Shown here: in pieces, positions 1 through 64,000 of the stretch
Layout of the letters: the number at the start of each line of letters is the position of its first letter
How positions within the stretch are numbered: the stretch's first letter is position 1
From: Sinohyriopsis cumingii
Taxonomy: Eukaryota; Mollusca; Bivalvia; Unionida; Unionidae
Length of the DNA: 64,000 nucleotides
NCBI GenBank assembly: GCA_028554795.2
Contig: CM068825.1
Coordinates: 95,907,451-95,971,450, forward strand
Direction of reading: 5' to 3'
The notes under the pieces: generated by a model
Database searches by the model: none
Told to the model about the DNA's origin: nothing
The model's input: the letters and a program-made list of their open reading frames with translations, nothing else
Position numbers and translations under genes: made by a program

Positions 1-1183
1 AGGGCAGGGTAATTAATCTCCAAAAGGGAACCTTAAACGTGTATTTCACGTTTAAAAAGGCACCTCGTGTTATCATGAATTGCAGGGACAGATCGAGAAA
101 TATCATTTACGGGAGCTTCTGGATTGTAAGTGTTTTTATTGTATAATTTTAGTCTGTTATTGTTTTTCTTGAATAATCTTTAAAGGCAGTAGGTGATTTT
201 GGAAATTTCGAAAAATCCAACGTTTCATATGTAGTTCATCCATTGCAAAGAAAAGTCGCGTATACGTTTCTGAGAAATTAAAGAGGTATTTTGCAACTTA
301 ACAAAGGGCAAATTGCTGGGGGGTTGGGGACCTTGTACAATATAAAGAATGGACTGACGCAGAAGAAAGTAGGAAAAGAAAAGCCTGTCACGACATCATT
401 TTAAAAATGGCTAGCCCCACCACCCCGCCATACTCCAGTAAGACAGACATGTGCCTCCCATGGCACAGTCTTGTGTATTTGTGTTGCGCATAATTCTCGT
501 ACACTGAGTGTGACAGCGTTGCAACAGCCTTGCAATCACCATGACATAGGTCAACACCAAGGAGGTTGCTTATGAATCGTATTGAAGCATATAATCTGTG
601 ATAAATTGAACTAAACACAAAAAGGACATGTCCTGCACTTTGAGACCACAATCATCACAGTGATATAAAACGTTTGACCTTAACCATAATCTCCAAAGGT
701 GGATCGTTCATGATGTAGAATAATTCATTCAGTGTATAATCAAATTCATCAAAGTCTTTAGGAGCTAATAATGAATTTAAAAATACTTTAACTAAAACCT
801 TAATGCAAATTTTATATATGACTGTGACCAAAAGATTAAAAGAACGAGGGTGCGTGTAGCAACCTTAGGGTCATTATAACTTACCCAAGGTATAAAGAAA
901 ACTCGTACAGTGATTCAGAAAATATAAGCAACAACGGCCCTTCACAAACCCAGTTTAAACTAAAACCTGAAAGCAAATTTTATATGTTTGTGACCATAGC
1001 CTAAGATCAAAGGGCAGGTGTGCACGTCAACCAGTGAACTAAGCTTCGTTATAATTCATTCTCAAGTACGAACAAATCCATCAAGGAGTTCTGGAAATAC
1101 AAGAAAATGAAAACACTTTAACCAAAACCCTATTATAGACTTTATACAACTATGACCTGGTCTCCTTGGTTATCTGGATGAAC
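1..1183. other. AT-rich flank, no gene seen
   Basis: No ORF here resembles a protein I recognise and no RNA gene is visible. The right part holds a degenerate repeat listed separately. The short ORFs are interrupted and look like chance frames. Confidence 0.6.
782..1150. repeat. Degenerate tandem repeat, period about 170 bp
   Basis: The string ACTTTAACYAAAACC, followed by GCAAATTTTATAT and GTGACCA, recurs at about 786, 952 and 1118. Each copy is followed by a similar GT-rich and TCATTATAA stretch. Copies are much diverged. A possible further copy follows the MITE (about 1740-1990), which would mean the MITE landed in this repeat. Confidence 0.4.
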
Positions 1184-1184
1184 C

Positions 1185-1703
1185 ATCTTCGCTAGCCAAG
1201 GTTCTGATGCGTTAACCCTATCTACACCTTGGCGGATTGATCAGATATTTCACTGCTTCTGGTCTGAATTTCACTGGATGCGGCGGCAAGTAACTGCATC
1301 CAATTAAAATCAAGTTGTTCAAATTCGAACACTGTTCCTACATGATCGAGACAAGGGGAGAACACAACATGAATGGACTGAAAAATAAGTGATTTTCTGT
1401 TACCGGTCCGTGTTTGTACAAAAGTCCTTTCACTCACACACACACACACCTGTAATGACTTCTCTCTGGTTCGATGTTAAACTTACAAACTTAAGTATCC
1501 TTTTGAAGTAAATTGCCAGTACCAGTTTCGGCATATGTACAAAATGCACTGCCGCTACGCACTATTGGTTAGTTGGCATTACATACTGAGGGAGACAACT
1601 CCTCAAATTCAATAGCTGTCGCTAGGACAAACCACTCAAATGTCTGATCGATCCGCCAAGGTGCAGATAGGATTAACGTAACGGAACCTTGGCTAGCGAA
1701 GAT
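1185..1703. mobile_element. MITE-like element with 55-60 bp terminal inverted repeats
   Basis: The sequence beginning ATCTTCGCTAGCCAAGGTT at 1185 recurs in reverse complement ending at 1703. Matching continues inward for about 60 bp with a few substitutions, through the CACCTTGGCGGATYGATCAGA segment. The 519-bp unit has no transposase-like ORF, so it is most simply a non-autonomous DNA transposon. I could not define a clear target duplication. A short (CA)n run sits inside at 1435-1449. Confidence 0.75.
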
Positions 1704-4103
1704 ATGGGTGAGGAAGAATGCCACAGAATGAATTCTCTTAATTTCATAATGATGAATACAATGTTTGATGAGAATCTATTAAAGAGTCTGAAAAATTATA
1801 GTAAATGAAAAACTAACCAAACTTTCAACGAAAATTTCCGAAGTAAAGGGGCTAGGTGAGCCATGTTGTAGAATGAATTGTAATTTGGGTCATAACTATT
1901 TCCGTGAAGTATAATACAAGTGAGCATGCTATAGAATGAATTGTTTAAGGGTAATAATTATTTATGCAAAGTACGATGATACCATACAAAATGGGATACG
2001 ATTTTTTATATTTAAAAAAACGTAACTGTTGACAACGCAGATGTCGCCTTCGGAAAAGCGTAACCGTGTGAATTTTGTAAGATGTTTTGTGAACACATAA
2101 ATGAGTGAACGTCGCAGGGTCAGCGTGACACATAACTAATTAAGTTGATGAATGTGTGTCGGTAAGGTGTTAAAGCTAGGGTCTCTGCTACAATAATGGG
2201 CTTTAATGTTCCTGGTTTGTGCATGATTGATTTTTAATGAGGTTTCCGTTTTATAACTGTCGACGAATTCGGTTCTAAGTATCGGGGAATGACTAGAATT
2301 TAAATGACGCAGAGACAACTTTCTTAATTATACGAATAGGTGTCATAACATGAAAATGTCCAGAAATCGCGTTCTTAAGAAAGCGCGGAAATACGAGGAA
2401 TTACTCAAACCTAGATATGCGTGTTAATCCTAATGAATCTAATCATGATTGGCTAAGCTAAAAAAAGGCGTGGGCTCCCCAGGCGAAGCGAATTCTCGTA
2501 TTTTATAAATGTTCTACGTCGCGAAATTAGTCAAAGTTTTGCAAGAGGCGAAACTATTGCTCAGAGAAGAATAGCGAGTATTTTTTTCTCGTTAAAGAAA
2601 ATTCCAATGGATGTGTATTGAAAGTCTCGAGAAATGATTAAGTAAAGAGTAAAGAGATGATTCTGAAAACGGGAAAAGACAGCAAATTACCGTATTTTAG
2701 TTCCATACACTTTTCCTTTGATATGAGTTGTGAAGATAGTTTTTTTCTCCTTCATTTGTCTTGAATGTTATATGATTCATTTATTCTGAATCTGGATAGT
2801 GATTAACAGCCTACACGGAAGGGGGCCTATTTGTAATGGCTTATTAGGAGACTATTCTATACTATAGACCGGTTACTGATGTTAAATAATCTGTCAGAGA
2901 TAAATTTAGTGACGTCAACTAGTCTGTCAGAGATACATAAAGTTTGTATACTATTTAATGAGGTACTAATTAGTATGTATACATATTACTCTATGAAATG
3001 TCATACTTGACCTAAGAACCGTATTAGCAGCTAGTGTCCGTTTGAAGTATGATATGATGATATCTAACGTAACAAGAGAATGAATGGCATTAAGAGTATT
3101 CAAGTCCGAACAACCCATTTTGGTTGCTTATTTATATATTTTCAAAGAGAAATAGTTCGCAACGACACATAACAACGCAGCGCAACGGGGACGTGTAGAA
3201 AGGATCCATATTGCAGCCGAGACCCGTACGAAGTTGGATGCAAAAGAGAAGTCATTGTAGGCCGCATCACATAAGAAATCAGAGGGATAAAGCAACCCGC
3301 TTTACCACAGATGTTGAATCTGGAGTGACCCCAAAAAAGCATGGTCATACTGGACCATTCGAACACGCTCACTCGATTTTATGATGAAATTAACCACATC
3401 TGTGTAAACGGAACTGCTAATTATATTCTGTAGTAATGTTTAGGTAATTATTTTTCTAATAGAAGTGTATCCTTCAAGTGTCCTGTATAATTTATATTTG
3501 TTTAACATAACCGATTAAATTGTTATATTTTATATACGGGGGCTCAAGTTGTTCTATTCTATGTCTCCTTTCAGATCTCTGTTTATTCCACCAATTAATT
3601 TCCAATGTTTATTATCTACCCTATCTGGGCAATAACACAGTGGTCAATCATCCTGTAGATAACAATAATCACCACACATAACAAAAAGTAACTGCTATGT
3701 CTCGCTTTCCACTAACATCGACTCGAAAATAAAAATAGTGAAGTACCGACGGGCAAAAATAAGACCTACTTTTACTTGATATTTGTGGTACTCACCTTGA
3801 TGCATAAACACAAAAATTTGTATTGCTATGGGACTAAAAAGCATCCTCTCATAATAAACATTTCAGGTACGAAATTTTGAATAAAAATTTATAAATATAA
3901 TAAAAGGGTAACCTTGTTTATGTAGAGTTTTGGGGAACCAGTTATTTTCCCCGATCATAGATCAGATAATCATCCCATGACAGCATTACAAAATACATGT
4001 AATGTAATCAACGTCACACATAATATAAAAGATACAAGAATAAATACATGTGTAGTACACCCATTTTGCGCCCTCCAGCAAATTAGGAGGTGATCAATGG
4101 ATG
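1704..4103. other. Intergenic, no gene recognised
   Basis: AT-rich DNA with frequent stops in all frames. A 76-codon frame on the minus strand (3142-3372) resembles nothing I know. A repeated CTGTCAGAGATA string occurs near 2893 and 2933. No RNA gene seen. Confidence 0.5.
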
Positions 4104-4240
4104 CAGGAGAAACGGTTGGCATGTCGGTCTCGCGACCGAAAGAGAACGGGTTTGAATCTTATCATTGTATCAAACTAGGTTGTTACCCTGGTGTGTCCTA
4201 CGGCAAGGTACTTTATTCCAATTCCCTAAGAATTAAATAA
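4104..4240 (+). mobile_element. tRNA-derived SINE fragment
   Basis: A tRNA-like head is visible: GGTCTCGCGACCGAAAG near 4129 resembles an anticodon arm, and GGTTTGAATCT near 4150 is one or two changes from an RNA polymerase III B box. It is followed by GTGTCCTACGGCAAGG and ACTTTATTCC (4191-4219), a block resembling the conserved central domain of many metazoan SINEs. The 3' end is not clear; the element may run to about 4350. Confidence 0.55.
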
Positions 4241-4541
4241 TCTACTTGTGTTGCTGTGCCGTAAAATCAAACTAAGTCAATCTTCCTCACTCGCCGTATC
4301 ATCATATAATCAGAATAATATGAAATTAATGAATAGTGGTGTAACTGAGTTTAGTTATCATTCATAAATTGGGAAGATATAGTTGCGTGAAAGATCTGTC
4401 TGGTATTGTATCGTAGCCAGACAGAAGAATGGGGCACAAGGCAAAATTGTACACAATATCCAAATTTCGACTAACCGGCTAAAAAGATAGAAATGGACCC
4501 CCACCCCAAGTCCTCATATACATGGTAAATACACCACCGAG

Positions 4542-4574
<33 letters not shown>

Positions 4575-5039
4575 CTACACAGAATAATGTTAAAGAAACA
4601 AATATGTCTGAAAGAAGAAACAAGAACCTCGTCAAAGATGTGTAAGCTGCATGTTTATTTTGTATTAGGGTCATAATAGCAAATGTTTATAAAATAAATA
4701 ATCAGTGATGGGGTGACCTCGTGTATCTGTTTTTGTTCTTTTGTTACTTAGGTTGTTTGTTTTATATTTTTTTATGCCACAGGGGAGATTACTGTTTGTC
4801 TCGCTGTGCTACCCTTTGGTATACATTATCATTATTATTATTATTAATTTTTAATGAAATCATTTAATTTTGTTAGTTCTGTAACATTTATAAATAATTT
4901 TTAGTGCAGAAATTTAAAGAAAGTAAATACTATTTCTCCAAACTAGGCGTATCGGTACATACTTCAAAACAGTGAGTAGTAAAGCCGATTTGCCTTTCGT
5001 ATTCAACAGATACATTACAAATTATAACAGATAGAGCCA
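4241..5039. other. Intergenic with microsatellites
   Basis: Contains a (GTAT)n run and an ATT run at 4832-4846. The minus-strand ORFs are low-complexity or chance frames. Nothing else recognised. Confidence 0.5.
4541..4571. repeat. (GTAT)n microsatellite
   Basis: About eight uninterrupted GTAT units. Confidence 0.95.
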
Positions 5040-5339
5040 ATGCAATTACAATCGGAAGAAAGAATGAAAGAAAGACAAATTCAGTTACAAGAAGAAAAAC
5101 AAAAACAAATGCAGTTACAAGAAAAAACAGATGCAATTGCAGTTACAAGAAAAACAGATGCAATTGCAGTTACAAGAAAAACAAATAGATATGGAAAAAT
5201 TAACACTGAAAATACGCCCCTGTATATACGATTATTACACACACCTCTCAGTTTTATATCCATATTACATATTACGACGCGTACATCCCAAGGACTGAAT
5301 GACATTTCATCTTTTTCTAATCGAAGTTTTACTTTTTAA
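5040..5339 (+). pseudogene. Decayed coiled-coil coding fragment with a 27-bp repeat
   Basis: The frame starting at 5040 encodes a Gln/Glu/Lys-rich helix (QLQEEKQKQMQLQEK). A 27-bp unit containing CAGTTACAAGAAAAACAGATG is repeated at about 5114-5190. An extra A in one poly-A run moves the repeat into a frame reading AIAVTRKTD, while the neighbouring frame keeps the QLQLQEKQ pattern. The helix pattern and absence of flanking gene structure suggest an eroded gag-like or structural gene fragment; no family can be assigned. Confidence 0.3.
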
Positions 5340-5345
5340 GTAAGA

Positions 5346-6670
5346 GGCATTCCTGTTGATATAACAGGAAATAATGCCGGACAGTGAACTTAGGGTAATG
5401 ACCTAAAAATCTGGATACGCTTAGAAAACCTTTGCCATTTCCCAAAAATATAGGTCAACTATTATACAATTAACCGGATAAAAAGAAAACAAACACAATT
5501 TTAAAAAACATCAGGCAAATAACTTTAGTAGACACTCTTTCGGAACAAAAAAGAGGTTGCATTAGTTGCTACTCTGGTAAATGAAATCCTAAACTCGTGA
5601 TTTTGCATGTTTGCTTTGCTAATGAATAACGCCCTTATGTCAAAAATTGAACGTTACCTTTTTGTAAACCAGTAATTGATCAACAAGTGACACCTCAAAC
5701 TTACTGCGAAGAAATGTTTGAAATTCCCCCTATTGGTTCAGAACTCACGGTTAAAAATTTGATTCTTCTATTTTCTCTTGGCCTTTTCAAATCTTAACCA
5801 TGCTATAACACTTACAGATATAATTTCTAGTCGGGACCATGAAGTTCATTGCAGGTCGAGTCGAATTCACACGTGGCCGAGTTTATCGTATGCCCTAGCC
5901 ATACAATACACAAACTGCTTCACGTGTACTGGAACTTCTCATTGGCCAACTGAAAATAAGTTATAAATGTCTGAGCTAAACATCGGTACCAAATTTATTA
6001 TGCTACGCGAAATGTGGCTTGAAATAACAGCGTTTATTCTTAACTGGGTCGCGCGAGAAAGGTGTCCTCCCTTGTAGTTATTATATAGTACATGTATGAC
6101 AGGTCAATTTTAAGCAACGATACGAGCCCCTGTGATCGAATGTATATGCGTGAGTTTTGATCTTACAACCGTAAAATAATTTTGGAGGCAGTTGAGTCAG
6201 CAAGTAAAAACGGTTGAGAAAAAAAGGGTGATCGAGTGGGGGGGGGACACTTTCTATTTCTTTACTTCAATATGCTTTTTTTGACTAGTGGGTAGAATTA
6301 ATTCTTTTTTTCAGAAAAGCCGACAAGTATTTTTTACAAATCTATTTCAATGTCGGAAATGGTATACAAAAAATATATATAATGATGTACATGCATTTAG
6401 CACTGTTGAGGTAATTGATATAATTGCAAATACCATACATATGATGATTTGATTGGTCTAAATGTGAAACCCATCATGTGCTCGATACATGTATTTAAGA
6501 AACTTTCAAGTCTCTCTCTCTCTCTATAATATGCAATTTATTCAATTATGTGCTTCAGTTTATTTACTACTTTTGTACTTAAACAAAAATTAGAAGAGTA
6601 TGTTACACATCTTAAAGGATGATACGGATGAAGATTTAAATTGCTTCCGTTTAATGATTTTTAATTTCAG
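5346..6670. other. Intergenic, nothing recognised
   Basis: AT-rich with a G10 run near 6238 and (TC)n near 6513-6525. A frame at 5778-5966 has no recognisable motif. Confidence 0.45.
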
Positions 6671-7054
6671 GGTCCCTGTTGAAATCAATGAGGAAATTCA
6701 CTACGTTACAAAAGATCATGCTATCAGAATGGAAAATGGTAAAATGATTCAATATATTTTGCTGTCCAATTTGAAATAAATTCCTTGAAATAAGTGTACC
6801 TGAAATTAACAAAATTAAAGCGTATTAATTTAACTGTGCTACTGAACAGAATATAAAGGTGTGATATGATTTTTCTTTCTGTCAACTTCCCCACTCTTCA
6901 ACTTATCATCATAGAATAATGTACTAGAACTTATTTAGTAAGTAGCCTAATACTTTCCAAAATGTATATGTTTATCCCAATTAGATTAATTACCAATCAG
7001 TGTAACCCATATTGACCCATATATAAGAGTAAATTATGCATACCTAACCATTTA

Positions 7055-7684
7055 GGTGGCACTCTACAGTTTCGTATTTTGCACAAGGTTAGAATTTTAA
7101 AGAAAAAGAATTTCCACGGCTTTCCTCACTGGCTATTTAAAAAAGACCTTGTATATCTTAGGTATATTTAAAAGAACCATTAATTCCCTTTATTTTGGTG
7201 TATGATTGATGGGTGCAATATGGGTTATAGAGTATACAGCTTGGCCTTACTCCAAATGTGCACCTTTCAAAAAAGTGCTAGTACCACTTGGTCATTTTCA
7301 CTTCCTGAACTTCAGAGGTAAATTGTATAAAAAAAAGAGCTGATAACATTTTTTACATTTTATATATTTGGTAATTCATTCAATGCACTTTCAGAAGCTG
7401 GCATTCTCTAGTCTGGCAAAATTAATTTTCCCTATTTTAATAGCTGCTATGGATAGTGTACTTTAGACAAATTCAGGCTGATTTTTTCAGCACAAGGGAG
7501 CAATCATTTTAGTTAGCAGTGTGATTAGATCATGTACAATTTCCAAAGAAATATCATCCTTATTACATTACTGTAGCATAAAGGTATGCCAACATTATCT
7601 CCAATGTGCATGTTTTAAATGAAAACAACTTCACCTTACATATGTCACTCTCTCAAAAATACATAATAACTGGTGACTGCCTCC
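7055..7684 (+). repeat. Non-autonomous DNA transposon, copy 1 (about 630 bp)
   Basis: Starts GGTGGC-CTCTACAG-like and ends CTGGTGACTGCC, so its ends are short imperfect inverted repeats (GGTGGCGC type, clearer in copy 2). It matches the reverse complement of 14041-14697 almost throughout, with many substitutions. No ORF. Confidence 0.7.
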
Positions 7685-7916
7685 TTACAGCTGCAGGGCC
7701 TTCCATTAAAGTTGAAAAGGTAGTTGTCAAATTAGGCTGCGGGTTTGAAGTGGGTTTTTTTAATAAAAAAAAGTAGCCAGGTGTAAAGTAAAAATAGCCA
7801 AGTAAATCATCTGCCTGAATTGGAAAGCTGTATTGTTTTTTTTCTCAAACATTAATGTCTTCATGCTGCATCAATTTAAAGTTGAATAAAACAGTTAAGG
7901 AAAGTTTGCAGATGTG

Positions 7917-7944
7917 TATCTGTCTGTCTGTCTGTCTCTCTCTC

Positions 7945-7974
<30 letters not shown>
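7917..7974. repeat. (TCTG)n(TC)n(TA)n(GA)n compound microsatellite
   Basis: CTGT and TC runs pass through TATATATATA into a GA run, so the block is self-complementary and can fold into a hairpin. Confidence 0.95.
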
Positions 7975-7975
<1 letters not shown>

Positions 7976-9087
7976 CACCAAACCTAAATAGTCGGTTCAC
8001 TTTGCATGTGATCACTCTTGAGATGCATTTCTATTGATACTGCATGCTTGTAGACTGGATATCCAGACTGGGATATTACATTATTCCCAACAGTTCACTG
8101 CACCTAAATGGATTTGTTAGAGGAATTTCCAGATACATGTTCTGGCAACTAGTAAGAATTATAGACTGCTAGAACTGACAGTTTGAAACACTGCATATAT
8201 TATGCTTTTATTTATACTTTGCTGCCAAAATCTTGAATGAGATGATGTTATCACAGGGCCCTGGGACATGTCAGGAATCTTCAGCTACAATCACTTATCA
8301 TGTGATAATGATGTAGGGCTATCAAACAATGGTATGTCAAAATACAGATGTAAAGATTTGCAGTCCTCTCAACAATGTTTTCTTTTGTAGGTTTAATGAG
8401 CCTGCCCATAGAAATACTTGTTAGGATTCTGCAATACATTGGAGTCCATGATTTACTTATGACTGTTATATTCATCAACAATCGTCTACGACAGATGGTT
8501 GAATACTGTCATTTGGTACAAGATGCAGATGTAGATTTGAAGATGTAGTAAACATAGACATGAATATACTGGAATTTATATTAAGTATTCGCATATGCTC
8601 TTCTCTTCGTATCTTGAATTTATCAAACCAGATAATATGCATTGACACAGAAGAATTTAATAATCATTTACAAAAGTTGAACAGTGCTCTTAGTTTGGAA
8701 GAATTGTATTTGGAGAAAGGTGCCCAGTACATGTTTCTTTTGTGCCTGTTGTAAAAGCATTGAGAGTACCTGACTTGAGCTCCTCTTTAATTGTAGACAG
8801 CAGTTTGAATTTTCTAAAAGCCGGCAAAAAGCTTGAATACCTCTATTTATCATTCAACTGTCTTTCAGCAACAGCAGTTCAAGAGGTGGCAGCAAGACTT
8901 CCAAAGTTGCAACATTTGGATATAACTGGAATCAAACTCAGTACCTATACTTATGAAGCAATTCTTAATTTCTCTCTTAGAAGCTTTCAGTGCACTCTGG
9001 TTCACAATCATGATGTTCAATATGCTCTTCATATAGCACAACAGTTAGGAGTAATGGTGACAATTATTTAGGCTTTTTTTTCTTCAG

Positions 9088-9970
9088 AGAAAACACCCAA
9101 GGTCTGGACATCTGGAGAGACAGATTTGCTGTTTGCTTTATTCTTAGAGAAGAATGAGCTCTTCAAAAAGAGCAAAATACATGTTCAGATATGGAATCGC
9201 AGCAGAAATGGAAAAACAAGGATATACTGTGAGTAGCAGCCTGTGCTCAAACAAATGGAACTCTCTGAAAAGAAGTTACATGGAAACAGTAGATCACAAT
9301 TCTAAAACAGGTGAATATCCAAAAACCTGTAAATATTTTGAAGAAATGAATCAGGTGTTTGGTAAAAAACCAAGTACCCAACCAACTTTTACTTTGCATT
9401 CATCAGGTCAGTCATCATCTTCTGATGCATCCTCTACAGATCTGTCAGTCTGTAAAGACAAGGATGAAGAAGATACCAACTTGGAAAGTGACAGTCCAGG
9501 TTCTGAGTCTGTAGCTCCTCCTGTCCCTAAAAATAGAAAAGTTCCTGGCAAAAGCAGAAGGGAAACTCTATTCTGGAATTTTTTAAAGAACATAGTGAGA
9601 GGCAGATAAATGATTGTTGTTGTTGTTGTGGGGTTTAACGCCATTTTTCAGCACGATAGGCTATACATGGCGGCCAGTATTAATGGTGGAGGAAGAACCC
9701 GGAAAACCCCGGAAAGAACCACCGACCCACGAGAAGCTACTGGCAGGCTTTCTCACATGCCCACATTGGCTGAATCTTAGACTCAAACCGCCGCAGACAG
9801 AGGTGAGATGGCAGTGATCCGTAACGAAGAGCGCTTTAGACCACTCGGCCACTCGGGGCCCCGCAGATAAATGAAATGAGAGGGCATGAGCAGTTTCTTC
9901 AAGAACAACAAGACCAAAGATTAGCAAGATTTGACCGGCTTTTAGATATTTTGCATAACAGACAGCCATA
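9088..9970 (+). pseudogene. Myb/SANT-like DNA-binding protein (PIF/Harbinger type), broken by a SINE
   Basis: After a TTTTTTTTCTTCAG acceptor-like site the frame reads KVWTSGETDLLFALFLEK, the start of a Myb/SANT-like domain. A frameshift near 9197 moves to the frame with EMEKQGYTV, CSNKWNSLKRSY and TGEYPKTCKYFEEMNQVFGKKP, typical of the Myb-like partner protein of PIF/Harbinger transposons. An acidic Ser-rich linker follows. The C-terminal segment (EMRGHEQFLQEQQDQRLARFDRLLDIL) resumes only after the inserted SINE at 9614-9862 and ends at 9970. The partner transposase may be the remnant at 15.0-16.4 kb. Confidence 0.7.
9614..9862 (-). mobile_element. tRNA-derived SINE (V-SINE/RUDI-like) with 12-bp target duplication
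   Basis: Flanked by a perfect 12-bp direct repeat GCAGATAAATGA (9602-9613 and 9863-9874). On the minus strand it begins GGCCCCGAGTGGCCGAGTGG, a tRNA-Ser/Leu-like A-box region. It continues through TTTTCCGGGTTCTTCCTCCA and GCCGCCATG and ends GGCGTTAAACCCC plus (CAACAA)n. The head, tail and duplication show L1-type target-primed insertion. The family name is from memory of molluscan SINEs and less certain than the class. Confidence 0.85.
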
Positions 9971-10328
9971 AGTAGAATGACATCACGAGAGTGAATATTA
10001 GACAGTGATGGTATTGATGAGGATTGTCACGGACAGTATTAGTGATTAAAAATAAAGTGATCTTATTAATAGTTGGTATTTTTAAATATATTGTTTGAGA
10101 TTATACTTTTTTTAAAGCTTTATGACAGGACACTGCATATGGAGTCCAATTTGTCTGTGTTGTTAAAATCATATAATGCACCCTTATTTTACAAGAAGTT
10201 GTTCATTATTCAAAAGTGAAGTTGGCAGTGGTTATAGAGATGGGTTCTATCTATATATATATCAGAACATGTATAATTATAAATGAAACATTTATGGCAT
10301 ACAAAATTAATGATTATTTCTATTTCAG

Positions 10329-11080
10329 GGCACCACCCAACTCTCAGACCTCAAAGTACATAAGCACACATCGTATGACAGTCACAAAAGCACCAGTGAG
10401 TTTCAGCAGTCGTTGGCCGATGTAATAGTTGATGAGATGGTTACTGAGGTCAAGGAATCTCGTGTTTACAGTGTCATGCTTGATGAGAGCACAGATGTTT
10501 CAGTACATTAGAATTTGATTGTTTATGTTAGGTACTTAACTAGTTTGGTTGGCAGTGTTGAACCAGTGACACAATTTCTAGGTATTCATCAGCTTCAAAC
10601 CGCAAACGCAGAATCTATATATTCAGAGTTGTTAGGTATAATTAAGTCATTTGGTTTTAGTCTGGACAATCTGATTGGTGTATCAACGGATGGTGCTGCA
10701 GTCATGTTGGGTTGCAAGAGTGGTGTTGTTACCAGGTTGAAGGAGGCTACTAAAGGTTTGCTTGCAACTCACTGCATTGCACATAGGTTAGCTCTGGGTA
10801 TAGGTGCGGTGCTGCAGCTAATGAGGTTAGATACATGGTCAAGTTTCAAGATATACTGAATAATATGTACAAGTATTTTGCATATTCCCCCCATAATATG
10901 TGTAGGCTTGAGGCAATTCAGTCAGTGTTGGAGTCTTCTCACACTCGCTTGCATCAGGTATTCCACACAAGGTGGCTGAGTTTTGAAGGTAGTGTACAGG
11001 CAGTTGTTGATAATTTTCAAGCTCTAGTTAGTGTCTTCTTGGAAGACAAGTCCCTAAAATCGCAACGGATCTTCATGTAA
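10329..11080 (+). pseudogene. hAT-superfamily transposase fragment
   Basis: A possible splice acceptor (TTTCTATTTCAG) precedes the frame. It reads SRVYSVMLDESTDVS, then a TAG at about 10509, then VSTDGAAVMLG, KSGVVTRLK and HCIAHRLAL, which match the catalytic region of ZNF862/DUF4371-type hAT transposases. A frame change near 10810 leads to FQDILNNMYKYFAYSP and VFHTRWLSFEGSVQAV. The C-terminal dimerisation region is missing here; a related one lies on the opposite strand at 13.2-13.7 kb. Confidence 0.8.
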
Positions 11081-12999
11081 CACTTTGTAACATTTTGTTA
11101 ATGCTTGTTGTAATTAAAGTATTAACTAACCCATCTTTCGTAATTTTCATTGCTTGTTACACTAACAGACTAAATTAACACTTGGAAAAATGTACACTAC
11201 TTGTTCTGGCGACACTTTTTGAAAATTGGTGACAAAATATTGAGGTTGGTGATTTTTTTGGCGACAGCTTTTTAAAAGCCAGGACCATCTCTGATCTATC
11301 CATGATAATTTTATTTCTACAGGGCAAGAAAAAAGATGTTTAATGAATCAAATGTTTCATTCCCTTAGGCAAGGAGAGAAGCCCTGGTATTTTCATTCCA
11401 CTTGGAATTTTTGTTCATTTACCTCAAGATAATCAGGGCAAGAAAATTGTTAACATTTTGTAATCAATTATGGGATTTAAATTTAATGTTCATACTTCAC
11501 ACCCAAATATTATATTGTTTTCCAATTACAGATCTTTCATTTTCCTTACTATACATTATTGGTGAAACACAAGATACAGATGATGCCATATTCTTTATAT
11601 TAAATATTGTTATTAATACAGTTATTGGAAAGGGGTTCATTTTTTAAATACAGTTTTGCATTTTTTTAATGTTTATTGTTTTTATTTTTTTGCAGTGAAA
11701 CACAAGTTATTGTTTCATTTAGATATTAGTCTATTTTAGATATTTGCATTTTATTTTCATTTCCTGTTGGCTTTCAGATCTAATAGGCAGGTCCTTGCAG
11801 ATTTTCTTATATTTGCAATAGTTTTTTTAATTGTTATTTATAAGTCCATGTGGAAAGGTATCCAGAACATGGAATTTTGCTTTGCTTTTAAAATTTGCAT
11901 TTAATCCACGTAGAGACCTACAATTTATAATTCATATCAAAATTGCAGCCTCTTATAAAATACATGTGAAAGCAATTTTAACTTACATTCAGAAACTTAG
12001 TTGAACCTTACATTTTTTTGTTTCAATGTTATTCATTTTTCTGAAAGTAGTAATTTAAATTCTTTTTGACACATCTTATAAAAGATATTATTTATTTTGT
12101 TGTAATAAAATGTGAAAAAACAACTATTTTTCTGTCTTGTATTCATTGAGGCAGTAGCAGAGTATATTGAATTATATATGACATTCATCCATCATTGTTG
12201 TTTCATTAATCTATACCAAATGAGGGTCTTAACATTATAAATTGACTTTGTTGACCACATTAGTATCAAGAAAAACTATGTTAATTTGGATGTTTCATAT
12301 CACAAGACAAGACCAATGACATTATTAGAATTTGTATGTAAAGGTTTATATTTTTGAAAAGATGCTGACATATAATAAGCATGAGATGTATTCCCACCAT
12401 CATATTCAATAGTACGACCATAAAATTGTACGCATGTCTATCAACCATTTAAGTAGCCCACCACCATAGTATTTGGTAAGGCCAAACAATTTTACCTATG
12501 TGCATCCATCTTGTCACTATATTGTGAATTTTGTTCTGCTCAATAACTATTGCAGGGCTTTATGGATTGAAACCCCATTTTTTTAACACGATTGTGATCA
12601 GTGGTGTAGCAGCCTTCCAAGCAAAACACGTAACTGCTGGGGGCCCAGGTCATGTGGGGCCCCTAAATTCTAAACAAACACCTTATTTATTGGATGGGTT
12701 TCCAGACTTTATTTTGGGGTGGGGGGCACCCATAACTGCTTGCAAGGTCACTGAGTGATGGAGAGGAGGGCACCCAGAATTTCTTGGAAGGCTACTGAGA
12801 GTGATAGGTCATTGCAAAAGAAAGATACTCCCAGGGTTATAAGACAACTTCATATCACCTCATGATAATTACAACTCAGTTGTGCTATATTCAAAACAGA
12901 AATATCAAACAGTCTGTTACTCTTATCCTCTAATAACTAAATATAATGATGAACCACTTACTAACTTTTTGTTGTCAGACAGGCATAACTGTTCACAGT
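11081..12999. other. Intergenic / eroded transposon interior
   Basis: AT-rich, frequent stops. A G-rich stretch at 12635-12735 (GGGGGCCCAGG, GGGGTGGGGGGC) looks repeat-derived but I cannot name the family. No gene or RNA recognised. Confidence 0.45.
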
Positions 13000-13057
13000 C
13001 AGGGCTGAGCAAATTTTTTTTTAACCACTAGTCCAGGACAAGTGGTTTCAGAAAATT

Positions 13058-13130
13058 CACTAGTCCCACCTTTCTCTTCACTAGTCCCACCTTACTCGTC
13101 ACTAGTCCCACCTTATTTTTCACTGGTCCC
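13058..13130. repeat. 21-bp subterminal tandem repeat
   Basis: Three and a half copies of a unit starting CACTAGTCCCACCTT, at 13058, 13079, 13100 and 13121. It lies just inside the left end of the hAT element; the right end has dispersed ACTAGTCC/ACTTGTCC motifs. Such subterminal repeats are typical transposase-binding sites. Confidence 0.8.
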
Positions 13131-13215
13131 AAAATGGTAATCACTTGCCGAGATTTGATGAGACGTATGTGCTTAATCCATAGAAAAAAAACAAACAAAA
13201 CGATATACAACATAA

Positions 13216-13722
13216 TTATTTCTTAAAAGAATTTAATTTTTCAAAAACATTTGTTGTTGTACATTTCGCTTCTTCAGGTTCATGTATATATGTTTTAGCT
13301 GATGGATTTGAAAATATGTCCATGTATATGTCTGCCACCTGCACCAGCACTAAGCCAGCAATTGATAGCTGTGTCTGGGTTAAAGTCCTCAAGCTCTGGT
13401 CCATTTGCAGATATGTTCATTAGGATTTGTAAAAACTCTTTTGGTTTAAGGAATTCCTTAAAGAAGTCTTGATTAAGTTCACTGAACTAAATCCTCGTTC
13501 ACACTCAGAAATAGCTACCGCACACTCTGTATCCGTCTTACGTTTTATCCCTCCATTTTCAAACAAATTTACCTTCGCCGAATCGCCGTTATTACCGTAC
13601 TTGCGAAAATAATTTAGCAAACTCATTTTATCCACAGAGTAACTATCAGCTTGCTTGACAACTACTTCTAAAGTGATCATAACATCAATTTTCTCTTTTA
13701 AATACGAACTGAAACAGCTCAT
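13216..13722 (-). pseudogene. hAT transposase C-terminal (dimerisation) region, frameshifted
   Basis: The minus-strand frame 13722-13420 contains DSYSVDKMSLLNYF and CAVAISECERGFSSVNLIKT, the start of the hAT C-terminal dimerisation domain. Matching continues in other frames (ILMNISANGPELEDFNP) down to a lysine-rich end near 13216. At least two frameshifts. It belongs to the 13000-14911 element. Confidence 0.75.
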
Positions 13723-14040
13723 TAATTAGCGTAATTGTTTCGCTTCAAACACAATATCGCACGTGGAAGAATCATTACTGTCATTTAATCAGTTCATAAA
13801 GGAAACCAACACTGATGTCGGTAAAGTACCTTTCATTAATTTACTTACACTGACTCGCTGGATTAAAATCATAGTGAACCGCTCGTTATGATCTAGATTG
13901 CGTAAACTCATTGCAACAAAACCGCTTACAACACTGCTAATTGATCATACTGGCTTTCTTTTGTTTGACGTGTTTTGATTTGCCGATAATTTGGTCGCTT
14001 AGCCCAATATGCAGTTAAGCGGTAAAAGGATGTAAATGTA

Positions 14041-14697
14041 TGGTGGCGCTCACCAGATAATATGTACTTTTGAGAGAGTGACGTATGTAAGGTGAAGTAG
14101 TTCGCATTTAAAACATGCACAGTGGAGAGAATGTTTGCATACCTCTATGCTACATTAATGTAATTGGGATGATATTTCTTTTGGATATTGTACTTTTGGA
14201 AATTTTACATGATTTAAGCACACTGCTAACTAAAATGACTGCTACCTTGTATTAAAAAATCAGTCTGAATTAGTCTAAAGTACACTATACATAGCAGCTA
14301 TTAAAATAGGGAAAATGAATTTTGCCAGACTAGACAATACCAGCTTCTGAAAGTGCAATGAATGAATTACCAAATATATAAACTGTAAAAAAAGTTATCG
14401 GCTCTTTTTTTTATACAATTTACCTCTGAAGTTCAGGAAGTGAAAATGACCAAGTAGAGCTAGCACTTTTTTGAAAGGTGCACATTTGAAGTAAGGCCAA
14501 GCTGTATACTCTATAACCCATAGTACACCCATCAATCATACACCAAAATAAAGGGAATTAAAGGTTCTTTGCACTATACCTAAGATATACAAGGTCTTTT
14601 TTAAATAGCCAGTATAACCAGCGAGGAAAGCCGGGGACATTCTTTTTCTTTAAAATCCTAACCCTTATGCAAAATGCGAAACTGTATGGCGCCACCT
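14041..14697 (-). repeat. Non-autonomous DNA transposon, copy 2 (657 bp)
   Basis: Begins TGGTGGCGCTCACCAG and ends GGCGCCACCTA, so its terminal repeats are GGTGGCGC. It is the inverted counterpart of 7055-7684 and has inserted into the hAT element at 13000-14911. Confidence 0.75.
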
Positions 14698-15009
14698 ATA
14701 CACGAAGAGGGGTAGAATCAAGTATTCAGTACGCCCAGAGGGCATGATTGGCCAAATAAAGGCAAATATAGTGATTAAAGCACGAAAATAAGGACTAGCC
14801 CGACCTTTTTAAAAAGCACTTGTCCCGGACCAGCGACTTGGAAAATTGTACTTGTCCGACTTCAAAAATGACTAGTCCGGGACGTCGGGCTATGGGATTT
14901 GCTCAGCCCTGACAGTGCACATAGGTCAGCTATACCTCATCATATTTATTTATATGTATGGACTAGACTTAAGCTTCAATCCCAGTTCATAATAAGTTAA
15001 GGATCTGAA

Positions 15010-16440
15010 TTCTCCTTTGTTCTCCTATCACTGCATTTCGAAATATGTTATGGTACTGACTGGCATCCTCTGCCTATTCCATGTTAATGAAAATGAGGAT
15101 ATCATCATCTGTTAAAGGACACAAGTTATGCAGTACACATGCTGCCATAACAGGATGACAATTTTTTTCAACATCAGTACAGTGAAGTGCAGTCAAATGC
15201 CTAACCGACCCTTTAGGTGACCAATTGACCTTTCTACAGTTTGCCCGACTCCTGATATCGCTCTGTTGTATCTCCGTTGCTGTGCAGTCAAGTGACCTTT
15301 GTCCTGGAAAGGTGTTTATAGCCATATCTTTAGAGGATAAGCACTATCTCCGACTAGAAACTCTTCCCTCAAGATTTTATTGTTTTCTGCGTTCACGTAC
15401 AAAGGGGAATTTCTGAGAACCCTTGCATCATGTGTTGACCCCGGCCATCCAACAAATGCATCCGTTATAAGCATCCTGTCGTCCACAACAATTTGTAGCT
15501 GATCTGATGGGAAGCTTTTTCCCCAGCCACAAGATTGACTAATCTAATATGTGTGCCATCAATCATCCCTGCAACATCGGGAATACAACTGACAGCCTGA
15601 AAAGAAACCACAATTTCTTGACGGCGGTCATGATTCGGCCATTAAATAAATTTGTTAGCACTGTTTGCTATAACCTTGGCGACATAATGAACATGGCCTT
15701 GGACAGTACTAGTGGAAATACCAAATAGGTTCGCAGTCTCTCCAACACTTTCTAAGTTATTAATATGCCACAGAAAGCAAGGAAAATTTAGCTGGTAAGT
15801 TAAAAATATTACCTATTAAAGACCGAATCTGTTTGAGAAAAGCCAAATTAATGTACAGGATATCCCAAAATAGTGCTCCTGAATATTTACAATCACTATT
15901 CCTGTATAGGCTACCTCATAATACTCCCCACCTGCGGTCCATGTCTACAAAACAGTATAAAATTCCAAAACCAAATAAGGGGTTATTTAAAAAGTTTCCA
16001 ATACTCTGGAACTCTGCTCTGGAATAGTATTCCAGTTGAGATTAGAAATGCCCACTCTATTTCCTTCTTCCAAACCCAATATATCCAATGACTTCATATA
16101 TGCAGCTAAAATAAATAAATTACTTTGTACGAGGGCCTCAAGGTAGATTTGTTCTTAGCTAACTGTGTTACCCTCTTTAAATAAGGTTATTATTATTATT
16201 TTAAACAATAGTAGCTGCTTAGCGGGAGAAAGTGTGTTCCGTCCTCCATCTTTCCTGACCAAAGCATCCGCAAACTCTGCCAATAACAAGTTATAACAGT
16301 TTTCCCAATCCTGAAATGGCGACGGAACTCGTCGTCGTCCATATTAGGTGTAATTTCCTCAGCAAAGCATTCCACTTTGGCCACATCATCTCGCCGAGCT
16401 AATATGCCAAGCAAAATAATATCGTCAAATTTATACACTA
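15010..16440 (-). pseudogene. PIF/Harbinger DDE transposase (HARBI1-like), decayed
   Basis: Read on the minus strand, the N-terminal part (MDDDEFRRHFRIGKTVI, about 16.3 kb) is followed by the catalytic region in several frames. DVAGMIDGTHIRL holds the first Asp, then ITDAFVGWPGSTHDARVLRN, GDSAYPLKIWL, TPFQDKG and VERSIGHLKGRLG. The C-terminal VMAACVLHNLC lies near 15150. Multiple stops and frameshifts make it inactive, and a LINE fragment (15799-16203) has split it. The Myb/SANT-like pseudogene at 9.1-10.0 kb is the usual partner gene. Confidence 0.8.
15799..16203 (+). mobile_element. 5'-truncated LINE 3' end
   Basis: Encodes in two frames the tail of a non-LTR reverse transcriptase ORF (KILPIKDRICLRKAKLMYRI, SAPEYLQSLF, FSYSGTLLWNSIPVEIRNA-type end). 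It stops near 16091 and ends in a (TTA)n microsatellite tail at 16187-16203. It interrupts the Harbinger transposase remnant. No clear target duplication found. Confidence 0.7.
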
Positions 16441-18722
16441 AGTTCGTTTCTTCTTCTTATACCGCCAAAATCCTTTCACAAATTTACGGTAAGACCTCAG
16501 CGTCATTCAGAGCCGCCATATTGTTGAGCGTTCTACTAATTCGGGGATTGTGATCGCGTGCGCAATGTTCTCGTTGTTCGACTAACCCAGGAATGTGATC
16601 CTCTTGGTCAGGAACGGGTCTCTCGAATGCACCCTTCTCTCAGTGGTCGCGGCGTGATATGGCGACGCTGAATGCAGACTACTATCTTAGTCTGCATGTA
16701 AGACCTCGACACTGATATTTATGTTGTGTGCGTCATAGCACTAAAACAAAAACTATCTAAGGATAAAAGTAGTGTTGATGTAAATAGAGATAGCCCGAGA
16801 GGTGGTGGTGGTGGTTATCACGACATCTCATATTATTATTATTATTATTCAAGTAACCGGGCATAAAAGTGAACGTGTAAGGATAAGACAGGCATTTAGC
16901 ACAAAATCTACACGATATGCAGACGGGTGCATAACAAGAAGAGAAATATATCCATGATCTATCTCTAAATTTATATTTTATTTATCAATGACAAATGCCT
17001 TGCTGGAGTAGAACAATGCGGTCAGGTGGTTTGTTACTGTCTGAGAGGATCAAATATAAAAATTTACTCACCAGTAGAATTCTCTTCTTTCTTGTAAAGC
17101 AAATGCAATTCAGTTTGTGTTTGTGTTGCAACTCGTGCAGCTAGACTTAAAACTGTATATACTATAAGAACATTGCTCTCGGTGGACTTTGGACCATTGA
17201 TTGGTGAACTAACGAGTCTAAGGATACAGCTATCGATAAAATTACGTAACGAAACACTGACACAAACTACTTGTACGGGCTTGGGTCTGCGCACTCTGGG
17301 GTGTGCGTCTGCTGCAGTTGCTCAGTGAAGAAGTGTGATTTGACATGAAATATGATGTGGTAATTCTACTAAAGTGAATGCTTGGATTCGATTTTATTAT
17401 GCTCATGCTGTAGCAATTCTTTTGATATAATAAACCCTTGCGTAACGTGTTTAGGCTCGAGTAAACAGTAACACAAGAAAGAGCGAAAAGAAGAAGCTTT
17501 GAAAAATTGTACAAATAATTTATTTCCCTGGGAAAAAATACTATAAAAATGAAAAAATAAGAACTTACGGTTTAAGAATCAAAACCAAAAATAATCCAAG
17601 AATAAACCACGAATACAATTTTAGAAGTCCTAATAATAACATGTTCTAATGAATTCAAGTTCGCGTCCCGACGAAGAATACAAGGTGGAAGGCGATGACG
17701 TATGTTGTATATGAAGTGTCGAATTTTGAATTGCACTGAACTTTAAAGTTGAATGCACTGAGCATTAAAATTGTATCGCATTTAAGCCAGAAAAGTCTTT
17801 GTGAAGGGTCACTTCGACCTTTCTTCTTTTCTCCCCCGTGTTAGTGTTAAAACTTGAAAGGCTAAATTTATGATTGAGATTTGACCAAGGGTATTGTTAC
17901 GCTGTCCTGCGAATGTAAACATTTGAGCTACCAACCATAAGCTCTTGATAGGAACCCATGTCAAATTATTATTTTCAAAAGGAAATTGATATGACGTATT
18001 TCACAGATTCTATACGGTCTGAAAATCTAACAAAAGAAATGACTATCTTGGGGAAAATTTAGGAACCACTGCCTACGATTGGCCAGAATAAATTATGGGG
18101 TACACTTTAGAAGTAATGTGAATTTAAAGTGACGACTTTAGTCGAAATTCTTTAGTCTTAAAATTTCCTGAAAGAGGAAGAGTATATTTGGATCCAAGGG
18201 CGCCTAAAGAGAATAGGGCTTTCCTCGTTAAATAAGAAAGGGACCAGGTAGCTGTCTTGTAAGAAAAGACAGGATTTAGTTCTAGGACGCACAGGTTCTG
18301 AAAGAGAAAAGCTTTAAGGTACGCAATTTTAATTTCACGTAATATTAAATTTTTTGATTGTTTGTTTTATGCAAAAGAATTCGATATGACTAGGCTCCAT
18401 ATTATGTATCGTTTATTCAGTTTCATGGAAAAGTGTTGATGCTAGAGTTGTTATGCAATTTACCTTTTAATTTTACAATTAGTTCATTGGTAAAATTGAT
18501 TGCATGCGATCCAGTTTTCATATGTGTAGGATTTCACCAGGTTGTATGAAATAATTTCCTTCGTCTGTTAGGACGATACTGATTATTGTGAGTTAACGAT
18601 AATTACCTATTTATATTTGATTTTGTAATGTTTAAATAATCTTGTAGGTTAGATATTGCTTTGAGTTTGAATTTGCTAATTTTATGCAATAGTAATCGAA
18701 CATGTAGTAGCATAGGTAAAGG
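16441..18722. other. Intergenic up to Polinton A, no gene recognised
   Basis: Contains (GGT)n at about 16801-16815 and (ATT)n at 16831-16850. Two minus-strand frames (17064-17294, 17242-17514) have no motif I recognise. The last 6 bases before the next element form its target duplication with 38531-38536. Confidence 0.5.
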
Positions 18723-18728
18723 AATACG
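18723..18728. repeat. 6-bp target-site duplication AATACG, left of Polinton A
   Basis: Identical to 38531-38536. Six-base duplications are a hallmark of Polinton integration. Confidence 0.93.
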
Positions 18729-19045
18729 AGTAGTATATGGGGGCACTTTACGGACAATGGGAATTAGCATTAAAAACACCCCTGGGTCAGTTTACGGACA
18801 ATGGAAATTTAACATGGCGAAAAATCGTGGGTCAGATTACGGACAAGGGGAATTAACATGGCAAAAAATCGTGGGTCACTTTACGGACAAGGGGAATTTA
18901 ACATGGCGATAAATCGTGGGTCACTCTACGGACAAGGGGAATTTAACATGGGATTTTTTTTTAAAAAAAATTTTTTAAAAAAAGGGGTAGGCAATTTAAA
19001 GACTATCTCTTTTCGAGAAATATGGGGGCCCTGAAAAGGGCCTTT
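18729..19045 (+). repeat. Polinton A left terminal inverted repeat with five iterons
   Basis: Inverted copy of 38213-38530. It contains five iterations of a 30-45 bp unit with the core TTACGGACAA(T/G)GG followed by AATTTAACATGG, from about 18743 to 18945. An A/T homopolymer palindrome (18952-18981) follows, and then the histone-type stem-loop that ends the last gene. Confidence 0.9.
19006..19042 (-). terminator. Histone-type 3' stem-loop and purine element (A, gene 19062-19448)
   Basis: On the minus strand: A-rich flank AACCCAAA, stem-loop GGCCCTTTTCAGGGCC (19042-19027), CCCA, then GAAAAGAGA (19014-19006) 12 nt downstream. It lies 20 nt after the stop codon and inside the TIR. Confidence 0.8.
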
Positions 19046-19061
19046 GGGTTTTCTTCTTCTT

Positions 19062-19448
19062 CTAATTTCTTCTTTTCCTCCACCAAGTTCTTATTTTATC
19101 TCCTACACTCTTCTTCTCTTTCTTTTTTTTCTTCTCCTCCTCTTCTTTCTTCTTCTCTTCCTCCTCTTCTTTCTTCCTCTTCTCATTTTCTTCTTCTTTT
19201 TCAATTTTTTCGTTCCATCTTCTTATTCTTATCTTTTCCTCTTCATCCTCCTTCTCCTCCTTTATTTCCTTCATCACACCACTAATCTTGTCCTTTGCTT
19301 TTCTTAAGTTGTTAATTTCCATCTTTACACGATGGGGACTATAGGAATAATGGTCTTCAACCAGTCTTATTAGCATCTGTTCCATTATTCCTAAGTTGTC
19401 TAAAACGTCTTGCAAGGTTTGTATTTTGTCCATTTGGTTTGACGCCAT
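19062..19448 (-). CDS. Accessory coiled-coil protein, terminal gene (A)
   Basis: 128 aa, ATG at 19446-19448. The N-terminal about 65 residues (IQTLQDVLDNLGIMEQMLIRLV, then KAKDKISGVMKEI) form an amphipathic helical segment. An extreme Glu/Lys tract and a basic Trp-containing tail (KIRTWWRKRRN) follow. The helical segment resembles those of 19884-20246 and 20740-21093, suggesting one expanded family. The counterpart in element B (61376-61969) has barely recognisable sequence similarity but the same position, the same kind of tail (KVRRWLKKWKC) and the same 3' signal. Function unknown; the segment could mediate oligomerisation. Confidence 0.7.
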   Translation of the reverse strand: MASNQMDKIQTLQDVLDNLGIMEQMLIRLVEDHYSYSPHRVKMEINNLRKAKDKISGVMKEIKEEKEDEEEKIRIRRWNEKIEKEEENEKRKKEEEEEKKKEEEEKKKKKEKKSVGDKIRTWWRKRRN

Positions 19449-19508
19449 CTTCTTTTTATTCTTTGCAGAATGGTTTGAACGACGAATACTGTGGGTTCTT
19501 ATACTTAA

Positions 19509-19606
19509 AGCGCGTACGTGAAGGAAAACATCCCCCTAAAAACATAAAATGGATCTTACCTAGATCATGACCAAACAACGCGCGGACGTGAAGGAAAACA
19601 TCCCCT
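19509..19606 (-). promoter_or_regulatory. Accessory-gene promoter: two boxes and a palindrome (A, gene 19062-19448)
   Basis: On the minus strand the box TTTTCCTTCACGTCCGCGC preceded by GGGGATG occurs at 19606-19578 and again (one change, GTACGCGC) at 19537-19509. Between them is GATCT-AGGTA-AGATC, an inverted repeat, near 19551-19565. A TATA-like GTATAAG lies at about 19500, roughly 50 nt upstream of the ATG. Bases 19607-19816 beyond are AT-rich with no gene. Confidence 0.65.
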
Positions 19607-19816
19607 ACTTTTTCATTTCATATAATATAACCCAAACTATACTCTCCCCATTTGCTAAGAAACAATAAAGAAACCCATAATCTACTATTCTCACAAACAT
19701 ACCTTTACTCATACAAACACAAACACACAAACACTTACCCTCACATTTTTTTAAAGAAAGAGTTAGTGTTTATATTGACACTACTCTACCTACACACATT
19801 GGCAAATCGATCGTTA

Positions 19817-19854
19817 TTTCTTTTCTAGAGTATTGGGTAGCCCTGAAAAGGGCT
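19817..19854 (-). terminator. Histone-type 3' stem-loop and purine element (A, gene 19884-20246)
   Basis: Minus strand: AAACAGCCCTTTTCAGGGCT (stem-loop 19854-19839), then ACCCA exactly as in histone mRNAs, then GAAAAGAAA (19825-19817) 13 nt downstream. 29 nt after the stop codon. Confidence 0.8.
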
Positions 19855-19883
19855 GTTTTGTTTGGAACTTCATGGGCACCTGG

Positions 19884-20246
19884 TTAATGGTGGCACCTTC
19901 CGGGCCTGGCGCCACATACGCATCTTATCCCCCAGTTACTTTTTACCTTTTGGGGGGAGAGAGCAGAGGCAGGATATGTCGCTTCAGAATCCCAATTTTC
20001 GCTCTCTGGGATTTTGAAATTTCTTCTCTCCTTTTCCTCCTCCTCTTCTTTGTTTCTTCTTTCTTCTTTATATCTTCTTTCTTCTTCTTCTTTATATCTT
20101 CTCTCCTCCTCTTCTTTGTTTCTTCTTTCCTCCTCTCTTATCCTTCCCTCCTCGACAATGGCTTCCGCGGCCAGTTCATTTAATATGCGCCTGGCATATT
20201 CCAGATGCACATGAAGCTCCAACAGTTTCTCAAGTCTCGTGTTCAT
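19884..20246 (-). CDS. Accessory coiled-coil protein, middle gene (A)
   Basis: 120 aa, start ATG 20244-20246 (an upstream non-ATG extension is not conserved). Helical N-terminus LEKLLELHVHLEYARRILNEL, a long EERRNKEEEERRYKEEE repeat tract, then PESENWDSEATYPASALSP and a Cys-containing end (CVCGARPGRCHH). The Glu/Arg tract is built from repeated 15-18 bp units, so its length varies between A and B. Own promoter and own histone-type 3' signal. Unknown function; paralogous to its neighbours by the L..L....L..AR..L pattern. Confidence 0.75.
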   Translation of the reverse strand: MNTRLEKLLELHVHLEYARRILNELAAEAIVEEGRIREEERRNKEEEERRYKEEEERRYKEERRNKEEEEEKERRNFKIPESENWDSEATYPASALSPQKVKSNWGIRCVCGARPGRCHH

Positions 20247-20302
20247 TTTTTGGTGTTGATCAATCAACAAGGGTAGCTGGACTGCCGAACGAGTTTCAAT
20301 TT

Positions 20303-20400
20303 ATACTGAAAGCGCGGACGTGAAGGAAAACATCCCCTAAAAAACATAAAATTGATCTTACCTAGATCATGACCCAACAACGCGCGGACCTAAAAGAAAC
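20303..20400 (-). promoter_or_regulatory. Accessory-gene promoter (A, gene 19884-20246)
   Basis: A good box at 20339-20310 (TTTTCCTTCACGTCCGCGC) and a degenerate one at 20400-20380, with the GATCT...AGATC palindrome between them (about 20355-20369). A TATAAAT box at 20309-20303 lies 57 nt upstream of the ATG. Bases 20401-20671 are an AT-rich spacer without a gene. Confidence 0.65.
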
Positions 20401-20671
20401 ACTCACTCACTTTTTTATGCTACCCATCACTATTGTAAAATTTTTTATAAATCACTTCAATAGACTATCCACATAAGCAAAACAATCCAATCTAACTCCA
20501 AATATACACCTCAAAAACCCAAAAAACATTATTTTAATCTACTATCCTCACCAACTTACGTTAGCTCTTACAAACACAAACACACAAACACATACCCTCA
20601 CATTTTTTATAAAAGAGTTAGTGTTTATTTTCACACTACTCTACCTACTCACATTGGCAAATTAATAGTTA

Positions 20672-20709
20672 TTTCTTTTCTAGAGTATTGGGTAGCCCTG
20701 AAAAGGGCT
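20672..20709 (-). terminator. Histone-type 3' stem-loop and purine element (A, gene 20740-21093)
   Basis: Minus strand: AGCCCTTTTCAGGGCT (20709-20694), ACCCA, then GAAAAGAAA (20680-20672). 30 nt after the stop codon. Confidence 0.8.
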
Positions 20710-20739
20710 GTTTTTTTGTTTTGCTATGGCATTCTTTTT

Positions 20740-21093
20740 TTAGTTTCTAAGAATGCGATGTCCTCTGAGGATAGACTTTCTGGCAATAGGTCTGCTTCTT
20801 CGGAAAGAGAAGAAGAACTCTTTGGTGTCGATACGGCAATCGACAAAGCCTCTGTCAGGTTCAGGTTGCTGCTGCTGCTGTTCTTGTTGTTGCTGCTGTT
20901 TTTGAAGTCTGTACTTCTCTGTCCATTCTTCTTTTTCCCTGTTCACTTCTTCTCTGAAGAGCTCTTCTATTAGGTCTTCAGTGATTTTTAACATTCTCAC
21001 ATTCTCTATTTCTTCTGGCTTCGGTATCAGACTGTGTCTGACCCTATGCAAATTCACGTAGGCTTCGTTGAGCTTAGCTAGTTTGGAGCACAT
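20740..21093 (-). CDS. Accessory poly-Gln coiled-coil protein (A)
   Basis: 117 aa from ATG 21091-21093; the longer frame from a TTG is not supported because element B aligns from the same ATG. N-terminal helix KLNEAYVNLHRVRHSLI, then TEDLIEELFREEVNREKEEW, a Gln run (KQQQQQEQQQQQPEPD) and a basic Arg-rich end. Conserved in B (59704-60069) with a longer Gln run. Same transcription unit design as its neighbours. Function unknown. Confidence 0.8.
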   Translation of the reverse strand: MCSKLAKLNEAYVNLHRVRHSLIPKPEEIENVRMLKITEDLIEELFREEVNREKEEWTEKYRLQKQQQQQEQQQQQPEPDRGFVDCRIDTKEFFFSFRRSRPIARKSILRGHRILRN

Positions 21094-21157
21094 CTTCTTA
21101 GGAGGATGAGTCGACAATGGATGGTTAGACTGGGAACAAACCGGTTCTTAAAGTTAA

Positions 21158-21187
21158 AGCGCGGACGTGAAGGAAAACATCCCCCCA
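21158..21187 (-). promoter_or_regulatory. Accessory-gene promoter box (A, gene 20740-21093)
   Basis: Single copy of the TTTTCCTTCACGTCCGCGC box. Downstream CTTTAACTTTAAG is a poor TATA substitute. The 21188-21425 interval holds the 3' UTR of the protease gene. Confidence 0.6.
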
Positions 21188-21306
21188 CACGGTTTTTTCG
21201 AGCCGCAACGTTCATGAGAGAGATAGTAAGAAATGAAAGAGCATCAATCCAACATTCTTATAGCTAAACAAAAGACAAAGGCATTTTTTTCTAAACACAA
21301 CATTTT

Positions 21307-21312
21307 TTATTC
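21307..21312 (-). terminator. AATAAA polyadenylation signal after the late block (A)
   Basis: AATAAA on the minus strand about 115 nt past the protease stop, conserved at 59481-59486 in element B. No histone-type stem-loop is present here, unlike the accessory genes. Confidence 0.6.
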
Positions 21313-21425
21313 AAAAATCACTTAACACTAAACAACAACATTTCTAACATTTTTAACAATAATCCAACACTATAACATCTAACAACCTTTTTCTAATCAC
21401 AAACATTTTTTTCTTCAAATACTAA

Positions 21426-21986
21426 CTACTTTGAACAGGGCTGACAACGTTGTGAATGAAATTGTGATTTCCACTGTTGGAAATCATTAGGCCATTGATG
21501 GACACTACGTTTCCTAGCTTGAGACAAAAGATAAGCATAATGGTCACAAAACCATCGATCTACTTTCACATCGTTTCTAGCAGAAGAACGAGGATCGAAA
21601 TGAGTCACTAAATGTTCTAAGGAATAGCCCAGGCTGCGATGATGCAGAAAATACACACAATATTGTCCACACACCAAGGAATCTGTGCCTTGTAATTTCA
21701 CATTATTGAATCGGGTGGTTTGAGCATTTCTTCTCATAAAGTCAATGATATCGTCTTCCAAAGGGGGCAATCCGTACGAATCGAAATATTCCACACATCC
21801 TTCTTGAGGAAAGTAGACGGCTGCCCAGTGGGTTCCTGGGAGATGACTGTCGTCCGTGTTGATCACGTAAGCTTGATGGTCTTTAGGTTTGCGATGAGGG
21901 AGTTCATCTTTAGCACAGACGACAGGATTCCAAGAAGCTGTATACGAACTGTGGTTCAAAAGGTAATAAAGTTCCCAGGTATCCAT
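21426..21986 (-). CDS. Adenain-like cysteine protease (A)
   Basis: 186 aa from ATG 21984-21986. Maturation protease of Polintons, related to adenovirus adenain (C5) and Ulp1-like peptidases; it would cleave virion proteins during assembly. Visible catalytic set: His53 in GTHWAAVYF, Asp69 in VEYFDSYG, Gln99 in KLQGTDS and Cys110 in CGQYCVYF, spaced much as in adenain. Frame intact. The C-terminus (QWPNDFQQWKSQF) differs from that of B, where a one-base change shifts the last 25 residues. It lies at the end of the late block, followed by an AATAAA. Confidence 0.9.
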   Translation of the reverse strand: MDTWELYYLLNHSSYTASWNPVVCAKDELPHRKPKDHQAYVINTDDSHLPGTHWAAVYFPQEGCVEYFDSYGLPPLEDDIIDFMRRNAQTTRFNNVKLQGTDSLVCGQYCVYFLHHRSLGYSLEHLVTHFDPRSSARNDVKVDRWFCDHYAYLLSQARKRSVHQWPNDFQQWKSQFHSQRCQPCSK

Positions 21987-22015
21987 TGTTTTCTGTGTTG
22001 TTTTTTTCTTCTTCT

Positions 22016-22492
22016 TCACAGGTAATAATAAGTTGTCAATTCGATCCTGACTTTTTGCTTGAAAATGTCTGACGAATAAACGGTTATTCGTTCTGTTTCC
22101 TCACTCTGATTTAGGAGAGCTTCGATACGATGGATCTCTTGAGTGGTTAATGGTGGACAAGAATGTTCACGCAAGTCTTTATACCACTGGTGCAACACGT
22201 CTTTGTTTGAGATGAGACTCCAAGCTTCGTCCAGATACTCGTCCAATTTTTCTTCTTGACTCAACATCAGGCATTTATCGTGTTGAATTTGACTGGGATG
22301 ATCGTTTTGACATCCATAACAATTTTTCTTGATCAATTCCGTCATTTTGTCAACCAAGTGTTTGGCAAAACAGGAGACTAAATGGGCTTCTTGTTCTGGC
22401 CATCTCGACTTCATCATGATCACTTCTTCTTTTTCCTCACATTCCATCTCCAAAGTTTCTCCACTAGGTAAAGAGGGACAACAGTCTTCCAT
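22016..22492 (-). CDS. Conserved Polinton protein with Cys/His motif (A)
   Basis: 158 aa. Acidic N-terminus, then CYGCQNDHPSQIQHDKCLM, a C-x2-C...H...C arrangement that could bind zinc and that I recall from other Polintons. A helical C-terminal half (EEKLDEYLDEAWSLI, TTQEIHRIEALLNQSEE) follows. It lies between MCP and protease. Function not established; the conservation of position suggests a replication or assembly role. Confidence 0.75.
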   Translation of the reverse strand: MEDCCPSLPSGETLEMECEEKEEVIMMKSRWPEQEAHLVSCFAKHLVDKMTELIKKNCYGCQNDHPSQIQHDKCLMLSQEEKLDEYLDEAWSLISNKDVLHQWYKDLREHSCPPLTTQEIHRIEALLNQSEETERITVYSSDIFKQKVRIELTTYYYL

Positions 22493-22497
22493 GGTTT

Positions 22498-23796
22498 CTA
22501 GTAATCTAGGATGACTTCTCTCAAACTGTTGATTTCTATGGTATTATCGAATTCTGCATACAGGATGACGTTCACTGTCTCTTTCAGTGGTTCTGCAAAC
22601 TGAAGTTCCACACGAATCTGGCCAGATTTTATAGGGTGGAAATGTCCCTCGTCGCTGCCTTGGTCTGGAGTGAAATCGAAAGCCCACAAAGCGTAGCCTC
22701 CTGCATAATCCTCGTACGTAATACCGTGACTGGTGTTGGTTCCTAACTGTCCGGTGGCTTCGTACAGGGACAAGTACGATCTCAAGTAATTCTTCTCTTT
22801 AAAGTCAGGTTCTAAAGGTCGGGTACACAAGGTTTTGCCATCGCGACTGACTTCGATTTTCTTCACGTTAAAGTGTTGAAAGTTGAAAGGATTTTGAGCG
22901 AAGGCTCCGTTGAAGGCTGAATTCGAGACCATACCAAGGATCAAACGTTTGGGTAGCTGTCCTTGGAACAGATGATCTTCGATCATGGAATGATGTCCAA
23001 CGGGAATGGTGAACGTTTTCACTTCCACGCGTCGTATGGGATACTTGGCGGTCGTTCTGCTCAACGTTTGACTGATGTCGTTACCTACTTTGGGTAACAC
23101 TTCCACGCGTCGTACGTAGAGTTTGGCCTCTTCGATTTTGCTTTTAGGAGCCTTAGCATCCTCAGCCAACAAATGGAAAGCGGTACTGCTACGATTCAGT
23201 CTCAAGCGGACATTGACTCCGTTCAGCAAATATTTCTCTTGCAACCACATGTCCAAATGCAAACGATCCATCAGTTCTAAACTCTTCTTATCTAAGATTT
23301 TGAGTTCTCTTTGCTCAAAGCCGCTATTGGTTCCATCTACAAGGTCGAACTTGCCCGCTTCGTCAGGTTCCCACAGCACAGAAGCATTGAGATGGGTATC
23401 CTTGGCATCTATTCCGTACGTCAAGAGATTTTCCAGGTAGGCACGGTAAGGGTAAGTATCCATGCTGCTGCTGACCAGTTTGTTATTCAAGTACAAGTCC
23501 ACTCCACTAAACAAGGAATGCATGAAATTGTTGACGGGAGCTATATTCTCAGTGTCATCTACTGCACCATCATCCTTATCTAGAACTTTGACTTTCAAGT
23601 ACAAGTAACTGCTATTCAGATCGATGTAATCTTCGGGCTGTCCTTTGATTTCAAACTCGATGGGAGCTGAGGCTGTCAATGAGGAGACGGGATGAAATTC
23701 CACCCATTGAGATTCTTGCATCGTCATCATGGTGGGGGGCATGGCAAACAGATCCAGTTCCGTCTTGGAACAAGCGCAAGACTCTCGGTGCATCAT
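22498..23796 (-). CDS. Major capsid protein, double jelly roll (A)
   Basis: 432 aa from ATG 23794-23796 (in B the start aligns here). Begins CACSKTELDLFAMPP and continues WVEFHPVSSLT, EDYIDLNSSYLYLKVKV, NNFMHSLFSGVDLYLNNKLV and YPYRAYLENLLTYG, the signature of Polinton hexon-like capsid proteins that form trimeric pseudo-hexameric capsomers. Central KYPIRRVEVKTFTIP and the C-terminal GGYALWAFDFTPDQ and VNVILYAEFDN are also typical. The frame is fully open, unlike the frameshifted copy in B. It overlaps nothing and lies 15 nt from the pVI-like gene. Confidence 0.93.
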   Translation of the reverse strand: MMHRESCACSKTELDLFAMPPTMMTMQESQWVEFHPVSSLTASAPIEFEIKGQPEDYIDLNSSYLYLKVKVLDKDDGAVDDTENIAPVNNFMHSLFSGVDLYLNNKLVSSSMDTYPYRAYLENLLTYGIDAKDTHLNASVLWEPDEAGKFDLVDGTNSGFEQRELKILDKKSLELMDRLHLDMWLQEKYLLNGVNVRLRLNRSSTAFHLLAEDAKAPKSKIEEAKLYVRRVEVLPKVGNDISQTLSRTTAKYPIRRVEVKTFTIPVGHHSMIEDHLFQGQLPKRLILGMVSNSAFNGAFAQNPFNFQHFNVKKIEVSRDGKTLCTRPLEPDFKEKNYLRSYLSLYEATGQLGTNTSHGITYEDYAGGYALWAFDFTPDQGSDEGHFHPIKSGQIRVELQFAEPLKETVNVILYAEFDNTIEINSLREVILDY

Positions 23797-23810
23797 TTTT
23801 TCTCTGTGTT

Positions 23811-24227
23811 TCAATAATCGAAAACGTCTAAGTCTCGAACGGTTCTTCTTTTCTTAGCCTTTCTCGCTTGAAGTCTGGTGAAAGGGTGTTTTCTTCGTCG
23901 TCTCTTTCTGCCTTGTCCTTGCTGAATGCCTGACTCGGTAGCGTGCAGAACATTTATAGGTGTGTCTCGTCGGCCCAAAATGTCTTTGCCCGTTTGCAGC
24001 AAGACATTTTTGTCAGCCCTCATGAAGGCTTCTTTAGGGTTTTGTTTGTCGATGATGACATTTTGGAGAAATTCTTTACCTTGCGTCAGTGCCGCATCTT
24101 TCAAAGCGTGCAATCCGCGTGTCACCATCGGTTTCAACACTGGGGCCACCGAACGAAAGGCCGATTTTAACATGTCTCCTAAACCGTGTCCTCGCTGTCG
24201 AGCAACCCCTCGGTACACTGGATACAT
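23811..24227 (-). CDS. Small basic virion protein, adenovirus pVI/pX-like (A)
   Basis: 138 aa. Begins MYPVYRGVARQRGHGLGDML, then an amphipathic Ala/Leu/Lys helix (SAFRSVAPVLKPMVTRGLHAL) and a very basic end (GRKRRRRKHPFTRLQARKAKKRR). The GxGLG plus amphipathic-helix pattern recurs in Polinton/adintovirus small virion proteins, which are compared with adenovirus membrane-active or core proteins. A TATAAAAGG box lies 93 nt upstream within the penton gene. In element B a 55-nt deletion fuses this frame to the penton gene. Confidence 0.75.
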   Translation of the reverse strand: MYPVYRGVARQRGHGLGDMLKSAFRSVAPVLKPMVTRGLHALKDAALTQGKEFLQNVIIDKQNPKEAFMRADKNVLLQTGKDILGRRDTPINVLHATESGIQQGQGRKRRRRKHPFTRLQARKAKKRRTVRDLDVFDY

Positions 24228-24234
24228 GATTTAC

Positions 24235-25170
24235 TTACGAGTCGTGAGAAGACCGTTTTCGAAAATGGAGTTTCACCGTGACTTTTCCTTTGGTGAATGA
24301 AATATTTTGTCCCAAATCTCCTTTTATAGTAATGTTGACTGTGTCCAAATACGACTTGCTGACAGGTAAATAGTGAGGATGGACAAATTCGCGGTGGACG
24401 TGGTAAGTGTTTCCACCTTCCTCGTCAGCGTTTGCGGCAGAATCCACTTTGAAAGGAATGACACGCAGTAACGGTACGGAGGTGTGTCCCACCACGTTGT
24501 ACTCCACCACATCGGAGTACACGAACATCAAATTCAGTCCTTGGTTCAGTTCTACCGGGGTACGAAAATACTTGGCAAAAGAATCGTTGTCAGAAATGAC
24601 TGGTAATTCACCTTTTTCTTGTTCTACTTTCTTCCTTAGCTCCATGTCACCGCCCAACATGTCAAACAATTCATGACAAAATAAGAAAGACATGATTTTG
24701 GGCCCCTCAGGAAATTTCATCAGGAAGCGACGAGCTGTTTTGTGGTACTCCAGGGTGACACTTTTTTTGACACTTTCCAAAGCTTTCAGAAACACACTAT
24801 TAAACCTGGTGGCTATGGTGTTGACCAAATGTTGACCACTAAAATAATAGCCTGGGGGAATGAACAAGTGATAGGTGGTCCACTTTAGATTTGGTGTACG
24901 GGTTTTCTTGTCATATTTGCTATGGGTATCCAAGTACTGTTGCATTTGTTCGTCATGAACTTCCACATCAAATTTATTTTGATTGGGAAGGACATTGAGG
25001 ACTTGGGTCGGGTGAATCATTTCTACTAAAGCCACTTCCCAATGGGCTTCGTGATCTAAGGGGATGGCTTGAGGTAATTTGGCCGTGTAACAGCACAACG
25101 TGTTATTGGGAAACACCTCCATGGAACTGTCACTGGGTAAGGTCAAGTAAAATTGGTTTTCGTGACTCAT
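24235..25170 (-). CDS. Penton-like minor capsid protein, single jelly roll (A)
   Basis: 311 aa. Starts MSHENQFYLTLPSDSSMEVF, followed by YTAKLPQAIPLDHEAHWEVAL and IPPGYYFSGQHLVNTI, the conserved N-terminal pattern of the Polinton minor capsid (penton) protein placed at capsid vertices. The C-terminal strand region ends in KGKVTVKLHFRKR. Its ATG overlaps the TGA of the upstream membrane-protein gene (ATGA). Frame intact. Confidence 0.9.
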   Translation of the reverse strand: MSHENQFYLTLPSDSSMEVFPNNTLCCYTAKLPQAIPLDHEAHWEVALVEMIHPTQVLNVLPNQNKFDVEVHDEQMQQYLDTHSKYDKKTRTPNLKWTTYHLFIPPGYYFSGQHLVNTIATRFNSVFLKALESVKKSVTLEYHKTARRFLMKFPEGPKIMSFLFCHELFDMLGGDMELRKKVEQEKGELPVISDNDSFAKYFRTPVELNQGLNLMFVYSDVVEYNVVGHTSVPLLRVIPFKVDSAANADEEGGNTYHVHREFVHPHYLPVSKSYLDTVNITIKGDLGQNISFTKGKVTVKLHFRKRSSHDS

Positions 25171-25577
25171 AATTCTAGAGTTCTGTGGCTGTCCGAGGGG
25201 ATATTACTGGACGTCAGAGGCGTGTCTCCGCCCAAAATGGGGTTCTGGATGTTGTTGGAGTGGTGACTGGCACTGGCACTGGACACAACGTTCCCGTTCG
25301 AACAGAATTTCAGGGAGGGATTGGGAAGCAGGTAACCGATGCAACTGCTCAATAAAATGGTCCACAATTGTTTGTCTCCTTGTTGCAAACTCAAATTGGC
25401 GATGGCTGCCCCGATGACACAATACACCACGAAGATTTGGCAGAAAAAGACGATTTGCGTTTTAGGCACACGTTCTCCACACCACACCCACAAGGGTTGT
25501 TTTTGTAAATCTTGCACAGAAGAACTAGGGGAAGAAGGAGTGGTCGACGTAGCTGCGTCTGCTGTGTGAAAGGGCAT
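25167..25577 (-). CDS. Conserved membrane protein with two hydrophobic segments (A)
   Basis: 136 aa from ATG 25575-25577. After a Ser/Thr-rich N-terminus and PLWVWCGERVPKTQ come IVFFCQIFVVYCVIGAAIA (transmembrane) and LWTILLSSCIGYLLPNP (probably a second). The tail is polar and Ser/Asn-rich. Lies between integrase and penton, and I recall similar proteins at this place in other Polintons; a virion or host-membrane role is an inference. A TATAAAAAG is embedded in the final codons of the integrase gene just upstream. Confidence 0.75.
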   Translation of the reverse strand: MPFHTADAATSTTPSSPSSSVQDLQKQPLWVWCGERVPKTQIVFFCQIFVVYCVIGAAIANLSLQQGDKQLWTILLSSCIGYLLPNPSLKFCSNGNVVSSASASHHSNNIQNPILGGDTPLTSSNIPSDSHRTLEL

Positions 25578-25582
25578 GATGG

Positions 25583-26695
25583 TCACTTCTTCTTTTTATA
25601 GTCGATGACTTGCGAAGCGTCGATCCAAGAATCGAAACTGGGTGGATATCCTTTCCAACGTACTTTGACTTCTTTGACACGTCGTTTGCCCACTTTACGG
25701 GTTCTGCGTTCGAGAATGTTTTCGATGTCGTACACGTCGTCTTCTTTTTTGGTGACACGTTGTAACTCGGGCAAATAAAACGTTCCTTTGAGCACTTCTC
25801 CGTTCATGTCTTCCAATTTATAGACGGCAGGATGACGGCCATGCACTCGTCCAGTGACGCGAAACAATTCGGTCGTCCAGTTAGGTAAGTAACCTTTGTC
25901 GAAAGTGCGTTTGGTTTTGCCAATGCGCACCCAATCTCCTACGGTCAACACTCCACTTTTCTCGGGGACAGCCCTCGTCGGGGACGTACCGAACAGGCGC
26001 TCGAACACCAGCACTTCGTTGTCGGGAGTCACGTCTTGCGGGGCACGTCCGATGCTTCGATGGTAAGATTGGTTGTACGCTTGCACCAGGTGCGGTAAGA
26101 TGTCGATGTACTTCAGAGTGTGGTGATGCGTAAAATATTTCCACACGCGTTCTTTCAAAGTACGTTGAAAACGTTCCACGATGCTGGCTTTGGTTTCGGG
26201 ATTCTCGGTGGTAAAAAAATGAATGTCACGTTTCTTTAATTCTTTTTGGAAAGCTTGGTTCAGAAATTCGGTGCCTTTGTCCGTTTGCCATCGAAGAGGG
26301 CGACGACCGCTTTGTTTCAACACCCGTTGCAGGGCTCGCACTAACTCGCTGCTCGATTTGGAAGTCAAAGGCACGACCCAGGCAAATTTGGAAAAGACGT
26401 CGATGACACAAAACAAATATTTGTAGCCGCGATTGTAGCTGGCCAAATGAGAGACATCGGCTAAATCGGCTTGCCATTGATGATCGATGCCTTCCACTCG
26501 GGTGCGACTTCTGGCAAACTTGCGTCGAATGGGTTTGTGTAAAGTGTAGGTAGCTTGTTCTTGTAACCATCGTTGCACTTGAGGTAAACGGAGACTTTTC
26601 AGTCGAGTTTTGGCAGCACGATACAATTTTTGAACTCCTGCGTAACCTGCAGGATGTGAGGGATCGTAGTAAATGCTGGCTAAGACTTTTTCCAT
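25583..26695 (-). CDS. INT: Retrovirus-type integrase with chromodomain (A)
   Basis: 370 aa, intact. The catalytic core carries D77 (HQWQADLADV), D139 (WQTDKGTEFLN) and E174 (ASIVERFQRTLKE), the DDE triad with about 35-residue spacing. An N-terminal helical region comes first, an SH3-like region (VGDWVRIGKTKRTFDKGYLPNW) follows, and a C-terminal chromodomain (YDIENILERR, VRWKGYPPSFDSWI) ends it. It inserts the element DNA with 6-bp staggered cuts, matching the duplications seen. The chromodomain may bias targeting to methylated-histone chromatin. No reverse transcriptase is present, which excludes an LTR element. Confidence 0.95.
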   Translation of the reverse strand: MEKVLASIYYDPSHPAGYAGVQKLYRAAKTRLKSLRLPQVQRWLQEQATYTLHKPIRRKFARSRTRVEGIDHQWQADLADVSHLASYNRGYKYLFCVIDVFSKFAWVVPLTSKSSSELVRALQRVLKQSGRRPLRWQTDKGTEFLNQAFQKELKKRDIHFFTTENPETKASIVERFQRTLKERVWKYFTHHHTLKYIDILPHLVQAYNQSYHRSIGRAPQDVTPDNEVLVFERLFGTSPTRAVPEKSGVLTVGDWVRIGKTKRTFDKGYLPNWTTELFRVTGRVHGRHPAVYKLEDMNGEVLKGTFYLPELQRVTKKEDDVYDIENILERRTRKVGKRRVKEVKVRWKGYPPSFDSWIDASQVIDYKKKK

Positions 26696-26716
26696 TTTTT
26701 ATTTTGTGTTGGCGTG

Positions 26717-27418
26717 TTAATAAGTCACCCACTCTTCGGTGATGCTACTTTGGGTGGGTCGAAAGGGTGGTTTGGAAACGGATTTACGTGTCCGATGGGC
26801 TACGGGAGTAGAAGTCGAAGGTAGTGGTGGTGGTGGTGGTGGCAATGGAATGGCTTTGGTCTTCTTTTCTTTTTTCGCTTCTGGTTTCCCTTCTTTCTTT
26901 TTCACTTCTGTCGAAGGAGGCGTGGACATCATCTTTTTAACCCAAGCTTTCATTTCTTCTCGTTGGGGTGTAGGGGACGGGGTCAACAAGGATGCTGCAA
27001 TCTTACTCGAAATGGGAGCTGCTGACGGTGTTTGAAACACTTCGCGCATCTCTTCTTCCTCAGGTCTTTGTGGGGTAGCATCTCTGGTGACCCTTGGGGA
27101 TGGTAGTGGTGGTAATGATGATGATGATGGTGCTGGACTTTTCATCAAGGTCTTAAAATCTTTTAGAGTGGGTAAAGCTGTTTCGTCTAAAGCTTTCTGG
27201 TGAAAGAGTTGCAGTCGTTGCAAGAGTTGACCGTACTTTTGCGATTTTTCTGTTTCGGACAAATCTTGGCGATCCATCAAGGACTGCAATTCGTGTTGTA
27301 ACTGGGACATCTCGCTCAAATTGGGATTGGGAGGTAAATGCGGGGTGCGTTGTTCTTGCCACCGATGGTATTCCATCCATCGTTTGTAAGGCACTAAAGC
27401 TAGTTTTCGTCCTTCCAT
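26717..27418 (-). CDS. Proline-rich virion-associated protein (A)
   Basis: 233 aa. N-terminal ALVPYKRWMEYHRWQ, then a helical LQHELQSLMDRQDLSETEKSQKYGQLLQRL segment that resembles Polinton proteins I recall. A disordered Pro/Ser/Lys-rich half follows with TPSAAPISSKIAASLLTP and a poly-Pro tract (PLPPPPPPLPS). Intact here and in B, where the poly-Pro tracts differ in length. Function unknown; a capsid-internal or core-linking role is plausible. Confidence 0.7.
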   Translation of the reverse strand: MEGRKLALVPYKRWMEYHRWQEQRTPHLPPNPNLSEMSQLQHELQSLMDRQDLSETEKSQKYGQLLQRLQLFHQKALDETALPTLKDFKTLMKSPAPSSSSLPPLPSPRVTRDATPQRPEEEEMREVFQTPSAAPISSKIAASLLTPSPTPQREEMKAWVKKMMSTPPSTEVKKKEGKPEAKKEKKTKAIPLPPPPPPLPSTSTPVAHRTRKSVSKPPFRPTQSSITEEWVTY

Positions 27419-27467
27419 GGGGTTGTCAGGGGTCGATTCTGAGATCTTGGGACTTTCGAAGGCCTTT

Positions 27468-27854
27468 TTATCTTGCTCCCATCAGTCCTCCCAACATGGT
27501 TCCCAAGACTCCTTTCAGTATGGGGCCTAACAAGAGAGGCAAAATGCCTCCACGTTGAACCAACATCTTCTTTTTTTGACGAATGGGAATTTTCTTTTGA
27601 ACCATTTGGCGAAGAACGTGACGATGTTTGCCTAAGCATTGTTTCTGGTGTTTGGACAAAGGGATCGTGCCTTTCAAAACGTTCAAACAACATTCGCACA
27701 CGGTATCGATGACCTCTTTGGAGGCCGTTTGAATGAGTTTTTTTCGTAGGGGTGGAGAAGCTTTGGACAGGACAGATAACAGGTCCCCATGTTTGGCTAA
27801 ACGTGGTGGCAGTCCTTTCCTTTTCTTTCCTTGGGGTTTTCTGGAGGGTGACAT
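27468..27854 (-). CDS. PX-like basic protein with hydrophobic tail (A)
   Basis: 128 aa from ATG 27852-27854. Lysine-rich start (SRKPQGKKRKGLPPR), helical middle (KKLIQTASKEVIDTVCECCLNVLKGTIPLS), a basic KQCLGKHRHVLRQMVQKK, and a Gly/Leu hydrophobic end (GGILPLLLGPILKGVLGTML). This composition recurs at the same position in Polinton/adintovirus genomes, where it has been compared with adenovirus pX-like core proteins. A TATA-like TATAAAAAA overlaps the stop codon of the upstream gene. Confidence 0.7.
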   Translation of the reverse strand: MSPSRKPQGKKRKGLPPRLAKHGDLLSVLSKASPPLRKKLIQTASKEVIDTVCECCLNVLKGTIPLSKHQKQCLGKHRHVLRQMVQKKIPIRQKKKMLVQRGGILPLLLGPILKGVLGTMLGGLMGAR

Positions 27855-27913
27855 CTTTGAGTCTTTAGGAGCACCAAAAGAACACTGATACCCTACTTGG
27901 TCACAGGCCTTTT

Positions 27914-28867
27914 TTATACTGGAACGCGTCGCCACTGATTGTCTTTACGTCGTATTAGTTTGAGGACAGGCATGACACGTCGTGCAGGGGTACGTAACGG
28001 ACTAAATCGAGTCAGTTCTTGCTTGGACAAATCCAGTAAACTTTGTAACATGCCCGATCTTTCATGGACTTTGATTTTGGGAGAAGGTAATTTGTGAGCA
28101 GCAGCCACTGCCGCTAAATGGGAGGGTCCTGCCACTGGGGAAGTTCTTTTGGGGGTCATCAACGGAGATGTTCTTGGTGTGATCAACGTCTCCAAGTACT
28201 CTTCAGTTCTGGGTGTCATCAACGGAGAAGTGGATGAACGTGAGGATGCCGGAGACGCAGTCACTGCCGTGGCAGGTCGTGGTTTGCGAGTGTAAGGTTG
28301 CGTCCTGGCCGAAGTGCCTCTCTTGCGACTAGTTTTCTTCTGTGGACTTTTCTTTTTCTGGGGACTTTTTCTCTGTTTCTTTTTCTGGGGGCTTCTTTTC
28401 TTTTTCCGGGGTGGTGTCTGGTAAGAGGAGGGTCCTGCCACTGGAGAAGTTATTCTTCTTGGGGACCTGGTCTTTTTCTTTTTCTTCTTGGGGCTTCGTT
28501 GGACTTTTGTCTTGGGGATAACTTTGGGGGCATTAGGATCCCATCTTAAGAGTGAGCGAATGATGACCCCTCCTAGAGTACCGCTCCCTCCAGGTTTCAA
28601 AATGATTTGTTTTTTGGTTTGAGTGTCAATGCGGGGATCGGCCAGTTGGACCAAAGCGACTTTGTTTCGATCGAAAAAGCGTTTGGTTTGATGAGGAATC
28701 TGAATGATTCCTTGGAGTAATTGACGTGCCGTCACCGTGAACCATCGTAAGACTTCTTTGAGACTAGCTTCTAAGACACGGGCTCTTGTTTGTGGATCTT
28801 TTTCTCGACTGATGCCATACAAGGCACGAATCAATTTGACGGGAAGATGCGACTGAAGGGACGTCAT
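27914..28867 (-). CDS. Basic core-type protein with Lys/Ser/Pro repeats (A)
   Basis: 317 aa from ATG 28865-28867. N-terminal about 120 residues look folded (PVKLIRALYGISREK, GGSGTLGGVIIRSLLRW). Then a histone-H1-like stretch of SPKKKKKKTRSPRR and SPQKKKQRKSPQKKK repeats, TSPLMTPRT repeats, and a C-terminal basic block (MPVLKLIRRKDNQWRRVPV). Composition suggests DNA condensation in the virion, like adenovirus protein VII or V, by analogy only. Intact in A, broken in B. Confidence 0.75.
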   Translation of the reverse strand: MTSLQSHLPVKLIRALYGISREKDPQTRARVLEASLKEVLRWFTVTARQLLQGIIQIPHQTKRFFDRNKVALVQLADPRIDTQTKKQIILKPGGSGTLGGVIIRSLLRWDPNAPKVIPKTKVQRSPKKKKKKTRSPRRITSPVAGPSSYQTPPRKKKRSPQKKKQRKSPQKKKSPQKKTSRKRGTSARTQPYTRKPRPATAVTASPASSRSSTSPLMTPRTEEYLETLITPRTSPLMTPKRTSPVAGPSHLAAVAAAHKLPSPKIKVHERSGMLQSLLDLSKQELTRFSPLRTPARRVMPVLKLIRRKDNQWRRVPV

Positions 28868-28921
28868 GTTCACACTGTGTGAGACAGACGAAAAAGGGTC
28901 TGAGGTTTTTATAGATTTTTT

Positions 28922-29665
28922 TCATGGGGAGTGAAATGAAGTCGAGGACGGAGACGTGTACAGGACAGGCCCTCCGTCTTGGCACCAGTGGTGAAACAAG
29001 TGGGTACGAAATCGCAAATCCTCGGGGGTCGTAGGTTTCAAATCGACGAGTAAATAGGCGTGTGGTGTTTGAGTGGCATCGTCGTACGCCTGAGTCAGCC
29101 AAGGCGTTCCTAACTGTTTGGCTAAGACTTGCACTTGCGATTTATCTCGAGGGCTTTTAAACAAGACCACGTAATGCGCATTGAGACTGATGGTGCGATG
29201 GGCTTTACTTTGTTGAAACAAATTTTGGGTGATGTAAATGACACTGGCATTACGGTGATGCCCTTTGCGCGTGAACCACAATTTAATTTCTTCTTCGTCT
29301 TCTCCTAACATGTCGTCGAAAATGACCAAATGGGTTAGACGGGAGTCAGAGACGATGCCGTCGTCTTCTTTAGGAATGCCTTCCACAAACACGATGGAAT
29401 CGCCTTGACTTTCTCGCAAGAGGCTGTACGCCGATTGCCACTCTTTGTAACACCACACGATCCGTTGAGGGGGCCAATCGATCAAATGATGTTTATGTTC
29501 GATCAAACGTTTGACGAATTCGGTTCTGCCAGAACCGCTAGGTCCAGCAATGAGCATGTTAAAGGGATGGCGAAGATACAAAGCCTCCCAACTGGCACGA
29601 TCTAAGTGTTCGTCGATGACTTTGACAGTAGAGGAAGAGGGAGCAGAGACAGCAGAGGTAGCCAT
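28922..29665 (-). CDS. ATP: Packaging ATPase, FtsK/HerA (A32-like), altered P-loop (A)
   Basis: 247 aa from ATG 29663-29665. Genome-packaging ATPase that would pump DNA into the capsid. Walker A reads IAGPSGSGRTEF: the essential Lys is Arg here, while B has GPSGSGKTEF. Walker B is HLVIFDDML, and IYITQNLFQQ is the usual sensor-like segment. The rest is open and closely similar to B. The K-to-R change normally abolishes ATP hydrolysis, so A is probably defective despite an intact frame. Confidence 0.92.
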   Translation of the reverse strand: MATSAVSAPSSSTVKVIDEHLDRASWEALYLRHPFNMLIAGPSGSGRTEFVKRLIEHKHHLIDWPPQRIVWCYKEWQSAYSLLRESQGDSIVFVEGIPKEDDGIVSDSRLTHLVIFDDMLGEDEEEIKLWFTRKGHHRNASVIYITQNLFQQSKAHRTISLNAHYVVLFKSPRDKSQVQVLAKQLGTPWLTQAYDDATQTPHAYLLVDLKPTTPEDLRFRTHLFHHWCQDGGPVLYTSPSSTSFHSP

Positions 29666-29712
29666 GGTGTGAGAAATGTCACTTGTGACACGAAAAACAA
29701 ACAAGACAAGAG

Positions 29713-29742
29713 TTTATATACTTTTTTCAGAACACGTTTATT
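29713..29742 (-). promoter_or_regulatory. AATAAA and TATATAAA between small genes and ATPase (A)
   Basis: On the minus strand AATAAA (29742-29737) directly follows the tail-anchored gene, and TATATAAA (29720-29713) lies 48 nt upstream of the ATPase ATG. Both are conserved in B, so a polyadenylation signal and the next gene's TATA box are packed within 30 bp. Confidence 0.7.
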
Positions 29743-29749
29743 GAATGTT

Positions 29750-30079
29750 TCAAATATGAACACGAAAGACAAAAATACATACAACCCAAATAGTGATGTA
29801 CAGGAATATAAAACACAGCAAAGCGATCAAAGTGGAATATAAACAAGTGTCTGTACAACATGTTTTGGGTAACCAAGATGTCCTAGGGACAGTGTGTAAT
29901 GTTCTTACAGTCTCTACATGAGGTATTGTCACACAAGTGTCCTCCCGGAATGACCTTTCAGGAATGTCCATGACAGTCCTGTCCTGAAGCGAGTGGTTGT
30001 TCTCGGTGACGGGTTCTTCTGGCACCGTCACTAACACAGGTTGAAAAGTAACTTTTTTCCTTGAACAACTCTTGTGCAT
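29750..30079 (-). CDS. Tail-anchored small membrane protein, overlapping gene (A)
   Basis: 109 aa if started at ATG 30077-30079. Polar N-terminal part (KSCSRKKVTFQPVLVTVPEEP) and a C-terminal hydrophobic helix (TLIALLCFIFLYITIWVVCIFVF). The first 122 nt overlap the preceding gene in another frame. Both frames stay open in A and B, which supports real dual coding. No family recognised. Confidence 0.6.
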   Translation of the reverse strand: MHKSCSRKKVTFQPVLVTVPEEPVTENNHSLQDRTVMDIPERSFREDTCVTIPHVETVRTLHTVPRTSWLPKTCCTDTCLYSTLIALLCFIFLYITIWVVCIFVFRVHI

Positions 30080-30299
30080 ACTGGGCCACTTCTTGGGTCC
30101 AAGCCTCAAAACCCCCCTTTTTCCAGTCACGAACATCTGTCCAATGAGGGTGTAAGTCACAAGCTACACACACATCGTCATACACGTCTTGGGTAGCTAA
30201 AAGTTGACGAATCTTTTTTTCCTGTTGAGGTCGAGAAGTATCCAGATGAAACCGCAAGGCTTTGAGCAAAAGGAGTTTTTCGTGACCATTTAAGGCCAT
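29958..30299 (-). CDS. Small conserved protein, overlapping gene (A)
   Basis: 113 aa from ATG 30297-30299. MALNGHEKLLLLKALRFHLD, then LATQDVYDDVCVACDLHPHWTD with a C-x2-C...H pattern, and a helix FEAWTQEVAQYAQELF. Its ATG lies within the end of the 30290-30514 gene. Nearly identical to its B copy. No function assigned. Confidence 0.65.
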   Translation of the reverse strand: MALNGHEKLLLLKALRFHLDTSRPQQEKKIRQLLATQDVYDDVCVACDLHPHWTDVRDWKKGGFEAWTQEVAQYAQELFKEKSYFSTCVSDGARRTRHREQPLASGQDCHGHS

Positions 30300-30514
30300 G
30301 GAGGTGGTAAGTACTGATCGTAAAGAGTCCACAAAGGATCGGCTGGTAAACGAAATCCCAAAAAACAAGTCACTAAGACACACACCACTTGTCGTCCCAA
30401 ATTGAATGGATACAGTTCTTGTAATAATCGATGGTAATGATCCACGGTTTGAATATGGTCATTGAGTTCCTTCCACGGAATCTGTTGGATGACATGTGAC
30501 ATAAGTCGTGGCAT
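30290..30514 (-). CDS. Small conserved hydrophobic protein (A)
   Basis: 74 aa. IPWKELNDHIQTVDHYHRLLQELYPFNLGRQ followed by VVCVLVTCFLGFRLPAD, a possible membrane segment. Overlaps the 3' end of the upstream F-box-like gene by 56 nt and the next gene by 10 nt. Conserved at 50285-50509. A second in-frame ATG four codons in could be the real start because a TATAAAA box is very close. Confidence 0.6.
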   Translation of the reverse strand: MPRLMSHVIQQIPWKELNDHIQTVDHYHRLLQELYPFNLGRQVVCVLVTCFLGFRLPADPLWTLYDQYLPPPWP

Positions 30515-30977
30515 GGCAGCCTGTTTTTATAGTCTCTTTGTTTCGGAAACAATACACGTACTTTCTAGCCAGAGATCTTCGTTCTCCAGTAGGGAATCTA
30601 AATCTTGCATACTGTAACCGAAACTTCAGAGTTCGTTTAGAAGTTTCCTCTTCCTCTAAGTAGATTCCACGTAAAATATGTTGATAATCCTTTAACTTGT
30701 CTTCCTCAATGTATTGCTGTAGGTGAATCTCGAAGTAACCAAAATAATGAACATTTCGATCATTCACTAACTCAAAGTGTTGAACAAGGTCTGACCACTG
30801 AAACAATTTCTGACGAATCAGTTCTCTTATACCATTCAGGTACCAGTGGTTAAAGATCTGGTGACGTAACGGATGCAATTGTTCTTTACGTTTGACTTGT
30901 ATTTTGACCAGCTCTCGGTAAATGCGTTCTCTCAACTCCACAGGCAAAGCACAAATGTTCTCTTGTAAAGTATCCAT
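30459..30977 (-). CDS. F-box-like protein, paralog 2 (A)
   Basis: 172 aa. N-terminus ALPVELRERIYRELVKIQ resembles an F-box entry (LPxELxxxIYxxL). The following HWYLNGIRELIRQK and EEDKLKDYQHIL segments are helical. First 39 residues are identical to paralog 1 upstream, after which they diverge. Orthologous to 49816-50313. Recruitment of host SCF ubiquitin ligase is a hypothesis resting only on this motif. Confidence 0.6.
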   Translation of the reverse strand: MDTLQENICALPVELRERIYRELVKIQVKRKEQLHPLRHQIFNHWYLNGIRELIRQKLFQWSDLVQHFELVNDRNVHYFGYFEIHLQQYIEEDKLKDYQHILRGIYLEEEETSKRTLKFRLQYARFRFPTGERRSLARKYVYCFRNKETIKTGCHATTYVTCHPTDSVEGTQ

Positions 30978-30989
30978 GAATAGGTCATA

Positions 30990-31445
30990 CTAAATCCTCT
31001 TTGGTCTGACACAAGAAATGTACTCTTTGCACAAACATGGTTTCACTTCAGTGTCGAATTTAAATCGTTGAGTCACTAATCTACACATTACAATTCGTTC
31101 AGAAGTTTCCTCTTTCACTAAGTTGACATTGTGTTCAAGATGTTGGTAATTCGTTAACTCTTCCTCTGGAATTCGATGCAGTACGTTTACAATGATGTAA
31201 CTGCAATCGTCCATACCAAACCAATCCTTTTTAAAACTAGAGGATCGTTGATCAATGTCTGTCCGATGGAACACTTTCAATTGAATCAATCCTTGTATAG
31301 CTTTCAGGTACCAGTGGTTCAAACACCGGTGACGTAACGGATGCAATTGTTCTTTACGTTTCACTTGTATTTTGACCAGTTCTCGATAAATGCGTTCTCT
31401 CAACTCCACAGGCAAAGCACAAATGTTCTCTTGTAAAGTATCCAT
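30990..31445 (-). CDS. F-box-like protein, paralog 1 (A)
   Basis: 151 aa. Shares the ALPVELRERIYRELVKIQVK start with paralog 2, then HWYLKAIQGLIQLKVF and PEEELTNYQHLEHN. The near-identity stops after the first 120 nt, suggesting gene conversion of the 5' end. In B this slot is occupied by a more divergent relative (49400-49783). Confidence 0.6.
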   Translation of the reverse strand: MDTLQENICALPVELRERIYRELVKIQVKRKEQLHPLRHRCLNHWYLKAIQGLIQLKVFHRTDIDQRSSSFKKDWFGMDDCSYIIVNVLHRIPEEELTNYQHLEHNVNLVKEETSERIVMCRLVTQRFKFDTEVKPCLCKEYISCVRPKRI

Positions 31446-31473
31446 GAACAGATTATTATGGTAAGAAGTTACT

Positions 31474-32203
31474 TCAATGTCTCGGTCCCACTAAGGGTAA
31501 GTAATGACAATTCGGTGACCATCGAGCATGTTCTACGTAGGCCGAATCTTGCGGTTCCCAGTGGTGAAGTGTCACATCGCAACTGAAGAACCTGACTTTA
31601 TCTCCTTCGCCCAAGTAGAAAAATCCGGCTCTGGCTAATTCTTCGGGGGTCGGTCCTCCCAGATACTTAGGCCATTTTCCTTTGAACGATTGAAGACGAT
31701 TTTCAAAGTCGGAGTATTCCGACAAACGCACAGGAAACGAATATTCGTCTTTCACAGGTTCGTTTCGATGAGAGTTGAGTGACATGGGTAGGAGTTTGCT
31801 CAGGGCTGGATGACATCCGTAGGGAGGCAAACGTGAAGGTCGACATTCCCCTTTAAACCCGGTAAAATGTCTAAGAGGACGAGCGGCATCGCTTTCGCAT
31901 CCCTCAGGTTTGACACGAACAGCATCACTTTCCATGATAGGGGCAGTGAGAACAAAGTTCCCATGATGCTTTACGGCATCGCTCAGGTCACAAGGTACAG
32001 CATCGTATCCATCGCAAGGCTCACAATCGCACTCGTCTGCACACGCAATTACAATGGTAACCACATGGACAATCGCAGTTTCCTTCCGGACATTTTCCGT
32101 CGCAATGCATGGGTCTTATCCATCCAATATTAGTCACACTAGAGGAAGATACAACTTTTTTACAATCCCCAAACTGGAACGATGCCTCTTTCAAAGTATT
32201 CAT
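31474..32203 (-). pseudogene. BIR-domain (IAP-like) protein, frameshifted (A)
   Basis: The ATG at 32201-32203 opens a Cys-rich frame (CPEGNCDCPCGYHCNCVC) that shifts near 32040 into a second one. That frame carries CDCEPCDGYDAV, a linker and a single BIR: ENRLQSFKGKWPKYL, PEELARAGFFYLGEGD, then SCDVTLHHWEP and ARWSPNC. The first zinc Cys of the BIR is replaced (VRFFSCD, where B has VKCFSC), so zinc binding is probably lost. No RING domain. BIR proteins of large DNA viruses block apoptosis; capture from a host IAP is inferred. Confidence 0.75.
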
Positions 32204-32235
32204 CTTGTTCGCTCGGTCTTGGTAGTCACGATGAA

Positions 32236-35200
32236 CTATCGATCTTGCCTAGGGTTCCTTTTTATATACAGACCAATACCAACGTGACCGTACGGTAAGG
32301 TGAAATGATTGGGAAGTCGAACTCGCTTCTGGTACACGATTTGATAGACTTTTTCCAAGGGTCGACTGACGATGTGGTGAGTGGGTAAACGTACAATCTT
32401 GTTCGGTTGATAGGTGGTCACTTTAAAGTTTCCATCCTCTCCCGATTGCAAGGCTTCTTTCAATACCCCAAAGTTGACCACTCGACTGGTACGATAATTC
32501 AGAGTCAGTCCTTTCACTTTGCACGTCGTGTGCACTTCTCCTTGTTTGTCCCGGTATTCGTAGCCGTAATTTTTTGGACCGCCACTGACGAAACTTAGAA
32601 TCTTGTCGTCGGGATGCTCGTCTGTCCAGGCTCCTAAACGGTCTCCTTCGATGTTAGGGTGATGTTGAATCGGGTGATGGATGTAAATGCAACTGTCCGT
32701 GTCAAAGTACAGGACGCGTTCTTCTAACAGTTCTAAAGCTTCGTACAATTTTAAGCGAGCATGGGCTGTCACGTAAGCCGCAATGATGGCATTTCCAAAA
32801 GGGTCGTCTTGTACAAAGTCCAGATCTTCTTCGTAATTGACCAAGATCAAATCCTCTCGAACGACGTCCACGTGTTTCATGTATTTGGTTTTGTCGTGAA
32901 TCATCTGGAAGTAGCGGGAAGGTTCTGTCAAATATTCCGTCTTGGGTAAACACGGTCGTTGTGCCATTTTACCCCACAAGCAATTTAACATCACTTTGGC
33001 AAACGATCGCCTGCCTTCGTTTTTTTCGATGTGGTCTAAAGTGATGCCTTCTTGTTCGTAGTATTTCTCTTTGAATTTTATTTGGTCTTCGGGAGTGTGA
33101 CACCAGGACGGATAGCCGCTGGCCTCTTGCTTCAGTTTCAAAAAGGCATCCACGTAGTCTGCGAAAATGCCTTTCTGAGTAGGGTCACCCTTGTGGTATT
33201 GTTGTGTCTTGGGAAAGTGGCAAATTTCGTACACTTCTAACAGTTGGTATCCCATGTCCAGAGCTTTGAACAATTCTACGCTGACCCAGGTTCCCGTCAA
33301 GGCACGTTCTTCCTGGCTGTGCTGACAAGGTTAGTCTTGGTTGCACGTTTCGGCACAAGTACGGCACAAGGGAAACATCAGTTTGCCTTGACAATGGTGA
33401 GGTAAGACGGGATGGTATAGGTTCGTGGGAGGCAAAACTTTACACTTGATCAAGCCTTCGTATTGTCGAATGTTTTTCAGGTCGATGTGTTCCGTGAACA
33501 ATTGCGGGTGCCCTACAGGAAAGCGACAATATTTGCACACGTAGGGATACAGCGAACACACGTCCAAGTATTTGATTTCTTCTCCTTTCTCTTCGTCGGC
33601 TTGGTACAGCAAACAGGTGGCATTGGTCCTTCCTCCGTACAAACTATCCCTCGGGTTCAGCGGGTCCATGAACTGGTAACTTTCCACGAGGCGTTTAAAC
33701 TCGGGATCGGTTTTCATACGGTGATCGTACTCGTGTTCCCACATTTCCACCACTTGGTATCCTTCCTGTTCTAACTTTAGGCGCCGCTGACAAGTGTCCT
33801 GGTACAAGTCTTCCATGGTTCGTTGCAAAAACTGATTTTTAGTGCCACGGTCAGGGTAACAGACGGGACATCCGTGAAATAAGCAACCGTTAAACTCGTA
33901 CACGATCTTGGGGTTTTCTAAGTCCCAGCCATCGACCGAATACGTTCCGATGGTCTTTTCGCCCCCTCCGTTGCGGGCATGTTGAATCCACTTGTCTTCC
34001 TTGTCGCACAAGTAATGTAACCAGCGTAAGGCTTTGACCGAGTATTGACGTTTGACAAAGTGGGTCGTTTGAGGGCTGATGACAGCCACGGTGTTTTCAG
34101 GCATGAATCGTTGGCGGTACACTAAGGAACACGCTTTGGCAATGGTGCAAGCTTCTTTCAAAGGATCGACCCCTCCGTGTTCCATGAACAGTTCTCGAAA
34201 TTTTCCACAGCAACGCCGTAAAATGTCCACGTCGGAACGACAATACTTTAGCATTTCTTCCTGAAAGTCGAAAGGGTCCGAGGCGTGAATCTGGTACCAA
34301 GCGTAGAAAGCTTCTCGTTGTTCGGTACGCATGTTGTCGGGGTCGTAATGGTGAGCCTCTGGTAAATGGGGTAGAACGGCATGTTGATTGGCTTCCGTAT
34401 TGAAAAAGTGTGGAAAGTACCCTTTAGCCATTTCTGTCATTCCAAACGTTTTAGGCATTCGACTCAAAGGCATGGCCAAATAGCTCATCGAATCTTTAAA
34501 CTGTACTTGTCCCACTTGCATGAAAATGATTTTGGCTCCGTTCAAGGTCACTTTAGGACGCTCGGTGCCTTGTTCCGTATAGTATCTGAGAAGAAACTGT
34601 CCATCGTATCCGGAGAAATTGTGAGCCATCACCGTGGCATGACGATGACAATCTCCGTAACGTTCGATGTCCTCTTGGCTCCACGTCTTGTCGATGGGGT
34701 CTAAAACCCATTGGGCAAAATCGGCTAACGTGTGTGGTCCCCGAAAGATTTTTTCACGCCCTCCGGGAATCTTGCTGCAGTGAGGGCAATGACTGAAGAT
34801 AGGTTCTTGAATGCACTTCTCGCACGCTCGATGAGCCACGGAGAAATTAGGGATGTGAATGCCGGTCTCTTGCATGCATTCGAAATCGAAAAAGATGAAA
34901 TTGCCTTTCTTCTTGTGACCGTCCTCTTTCTCTGGTGGGGGTTGGTATTTTTGCACGTAACATTCGTGTTCCAAGTCCACGATGTGGTGACAAATGTGAC
35001 ATTTTTTCTTTCCTGAACATACGTGTGCCTTGACACTATTGGTACGTATGCCTTGTCCACACGCGGGGCACAATCTCAGGAGTTGACAAGCGCATTTCTT
35101 CTGTGAACCTTGCGTCTTCAAATGTTGTTGGTAACAGGTAGGGCTGACAAACGTGCGCAGACAAGTGGAACAAGGCACTGGTTCTTCGCTCAGACAGGGT

Positions 35201-36297
35201 GGAGAGGCCAAACATCCTGAGCATTTCCATCCACAATGTTTGTGTTGCTCTCGATTATTATAACCATAGTCACATTTCTCACAATAATAAGCATATCCCA
35301 GGAATCCAGTGATACTGGTAATGGTATCGAAATGGTCATCGTGATGATAAAGGTGAATGTATTTTCCGTCCTTAAAATCTTGGCCTCGAAACAACAGAGG
35401 TCCGCGCACTTCTTGAGGGTGCACTTTCAAGGTGTAGCGTGGAGCTAGGGCATCTTGCAATTTTTGCATCTCAGGAATGCCACAGGGTGTGTCTTTGGAC
35501 AGTCCGGCTTGTTGTAACAGGAGTTCTGCTTCGTTTCGTTGTTTGGCTCGGTCGGAACGTTGAATAGTGTCCCAGGTTCTTTTCCATTCTACCGTGTCGT
35601 TCTTGTTGGCATAGGTTCGTCCCACCACGATGGCACGGGCTAAACACATCTGGTCATGAGTGTTGTTAATTCGGACGAGACTCTTTTTGGTGTTGCGAAG
35701 GTCGTCCACCAATAACATCTTTTTGCGTCCTGTCCCTTGAGGAGGAGAGACGCGGGTCATGTCCAGTGTGGCTTTACCATCGGTGATGTCAAACTGATCA
35801 TTAGATTGTTGTACGTGTTGAATCTTGTCGATGACTTTGGAAGCAGTCAATTCTGCAGGGGTGCTAAACTCGATCCAAACAGGGGATTTCAAACCGTCGT
35901 GTTGTATGGAAAGTCTCAAGCGATCGTCTTCTTTGGGTTGACATTGTCGCTTGAGTGCAGTGAGCAAAGAATCCCACACCTCGGTGATGAACACTTCTGC
36001 TTTCTCTAACGGCACTTCAGCCTTGAAATCTTTAAACTTCACCGTGTATTTGTAAGCCGTAGTTCTAAATTTTCTAGAGGAGCGCTTTTCCGTCTCTCGA
36101 ATGGAATAGTACTTTTCAGGGTTGACTAAGGGTGGTGAACTTGGTTTAGAGGGTTGGGATTCTGGTTCACTCATGTCCTCTTCAAAATCACTGGCATGAA
36201 TTTGTGCCAAGATTTCAGCCCTGGTACGAGGCGATAGATCACGTTTCTGCCTCTTACTTTCTTCTTCTTTCTTCTCGAATGAATGGGATCGTTTCAT
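32236..36297 (-). pseudogene. POLB: Protein-primed DNA polymerase B, in-frame stop (A)
   Basis: 1,353 codons with one premature TAA at 33331-33333. A basic N-terminal region (about 1-460) ends in a Cys-rich block with at least three C-x2-C pairs (residues 340-455). Exonuclease: ExoI FFDFECM (about 468), ExoII AHNFSGYDG (about 561), ExoIII YCRSDVD (about 686). Polymerase: motif A YLDVCSLYP (about 912), motif B NCLWGK (about 1106), motif C YFDTDS (about 1199), and KVKGLTLN. This is the replicase of Polintons, primed by a terminal protein. The stop falls between motifs A and B, so the palm is cut. It is divergent from the zinc-knuckle gene. Confidence 0.93.
32261..32268 (-). promoter_or_regulatory. 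TATATAAA box for the BIR gene, inside the PolB 3' end (A)
   Basis: TATATAAAAAGG on the minus strand, read as Tyr-Ile-Lys-Arg in PolB, about 60 nt before the BIR ATG. Conserved in B. Confidence 0.65.
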
Positions 36298-36431
36298 CTT
36301 GAAAGCAAAAAGTCAAATGACTCAAGTTCAAACACCATAAAATACTTTATAGTCATAGCAGACCAGCGTATATAAAAGGGTGTGTGTCTTGTCCTTTCAC
36401 TATTCATTTCACTCTCAAGCCGAGCACAAAG
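36298..36431. promoter_or_regulatory. Divergent promoter between PolB and the zinc-knuckle gene (A)
   Basis: 134 bp between two ATGs. TATAAAG (36351-36345, minus) points to PolB and TATATAAAAGG (36369-36379, plus) to the zinc-knuckle gene, each about 50 nt from its ATG. The same pair is present in B. Confidence 0.7.
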
Positions 36432-36884
36432 ATGGAAGAGACTAACCAGATGGAACGTTTCGTCAGAGCTTTGCGAGGGGTCATTAGAAAATTCTCTTCA
36501 GACCAGCCTACGGACTACTCTCCTTCCTTTAGAGATAAAAGTCAAGATACTTGCTATATCTGTCAGAAGAAAGGGCATTGGTCTTCAGAGTGTCCAGACC
36601 GTCAAAAAAGAAAAAAAACAGGGGATAAAAAAGACAAAAGTCAAGATACCTGTTATTATTGTCAAGAAAAAGGACATTGGTCTCCAGATTGCCCAAAAAA
36701 GAAACAAGAGGAGTCAGAAGAAAAGAGGAATTCTTCAGAAGAAGAGAGGGATTCTTCTGAGGAAGAAAGAAGACAGGTGAAGAAAAAGAAACAGGAGAAA
36801 AAAAGAAGAAGGGAAGAAAGCGAGGAGGAAGAAGAAGAGGAAAAGAGTGTGACGGTGAAGAAATTCAAAAAACAGAGAGACTAA
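36432..36884 (+). CDS. Zinc-knuckle (CCHC x2) protein with acidic/basic tail (A)
   Basis: 150 aa from ATG 36432-36434 (the longer GTG frame starts upstream of the likely transcript start). Two CCHC knuckles, CYICQKKGHWSSEC and CYYCQEKGHWSPDC, follow a short helical N-terminus (MERFVRALRGVIRK). The rest is Glu/Lys/Ser repeats (SSEEERDSSEEERR) ending KKFKKQRD. CCHC knuckles bind single-stranded nucleic acid; a role in replication next to PolB is plausible. Lacks a histone-type stem-loop; ATTAAA and AATAAA signals follow at about 36918 and 36970. Confidence 0.8.
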   Translation: MEETNQMERFVRALRGVIRKFSSDQPTDYSPSFRDKSQDTCYICQKKGHWSSECPDRQKRKKTGDKKDKSQDTCYYCQEKGHWSPDCPKKKQEESEEKRNSSEEERDSSEEERRQVKKKKQEKKRRREESEEEEEEEKSVTVKKFKKQRD

Positions 36885-37110
36885 ACAAGGAGAGAAGAAG
36901 AAATCAATGAACTTTTTATTAAAGTGTTGAGTTGTGAATTGTCAATTGGATTGTAAGAAATGGAGAAAAGAATAAATGAATGATATAAGGTAAGAGTCTT
37001 TGAGTTTTGATTTTAAAATAAGAAGCTACACTCACGCACTCATACACAGACACGTACTATAAGGGTAAAATGGGTGAGTTTTTTTGAGTTATTGGCAAAT
37101 TGAAATTGTA

Positions 37111-37148
37111 TTTCTTTTCGAGAAATGTGGGTGGCCCTGAAAAGGGCC
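37111..37148 (-). terminator. Histone-type 3' stem-loop and purine element (A, gene 37177-37743)
   Basis: Minus strand: AAAAAAAGGCCCTTTTCAGG... stem-loop 37148-37133, followed by ACCCA and, 13 nt after the stem, GAAAAGAAA (37119-37111). 28 nt past the stop codon. Confidence 0.82.
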
Positions 37149-37176
37149 TTTTTTTCTTTATGGTGCAGGGGTGAGT

Positions 37177-37743
37177 TTAAGCAATCAATTTTAACTGCCT
37201 TAAGCCTTTGCCACGGCCAAGGCCTACTTCTGGACTGCGTAATGATGATAATGATTGGGTTGAAATCACTAAGGGTGGTACGGTAGGCTTAGTCACAGGG
37301 TTGACATGTTTGGCTCGGGAAGGTCGTATTCTCTTCGGTCGTGATAAAGAAGTCTGATACGTTTGTTTCAGACTTCTTAACTCCGCTAAAATGTCCAACA
37401 GTACCGTGACCGTTTGATTTTCACCCTCTTGTTTCTTTGCTGCTACTTCTTCTTGCTGTTGTTTTTTTCTTACCTCTTCTTCTTGTTGCTGTTGCTGTAG
37501 GAGAAAAGCCTGTTCCGCTTCCTTTTGTCGTTGTATAAATTTCTCCAATTCTTCTTTCTGTCTCTGTCTAAAATTCTCCACTTGCGGTAATGAAGAAGGT
37601 AACGAAGGTTCCGGAACAAATTCTTGCGAGGAGAGAAAATCCACAAAATCCCAATTCACCTCTTCTGAAAGTAAGTCCGGGTTCCCTTGGGCGGTCTCCC
37701 CTGCTGGTGCACCCCATTGGATCGTTTTCTGAGTTTCCGTCAT
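37177..37743 (-). CDS. Accessory Gln-rich coiled-coil protein (A)
   Basis: 188 aa. N-terminal TQKTIQWGAPAGETAQGNPD and WDFVDFLSSQEFVPEPS, a long Gln/Glu coiled coil (RQRQKEELEKFIQRQKEAEQ), then TVLLDILAELRSLKQTYQTS and a basic tail. About 90 percent identical to 43191-43766 outside the Gln runs. Transcribed inward from a bidirectional promoter shared with the 37963 gene. No family recognised. Confidence 0.75.
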   Translation of the reverse strand: MTETQKTIQWGAPAGETAQGNPDLLSEEVNWDFVDFLSSQEFVPEPSLPSSLPQVENFRQRQKEELEKFIQRQKEAEQAFLLQQQQQEEEVRKKQQQEEVAAKKQEGENQTVTVLLDILAELRSLKQTYQTSLSRPKRIRPSRAKHVNPVTKPTVPPLVISTQSLSSLRSPEVGLGRGKGLRQLKLIA

Positions 37744-37962
37744 GTTGAATCACTGTCGCATAGATTGACTGCACACAAGCGCTAGCGAATCTATATAGAC
37801 TACGTGACGTCACAGACTGCTCTCTTCGGATTGGATGCGGGCTGACTGAATTCTGTAACGCGTGTTCGGATTGGTGAATGAACTCAATCCGTTTCAATCC
37901 TTTCTGTCCCTATAAATAAGCGCAGTTCACTGCATTGATTCACCTATTCTCGGAGCCTCAAC
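37744..37962. promoter_or_regulatory. Bidirectional accessory promoter with CRE and CCAAT boxes (A)
   Basis: Perfect CRE palindrome TGACGTCA at 37805-37812, two ATTGG (inverted CCAAT) boxes near 37830 and 37871, TATATA at about 37791-37797 (to the minus gene) and TATAAATA at 37911-37918 (to the plus gene). All are conserved in B. CRE and CCAAT elements recruit host CREB/ATF and NF-Y. Confidence 0.75.
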
Positions 37963-38193
37963 ATGTGGACCGACGTTGAATCTTCAACCCTTGTGTCAAC
38001 AATGATGTTCAGGACGGACATGCTCATGTATGTCCGATCCAAGTGGACCGTTGTCTACAGGACCAACAGCAGTCTGTGGATAAGAAGAGTCTATATAGAG
38101 AGACAAGGTTGCCTCAAGAGGACTCTGATGTATGGCCCTGCTGTAAGACGAAGTTTGAGGACAAGAAGATGTCGCAAATGCCCTTTATGTTAA
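37963..38193 (+). CDS. Small Arg-rich accessory protein (A)
   Basis: 76 aa, ATG 37963-37965. VESSTLVSTMMFRTDMLMYV, RSKWTVVYRTNSSLWIRR and a basic Cys-containing end (RRSLRTRRCRKCPLC). Conserved with B (42738-42971), where the tail ends RCHLC. Faces outward to the right end, and its transcript would be processed at the stem-loop 22 nt downstream inside the TIR. Function unknown. Confidence 0.7.
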   Translation: MWTDVESSTLVSTMMFRTDMLMYVRSKWTVVYRTNSSLWIRRVYIERQGCLKRTLMYGPAVRRSLRTRRCRKCPLC

Positions 38194-38212
38194 GGGCATA
38201 TTAACATAAACC

Positions 38213-38530
38213 AAAGGCCCTTTTCAGGGCCAGCCATATTTCTCGAAAAGAGATAGTCTTTAAATTGCCTACCCCTTTTTTTAAAAAAATTTTAAAAAAA
38301 AAAAATCCCATGTTAAATTCCCCTTGTCCGTAGAGTGACCCACGATTTATCGCCATGTTAAATTCCCCTTGTCCGTAAAGTGACCCACGATTTTTTGCCA
38401 TGTTAATTCCCCTTGTCCGTAATCTGACCCACGATTTTTCGCCATGTTAAATTTCCATTGTCCGTAAACTGACCCAGGGGTGTTTTTAATGCTAATTCCC
38501 ATTGTCCGTAAAGTGCCCCCATATACTACT
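38213..38530 (-). repeat. Polinton A right terminal inverted repeat with five iterons
   Basis: Inverted copy of 18729-19045. All five iterons read TTGTCCGTA on the plus strand (TACGGACAA inverted). Confidence 0.9.
38216..38253 (+). terminator. Histone-type 3' stem-loop and purine element (A, gene 37963-38193)
   Basis: AACCAAA flank, GGCCCTTTTCAGGGCC (38216-38231), AGCCA, GAAAAGAGA (38245-38253). Confidence 0.82.
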
Positions 38531-38536
38531 AATACG
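38531..38536. repeat. 6-bp target-site duplication AATACG, right of Polinton A
   Basis: Identical to 18723-18728. Confidence 0.93.
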
Positions 38537-38743
38537 ATAATGTTCGATAGACGCTCACGTGGTAATTTATGACCTGTCGCTGTGAAGCGAGGGTAATATA
38601 ATAACGTATTAAGTCAGAATTTATGCAGTGTTCGGATAGTTATTTATGCTTCTGAGTAACGTATGTGAGGGAATGTATGTACTGTAGAAAGTGATACATG
38701 CATACATTTAGGGGTACTTTTGTCTTTGAAGGAACAGCTTTCT

Positions 38744-38756
38744 GAGAGAGAGAGAG

Positions 38757-38833
<77 letters not shown>
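38744..38833. repeat. (GA)n microsatellite, about 90 bp
   Basis: GAGAGAG run with one GGTA interruption near 38756. Confidence 0.97.
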
Positions 38834-38834
<1 letters not shown>

Positions 38835-40465
38835 GGGACAGTCTGAGGACAGAAGTCCGAGAAAGTAAAAAGAAGGACGATGTCTGAATAAAGGGCAAGG
38901 AAGTCCATGAAGGGACGAAGAATAGAAAGGAGGAAGTCGATGAAATAGGAAGACGCAGATGGTCAAGGGAGGAAGGTCATGCAAATCAGTCGTGGAGATA
39001 GCGCTCTTTTCATCACTCTTTATTATGATGAAATAAATCCAAATAGGACACTGCTATTAAATGATGTTGACATAATTTAGACTGAATTGGAATTGCCGTT
39101 ATTAATTTGTTTTAATTAAATTTGTTATTTTTTTCTTGTCTAAGGGGGTTCGTATTGCTTTGTTTCTTCCTAATATTCTTCCTCGGTTCTCTTTTGAAAT
39201 TCTATTATTTTTCACTCCCACTGGGATTAACATTGAGGGAGGTCATCCTCTAGATAACGCCATCCAAATCCAATTAACTACCACCCTTACTAAGAGGGCG
39301 ACGTTACACAATATCTTGTACAGTGTTGTTGTCTTCAGTTCCTTGTAGAAATACAAGAAATAACATTCCGGTGTTGGAAATCCGAATAAAACTTTTAAGA
39401 AATGTCTTTGTTCAAGAATTATGTATGAGCACGCATATATTTCCAGGAACAAAGACTTTATCCTTTTGAATCCAAATAATTCGAATAAACATTAAAATAA
39501 CTCCAAACTGACACAACAGAAGGAGACGACATGACATCAAGTGTTTTAAGCCCAGACTAAGATTATTTCTCTAAACCAATGGTATAAAACCTGAATGTTG
39601 CACAAAACAGATGCCCAGACAAGAGCGGCGTTTGCGGTGGCAAGTGGGGCAACCGCCCCAGGCCCCGCTCTTGAGGGGACCCGCGCTTCAGGCCTAAGGT
39701 CGTCCTTATGAGTTTGTCAAGCTATATTCTCTTGGAAACGCTGATACAGGCCGCACGTAATGCACGCAAAGTTGCAGTAGCATACCAATCGAGATACCGA
39801 TAGTCTGGCCCCGCGCGGTCATGGTTGGCCCTAAGCCCCGAGTACTCCTAACGCCGCCTCTGTTCCAGATGAGGGTCACGTGATTATGTTTACTTCAAAT
39901 ACTGTCAACGTGGCCCTGACAAAACCAATGATTTTACTCTAAGAATAAAATAAAAAATCTGTGTACTTCACTAAAAAATATTTTCAAGTCGAGGGTCACG
40001 TATCCAATACAGCATCGATCTCACCATTGTTGTTCTCACACACTAAAAATAAATAAAAAAATGAACTTGTTCACGTGACTGTTACTAGTTTTGAATTAAG
40101 GTCGGGAACTATGTCAGCTTTATGTGTTTACAAATGAACAGTCAAGGTCAAACTATTTTCTGGCAAAGTATCAAGTTCCTAGTAAACAAAACTACATTAT
40201 TTTGACAGATAATGAAATTAAAAATAAAAAGATTTTAAAATTTACAAACAATTAAATCAGATATAAATTAAATCAAATATAGATAACAAATCATTATCAG
40301 CATCTGAAAAGTTAAGTCCAAAAAACTGAATTGGGTGTCATTTGTATAATGAAAATTGTCCATAAAAAATTAACGAATGAAGAAAGATAGAAACAATTGA
40401 AGGGGTACGGAGAACCCCAAGCGAACTAGATACATCCCGTATTATGTATGAAAGCTTTCAAAATA

Positions 40466-40612
40466 TATACAAGTACTGAACTATACTAGTCTACAGACAC
40501 CGTACACAAGTACTGAACTATAGGCTGTATAAAAGTAGTAACTATACTGGTCTACAGAGACTGTATACAAGTACTGAATTGTACTAGTCGACAGAAACCG
40601 TATAAAAGTAAT
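40466..40612. repeat. Short tandem repeat, unit about 50 bp
   Basis: ACAAGTACTGAACTATACTAG and GTCTACAGACACCGTA-like segments recur three times (about 40469, 40506, 40567). A related copy is at 41284-41340. Confidence 0.65.
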
Positions 40613-41489
40613 TACATGTTACCCAGTTTGTATGGGAAAATATGAACGAGGTTTTTTTTAAAAAAAGAAAAAGCACGAGTGAAGTATTTTTCCGAAAAAA
40701 GCGATTTCGTATTTTCCTATACAAATGCAGTAACCTTTCTATTATATACTCATTTTGTTTAACTACTTAAGGCCTAATAATTAAAAATAAAAATAAAAAC
40801 AGTACAAGAAATAATGAAATTGAATTTAGGCTTTATTCCAATATAAATTCACAACCGTAGATCATGAATACACAATAATTGTATTCACGCGCACATAGCT
40901 CCGCACAGCATCCTTTTAACTTAGTCGCGCACCCTGGATCAGTTTCCAACAGAATTGTCGTTTTCGTCTACTTAAAATTGAATCAGAATGAATACTCATG
41001 GATTTTGTTTCTATGTTTGATCCAACTCAATTCTGCTTTTCTGATTGTGAGGGACTGGATTATTGAGTCAATTCAGTGCATTTAGGAAAATGGATTTTCA
41101 GCTGAAATTATAGGCTTCAAACTGCGTACATGGTTTGTTTACAAAGTACTTCCTAATACACTATACCACCTTTAGGAACACGTGTCGTACACGTGCGTGC
41201 AATATGAAAGTGTTTAAAATCGTAAAATACTGCGTGACTCCTGACAATGTAAAGTTAACAGAGACAAAAATGAGCGTATACTAATGAACTATACTGTTCT
41301 ACATACACTGTATACATGTGCTGAATTATACTGGTCAACATTTGTAGGATTTCAAAATGGCCTTCATCGCTTAACAGACTTGAGGCAGCTGCATCAGATT
41401 TTTGTGCCGTTTCTAATCATATGTGTTTGTAGTCAGTATTCGTCTACATTAGTGATTTCAGCACGCATTGGCCGAGAACGTTGCATTTG

Positions 41490-42030
41490 AAATTTTAATG
41501 TCATATGTCGATAATTCCAAGTTCACGTGTTGAATCAAATTGCGTGTTCGATCGTCTAGGTCGAGATTTTAAATCTTGTATCTTGAATTGTGTAGTGGTG
41601 GTTGAAATTTCAATGTCCTATGTCTAGAATTCCAAGTTCACATGTCGAATCCAGCGGTTTGTGTTGAAAATTTTATTTGATACGTCGAGTATTTAGATTT
41701 CAACTGTTGAATTACACAAAGTTGGTTGAAACTTGGATATTGAATGCTGATTTTTTAAAAGATTTATCTAAGCCGGACCAATGAGAACGTTGCATTTGCA
41801 ATTTCAGGGTCGCATGTCGAGAAATCGAATTTCACATTTTGAATCAAACTGTTTTTCCTTAAAATTCCGCTGTCAAGGTCGAAATTTTAGATTTTATCTG
41901 TTGAATTGTACAGCGGCGGCTGAAAGTTTTGTTTGATATATCGAGTAGTTAGATTTCATCTGATGAATTACGCAGCATCGATAGAACTTCGATGTCCAAT
42001 GTCGAGTTTTCTTCCAGGTAAAATTGGCAG
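41490..42030. repeat. Degenerate repeat array
   Basis: Variants of ATGTCGAGAATTCCAAGTTCAC, TTGAATTACACAG and GTCGAGTATTTAGATTT recur many times in mixed order with a loose period of 90-110 bp. No coding potential. Confidence 0.5.
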
Positions 42031-42438
42031 AATTTCGTCTGCTAATTACCTTATCGGGAAGCATCTATAGGAATAGTTTTGGTTATACTGGGTTATAAAC
42101 AGGGAAAATAACCTGCATACATCTGATTTTTTTTAGCTAATTACATTTAGATGAATGAGTTTAAAATGTATCAATATGTCTTGGCAGGGAGAAATGTAGA
42201 GGGGGCGCCTCACTCAACAGAATACAAAACCAGTTTATTTTTTGTTTTTGTTTCATAGCTTTATTAACGTTAACAAATATTCGAATTATATCCAAATCCT
42301 TTAGCTAAAATGACGCATCACTTCGTTCTCACCCGTGGTGGGTCCTGCGATTATAGATTTTGCAGAAGACCGATCTAATATTTGATGGTTAGCTCTAGAT
42401 ACTGCTCTTCTATTCTTATCTAACAAGTTAGCTGCTGA

Positions 42439-42444
42439 ATCGAA
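42439..42444. repeat. 6-bp target-site duplication ATCGAA, left of Polinton B
   Basis: Identical to 62239-62244. Confidence 0.88.
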
Positions 42445-42720
42445 AGTAGTGAATAGGGCCACCTTACGTACAATGCAAAATAACATTACAGAGACCTTTG
42501 GGCCACTTTACGTACAATGGAAATTTAACATGGCGAAAAAGCGTGTACCACTTTACGTACAAGGGAATTAACATGGGAATAAATTGTGGGTCATTTTACG
42601 TACAAGGGGAATTTAACATGGGATTTTTTTATAAAAAATTTTTTTTTAAAAAAGGATAGGCAATTGAAAAGTCATTCTCTTTTCGAGAAATATGGCTGGC
42701 CCTGAAAAGAGCCTTTGGGT
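42445..42720 (+). repeat. Polinton B left terminal inverted repeat with four iterons
   Basis: Inverted copy of 61973-62238. All four iterons have TTACGTACAA where element A has TTACGGACAA. The same downstream AACATGG spacing and A/T palindrome precede the stem-loop. Confidence 0.9.
42676..42713 (-). terminator. Histone-type 3' stem-loop and purine element (B, gene 42738-42971)
   Basis: Minus strand: CCCAAA flank, GGCTCTTTTCAGGGCC (42713-42698; one T-G wobble pair keeps the stem), AGCCA, GAAAAGAGA (42684-42676). Confidence 0.8.
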
Positions 42721-42737
42721 TTATGTTAATGTATTCA

Positions 42738-42971
42738 TTAACATAAATGGCACCGCATTGGTCTTCTTCTTGTTCTTAGGCTGCGTCTCACTGTTGGCCC
42801 GTAAATCAGCACTCTTTTCAGGCATCCTTGTCTTTCAACGTAGATCCTACGTATCCACAGACTGGTGTTTGTCCTGTGGACAACGGTCCACTTGGATCGG
42901 ACATACATGAGCATGTCCGTCCTAAACATCATGGAAGACACAAGGGTGGATGACTCAACTGTGGTCCACAT
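42738..42971 (-). CDS. Small Arg-rich accessory protein (B)
   Basis: 77 aa, copy of 37963-38193 with about ten substitutions; ends RTRRRPMRCHLC. Frame intact. ATG 42969-42971, TATAAATAAG on the minus strand at 43023-43014. Confidence 0.7.
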   Translation of the reverse strand: MWTTVESSTLVSSMMFRTDMLMYVRSKWTVVHRTNTSLWIRRIYVERQGCLKRVLIYGPTVRRSLRTRRRPMRCHLC

Positions 42972-43190
42972 CTTGAAGCGACGAGAACAGGTGAATCAAT
43001 GCAGTGAACTGCGCTTATTTATAGGTAGAGGTAGGATTGAAACGGATTGAGTTCATTCACCAATCCAAACACGCGTTACAAAATTCAGTCAGCTCGCATC
43101 CAATCCGAAGAGAACAGTCTGTGACGTCACGTGGTCTATATAGATTCGTTTGCGCTTGTGTGCAGTCAATCTATGCGACAGTGATTCAAC
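42972..43190. promoter_or_regulatory. Bidirectional accessory promoter with CRE and CCAAT boxes (B)
   Basis: TGACGTCA at 43122-43129, CCAAT at about 43061 and 43100, TATATA at about 43137 toward the plus gene. Spacing is as in A. Confidence 0.75.
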
Positions 43191-43766
43191 ATGACGGAAA
43201 CTCAGAAAACGATCCATTGGGGTGCACCAGCAGGGGAGACTGCCCAAGGGAACCCGGACTTACTTTCAGAAGAGGTACACTGGGATTTTGTGGATTTTCT
43301 TACCTCGCAAGAATTGGTTCCGGAACCTTCGTTACCTTCATCATTACCGCAAGTGGAGAATTTTAGACAGAGACAGAAAGAAGAATTGGAGAAATTTATA
43401 CAACGACAAAAGGAAGCGGAACAAGCTTTTCTCCTACAGCAGCAGCAAGAAGAAGAGGTAAGAAAAAAACAACAGCAACAACAGCAAGAAGAAGTAGCAG
43501 CAGCAAAGAAACAAGAGGGTGAAAATCAAACCGTCACGGTACTGTTGGACATTTTAGCGGAGTTAAGAAGTCTGAAACAAATGTATCAGACTTCTTTATC
43601 ACGACCGAAGAGAATACGACCTTCCCGAGCTAAACACGTTAACCCTGTGACTAAGCCTACCGTACCACCCTTAGTGATTTCAACCCAATCATCATCAACA
43701 TTACGCAGTCCAGAAGTAGGCCTTGGCCGTGGCAAAGGCTTAAGGCAGTTAAAGTTGATTAGTTAA
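43191..43766 (+). CDS. Accessory Gln-rich coiled-coil protein (B)
   Basis: 191 aa, orthologous to 37177-37743. Differs mainly by Gln/Ala run length (KKQQQQQQEEVAAAKK) and scattered substitutions. Frame intact. Confidence 0.75.
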   Translation: MTETQKTIHWGAPAGETAQGNPDLLSEEVHWDFVDFLTSQELVPEPSLPSSLPQVENFRQRQKEELEKFIQRQKEAEQAFLLQQQQEEEVRKKQQQQQQEEVAAAKKQEGENQTVTVLLDILAELRSLKQMYQTSLSRPKRIRPSRAKHVNPVTKPTVPPLVISTQSSSTLRSPEVGLGRGKGLRQLKLIS

Positions 43767-43791
43767 ACTTACCCCTGCACCAAAATAAAAA

Positions 43792-43829
43792 GGCCCTTTT
43801 CAGGGCCACCCACATTTCTCGAAAGAAAT
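43792..43829 (+). terminator. Histone-type 3' stem-loop and purine element (B, gene 43191-43766)
   Basis: AATAAAAA flank, GGCCCTTTTCAGGGCC (43792-43807), ACCCA, GAAAGAAAT (43821-43829). 25 nt after the stop. Confidence 0.82.
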
Positions 43830-44055
43830 ACAATTTAAATTTGCCAATAACTCAAAAAAAACCCCACCCATTTTACCCTTATAGTACGTGTCTGTGTATG
43901 AGTGCGTGAGTGTAGCTTCTTATTTTAAAATCAAAACTCAAAGACACTTACCTTGTATCATTAATTTATTCTTTTCTCCATTTTTTACAATCCAATTCAC
44001 AATTCACAACAGAACACTTTAATTAAAAGTTCATTGACTTCTTCTTTCTCCTTGT

Positions 44056-44527
44056 TTAGTCTCTCTGTTTTTTTAATTTCTTCACCGTCACACTCTTTTC
44101 CTCTTCTTCCTCCTCGCTTTCTTCCCTTCTTCTTTTCTTCTCCTGTTTCTTTTTCTTCACCTGTCTTCTTTCTTCCTCAGAAGAATCCCTCTCTTCCTCT
44201 GAAGAATCCCTCTCTTCTTCTGAAGAATTCCTCTTTTCTTCTGATTCCTCTTGTTTCTTTTTTGGGCAATCTGGAGACCAATGTCCCTTTTCTTTACAAT
44301 AATGACAGGTATCTTTACTTTTGTCTTTTTTAGCCCCTGTTTTTTTTTCTTTTTTGACGGTCTGGACACTCTGAAGACCAATGCCCTTTCTTCTGACAGA
44401 TATAGCAAGTATCTTGACTTTCATCTCGAAAGGAAGGAGAGTAGTCCGTGAGCTGGTCTGAAGAGAATTTTCTAATGACCCCTCGCAAAGCTCTGACGAA
44501 ACGTTCGATTTGGTTAGTCTCTTCCAT
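44056..44527 (-). pseudogene. Zinc-knuckle protein, frameshifted in an A-run (B)
   Basis: From ATG 44525-44527 the first knuckle (CYICQKKGHWSSEC) is intact. A homopolymer of nine A (eight in A) at about 44340-44348 then shifts the frame, and a stop follows at 44330. The second knuckle (CHYCKEKGHWSPDC) and the SSEEERD repeats (one more unit than A) remain in the other frame. It could be a true inactivation, a sequencing artefact, or a slippage site. Confidence 0.7.
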
Positions 44528-44661
44528 CGTTGTGCTCGGCTTGAGAGTGAAATGAATAGTGAACGGACAAGACACACACCCTTTTATATACGCTGGTCTG
44601 CCATGACTATAAATTAGTCTATGGTGTTTAAACTTGAGTCATTTGACGTTTTGCACTCAAG
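44528..44661. promoter_or_regulatory. Divergent promoter between zinc-knuckle and PolB (B)
   Basis: TATATAAAAG on the minus strand at 44590-44581 and TATAAAT on the plus strand at 44608-44614, matching element A. Confidence 0.7.
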
Positions 44662-47600
44662 ATGAAACGATCCTATTCATTCGAGAAGAAAGAAGAAGAA
44701 GAAAGTAAGAGGCAGAAACGTGATCTATCGCCTCGTACCAGGGCTGAAATCTTGGCACAAATTCATGCCAGTGATTTTGAAGAGGACATGAGTGAACCAG
44801 AATTTGAAACCTCTAAACCAAGTTCACCACCCTTAGTCAATCCTGAAAAGTACTATTCCATTCGAGAGACGGAAAAGCGCTCCTCTAGAAAATTTAGAAC
44901 CACGGCTTACAAATACACGGTGAAGTTTAAAGATTTCAAGGCTGAAGTGCCGTTAGAGAAAGCAGAAGTGTTTATCACTGGGGTGTGGGATTCTTTGCTA
45001 ACTGCACTCAAGCAGCAATGTCAACCCAAAGAAGACGATCGCTTGAGACTTTCCATACAACACGACGGTTTGAAATCCCCTGTTTGGATCGAGTTTAGCA
45101 CCCCTGCAGAATTGACTGCTTCCAAAGTCATCGACAAGATTCAACACGTACAACAATCCAATGATCAGTTTGACATCACCGATGGAAAAGCCACACTGGA
45201 CATGACCCACGTCTCTCCTCCTCAAGGAACTGGACGCAAAAAGATGTTATTGGTGGACGACCTTCGCAACACCAAAAAGAGTCTCGTCCGAATTAACAAC
45301 ACTCATGACCAGATGTGTTTAGCCCGTGCCATCGTGGTGGGACGAACCTATGCCAACAAGAACGACACGGTAGAATGGAAAAGAACCTGGAACACTATTC
45401 AACGTTCCCATCGAGCCAAACAACGAAACGAAGCAGAACTCCTGTTGCAAAAAGCTGGCCTGTCTAAAGACGCACCCTGTGGCATTCCTGAGATGCAAAC
45501 ATTGCAAGATGTCCTAGCTCAACGATACACCTTGAAAGTGCACCCTCAAGAAATGCGCGGGCCTCTGTTGTTTCGAGGCCAAGATTTTAAGGACGGAAAA
45601 TACATTCATGTTTATTATCACGATGACCATTTCGATACCATTACCACCATCACTGGATTCCTGGGATACAGATATTAGTGTGAGAAATGTGATTATGGTT
45701 ATAACAATCGAGAGCAACACAAGCATTGTGGAATGAAATGCCCAGGATGTTTGGCCTCTCCACCCTGTCTGAGCGAAGAACCAGTGCCTTGTTCAACTTG
45801 TCTGCGCACGTTTGTCAGCCCTACCTGTTACCAACAACATTTGAAAACGCAAGGTTCACAGAAGAAATGTGCTTGTCAACTCCTGAGATTGTGCCCTACC
45901 TGTGGACAAAGCATTTGTACCAATACTGCCAAGGCACACGTATGTCGAGGAAAGAAAAAATGTCACATTTGTCACCACATCGTGGACTTGAAACACCAAT
46001 GCTACGTGCAAAAATACCAACCCCCACCAGAGAAAAAGGACGGTCACAAGAAGAAAGGCAATTTCATCTTTTTCGATTTCGAATGCATGCAAGAGACCGG
46101 CATTCACATTCCTAATTTCTGCGTGGCTCATCGAGCGTGCGAGAAGTGCATTCAAGAACCTATCTTCAGTCATTGCCCTCACTGCAGCAAGATTCCTGGA
46201 GGGCGTGAAAAAATCTTTCGGGGACCGAACACGTTAGCCGATTTTGCCCAATGGGTCTTAGACCCCATCGACAAGACGTGGAGCCAAGAGGACATCGAAC
46301 GTTACGGAGATTGTCATCGTCATGCCACGGTGATGGCTCACAATTTTTCCGGATACGATGGACAGTTTCTTCTCAGATACTATACGGAACATGGCACCGA
46401 ACGTCCTAAAGTGACTTTGAACGGAGCCAAAATCATTTTCGTGCAAATGGGACAAGTACAGTTTAAAGATTCGGTGAGCTATTTGGCCATGCCTTTGAGT
46501 CGAATGCCTAAAACGTTTGGAATGACAGAAATGGCTAAAGGCTACTTTCCACACTTTTTCAATACGGAAGCCAATCAACACGCCGTTCTACCCCATTTAC
46601 CTGAGGCTCACTATTACGACCCCGACAACATGCGTACCGAACAACGAGAAGCTTTCTACGCTTGGTACCAGGCTCACGCCTCGGACCCTTTCGACTTTCA
46701 GGAAGAAATGCTAAAGTATTGTCGTTCCGACGTGGACATTTTACGACGTTGCTGTGGAAAATTTCGAGAACTGTTCATGGAACACGGAGGGGTCGATCCT
46801 TTGAAAGAAGCTTGCACCATTGCCAAAGCGTGTTCCTTAGTGTATCGACAACGATTCATGCCTGAAAACACCGTGGCTGTCATCAGTCCTCAAACGACCC
46901 ACTATGTCAAACTCAATACTCGGTCAAAGCCCTACGTTGGTTACATAACTTGTGCGACAAGGAAGACAAATGGATTCAGCATGCCCGCAACGGAGGGGGT
47001 GAAAAGACCATCGGAACGTATTCGGTCGATGGCTGGGACTTAGAAAACCCTAAGATTGTGTACGAGTTTAACGGCTGCTTATTTCACGGATGTCCCGTCT
47101 GTTACCCTGATCGTAGCACTAAAAATCAGTTTTTACAACGAACCATGGAAGACTTGTACCAGACCACTTGTCAGCGACGCCTAAAGTTAAAACAGGAAGG
47201 ATACCAAGTGGTGGAAATGTGGGAACACGAGTACGATCACCGTATGAAAACCGATCCCGAGTTTAAACGTCTCGTGGAAAGTTACCAGTTCATGGACCCG
47301 CTGAACCCGAGGGATAGTTTGTACGGAGGAAGGACCTGTTTGCTGTACCAAGCCGACGAAGAGAAAGGAGAAGAAATCAAATACTTGGACGAGTGTTCGC
47401 TGTATCCCTACGTGTGCAAATATTGTCGCTTTCCTGTAGGGCACTCGCAATTGCTGACGGAACACATCGACCTGAAAAACATTCGACAATACGAAGGCTT
47501 GATCAAGTGTAAAGTGTTGCCTCCCACGAACCTATACCATCCCGTCTTACCTCACCATTGTCAAGGCAAACTGATGTTTCCCTTGTGCCGTACTTGTGCC

Positions 47601-48716
47601 GAAACGTGCAACCAGGACCAGCCTTGCCAGCACACCCAGGAAGAACGTGCCTTGACGGGAACCTGGGTCAGCGTAGAATTGTTCAAAGCTCTGGACATGG
47701 GATACCAACTGTTAGAAGTGTACGAAATTTGCCACTTTCCCAAGACACAACAATACCACAAGGGTGACCCCACGCAGAAAGGCATTTTCGCTGACTACGT
47801 GGATGCCTTTTTGAAACTGAAGCAAGAAGCCAGCGGCTATCCTTCCTGGTGTCACACTCCCGAAGACCAAATACAATTCAAAGAGAAATACTACGAACAA
47901 GAAGGCATCACTTTAGACCACATCGAGAAAAACGAAGGCAGGCGATCGTTTGCCAAAGTGATGTTAAATTGCTTGTGGGGTAAAATGGCACAACGACCGT
48001 GTTTACCCAACACGGAATATTTGACAGAACCTTCCCGCTACTTCCAGATGATTCACGACAAAACCAAATACATGAAACACGTGGACGTCGTTCGAGAGAA
48101 TTTGATCTTGGTCAATTACGAAGAAGATCTGGACTTTGTACAAGACGACCCTTTTGGAAATGTCATCATTGCGGCTTACGTGACAGCTCATGCTCGCTTA
48201 AAATTGTACGAAGCTTTACAACTGTTAGGGGAACGCGTCCTGTACTTTGACACGGACAGTTGCATTTACATCCATCACCCGATTCAACATCACCCTAACA
48301 TCGAAGGAGACCGTTTAGGAGCCTGGACAGACGAGCATCCCGACGACAAGATTCTAAGTTTCGTCAGTGGCGGTCCAAAAAATTACGGCTACGAATACCG
48401 GGACAAACAAGGAGAAGTGCACACGACGTGCAAAGTGAAAGGACTGACTCTGAATTATCGTACCAGTCGAGTGGTCAACTTTGGGGTATTGAAAGAAGCC
48501 TTGCAATCGGGAGAGGATGGAAACTTTAAAGTGATCACCTATCAACCGAACAAGATTGTACGTTTACCCACTCACCACATCGTCAGTCGGCCCTTGGAAA
48601 AAGTCTATCAAATCGTGTACCAGAAGCGAGTTCGACTTCCCAATCATTTCACCTTACCGTATGGACACGTCGGGATTGGTCTGTATATAAAAAGGAACCC
48701 TAGGCAAGACCGATAG
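44662..48716 (+). pseudogene. POLB: Protein-primed DNA polymerase B, nonsense and frameshift (B)
   Basis: Same domain order as in A. The frame stops at TAG 45676-45678, just before the Cys-rich block. It resumes in frame through ExoI (FFDFECM), ExoII (HNFSGYDG) and ExoIII (YCRSDVD), loses one base near 46911, and continues in the next frame through motifs A (YLDECSLYP), B (NCLWGK) and C (YFDTDS) to 48716. A three-codon deletion precedes motif A near 47336. The lesions differ from the stop in A, so the two copies were inactivated independently. Confidence 0.93.
48684..48693 (+). promoter_or_regulatory. TATATAAAAA box for the BIR gene (B)
   Basis: Inside the last PolB codons, 56-65 nt upstream of the BIR ATG. 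Confidence 0.65.
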
Positions 48717-48748
48717 TTCATTGTGACTACCAAGACCGAGCGAACAAG

Positions 48749-49388
48749 ATGAATACTTTCAGAGAAACACAAAACAAGTTGTTTAGAAAGGCACAATTCA
48801 AGTGTGAGGCTTCTGAAGTGGAATGCGATTGTGAGCCTTGCGATGGGTACGATGCTGTACGCTGTGACCTGAGCGATGCCGTAAAGCATCGTGGGAACTT
48901 TAGTGTCACTACCCCTATCATGGAAAGGGATGCTGTGCGTGTCAAACCTGAGGGATGCGAAAGTGATGCCGCTCGTCCTCTTGGACATTTTACTGAGTTT
49001 CGTTTTAAAGGGGAATGTTCACCTTCACGTCTACCCCCCTACGGATGTCATCCAGCCCTGAGCAAACTCCTGCCCATGTCACCCAACCCTCATCGAAACG
49101 AACCTGTGAAAGACGAATATTCATTTCCCTGTGCGTTTGTCGGAATACTGCGACTTTGAAAATCGTCTTCAATCGTTTAAAGGAAAATGGCCTAAGTATC
49201 TGGGAGGACCGACCCCCGAAGAATTAGCCAGAGCCGGATTTTTCTACTTGGGCGAAGGAGATAAAGTCAAGTGCTTCAGTTGCGGTGTGTCACTTCACCA
49301 CTGGGAACCGCAAGATTCGGCCTACGTAGAACATGCTCGATAGTCACCGAATTGACATTACTTACCCTTAGTGGGACCGAGACATTGA
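48749..49388 (+). pseudogene. BIR-domain (IAP-like) protein, frameshift and stop (B)
   Basis: ATG 48749. The N-terminal Cys-rich part is shorter than in A (CEASEVECDCEPCDGYDAV). An extra C near 49131 shifts the frame before the BIR, which then reads KVKCFSCGVSLHHW with both first Cys ligands present. A TAG at 49341-49343 precedes the final SPNC Cys. So each element has lost the zinc site in a different way. Confidence 0.75.
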
Positions 49389-49399
49389 AGTAACTTACC

Positions 49400-49783
49400 A
49401 TGTCGTTGACGAAGAAGAAACCAGATTGGTTAGAAGTCAAATGTTGGACATCACCGAGACCAGTATTTAAACTTCATTTCAAAAACGATATTGAATCATT
49501 ACCTAAAGAACTGCAAGAGAAGATTTACAAAGAAGTTTGGCAGGGGTTTGCCAGAGTGAAATCTCAATGGGTCACTGTAGAACTTTTGTGTCGAGAAATT
49601 CATAAGAGGAAAGTGAAAAAAGTCAACCAGTGTGTTAGATTTCTTTGGGTCAAGGGTGCATTCATCCTATTATATCGCTTTAGACCGTTTACATCAAAAG
49701 AGTTCAGTGACATTCTTGGACGTTACCCTGAATGGCAGTGGTCAGAAATTACTCACTATGTGGATTACTTTTGCTCTCTGTGA
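49400..49783 (+). CDS. Divergent F-box-like protein (B)
   Basis: 127 aa. Central SLPKELQEKIYKEVWQG matches the LPxELxxxIYxxL pattern of the neighbouring family but sits at about residue 33, after a different N-terminus. The following WVTVELLCREIHKRK and KEFSDILGRYPEWQWSEI are helical. No exact counterpart in A, whose slot holds paralog 1. Frame intact. Confidence 0.6.
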   Translation: MSLTKKKPDWLEVKCWTSPRPVFKLHFKNDIESLPKELQEKIYKEVWQGFARVKSQWVTVELLCREIHKRKVKKVNQCVRFLWVKGAFILLYRFRPFTSKEFSDILGRYPEWQWSEITHYVDYFCSL

Positions 49784-49815
49784 GAAGATTGTGATTTGTA
49801 CGGACTGACTTATTC

Positions 49816-50313
49816 ATGAATACTTTACAAGAGAACATTCGTGCTTTGCCTGTGGAGTTGAGAGAAAGGATTTACCGAGAGCTGGTCAAAATACAAGTCA
49901 AACGTAAAGAACAGTTGCATCCGTTACGTCACCAGATCTTTAACCACTGGTACCTGAATGGTATAAGAGGATTGATTCGTCAGAAATTTTTTCAGTGGTC
50001 AGACCTTGTTGAACACTTTCAGTGTGTGAATGATGATGAACTAGACGTTCGTTATTTTGGATACTTCGAGATTCACTTACTGCAACGTATTGAGGAAGAC
50101 GAGTTAAAGGATTACCAACATTTGTTACATGGAATCTGCTTAGAGAAAGACGAAACATCTAGACAAACTCTGACGTTTCAGTTACAGTATGTAACATTTA
50201 AATTCCCTACTGGAGAACGAACATGTTTAGTTAGAAATTACCTTTATTGCTTCCGAAACAAAGACACTATAAAATCAAGTTGCCATGCCACGGATTATGT
50301 CACATATTATTGA
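49816..50313 (+). CDS. F-box-like protein (B)
   Basis: 165 aa, orthologous to 30459-30977 (ALPVELRERIYRELVKIQVK, YFGYFEIHLLQRIEEDELKDY). The C-terminus differs by a few residues and ends earlier. TATAAAA (50268-50274) lies within its last codons. Confidence 0.62.
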   Translation: MNTLQENIRALPVELRERIYRELVKIQVKRKEQLHPLRHQIFNHWYLNGIRGLIRQKFFQWSDLVEHFQCVNDDELDVRYFGYFEIHLLQRIEEDELKDYQHLLHGICLEKDETSRQTLTFQLQYVTFKFPTGERTCLVRNYLYCFRNKDTIKSSCHATDYVTYY

Positions 50314-50509
50314 ACAGATTCCGTGGAAGGAACTCAATGACCATATTCAAACCGTGGATCATTACCACCGATTATTACAAGAACTGTATCCATTCAATTT
50401 GGGACGACAAGTGGTGTGTGTCTTAGTGACTTGTTTTCTGGGATTTCGTTTACCAGCCGATTCCTTGTGGACTCTTTACGATCAGTACTTACCACCTCAA
50501 TGGCCTTAA
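50285..50509 (+). CDS. Small conserved hydrophobic protein (B)
   Basis: 74 aa, about 93 percent identical to 30290-30514. Overlaps both neighbours in other frames. Confidence 0.6.
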   Translation: MPRIMSHIIEQIPWKELNDHIQTVDHYHRLLQELYPFNLGRQVVCVLVTCFLGFRLPADSLWTLYDQYLPPQWP

Positions 50510-50841
50510 ATGGTCACGAAAAACTCCTTTTGCTCAAAGCCTTGCGTTTTCATCTGGATACTTCTCGACCTCAACAGGAAAAAAAGATTCGTCAACTTTT
50601 AGCTACCCAAGACGTGTATGACGATGTGTGTGTAGCTTGTGACTTACACCCCCATTGGACAGATGTTCGTGATTGGAAAAAGGGGGGTTTTGAGGCTTGG
50701 ACCCAAGAAGTGGCCCAGTATGCACAAGAGTTGTTCAAGGAAAAAAGTTACTTTTCAACCTGTGTTAGTGACGGTGCCAGAAGAACCCGTCACCGAGAAC
50801 AACCACTCGCTTCAGGACAGGACTGTCATGGACATGCCTGA
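50500..50841 (+). CDS. Small conserved protein, overlapping gene (B)
   Basis: 113 aa from ATG 50500-50502. Virtually identical to the copy in A (29958-30299), including CVACDLHPHW, although neighbouring genes have drifted more. That slow change is expected where two frames are read. Confidence 0.65.
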   Translation: MALNGHEKLLLLKALRFHLDTSRPQQEKKIRQLLATQDVYDDVCVACDLHPHWTDVRDWKKGGFEAWTQEVAQYAQELFKEKSYFSTCVSDGARRTRHREQPLASGQDCHGHA

Positions 50842-51049
50842 AAGGTCATTCCGGGAGGACACTTGTGTGACAATACCTCATGTAGAGACTGTAAGAACAT
50901 TACACACTGTCCCTAGGACATCTTGGTTACCCAAAACATGTTGTACAGACACTTGTTTATATTCCACTTTGATCGTTTTGATGTGTTTTTTATTCCTGTA
51001 CATCACTATTTGGGTTTTATGTATTTTTGTCTTTCGTGTTCATTTTTGA
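50720..51049 (+). CDS. Tail-anchored small membrane protein, overlapping gene (B)
   Basis: 109 aa from ATG 50720-50722. C-terminal hydrophobic helix STLIVLMCFLFLYITIW. Shares 122 nt with the upstream gene in a different frame. Followed immediately by AATAAA at 51057-51062. Confidence 0.6.
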   Translation: MHKSCSRKKVTFQPVLVTVPEEPVTENNHSLQDRTVMDMPERSFREDTCVTIPHVETVRTLHTVPRTSWLPKTCCTDTCLYSTLIVLMCFLFLYITIWVLCIFVFRVHF

Positions 51050-51056
51050 AACATTC

Positions 51057-51086
51057 AATAAACGTGTTCTGAAAAAAGTATATAAA
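51057..51086 (+). promoter_or_regulatory. AATAAA and TATATAAA upstream of ATPase (B)
   Basis: AATAAA 51057-51062 and TATATAAA 51079-51086, 47 nt before the ATPase ATG; same arrangement as in A. Confidence 0.7.
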
Positions 51087-51132
51087 CTCTTGTCTTGTTT
51101 GTTTTCGTGTCACAAGTGACATTCCTCACACT

Positions 51133-51876
51133 ATGGCTACCTCTACTGTCTCTTCTCCCTCTTCCTCCACTGTCAAAGTCATCGACGAACACTTAGATCG
51201 TGCCAGTTACGAGGCTTTGTATCTTCGCCATCCCTTTAACATGCTCATTGCTGGACCTAGCGGTTCAGGCAAAACCGAATTTGTCAAACGTTTGATCGAA
51301 CATAAACATCATTTGATAGATCGACCACCTCAGCGGATCGTGTGGTGTTACAAAGAGTGGCAATCGGCGTACAGCCTCTTGCGAGAAAGTCAAGGCGATT
51401 CCATCGTGTTTGTGGAAGGCATTCCTAAAGAAGACGACGGTATCGTCTCTGATTCCCCTCAAACCCATTTGGTCATTTTCGACGACATGTTAGGAGAAGA
51501 CGAAGAAGAAATTAAGCTGTGGTTCACGCGCAAAGGGCATCACCGTAATACCAGTGTCGTTTACATCACCCAAAATTTGTTTCAACAAAGTAAAGCCCAT
51601 CGCACCATCAGTCTCAATGCGCATTACGTGGTCTTGTTTAAAAGCCCTCGAGATAAATCGCAAGTGCAAGTCTTAGCCAAACAGTTAGGAACGCCTTGGC
51701 TGACTCAGGCGTACGACGATGCCACTCAAACTCCACACGCCTATTTACTCGTCGATTTGAAACCTACCACCCCCGTAGATTTGCGATTTCGTACCCACTT
51801 GTTTCACCACTGGTGCCAAGACGGAGGGCCTGTCCTGTACACGTCTCCGTCCTCGACTTCATTTCACTCCCCATAA
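51133..51876 (+). CDS. ATP: Packaging ATPase, FtsK/HerA (A32-like) (B)
   Basis: 247 aa. Walker A IAGPSGSGKTEF with the canonical Lys (unlike A), Walker B HLVIFDDML. Frame intact; this copy looks catalytically competent. Confidence 0.93.
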   Translation: MATSTVSSPSSSTVKVIDEHLDRASYEALYLRHPFNMLIAGPSGSGKTEFVKRLIEHKHHLIDRPPQRIVWCYKEWQSAYSLLRESQGDSIVFVEGIPKEDDGIVSDSPQTHLVIFDDMLGEDEEEIKLWFTRKGHHRNTSVVYITQNLFQQSKAHRTISLNAHYVVLFKSPRDKSQVQVLAKQLGTPWLTQAYDDATQTPHAYLLVDLKPTTPVDLRFRTHLFHHWCQDGGPVLYTSPSSTSFHSP

Positions 51877-51930
51877 AAAAATCTATAAAAACCTCAGACC
51901 CTTTTCGTCTGTCTCACACACATTTTGAAC

Positions 51931-52865
51931 ATGACGTCCCTTCAGTCGCATCTTCCCGTCAAATTGATTCGTGCCTTGTATGGCATCAGTCGAGAAAAAA
52001 ATCCACAAACACGAGCTCGTGTCTTAGAAGCTAGTCTCAAAGAAGTCTTACGATGGTTCAAATACTCCAAGGAATCATTCAGATTCCTCATCAAACCAAA
52101 CGCTTTTTCGATCGAAACAAAGTCGCTTTGGTCCAACTGGCCGATCCCCGCATCGACACTCAAACCAAAAAACAAATCATTTTGAAACCTGGAGGGAGTG
52201 GTACTCTAGGAGGGGTCATCATTCGCTCACTCTTAAGATGGGATCCTAATGCCCCCAAAGTTATCCCCAAGAAAAAAGTCTAACGAAGCCCCAAGAAGAA
52301 AAAGAAAAAGACCAGGTCCTCAAGGAGAACTTCTCCAGTGGCAGGACCCTCCTCTGACCAGACACCACCCCGGAAAAAGAAAAGAAGCCCCCAGAAAAAG
52401 AAACAGAGAAAAAGTCCCCAGAAAAAGAAAAGCCCACAGAAGAAAACTAGTCGCAAGAGAGGCACTTCGGCCAGGATGCAACTTTACACTCGCAAACCAC
52501 GACCTGCCACGGCAGTGACTGCGTCTCCGGCATCCTCACGTTCATCCACTTCTCCGTTGATGACACCAAGAACTGAAGAGTACTTGGAGACGTTGATTAC
52601 ACCAAGAACTTCTCCGGTGATGACTCCAAAAAGAACTTCCCCAGTGGCAGGACCCTCCAATTTAGTGGCAGTGGCTGCTGCTCACAAAGTACCTTCTCCC
52701 AAAATCAAAGTCCAAGAAAGATCGGGCATGTTACAAAGTTTACTGGATTTGTCCAAGCAAGAACTGGCTCGATTTAGTCCGTTGCGTACCCCTGCACGAC
52801 GTGTCATGCCTGTCCTCAAACTAATACGACGTAAAGACAATCAGTGGCGACGCGTTCCAGTATAA
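51931..52865 (+). pseudogene. Basic core-type protein, deletion frameshift and stop (B)
   Basis: ATG 51931. A net 16-nt deletion near 52060 shifts the frame after about 43 codons, and a CAA-to-TAA change creates a stop at 52281-52283. The remaining Lys/Pro repeat region (SPQKKKQRKSPQKKK) and C-terminus (LKLIRRKDNQWRRVPV) stay open to 52865. The intact counterpart is 27914-28867. Confidence 0.75.
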
Positions 52866-52870
52866 AAAAG
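52861..52870 (+). promoter_or_regulatory. TATA box overlapping the stop codon of the core gene (B)
   Basis: TATAAAAAAG: its TAA is the stop codon of the upstream gene. It lies 54-63 nt from the next ATG (52924). Same in A (27918-27910, minus). Confidence 0.65.
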
Positions 52871-52923
52871 GTGTGTGACCAAGTAGGGTATCAGTGTTTT
52901 TTGGTGCTCCTGAAGACTCAAAA

Positions 52924-53307
52924 ATGTCACCCTCCAGAAAACCCCAAGGAAAGAAAAGAAAAGGACTGCCACCACGTTTAGCCAAACATGGGGACATGTT
53001 ATCTGTCCTGTCCAAAGTTTCTCCACCTCTACGAAAAAAACTCATTCAATCGGCCTCCAAAGAGGTCATCGATACCGTGTGCGAATGTTTTTTGAACGTC
53101 TTGAAAGGCACGATCCCTTTGTCCAAACACCAGAAACAATGCTTAAGCAAACATCGTCACGTTCTTCGCCAAATGGTTCAAAAGAAAATTCCCATTCGTC
53201 AAAAGAAGATGTTGGTCCAACGTGGAGGTATTTTACCTCTCTTGTTAGGCCCCATACTGAAAGGAGTCTTGGGAACCATGTTGGGAGGACTGGTGGGAGC
53301 AAGATAA
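52924..53307 (+). CDS. PX-like basic protein with hydrophobic tail (B)
   Basis: 127 aa, one Lys shorter than in A (RQKKML); otherwise a few substitutions. Frame intact. The C-terminal GGILPLLLGPILKGVLGTM is unchanged. Confidence 0.7.
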   Translation: MSPSRKPQGKKRKGLPPRLAKHGDMLSVLSKVSPPLRKKLIQSASKEVIDTVCECFLNVLKGTIPLSKHQKQCLSKHRHVLRQMVQKKIPIRQKKMLVQRGGILPLLLGPILKGVLGTMLGGLVGAR

Positions 53308-53356
53308 AAAGGCCCTCGGAAGTCCCAAGATCTCAGAATTGACGCCTGACAACCCC

Positions 53357-54082
53357 ATGGAAGGACGAAAACTAGCTTTAGTACCTTACAAACGATGGAT
53401 GGAATACCATCGGTGGCAAGAACAACGCACCCCGCATTTACCTCCCAATCCCAATTTGAGCGAGATGTCCCAGTTACAACACGAATTGCAGTCCTTGATG
53501 GATCGCCAAGATTTGTCCGAAACAGAAAAATCGCAAAAGTACGGTCAACTCTTGCAACGACTGCAACTCTTTCACCAGAAAGCTTTAGACGAAACAGCTC
53601 TACCCACTCTGAAAGATTTTAAGACCTTGATGAAACGTCAAGCACCATCATCACTACCACCACCACCACCACCACCACCACCAGCACCACCACTACCATC
53701 CCCAGGGGTCACCAGAGATGCTACCCCACGAAAACCTGAGGAAGAAGAGATGCGAGAAGTGTTTCAAACACCGTCAGCAGCTTCCATTTCGAGTAAGATT
53801 GCAGCATCCTTGTTGACCCCGTCACCCACACCCCAACGAGAAGACATGAAAGCTTGGGTTAAAAAGATGATGTCCACTCCTCCTTCGACAGAAGTGAAAA
53901 AGAAAGAAGGGAAACCAGAAGTGAAAAAAGAAAAGAAGACCAAAGCCATTCCATTGCCACCTCCACCTCCACCACTACCTTCGACTTCTACTCCCGTAGC
54001 CCATCGGGCACGTAAATCCGTTTCTAAACCACCCTTTCGTCCCACCCAAAGTAGCATCACCGAGGAGTGGGTGACTTATTAA
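53357..54082 (+). CDS. Proline-rich virion-associated protein (B)
   Basis: 241 aa from ATG 53357-53359. Differs from A chiefly by an expanded central Pro tract coded by (CCA)n near 53660. An AATAAA (54098-54103) overlaps the region just before the integrase ATG. Confidence 0.7.
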   Translation: MEGRKLALVPYKRWMEYHRWQEQRTPHLPPNPNLSEMSQLQHELQSLMDRQDLSETEKSQKYGQLLQRLQLFHQKALDETALPTLKDFKTLMKRQAPSSLPPPPPPPPPAPPLPSPGVTRDATPRKPEEEEMREVFQTPSAASISSKIAASLLTPSPTPQREDMKAWVKKMMSTPPSTEVKKKEGKPEVKKEKKTKAIPLPPPPPPLPSTSTPVAHRARKSVSKPPFRPTQSSITEEWVTY

Positions 54083-54105
54083 CATACGAACACAAAAAAT
54101 AAAAA

Positions 54106-55215
54106 ATGGAAAAAGTCTTAGCCGGCATTTACTACGATCCCTCACATCCTGCAGGTTACGCAGGAGTTCAGAAATTGTATCGTGCTGCCAAAAGTCAACT
54201 GAAAAGTCTCCGTTTACCTCAAGTGCAACGATGGTTACAAGAACAAGTTACCTACACTTTACACAAACCCATTCGACGCAAGTTTGCCAGAAGTCGCACC
54301 CGAGTGGAAGGCATCGATCATCAATGGCAAGCCGATTTAGCCGATGTCTCTCATTTGGCCAGCTATAATCGTGGCTACAAATATTTGTTTTGTGTCATCG
54401 ACGTCTTTTCCAAATTTGCCTGGGTCGTACCCTTGACTTCCAAATCGAGCAGCGAGTTAGTGCGAGCCCTGCAACGAGTGTTGAAACAAAGCGGTCGTCA
54501 CCCTCTTCGATGGCAAACGGACAAAGGCACCGAATTTTTGAACCAAGCTTTCCAAAAAGAATTAAAGAAACGTGACATTCATTTTTTTACCACCGAGAAT
54601 CCCGAAACCAAAGCCAGCATCGTGGAACGTTTTCAACGCACTTTGAAAGAACGCATGTGGAAATATTTTACGCATCACCACACTCTGAAGTACATCGACA
54701 TCTTACCGCAACTGGTGCAAGCGTACAACCAATCTTACCATCGAAGCATCGGACGTGCCCCGCAAGACCTGACTCCCGAGAACGAAGTGTTGGTGTTTGA
54801 GCGCCTGTTTGGTACGTCCCCGACGAGGGCTGTCCCCAAGAAAAGTGGAGAGTTGGCCGTAGGAGATTGGGTGCGCATTGGCAAAACCAAACGCACTTTC
54901 GACAAAGGTTACTTACCTAACTGGACTACCGAATTGTTTCGCGTCACTGGACGAGTGCATGGCCGTCATCCTGCCGTCTATAAATTGGAAGACATGAACG
55001 GAGAAGTGCTCAAAGGAACGTTTTATTTGCCCGAGTTACAACGTGTCACCAGAAAAGAAGACGACGTGTACGACATCGAAAGCATTCTCGAACGCAGAAC
55101 CCGTAAAGTGGGCAAACGACGTGTCAAAGAAGTCAAAGTACGTTGGAAAGGATATCCACCCAGTTTTGATTCTTGGATCGACGCTTCGCAAGTCATCGAC
55201 TATAAAAAGAAGTGA
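54106..55215 (+). CDS. INT: Retrovirus-type integrase with chromodomain (B)
   Basis: 369 aa, intact, with the same D77/D139/E174 triad and chromodomain (VRWKGYPPSFDSWI). One of the best preserved genes in B, with about 15 substitutions relative to A. A TATAAAAAG lies in its last codons (DYKKK) and may serve the next gene. Confidence 0.95.
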   Translation: MEKVLAGIYYDPSHPAGYAGVQKLYRAAKSQLKSLRLPQVQRWLQEQVTYTLHKPIRRKFARSRTRVEGIDHQWQADLADVSHLASYNRGYKYLFCVIDVFSKFAWVVPLTSKSSSELVRALQRVLKQSGRHPLRWQTDKGTEFLNQAFQKELKKRDIHFFTTENPETKASIVERFQRTLKERMWKYFTHHHTLKYIDILPQLVQAYNQSYHRSIGRAPQDLTPENEVLVFERLFGTSPTRAVPKKSGELAVGDWVRIGKTKRTFDKGYLPNWTTELFRVTGRVHGRHPAVYKLEDMNGEVLKGTFYLPELQRVTRKEDDVYDIESILERRTRKVGKRRVKEVKVRWKGYPPSFDSWIDASQVIDYKKK

Positions 55216-55220
55216 CCATC

Positions 55221-55637
55221 ATGCCCTTTCACACAGCAGACGCAGCTACGTCGACCACTCCTTCTTCACCTAGTTCTTCTGTGCAAGATTTACAAAAACA
55301 ACCCTTGTGGGAGTGGTGTGGAGAACGTGTGCCTAAAACGCAAATCGTCTATTTCTGCCAAATCTTCGTGGTGTATTGTGTCATCGGGGCAGCCATCGCC
55401 AATTTGAGTTTGCAACAAGGAGACAAACAATTGTGGACCATTTTATTGAGCAGTTGCATCGGTTACCTGCTTCCTAATCCCTCCCTGAAATTCTCCTCGA
55501 ACGGGAACCTTGTGTCCAGTGCCAGTGTCAGTCACCACTCCAACAACAACCACAACCAAAACCCCATTTTAGACGGAGACACGCCACTGACGTCCAGTAA
55601 TAACCCCTCGGAGAGCCACAGAACTCTGGAATTATGA
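55221..55637 (+). CDS. Conserved membrane protein with two hydrophobic segments (B)
   Basis: 138 aa from ATG 55221-55223. IVYFCQIFVVYCVIGAAIA and LWTILLSSCIGYLLPNP conserved; the Ser/Asn-rich tail is slightly longer than in A. Its TGA overlaps the next ATG (ATGA at 55634-55637). Confidence 0.75.
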   Translation: MPFHTADAATSTTPSSPSSSVQDLQKQPLWEWCGERVPKTQIVYFCQIFVVYCVIGAAIANLSLQQGDKQLWTILLSSCIGYLLPNPSLKFSSNGNLVSSASVSHHSNNNHNQNPILDGDTPLTSSNNPSESHRTLEL

Positions 55638-56947
55638 GTCACCAAAACCAATTTTACTTAACCTTACCCAGTGCCAGTTCCATGGAGGTGTTTCCCCACA
55701 ACAAGTTGTGCTGTTACACGGCCAAATTACCTCAGGCCATCCCCTTAGATCACGAAGCCCATTGGGAAGTGGCTTTAGTAGAAATGTTTCACCCGACCCA
55801 AGTCCTCAATGTCCTTCCCAATCAAAATTTTTTTCATGTGGAAGTTTATGACGAACAAGTGCAACAGTGGATGGATAACCATAGCAAATATGACAAGAAA
55901 ACCCCTCCCACAAAAACTCAAAAGTACACCATCTATCACTTGTTCATTCCCCCAGGCTATTATTTTAGTGGTCAACATTTGGTCAGCACCATAGCCACCA
56001 GGTTTAATGGCGTGTTTCTGAAAGCTTTGGAGGAAGCCAAAAGAGGTATCGTCACCCTGGAGTACCACAAAACAGCTCGTCGCTTTCTGATAAACTTTCC
56101 TGAGGGGCGTAAAATGATGTCTTTCTTATTTTGTCCTGAATTGTTTGACATGTTGGGCGGTGACATGGAGCTGAGGAAGAAAGTAGAACAAAAACCCGAA
56201 TTACCAATCATTGCCGACAACGAGACTTTTGTCAAGTATTTTCGTACCCCGGTAGAACTGAATCAAGGACTGAATTTGATGTTCGTGTATTCTGATGTGG
56301 TGGAGTACAACGTGGTGGGACACACCTCCGTGCCGTTACTGCGTGTCATTCCTTTCAAAGTGGATTCTGCCGCAAACGCTGGCGAGGAAGGTGGAAACAC
56401 TTACCACGTTCACCGCGAATTTGTCCATCCTCACTATTTGCCGGTCAGCAAGTCGTATTTGGACACGGTCAACATTACTATAAAAGGAGATTTGGGACAA
56501 AATATTCCATTCACCAAAGGAAAAGTCACGGTGAAACTCCATTTTCGAAAACGACAGCGAGGACACGGTTTAGGAGATATGCTGAAATCGGCCTTTCGTT
56601 CGGTGGTCCCAGTATTGAAACCGATGGTGACACGCGGATTGCACGCCTTGAAAGATGCGGCACTGACGCAAGGCAAAGAATTTCTCCAAAATGTCATCAT
56701 CGACAAACAAAACCCTAAAGAAGCCTTCATGAGGGCAGGCAAAAATGTCTTGCTGCAAACGGGCAAAGACATTTTAGGCCGACGAGACACACCTATAAAT
56801 GCCCTGCACGCTACCGAGTCAGGCATTCAGCAAGGACAAGGCAGAAAGAGACGACGAAGAAGAAAACACCCTTTCACCAGACTTCAAGCTAGAAAGGCCA
56901 AGAAAAGAAGAAGAACCGTTCGAGACTTAGACGTTTTCGATTATTGA
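55634..56947 (+). CDS. Penton-like protein fused to pVI-like protein by deletion (B)
   Basis: 437 aa. Residues 1-about 307 are the penton-like protein (FYLTLPSASSMEVF, IPPGYYFSGQHLVSTI). At LHFRKR the frame runs straight into RGHGLGDMLKSAFRSV of the pVI-like protein. Element A has 55 extra nt here containing the penton stop and the pVI-like ATG. 55 is not a multiple of three, and the two frames differ by one, so the deletion joins them in frame. The TATAAAAGG that precedes the second gene in A persists at 56479-56487. Confidence 0.85.
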   Translation: MSHQNQFYLTLPSASSMEVFPHNKLCCYTAKLPQAIPLDHEAHWEVALVEMFHPTQVLNVLPNQNFFHVEVYDEQVQQWMDNHSKYDKKTPPTKTQKYTIYHLFIPPGYYFSGQHLVSTIATRFNGVFLKALEEAKRGIVTLEYHKTARRFLINFPEGRKMMSFLFCPELFDMLGGDMELRKKVEQKPELPIIADNETFVKYFRTPVELNQGLNLMFVYSDVVEYNVVGHTSVPLLRVIPFKVDSAANAGEEGGNTYHVHREFVHPHYLPVSKSYLDTVNITIKGDLGQNIPFTKGKVTVKLHFRKRQRGHGLGDMLKSAFRSVVPVLKPMVTRGLHALKDAALTQGKEFLQNVIIDKQNPKEAFMRAGKNVLLQTGKDILGRRDTPINALHATESGIQQGQGRKRRRRRKHPFTRLQARKAKKRRRTVRDLDVFDY

Positions 56948-56966
56948 GACACAGCAACAAAAAAAA

Positions 56967-58285
56967 ATGATGCACCGAGAGTCTTGCGCTTGTTCCAAGT
57001 CGGAACTGGATCTGTTTGCCATGCCCCCCACCATGATGACGATGCAAGAATCCCAATGGGTGGAATTTCACCCCGTCTCCTCATTGACCGATTCCGCTCC
57101 CATTGAGTTTGAAATCAAAGGACAGCCCGAAGATTACATCGATCTGAATAGCAGTTACTTGTACTTGAAAGTCAAAGTTCAAGATAAGGATGGAAATGCT
57201 ATAGACACTGAGTCAGTAGCTCTCGTCAACAATTTCATGCATTCCTTGTTCAGTGGAGTGGACTTGTACTTGAATAACAAACTGGTCAGTAGCAGCATGG
57301 ATACTTACCCTTATCGAGCGTACCTAGAAAATCTCTTGACGTACGGAATAGACGCCAAGAACACTCATCTCAATGCCTGTGTGCTATGGGAATCTGACGA
57401 AGCAGGCCAGTTTGAAAATTTCGAAATTGATCCAAAGAGTACAACAAACAATGACGGATTTGTAGAACGAAGAAACAAAATCATGGGACCCAACAAAAGT
57501 TTAGAACTAATGGATCGTTTGCATTTGGACATGTGGTTGCAAGAGAAATATTTGCTAAACGGGGTGAATGTTCGCCTGAGACTGAATCGTAGCAGTACCG
57601 CTTTCCATTTATTGGCTGATACTGACGATAATTACAAAACCAAAATCGAAGAAGCCAGACTCTACGTACGCCGTGTGGAAGTGTTACCTAAAGTGGGTAA
57701 CGACATCAGTCAGACGTTGAGCAGAACGACCGCCAAGTATCCCATACGACGCGTGGAAGTGAAAACCTTCACCATTCCCAAGGGACAGCGATCCATGATC
57801 GAAGATCATCTGTTCCAAGGACAGCTACCCAAACGTTTGATCGTTGGTATCGTCGAGAATACAGCCTTCAACGGAGCTATCAATAAAAATCCTTTCAACT
57901 TTCAACACTTTGGCGTGTCCAAGATCGAAGTCAGTCGCGATGGCAAAACCTTGTGTACCCGACCTTTCGAACCCGACTTTGAGAAGAAGAATTACTTGAG
58001 ATGTACTTGTCCCTGTACGAAGCCACGGGACAGTTAGGAACCAATACAAGTCAGGGCATTACGTACGACGATTACGCAGGAGGCTACGCTTTGTGGGCTT
58101 TTGATTTCACTCCAGACCAAGGCAGCGACGAGGGACATTTCCACCCTATAAAATCTGGCCAGATTCGTGTGGAAATTCAGTTTAAAGACCGAGTCCCTGA
58201 TGAAACGGTGAACGTCATTCTGTATGCCGAATTTGATAATACCATAGAAATCAACAGTTTGAGAGAAGTCATTCTAGATTACTAG
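56967..58285 (+). pseudogene. Major capsid protein, double jelly roll, frameshifted (B)
   Basis: ATG 56967. Open through KYPIRRVEVKTFTIP to NYLR, where one base is missing near 58000. The C-terminal about 90 residues (GGYALWAFDFTPDQ, VNVILYAEFDNTIEI) continue in another frame to 58285. A variable surface region at residues about 150-175 differs in length from A. The lost segment belongs to the second jelly roll. Confidence 0.9.
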
Positions 58286-58290
58286 AAACC

Positions 58291-58779
58291 ATGGAAGACT
58301 GTTATCCCTCTTTACCTAGTGGAGAAACTTTGGAGACGAAATGTGAGGAGACTGTGGAAGAAGAAGAAGAAGTGATCATGATGAAGTCGAGATGGCCAGA
58401 ACAAGAAGCCCATTTAGTCTCCTGTTTTGCCAAACACTTGGTCGAAAAAATGACGGAATTGATCAAGAAAAATTGCTATGGATGTCAAAACGATCATCCC
58501 AGTCAAATTCAACACGATAAATGCCTGATGTTAAGTCAAGAAGAAAAATTGGACGAGTATCTGGACGAAGCTTGGAGTCTCATCTCGGACAAAGACGTGT
58601 TGCACCAGTGGTATAAAGACTTGCGTGAACATTCTTGTCCACCATTAACCACTCAAGAGATCCATCGTATCGAAGCTCTCCTGAATCAGAGTGAGGAGAC
58701 GAAACGAAGAAACGGTTATTTGTCAGACATTTTCAAGCAAAAAGTCAGGATCGAATTGACGACTTATTATTACCTGTGA
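58291..58779 (+). CDS. Conserved Polinton protein with Cys/His motif (B)
   Basis: 162 aa, orthologous to 22016-22492 with a slightly longer acidic run (ETVEEEEEV). The CYGCQNDHPSQIQHDKCLM motif is unchanged. Frame intact. Confidence 0.75.
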   Translation: MEDCYPSLPSGETLETKCEETVEEEEEVIMMKSRWPEQEAHLVSCFAKHLVEKMTELIKKNCYGCQNDHPSQIQHDKCLMLSQEEKLDEYLDEAWSLISDKDVLHQWYKDLREHSCPPLTTQEIHRIEALLNQSEETKRRNGYLSDIFKQKVRIELTTYYYL

Positions 58780-58804
58780 AGAAGAAGAAAAAAACACACA
58801 AAAC

Positions 58805-59359
58805 ATGGATACCTGGGAACTTTATTACCTTTTGAACCACAGTTCGTATACGGCTTCTTGGAATCCTGTCGTCTGTGCTAAAGATGAACTCCCTCATTGC
58901 AAACCTAAAGACCATCTAGCTTACGTGATCAACACGGACGACAGTCATCTCCCAGGAACCCACTGGGTAGCCGTTTACTTTCCTCAAGAAGGATGTGTGG
59001 AATATTTCGATTCGTACGGATTGCCCCCTTTGGAAGACGATATCATCGACTTTATGAGAAGAAATGCTCAGACCACTCGATTCAATAATGTGAAATTACA
59101 AGGCACAGATTCCTTGGTGTGTGGACAGTACTGTGTGTATTTTCTGCATCATCGCAGCCTGGGCTATTCCTTAGAACATTTAGTGACTCATTTCGATCCT
59201 CGTTCTTCTTCTAGAAACGATGTGAAAGTAGATCGATGGTTTTGTGACCAGTATGCTTATCTTTTGTCTCAAGCTAAGAAACGTAGTGTCAATCATGGCC
59301 TAATGATTTCCAACAGTGGAAATCACAATTTCATTCACAACGTTGTCAGCCCTGTTTAA
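58805..59359 (+). CDS. PRO: Adenain-like cysteine protease, altered C-terminus (B)
   Basis: 184 aa. His (GTHWVAVYF), Asp (YFDSYG), Gln (KLQGTDS) and Cys (CGQYCVYF) all present. After KKRSV a small indel shifts the frame, giving NHGLMISNSGNHN instead of the A-type end. The catalytic core precedes the change, so activity may remain. Confidence 0.85.
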   Translation: MDTWELYYLLNHSSYTASWNPVVCAKDELPHCKPKDHLAYVINTDDSHLPGTHWVAVYFPQEGCVEYFDSYGLPPLEDDIIDFMRRNAQTTRFNNVKLQGTDSLVCGQYCVYFLHHRSLGYSLEHLVTHFDPRSSSRNDVKVDRWFCDQYAYLLSQAKKRSVNHGLMISNSGNHNFIHNVVSPV

Positions 59360-59480
59360 AGTAGAGTGTGAATTGAGAAAAAAAATGTTTGTGATTTGAA
59401 AAAATTGTTTGATGTTATCATGTTGGATTATTGTTTAAAATATGTTAGAGTTGTTGTTGGTTAGTGTTAAGTGATTTTTG

Positions 59481-59486
59481 AATAAA
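59481..59486 (+). terminator. AATAAA after the late block (B)
   Basis: About 120 nt past the protease stop, as in A. The interval 59360-59611 is 3' UTR without other features. Confidence 0.6.
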
Positions 59487-59611
59487 AAATGTTGTGTTTT
59501 GAAAAAAATGCCTTTGTCTTTTGTTTAGCTATAAGAATGTTGGATTGATGCTCTTTAATTTCTTACTATCCCTCTCATGACACTCATTGAACGTTGCGAC
59601 TCGAAAACCGT

Positions 59612-59640
59612 GGGGATGTTTTCCTTCACGTCCACGCTTT
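59612..59640 (+). promoter_or_regulatory. Accessory-gene promoter box (B, gene 59704-60069)
   Basis: GGGGATGTTTTCC followed by TTCACGTCCACGC; one change from the common box. 64 nt before the ATG. Confidence 0.6.
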
Positions 59641-59703
59641 GACTTTAAGAACCGTGGCAGTTTCCAGTTTAACCATCCATTGTCGACTCATCCTCCTACG
59701 AAG

Positions 59704-60069
59704 ATGTGCTCCAAACTAGCTAAGCTCAACGAAGCCTACGTGAATTTGCATAGGGTCAGACACAGTCTGATACCGAAGCCAGAAGAAATAGAGAATGTCA
59801 GAATGTTAAAAATTACTGAAGACCTGATAGAAGAACTCTTCAGAGAAGAAGTGAACAGGGAGAAAGAAGAATGGACAGAAAAGTACAGACTTCAGAGACA
59901 GCAGCAGCAACAGCAACAGCAGCAACAACAACAGCAGCAACAACCTGAAGCTGACAGAGGCTTTGTCGATTGCCGTATCGACACCAAAGAGTTCTTCTTC
60001 TCTTTCCGAAGAAGCAGACCTATCGCCAGAAAGTCTATCCTCAGAGGACATCGCATTCTTAGAAACTAA
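59704..60069 (+). CDS. Accessory poly-Gln coiled-coil protein (B)
   Basis: 121 aa from ATG 59704-59706, orthologous to 20740-21093. The Gln run is longer (about 16 of 17 residues, mixed CAG/CAA). Other residues are nearly all conserved. Frame intact. Confidence 0.8.
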   Translation: MCSKLAKLNEAYVNLHRVRHSLIPKPEEIENVRMLKITEDLIEELFREEVNREKEEWTEKYRLQRQQQQQQQQQQQQQQQPEADRGFVDCRIDTKEFFFSFRRSRPIARKSILRGHRILRN

Positions 60070-60096
60070 AAAAGATTCCATAGCAAACAAAAAAAC

Positions 60097-60135
60097 AGCC
60101 CTTTTCAGGGCTACCCCAATGCTCTAGAAAAGAAA
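60097..60135 (+). terminator. Histone-type 3' stem-loop and purine element (B, gene 59704-60069)
   Basis: AAAAAC flank, AGCCCTTTTCAGGGCT (60097-60112), ACCCC, GAAAAGAAA (60127-60135). Confidence 0.8.
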
Positions 60136-60420
60136 TAACCATCAATTTGCTAATGTGTAGGTAGAGTAGTGTGAATATAAACACTAACTCTTTTTTAAAA
60201 AATGTGAGGGTATGTGTTTGTGTGTTTGTGTATAAGATTGTGTGTTTGTAAGTGCTAACGTACGTTGGTATGGATAGTAGATTAAAATGATATCTTTTTT
60301 GGTGATTGAGGTGTATATTTTGGGTTAGATTGGATTGCTTTGCGTATGTGAATAGTCTATTGAAGTGATTCATGAAAAAATTTTTAGAATAGGAATGGGT
60401 AGCATAAAAAAGTGAGTCAG

Positions 60421-60538
60421 TGTTTCTTTTAGGTCCGCGCGTTGTTTCTTTGGTCATGATCTAGGTAAGATCAATTTTATGTTTTTAGGGGATGTTTTCC
60501 TTCACGTCCGCGCTTTTGACTATAAATTGAAACTCGTT
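60421..60538 (+). promoter_or_regulatory. Accessory-gene promoter (B, gene 60579-60935)
   Basis: Degenerate box 60421-60444, palindrome GATCT-AGGTA-AGATC at about 60459-60473, good box at 60488-60515, TATAAAT at about 60522. Bases 60136-60420 are an AT-rich spacer with TTTGTGTG runs. Confidence 0.65.
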
Positions 60539-60578
60539 CAGCAGTCCAGCTAACCTTGTTGATTGATCAACACCAAAA

Positions 60579-60935
60579 ATGAACACGAGACTGGCGAAAC
60601 TGTTGGAACTTCATGTGCATCTGGATTATGCCAGGGGCCTGTTGAATGAACTGGCCGCGGAAGCCATTGTGGAAGACGGAAGGATGAGAGAGGAGGAGGA
60701 GGAAAGAAGAAACAAAGAAGAGGAGGAGAGAAAATACAAAGAAGAGGAGGAGGAGAGAAGAAACAAAGAAGAGGAGGAAAAGGAGAGAGGAAGAAGAAAT
60801 TTCAGAATCCCAGAGAGCGAAAATTGGGATTCTGAAGCCACATATCCTGCCTCTGCTCTCTCCCCCCAAAAGGTAAAAAGTAACTGGGGGACAAGATGTG
60901 TATGTGGCGCCAGGCCTGGAAGGTGCCACCATTAA
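60579..60935 (+). CDS. Accessory coiled-coil protein, middle gene (B)
   Basis: 118 aa, orthologous to 19884-20246. The Glu-rich repeats are re-arranged (EEEERRNKEEEERKYKEEEE) relative to A. The end CVCGARPGRCHH is identical. Frame intact. Confidence 0.75.
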   Translation: MNTRLAKLLELHVHLDYARGLLNELAAEAIVEDGRMREEEEERRNKEEEERKYKEEEEERRNKEEEEKERGRRNFRIPESENWDSEATYPASALSPQKVKSNWGTRCVCGARPGRCHH

Positions 60936-60971
60936 CCAGGTGTCCATGAAGTTCCAAAAAAAAAAAAAACC

Positions 60972-61009
60972 AGCCCTTTTCAGGGCTACCCAATACTCTA
61001 GAAAAGAAA
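60972..61009 (+). terminator. Histone-type 3' stem-loop and purine element (B, gene 60579-60935)
   Basis: AAAACC flank, AGCCCTTTTCAGGGCT (60972-60987), ACCCA, GAAAAGAAA (61001-61009). Confidence 0.82.
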
Positions 61010-61217
61010 TAACTATCCATTTGCCAATGTGTGTAGGTAGAGTAGTGTGAATATAAACACTAACTCTTTTTGCATTGTGCGAGTGAATGTGTTTGTGTGT
61101 TTGTGTTAGTAACTGCTCACGTAAGTTTGTGTGACTAGTAGATTATGGGTTAGTTTATTATTTATTAGCGTATGTGGAGAGTATAGTTAGGGTTTTATTA
61201 TATGAAATGAGAAAAGT

Positions 61218-61325
61218 GGGGGATGTTTTCCTTCACGTCCGCGCGATGTTTGGTCATGATCTAGGTAAGATCAATTTTATGTCTTAGGGGGATGTTTTCC
61301 ATCACGTTCGCGCTTTCACTGTAAG
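61218..61325 (+). promoter_or_regulatory. Accessory-gene promoter (B, gene 61376-61969)
   Basis: Two boxes (61218-61245, and 61287-61314 with two changes) around the GATCT...AGATC palindrome (about 61258-61272). CTGTAAG stands in place of a TATA box. 61010-61217 is an AT-rich spacer. Confidence 0.65.
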
Positions 61326-61375
61326 AACCCACAAGGTTTGATGTTGGAACCATTCTAAGGAATAACTGAGACAAA

Positions 61376-61969
61376 ATGACTCAAGTATCAGTTCTATTTA
61401 ATCTATTGAGAGACATCTATTTCTGGATAATGGATGTAGAATATGTTTTAGGAAGAATAGAAGAGGAATGGAGGCATGGAGATATGAAAGACTTTGTAAC
61501 GAGTCAAGTTCAAGACCTAAAGACAGCAAGAGATATCATAGCAGGGATGATTGAAGAAGAAGTCAATAAGTCAAGAGGCTTCATTAACCCACCTTACTTC
61601 AGAGTGGGAAGTTTGAAGGAAGCACTGGATCATGTCATCCAAGTCCGGTGCTTCCTAGAAAAAATATTGTATTGGACAGAGTGGAGGAATGTAAAATGGG
61701 GATTGGAAAAGGTGAAGAAAGGGGAAGATCTGATGAGAAAAGTAATGGAGGAAGAAGTAGAGAAGATTAAAGAGAAATGGAGGGAAGAAAGAAAAGATGT
61801 GGAAAACAAAAAGAAACAGGCAGAGTTTGAGAGGTTGCATCAGAATTGGATAAAAGTTCAGGAAAAGTTTAAAGCTCTAGGTCATCCTGACTGGATGCCA
61901 GAAAAGGAGAAAAAGAAGACAGGAATAGTGACAAAAGTGAGAAGATGGTTGAAGAAGTGGAAGTGTTAG
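61376..61969 (+). CDS. Accessory helical protein, terminal gene, duplicated domain (B)
   Basis: 197 aa. Two related helical segments: LLRDIYFWIMDVEYVLGRIE...TARDIIAGMIEEEV (about 10-66) and LKEALDHVIQVRCFLEKILY...GEDLMRKVMEEEV (about 80-135). A charged helix and the basic tail KVRRWLKKWKC follow. The single domain in the A gene (19062-19448) resembles the second half. Sequence divergence far exceeds that of all other gene pairs, suggesting fast evolution or replacement. Confidence 0.7.
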   Translation: MTQVSVLFNLLRDIYFWIMDVEYVLGRIEEEWRHGDMKDFVTSQVQDLKTARDIIAGMIEEEVNKSRGFINPPYFRVGSLKEALDHVIQVRCFLEKILYWTEWRNVKWGLEKVKKGEDLMRKVMEEEVEKIKEKWREERKDVENKKKQAEFERLHQNWIKVQEKFKALGHPDWMPEKEKKKTGIVTKVRRWLKKWKC

Positions 61970-61972
61970 AAG

Positions 61973-62238
61973 AAACCCAAAGGCCCTTTCCAGGGCCAGC
62001 CATATTTCTCGAAAAGAGAATGACTTTTCAATTGCCTATCCTTTTTTTTAAAAAAAAATCCCATGTTAAATTCCCCTTGTACGTAAAATGACCCACAATT
62101 TATTCCCATGTTAATTCCCCTTGTACGTAAAGTGGTACGCGATTTTTCGCCATGTTAAATTTCCATTGTACGTAAAGTGGCCCAGGGGTCTCTGTAATGT
62201 TATTTTGCATTGTACGTAAGGTGGCCCTATTCACTAAT
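61973..62238 (-). repeat. Polinton B right terminal inverted repeat with four iterons
   Basis: Inverted copy of 42445-42720 with a shorter A/T tract. All four iterons read TTGTACGTAA on the plus strand. Confidence 0.9.
61982..62019 (+). terminator. Histone-type 3' stem-loop and purine element (B, gene 61376-61969)
   Basis: AACCCAAA flank, GGCCCTTTCCAGGGCC (61982-61997; loop TTCC instead of TTTC), AGCCA, GAAAAGAGA (62011-62019). 12 nt after the stop. Confidence 0.8.
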
Positions 62239-62244
62239 ATCGAA
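62239..62244. repeat. 6-bp target-site duplication ATCGAA, right of Polinton B
   Basis: Identical to 42439-42444. Confidence 0.88.
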
Positions 62245-63089
62245 CCCATTCGTGTCGACTGCTAGCTTCGTTAGAATGTCATCGAACTTAGGGTTCAAGC
62301 TTACCTGCCTTGTCATTTTATCAGCGTAATTGCAAGAATTGTAATGTCATTAAAATATATAGAATTAAGTCATGCGGCACATTACTACTGTTCGTCAAAA
62401 TAAGAGAATACTTTCTGTAGCGGTGTTTATTCATATTTACTTTTTTTTTCTTTTTTGAGGCACAGACAGACAAAAAAAAAAGTGTTTTTATGTGTTCGTG
62501 TTACCCCCTAAGGTGTGTATGTTTGAACTTGTTAAAAACAGAATTTTGATAAAAAAAATTATTTAATACGAAAGTTTTTGACGGGGTATTTTTTATCCCT
62601 AGTGTGTTCTAAAGGTTTGTTCATTCCAAATGGGCTTCAACCTTTTGTTTGAGAGTAACCATTGCTAAGGGTCCCCTACGTCATGTGTATGCTACATGTG
62701 TATTTGCTATATTGTATGAATGCTATAGATTGTATGTTAGGACAGCAGTTGTACCAAATTTTCCCTCCAGTTGTCTTACGGTATATTCAGTTTTCTCTTG
62801 ATATTTAGACATTGTAATTTGTCTTATATTTTAGAGTTTCGATTTTTGAATTCCCTTTTTAGAGTTAAAATGAAAATCGGTGCTCAAATCCATCCGTTAC
62901 CTTTAGTCAGAATTCTACATACTGTTTGTATAGTTATCACATATACTTGCCAGGGCATTCTCGATCAGTTAACCGGTAAAAGGTTTATTAATCAATCGGT
63001 TGTATGAAGTCGAGACTTCACCTTAAGTTTTATGTTGGTGAAATTGTAACAGGACTAGAGATCATCAAACACTCGGAGTTTTGAGTTGG
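62245..63089. other. Intergenic, nothing recognised
   Basis: AT-rich with poly-T at 62438-62450 and poly-A at 62473-62483. The frame 62771-63007 shows no known motif. Confidence 0.45.
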
Positions 63090-64000
63090 ATAACGTGATT
63101 TGTGATCCATTTAATTGTAAGAAACAATAGCAGCCGTGAATCAAACATCTCTAGCTGAAGTAGAGTAGCTCGCCGAAGTAATAGCCGGCTACACTTTCTT
63201 TTGGAGTGGCCGAAGTAAAGAGGACGACCTGAAGCCGTTGTTGGGTTTGCCACCAAATCGCAGGTACTTACCAAACTCACAATCTCTCAAAGGGTGTGAG
63301 TCACAGACTAATGCAAATGAGAACCCCACTGTCTGCAAAAAGACATGTAACTATCATCAGTGCCTATGAACTCACCATGACCAACCCAGATGATATCAAG
63401 GACAAATTTTATGGAGGCCTAAAGTCTCTTATTACAAAATACCCAAGTCAGACAAACTCGTCATCCATGGTACCTTCAATGCTTGAGTTGGCACAGATCA
63501 CACAGACATGGCCAGTGTCACTGACACGAATGGCTTTGGCAAATGCAACAGCAATATACTCCTCCTACTGAGAAAATGCGCCGAACATGACCTACTAATC
63601 AAGAACACAATATTCCATCTGCCAAACCACATGATACCGTGTTTGATGCACCCACATTCACAGCACTGGCATCCTACTGACTAAATCTTCATCAGGAGAA
63701 GAGACAGGTAAAGATGTCAGAGTGAGGAAATCCATGCGAAGTGCACAAAGCTGGATTGACCTCAGGCTTTTAGTTTCCAAGTTCAAGATCTGAATCCAGC
63801 CTAGCACACACATGGCAACAGAAAATGCCCAAAATTCTTAATATGCGGGCCACAGTCATTAGGAACATCTCTAATACTATCAGCGCCATGCTGCTCACTG
63901 ATAAAGAAAAGATACTTCAAAGATGGGAAGAACACTTCAACAACACACTCAGTCAACTCCTCTATTAGCGAGGAGGCAATTGATCAACTGCCACAAGTGC
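63090..64000 (+). pseudogene. Non-LTR retrotransposon (LINE) endonuclease region, decayed, runs off the window
   Basis: Across shifted frames the plus strand reads FFWSGRSKE-like (written here LLEWPK), AVVGFATKSQVLTKL, RHVTIISAYELTMTNPDDIKDKFYGGL, then asparagine/glycine-rich DFNA-like remnants, HDLLIKNTIF, MHPHSQHWH and KILQRWEEHFNNTLSQLL near the window end. This order matches the apurinic endonuclease domain and linker of LINEs often annotated as craniofacial-development-protein-2-like. Several stops and shifts are present. The minus-strand ORF 63065-63280 is its shadow. Confidence 0.7.

Follow-up and report, generated by a model that had tools for sequence, protein, structure and literature searches.

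Do the accessory genes of a virus-like transposon end in the signal by which the host ends its replication-dependent histone mRNAs? This question is raised by a stretch of 64,000 nt from Sinohyriopsis cumingii (GCA_028554795.2, CM068825.1:95,907,451-95,971,450, forward strand), which was analysed as a whole and is called the window here. It contains two elements, A and B, each with five accessory genes at its ends (Table 1).

Two Polinton/Maverick elements

Both elements have TIRs and 6-bp TSDs. Pfam scans of the ORFs gave matches above cut-off to PF03175, PF00665 and PF00385 (DNA polymerase B and retroviral-type integrase) and to the packaging ATPase family PF04665; the adenoviral-type protease PF00770 was matched weakly (E 0.035 and 0.017, below cut-off). 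A and B resemble Polinton/Maverick transposons in their size of about 20 kb, TIRs, 6-bp TSD, family-B DNA polymerase, A32-type ATPase, integrase with chromodomain and weak protease-like match, but differ in that their five accessory genes have 3' ends of histone type, with histone-type promoter blocks on three. Scanning 30 ORFs with Pfam gave no match to a capsid family, a capsid possibly lying outside those models. The 25 longest shared blocks listed were 89-98% identical, two of the 25 not being A/B blocks. The TIRs carry their own tandem repeats of 44-45 nt.

With dN/dS values of 0.09-0.33, purifying selection appears to act on the accessory ORFs. Pfam scans of eight of the ten gave nothing above cut-off, and histone families were not among the matches listed.

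Table 1. Positions of the features of elements A and B within the window
Feature	Positions	Strand	Evidence or remark
Element A, Polinton/Maverick	18729..38530	.	TIRs; TSD; integrase, PolB, A32-type ATPase (Pfam)
TSD AATACG, A	18723-18728 and 38531-38536		read directly in sequence
TIR pair, A	18729-19051 / 38208-38530		
Element B, Polinton/Maverick, inverted copy	42445..62238	.	inverted-repeat blocks vs A; TSD; PolB pieces
TSD ATCGAA, B	42439-42444 and 62239-62244		
E1a, A, 128 aa	19062..19448	-	ORF 19 nt 5' of stem-loop; family dN/dS 0.09
E2, A, 120 aa	19884..20246	-	ORF 29 nt 5' of stem-loop; family dN/dS 0.25
E3, A, 117 aa	20740..21093	-	ORF 30 nt 5' of stem-loop; family dN/dS 0.19
E4, A, 188 aa	37177..37743	-	ORF 28 nt 5' of stem-loop; family dN/dS 0.33; 20 protein relatives
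E5, A, 76 aa, basic	37963..38193	+	ORF 22 nt 5' of stem-loop; family dN/dS 0.15
E5, B, 77 aa	42738..42971	-	ORF before stem-loop
E4, B, 191 aa	43191..43766	+	ORF before stem-loop
E3, B, 121 aa	59704..60069	+	ORF before stem-loop
E2, B, 118 aa	60579..60935	+	ORF before stem-loop
E1b, B, 197 aa, different ORF in E1 slot	61376..61969	+	family dN/dS 0.13; 4 protein relatives
Stem-loop, E1a, A, inside left TIR	19027..19042	-	pattern, RF00032, host-trained model
Stem-loop, E2, A	19839..19854	-	pattern, RF00032, host-trained model
Stem-loop, E3, A	20694..20709	-	pattern, RF00032, host-trained model
Stem-loop, E4, A	37133..37148	-	RF00032 41.2 bits; host-trained model
Stem-loop, E5, A, inside right TIR	38216..38231	+	RF00032 35.6 bits; host-trained model
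Stem-loop, E5, B, one G.U wobble	42698..42713	-	pattern, RF00032, host-trained model
Stem-loop, E4, B	43792..43807	+	RF00032 38.9 bits; host-trained model
Stem-loop, E3, B	60097..60112	+	pattern, RF00032, host-trained model
Stem-loop, E2, B	60972..60987	+	pattern, RF00032, host-trained model
Stem-loop, E1b, loop TTCC, in right TIR of B	61982..61997	+	pattern, RF00032, host-trained model
HDE-like box, E1a, A	19006..19014	-	GAAAAGAGA
HDE-like box, E2, A	19817..19825	-	GAAAAGAAA
HDE-like box, E3, A	20672..20680	-	GAAAAGAAA
HDE-like box, E4, A	37111..37119	-	GAAAAGAAA
HDE-like box, E5, A	38245..38253	+	GAAAAGAGA
HDE-like box, E5, B	42676..42684	-	GAAAAGAGA
HDE-like box, E4, B	43821..43829	+	variant GAAAGAAAT
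HDE-like box, E3, B	60127..60135	+	GAAAAGAAA
HDE-like box, E2, B	61001..61009	+	GAAAAGAAA
HDE-like box, E1b, B	62011..62019	+	GAAAAGAGA
Promoter block, E1a, A, proximal	19510..19532	-	one mismatch to other copies; read from sequence
Promoter block, E1a, A, distal	19580..19602	-	aligned with the promoters of host H2B and H1
Promoter block, E2, A	20312..20334	-	alignment to host promoters
H4-promoter-like block, E2, A	20379..20399	-	identity with the host H4 promoter over 21 nt
Promoter block, E3, A	21159..21181	-	alignment to host promoters
Promoter block, E3, B	59615..59637	+	one mismatch; read from sequence
H4-promoter-like block, E2, B	60423..60443	+	read from sequence
Promoter block, E2, B	60491..60513	+	read from sequence
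Promoter block, E1b, B, distal	61222..61244	+	read from sequence
Promoter block, E1b, B, proximal	61291..61313	+	has the CCATCACGT form of H2B, with one mismatch to it; read from sequence

Accessory gene ends compared with host histone genes

The initial annotation had claimed that every accessory gene of A and B ends in a histone-type stem-loop with a purine box downstream. This was confirmed for ten out of ten genes; because B repeats A in inverted orientation and the outermost stem-loop at each element end sits within the TIR, these are not ten independent observations. With up to three mismatches allowed, the pattern RGCCCTTTTCAGGGCY was matched 11 times in the window compared with 1.22 matches expected, and none of 100 shuffles reached this number. 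The ten claimed sites had no mismatch or one, while the eleventh match, at position 36108 with three mismatches, is unrelated. Scanning the window with RF00032 (Histone3) returned exactly the same ten sites at E ≤ 1, all with E < 0.01; three exceeded the gathering score of 34 bits and the other seven scored 25.1-33.2 bits (E 9.7e-6 to 0.0099). Each of the ten stem-loops has an A-rich 5' flank and is preceded on its own strand by an open ORF, whose stop codon is 12-36 nt away. At nine sites, ACCCA, AGCCA or ACCCC follows within 5 nt of the stem; at 19027 there is one base fewer after the stem (CCCAT). Cleavage of histone mRNA is described to fall after ACCCA (PMC6303110).

The box had been placed 9-14 nt from the stem. 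Its presence was borne out but this spacing was not: it starts 12-14 nt past the stem, at 13 nt in eight of ten cases, and reads GAAAAG at nine window sites and GAAAGA at one. Likewise, a supposedly compensated wobble at 42698-42713 turned out to be a single C-to-T exchange that leaves one G.U wobble and no compensation.

Host histone genes are arranged in tandem units of about 8.3 kb. The 16-nt stem-loop of host H2B is identical to that of the element, and host H3, H4 and H2A have the same stem. Stem and box are 13-14 nt apart in the host, as in nine of the ten element sites, and the GAAAAG boxes are similar. The first stem pair is G-C in five of five host histone stems and A-U in E2 and E3. 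A covariance model (R1) trained on the five host histone 3' ends only found all ten element sites (43.4-53.9 bits), with a gap of 28 bits to the next match (15.1 bits); the top match in a further 44.7 kb from 18 other host loci reached 16.6 bits (E 0.2). Comparison with the host genes, which had been put forward as a test, was thus passed in stem, flank and spacing and by a similar box, and the proposal of a metazoan histone-type 3' end on non-histone genes is supported in part, by sequence resemblance to the host ends but not by the argument from a compensated wobble.

The word A[AT]TAAA was absent within 120 nt in eight of the ten window 3' flanks and present in two, one of the two words lying upstream of the stem. 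None of 36 core ORFs had a stem-loop within 120 nt 3' of the stop codon. As A[AT]TAAA is absent within the same distance for 30 of these 36 ORFs too, it is the stem-loop by itself that separates core from accessory genes. The likeness to the metazoan replication-dependent histone 3' end (RF00032; SLBP/U7 snRNP/HDE) comprises the 6-bp stem, 4-nt loop and A-rich flank, a cleavage site of the ACCCA type, a purine box spaced as in the host, the shortness of the 3' UTR, the eight flanks lacking A[AT]TAAA and the 16-mer of H2B. The differences are that the element genes encode no recognisable histones, reside in a mobile element and partly have A-U-first stems.

For host U7, RF00066 gave no match among the 65 of 801,960 candidates scored, and one pattern search gave 10 matches, none U7-like by eye. 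The host SLBP domain (PF15247) was not matched in any of 14 candidates, all scored with exons taken singly, and no control genome was matched by this procedure either.

Genome-wide copies and promoter blocks

The stem-loop core occurs in 56,759 copies in the genome compared with 3 for the reversed-pattern control. Most are copies of one family. The first 100 places listed comprise 36 in the element's (-,+) pair geometry, 49 in same-strand runs and 15 lone ones. Hairpins at non-gene positions had been named as evidence against a role at gene ends. The hairpin is indeed very common, yet 11 of 13 lone stem-loops fetched lie downstream of an accessory-ORF stretch (tblastn), and the other two lie, by eye, 3' of a shortened E1a ORF. 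In 20 further element ends, chosen by their exact stem-loop core, RF00032 gave 50 matches at E ≤ 1, with matches in all 20 ends and 21 of the 50 above the gathering score. A same-strand ORF of at least 58 aa precedes 51 of 59 stem-loops; on the antisense side there was one of 59 at ≥55 aa. Where the exact core is missing, at ten further sites, the loop is altered, a wobble is present or a single pair is broken, as would be expected of decaying copies; covariation within the copies is weak, since one pair is broken at five of these sites and two others have a wobble. Three exact-core sites (L027, L080 and L088) have lost the downstream box.

Diversity of the box in three classes of sites (67 of 72 sites) was 0.015, 0.056 and 0.006, compared with 0.055-0.41 for four flanking stretches that do not belong to the 3'-end signal, where pooling of paralogous gene ends raises flank diversity in the two larger classes. 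The box is low in diversity in two of the three classes; in the E4 class (0.056) it is no less diverse than one flank (0.055).

A 23-nt promoter block is common to host H2B, H1 and three of the five accessory genes (E1, E2 and E3), and E2 has an additional 21 nt identical to the host H4 promoter. None of 200 shuffles reached these alignments. Alignment of E4 and E5 to the host histone promoters revealed no such block. Genome-wide, 31,152 copies of the block were found and none of the reversed control. Among 50 listed copies examined, 42 had an exact stem-loop on the same strand within 1300 nt downstream, none had one on the opposite strand only and eight had one on neither strand. The promoter blocks were not mentioned in the initial annotation, whose reading they strengthen.

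Possible expression within the histone-gene programme

Very probably, judging from these sequences, the five accessory genes at the Polinton ends share the design of the host's replication-dependent histone genes and are placed in the histone-gene programme. What the sequences themselves show is that the 3' ends are identical or nearly so to those of host histone genes, that promoters are similar, where the sites lie, that dN/dS in the ORFs is well below 1 and that box diversity is low in two of three classes. From this we infer SLBP/U7 processing, the lack of a poly(A) tail, S-phase timing and an origin by capture from the host. The stem-loop ending each accessory transcript would be a binding site for the host stem-loop binding protein (SLBP) and the purine box a pairing site for the host U7 snRNP, so that the pre-mRNA would be cut about 5 nt past the stem, without a poly(A) tail. 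The promoter blocks (H2B/H1 type on three genes, an H4 piece on one) would join the genes to the histone-gene programme. Most accessory expression would then be expected during S phase and in those germ-line or embryonic cells that divide rapidly, the core genes being without a stem-loop. Because each TIR contains one stem-loop, any ORF adjoining a TIR would inherit a histone 3' end. This suggests that the transposon borrows the histone-making programme of the cell to time its expression. That a selfish element took over the whole expression cassette (promoter block, stem-loop and U7 target) for at least six non-histone gene families, as counted by the 3' end, seems rather probable; as far as sequence can tell, the promoter block belongs to three of five genes and the 3' end to at least six gene families.

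The captured stem-loop and box might instead be an auxiliary or fail-safe signal, with the mRNAs cut and polyadenylated further downstream, a fate known from histone genes that are mis-processed or dual-mode. Such a dual mode is described for human H2AC18 (PMC9756948), C. elegans histone genes are reported to combine hairpin and AATAAA (PMC1924863), and two window flanks do contain A[AT]TAAA. We consider this unlikely, as the other eight flanks lack the word, one of the two words precedes the stem, and the box, which the poly(A) machinery does not need, is low in diversity in two of three classes. A DNA-level signal, either a binding site for integrase or replication proteins or a palindrome for terminal-protein priming, with an incidental RNA look, would fit the two of five sites within TIRs. 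It is very improbable given three internal sites directly 3' of stop codons, the orientation of ten of ten sites with their gene, and the host-type flank, cleavage site and box at fixed spacing; moreover, the tandem repeats of the TIRs are better suited to protein binding. Virophages are relatives of Polintons, and this kinship speaks for a hairpin 3' end of the giant-virus type, at which enzymes encoded by the virus cut and polyadenylate the transcript. Mimiviridae are reported to polyadenylate at hairpin-forming palindromes (PMC4402537), and they share with the elements a hairpin ending the transcripts of a virus-like entity. Even so, such an origin is less credible still: the elements resemble host histone genes in stem, flank, box and spacing, presumably use host enzymes, and carry the stem-loop on some of their genes only, with none among 36 core ORFs, and Pfam scans of 30 ORFs found neither a poly(A) polymerase nor an RNase III-type domain. 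Chance or shared base composition, which has nothing but the shortness of the stem in its favour, is practically dismissed by the match counts in the window and the genome and by the gap in R1 scores.

No report of histone-type 3' ends or promoter blocks in Polintons was found in the literature searched. If the accessory genes are indeed expressed as histone genes are, their mRNAs would be an animal protein-coding class, other than histone mRNAs, that ends in the histone stem-loop; provided that processing follows what the sequence looks like, this exception would be supplied by a virus-like element. Poly(A)-selected RNA data would miss the accessory transcripts. The A-U-first-pair stems offer natural variants for probing the tolerance of SLBP and U7. 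The S-phase output of about 56,000 stem-loop cores could compete for host SLBP/U7 or reach histone locus bodies, and there would be a direct, testable route coupling mobile-element genes to host DNA synthesis.

Two Polinton elements and their accessory genes

The window contains two Polinton/Maverick elements of about 20 kb in opposite orientation, A and B, which have long inverted blocks in common (89–98% identity). Perfect 6-bp target-site duplications border both elements, AATACG around A and ATCGAA around B. Matches above the Pfam cut-off were obtained for an integrase with a chromodomain, a family-B polymerase, an A32-type ATPase, a BIR domain and a zinc-knuckle protein, and a match to the adenoviral protease remained below it. 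Five small accessory genes are located at the element ends: E1, E2 and E3 in a row on one side, and E4 and E5 as a divergent pair on the other. The tandem repeats of the terminal inverted repeats are possible sites for the integrase or a replication protein, and the widely spaced inverted arms listed in the table probably belong to another mobile element.

Positions of the elements and associated features in the window
Feature	Position	Remarks
Element A	18729-38530
Element B	42445-62238	inverted copy
E1a ORF	19062-19448	128 aa
E1b ORF	61376-61969	197 aa
BIR (inhibitor of apoptosis) domain ORF	31474-32064	Pfam E 1e-20
E4 C-terminus	37177-37225
E4/E5 common promoter region	37744-37962
Direct repeat within A	30779-30988 and 31247-31456	210 nt, 87% identical
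Tandem repeats within terminal inverted repeats	18740-18917 and 38271-38493	44-45 nt
Inverted repeat arms	7128-7487 and 14254-14613	360 nt, 94% complementary, 6.8 kb apart

In the E1 slot, which adjoins the inverted repeat, copies carry either E1a or E1b, two distinct ORFs. By eye, these have only a basic, tryptophan-containing C-terminus in common, and both are served by the stem-loop inside the terminal repeat. No Pfam family was found above the cut-off in the eight of ten accessory ORFs that were scanned. The accessory proteins have charged middles that appear coiled-coil-like by eye, and their C-terminal 40 residues are net positive in all nine versions examined, although only +1 in E2. 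To the eye, the C-terminus of E4, GLGRGKGLRQLK, is similar to the tail sequence GRGKGGK of H4 and H2A. Protein relatives of E4 and of E1b lie on contigs of approximately 0.9–2.3 kb. Across six accessory ORF families, dN/dS amounted to 0.09–0.33 (pooled pairwise Nei–Gojobori; 51 of 59 ORFs, open for at least 55 aa; pairs differing by more than 2% alone), a selection by which dead copies are under-represented.

E4 and E5 diverge from a single short common promoter region containing TATA- and CCAAT-like words. Divergent H2A–H2B gene pairs exist, and the E4/E5 arrangement resembles them. Compared with the host histone promoters, this common region showed no significant resemblance.

Histone-type 3′ ends in the elements and in the host

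The initial annotation had proposed that a histone-mRNA-type stem-loop (6-bp stem, 4-nt loop) ends each of the five accessory genes in both elements. This was confirmed, with the stem-loops located 12–36 nt past the stop codon. Eleven matches to the stem-loop pattern were found in the window compared with 1.22 expected, and the Rfam Histone3 model (RF00032) picked exactly the ten proposed sites, three of which exceeded the gathering score. Because B copies A and the outer stem-loops sit in the inverted repeats, the independent evidence is less than ten sites, and the weight was therefore moved to comparisons with the host and with other copies.

The host genome (2.9 Gb, 1138 contigs; telomere repeats were not seen in 1.4–1.5 kb at seven contig ends) carries tandem arrays of a histone unit that measures about 8.3 kb and comprises H3, H4, H2B, H2A and H1. 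The stem-loop at the 3′ end is GGCCCT-TTTT-AGGGCC for H3 and H4, GGCCCT-TTTA-AGGGCC for H2A, GGTCCT-TTTC-AGGACC for H1 and GGCCCT-TTTC-AGGGCC for H2B, the latter being identical to the element stem-loop. The purine-rich, HDE-like downstream element of the GAAAAG type (the box) starts 13 nt past the stem in H3, H4 and H2B and 14 nt past it in H2A and H1; in the elements it starts after 12, 13 and 14 nt at one, eight and one of the ten sites, respectively. TCTAGAAAAGA is common to host H3 and H2B and to element E2 and E3.

A covariance model built from the five host histone 3′ ends alone bore out the likeness to the host that the initial annotation had suggested examining, since it recovered all ten window sites (43.4–53.9 bits), the eleventh match scoring 15.1 bits (E 0.7). 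For 18 host loci picked without regard to the motif (44.7 kb), the best score was 16.6 bits (E 0.2). At 33 loci with other copies, the model gave 71 matches with E up to 0.0026 and a further five with E between 0.51 and 0.70; as these loci were picked by the exact 14-nt stem-loop core, only the flank and the box are independent there. A locus outside the arrays with an exon of some histone showed no stem-loop by pattern and no significant match to the host-trained model (best E 0.65).

A search of the genome with RF00066 gave no match to U7 snRNA (65 of 801,960 candidates scored; no control genome gave a signal). An Sm-site pattern yielded 10 matches compared with 2 for the reversed control. 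They were rejected as U7 genes: judged by eye, three read as one integrase-like coding sequence and the other seven are without a U7-like 3′ hairpin. Rfam gave no match at E ≤ 1 on the ten loci. A search for SLBP with PF15247 gave no match, a negative that carries no information because exons were searched singly and the domain may be split over several. Patterns and proteins gave no match in the viral-contig collection apart from 23 matches to one pattern, none of which was confirmed. No description of a histone stem-loop in a Polinton or other transposable element was found in the literature searched, outside which lie subscription journals and preprints.

Copies in the host genome and their diversity

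The 14-nt core is present in 28,062 + 28,697 copies in the genome, compared with 2 + 1 for the reversed control. Five cores per element would put the number of complete and partial copies at an order of magnitude of ten thousand, with some cores contributed by host H2B genes. Among the first 100 core places listed, 36 are in pairs with E4/E5 geometry, 49 in same-strand runs and 15 alone; 11 of the 13 lone places fetched follow a stretch of accessory ORF (tblastn). The other two, at positions 1719889 and 1733763 of one host contig (C1) and thus 13.9 kb apart, have a shortened E1a-type ORF (by eye) with the same stem-loop and box, but different subterminal repeats. To the eye they resemble the opposite termini of a separate element, perhaps a satellite of the A/B Polinton.

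Nucleotide diversity of the box, which played no part in picking the loci, was 0.015, 0.056 and 0.006 in three classes (67 of 72 sites; five small-class sites were left out). The respective values were 0.110, 0.364 and 0.109 for the stem-to-box spacer and 0.144–0.409, 0.055–0.181 and 0.117–0.331 for four windows outside the 3′-end signal; in the E4 class the box (0.056) is no better than one flank (0.055), and in the other two classes the flank values are raised by the pooling of ends from paralogous genes. Conservation of the stem is biased because the loci were picked by the exact core. Covariation, from which selection on the stem had been deduced earlier, was rejected as proof. Of ten sites without the exact core, three have a changed loop, two a wobble and five a single broken pair, and the box has been lost at three exact-core sites, as expected of decaying copies. 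The sole two-sided change between gene classes affects the first pair, which is G-C in E1, E4 and E5 and A-U in E2 and E3.

Promoter blocks and predicted transcript processing

Histone-type promoter blocks, which are absent from the initial annotation, were found in the 350-nt regions that precede E1a, E2 and E3. Each region contains GATGTTTTCCTTCACGTCCGCGC, present in host H2B with one difference and in H1 with two, and the region upstream of E2 additionally has 21 nt identical to the host H4 promoter. For the comparison, 60 pairings were analysed with 200 shuffles each, and pairs reached by at most two shuffles were reported. The blocks scored 40–43, which none of the 200 shuffles reached. 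A further match of E1a to the H4 promoter (score 27) was reached by one of 200. The H2A promoter has a related block in the other orientation that was not significant, its three matches (score 30) being reached by one or two of 200. The same comparison revealed no such block upstream of E4 and E5. Seven core-gene upstream regions compared with five histone promoters (35 pairings) gave two short matches, CCHC with H3 (score 25, 0/200) and BIR with H2B (score 27, 1/200), which were taken as chance given the number of pairings.

The pattern GATGTTTTCNWTCACGTCCGCGC occurs in 31,152 genome copies compared with 0 for the reversed control. Fifty of the block copies listed on C1 fall inside the part for which stem-loop positions were also listed. 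Of these, 42 are followed within 1300 nt by an exact stem-loop on the same strand, none by one on the opposite strand alone and eight by neither. Thus, block and stem-loop move as a pair around small ORFs.

In established histone mRNA processing (PMC9756948, PMC6303110 and PMC1924863), the stem-loop is recognised by SLBP and the downstream element base-pairs with U7 snRNP; the mRNA released by cleavage carries no poly(A). Because the accessory genes agree with the host histone genes in stem, flank, spacing and box, the host SLBP/U7 machinery should process the accessory transcripts as histone pre-mRNA. No stem-loop was found within 120 nt after the stop codon in the 36 core ORFs listed (21426–36297 and 44662–59359). 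Six of them have A[AT]TAAA within this distance, including the zinc-knuckle gene of both elements (AATAAA 86 and 85 nt on), and 30 have neither signal. Judged from its sequence, the element seems to set apart a group of genes with histone-like timing.
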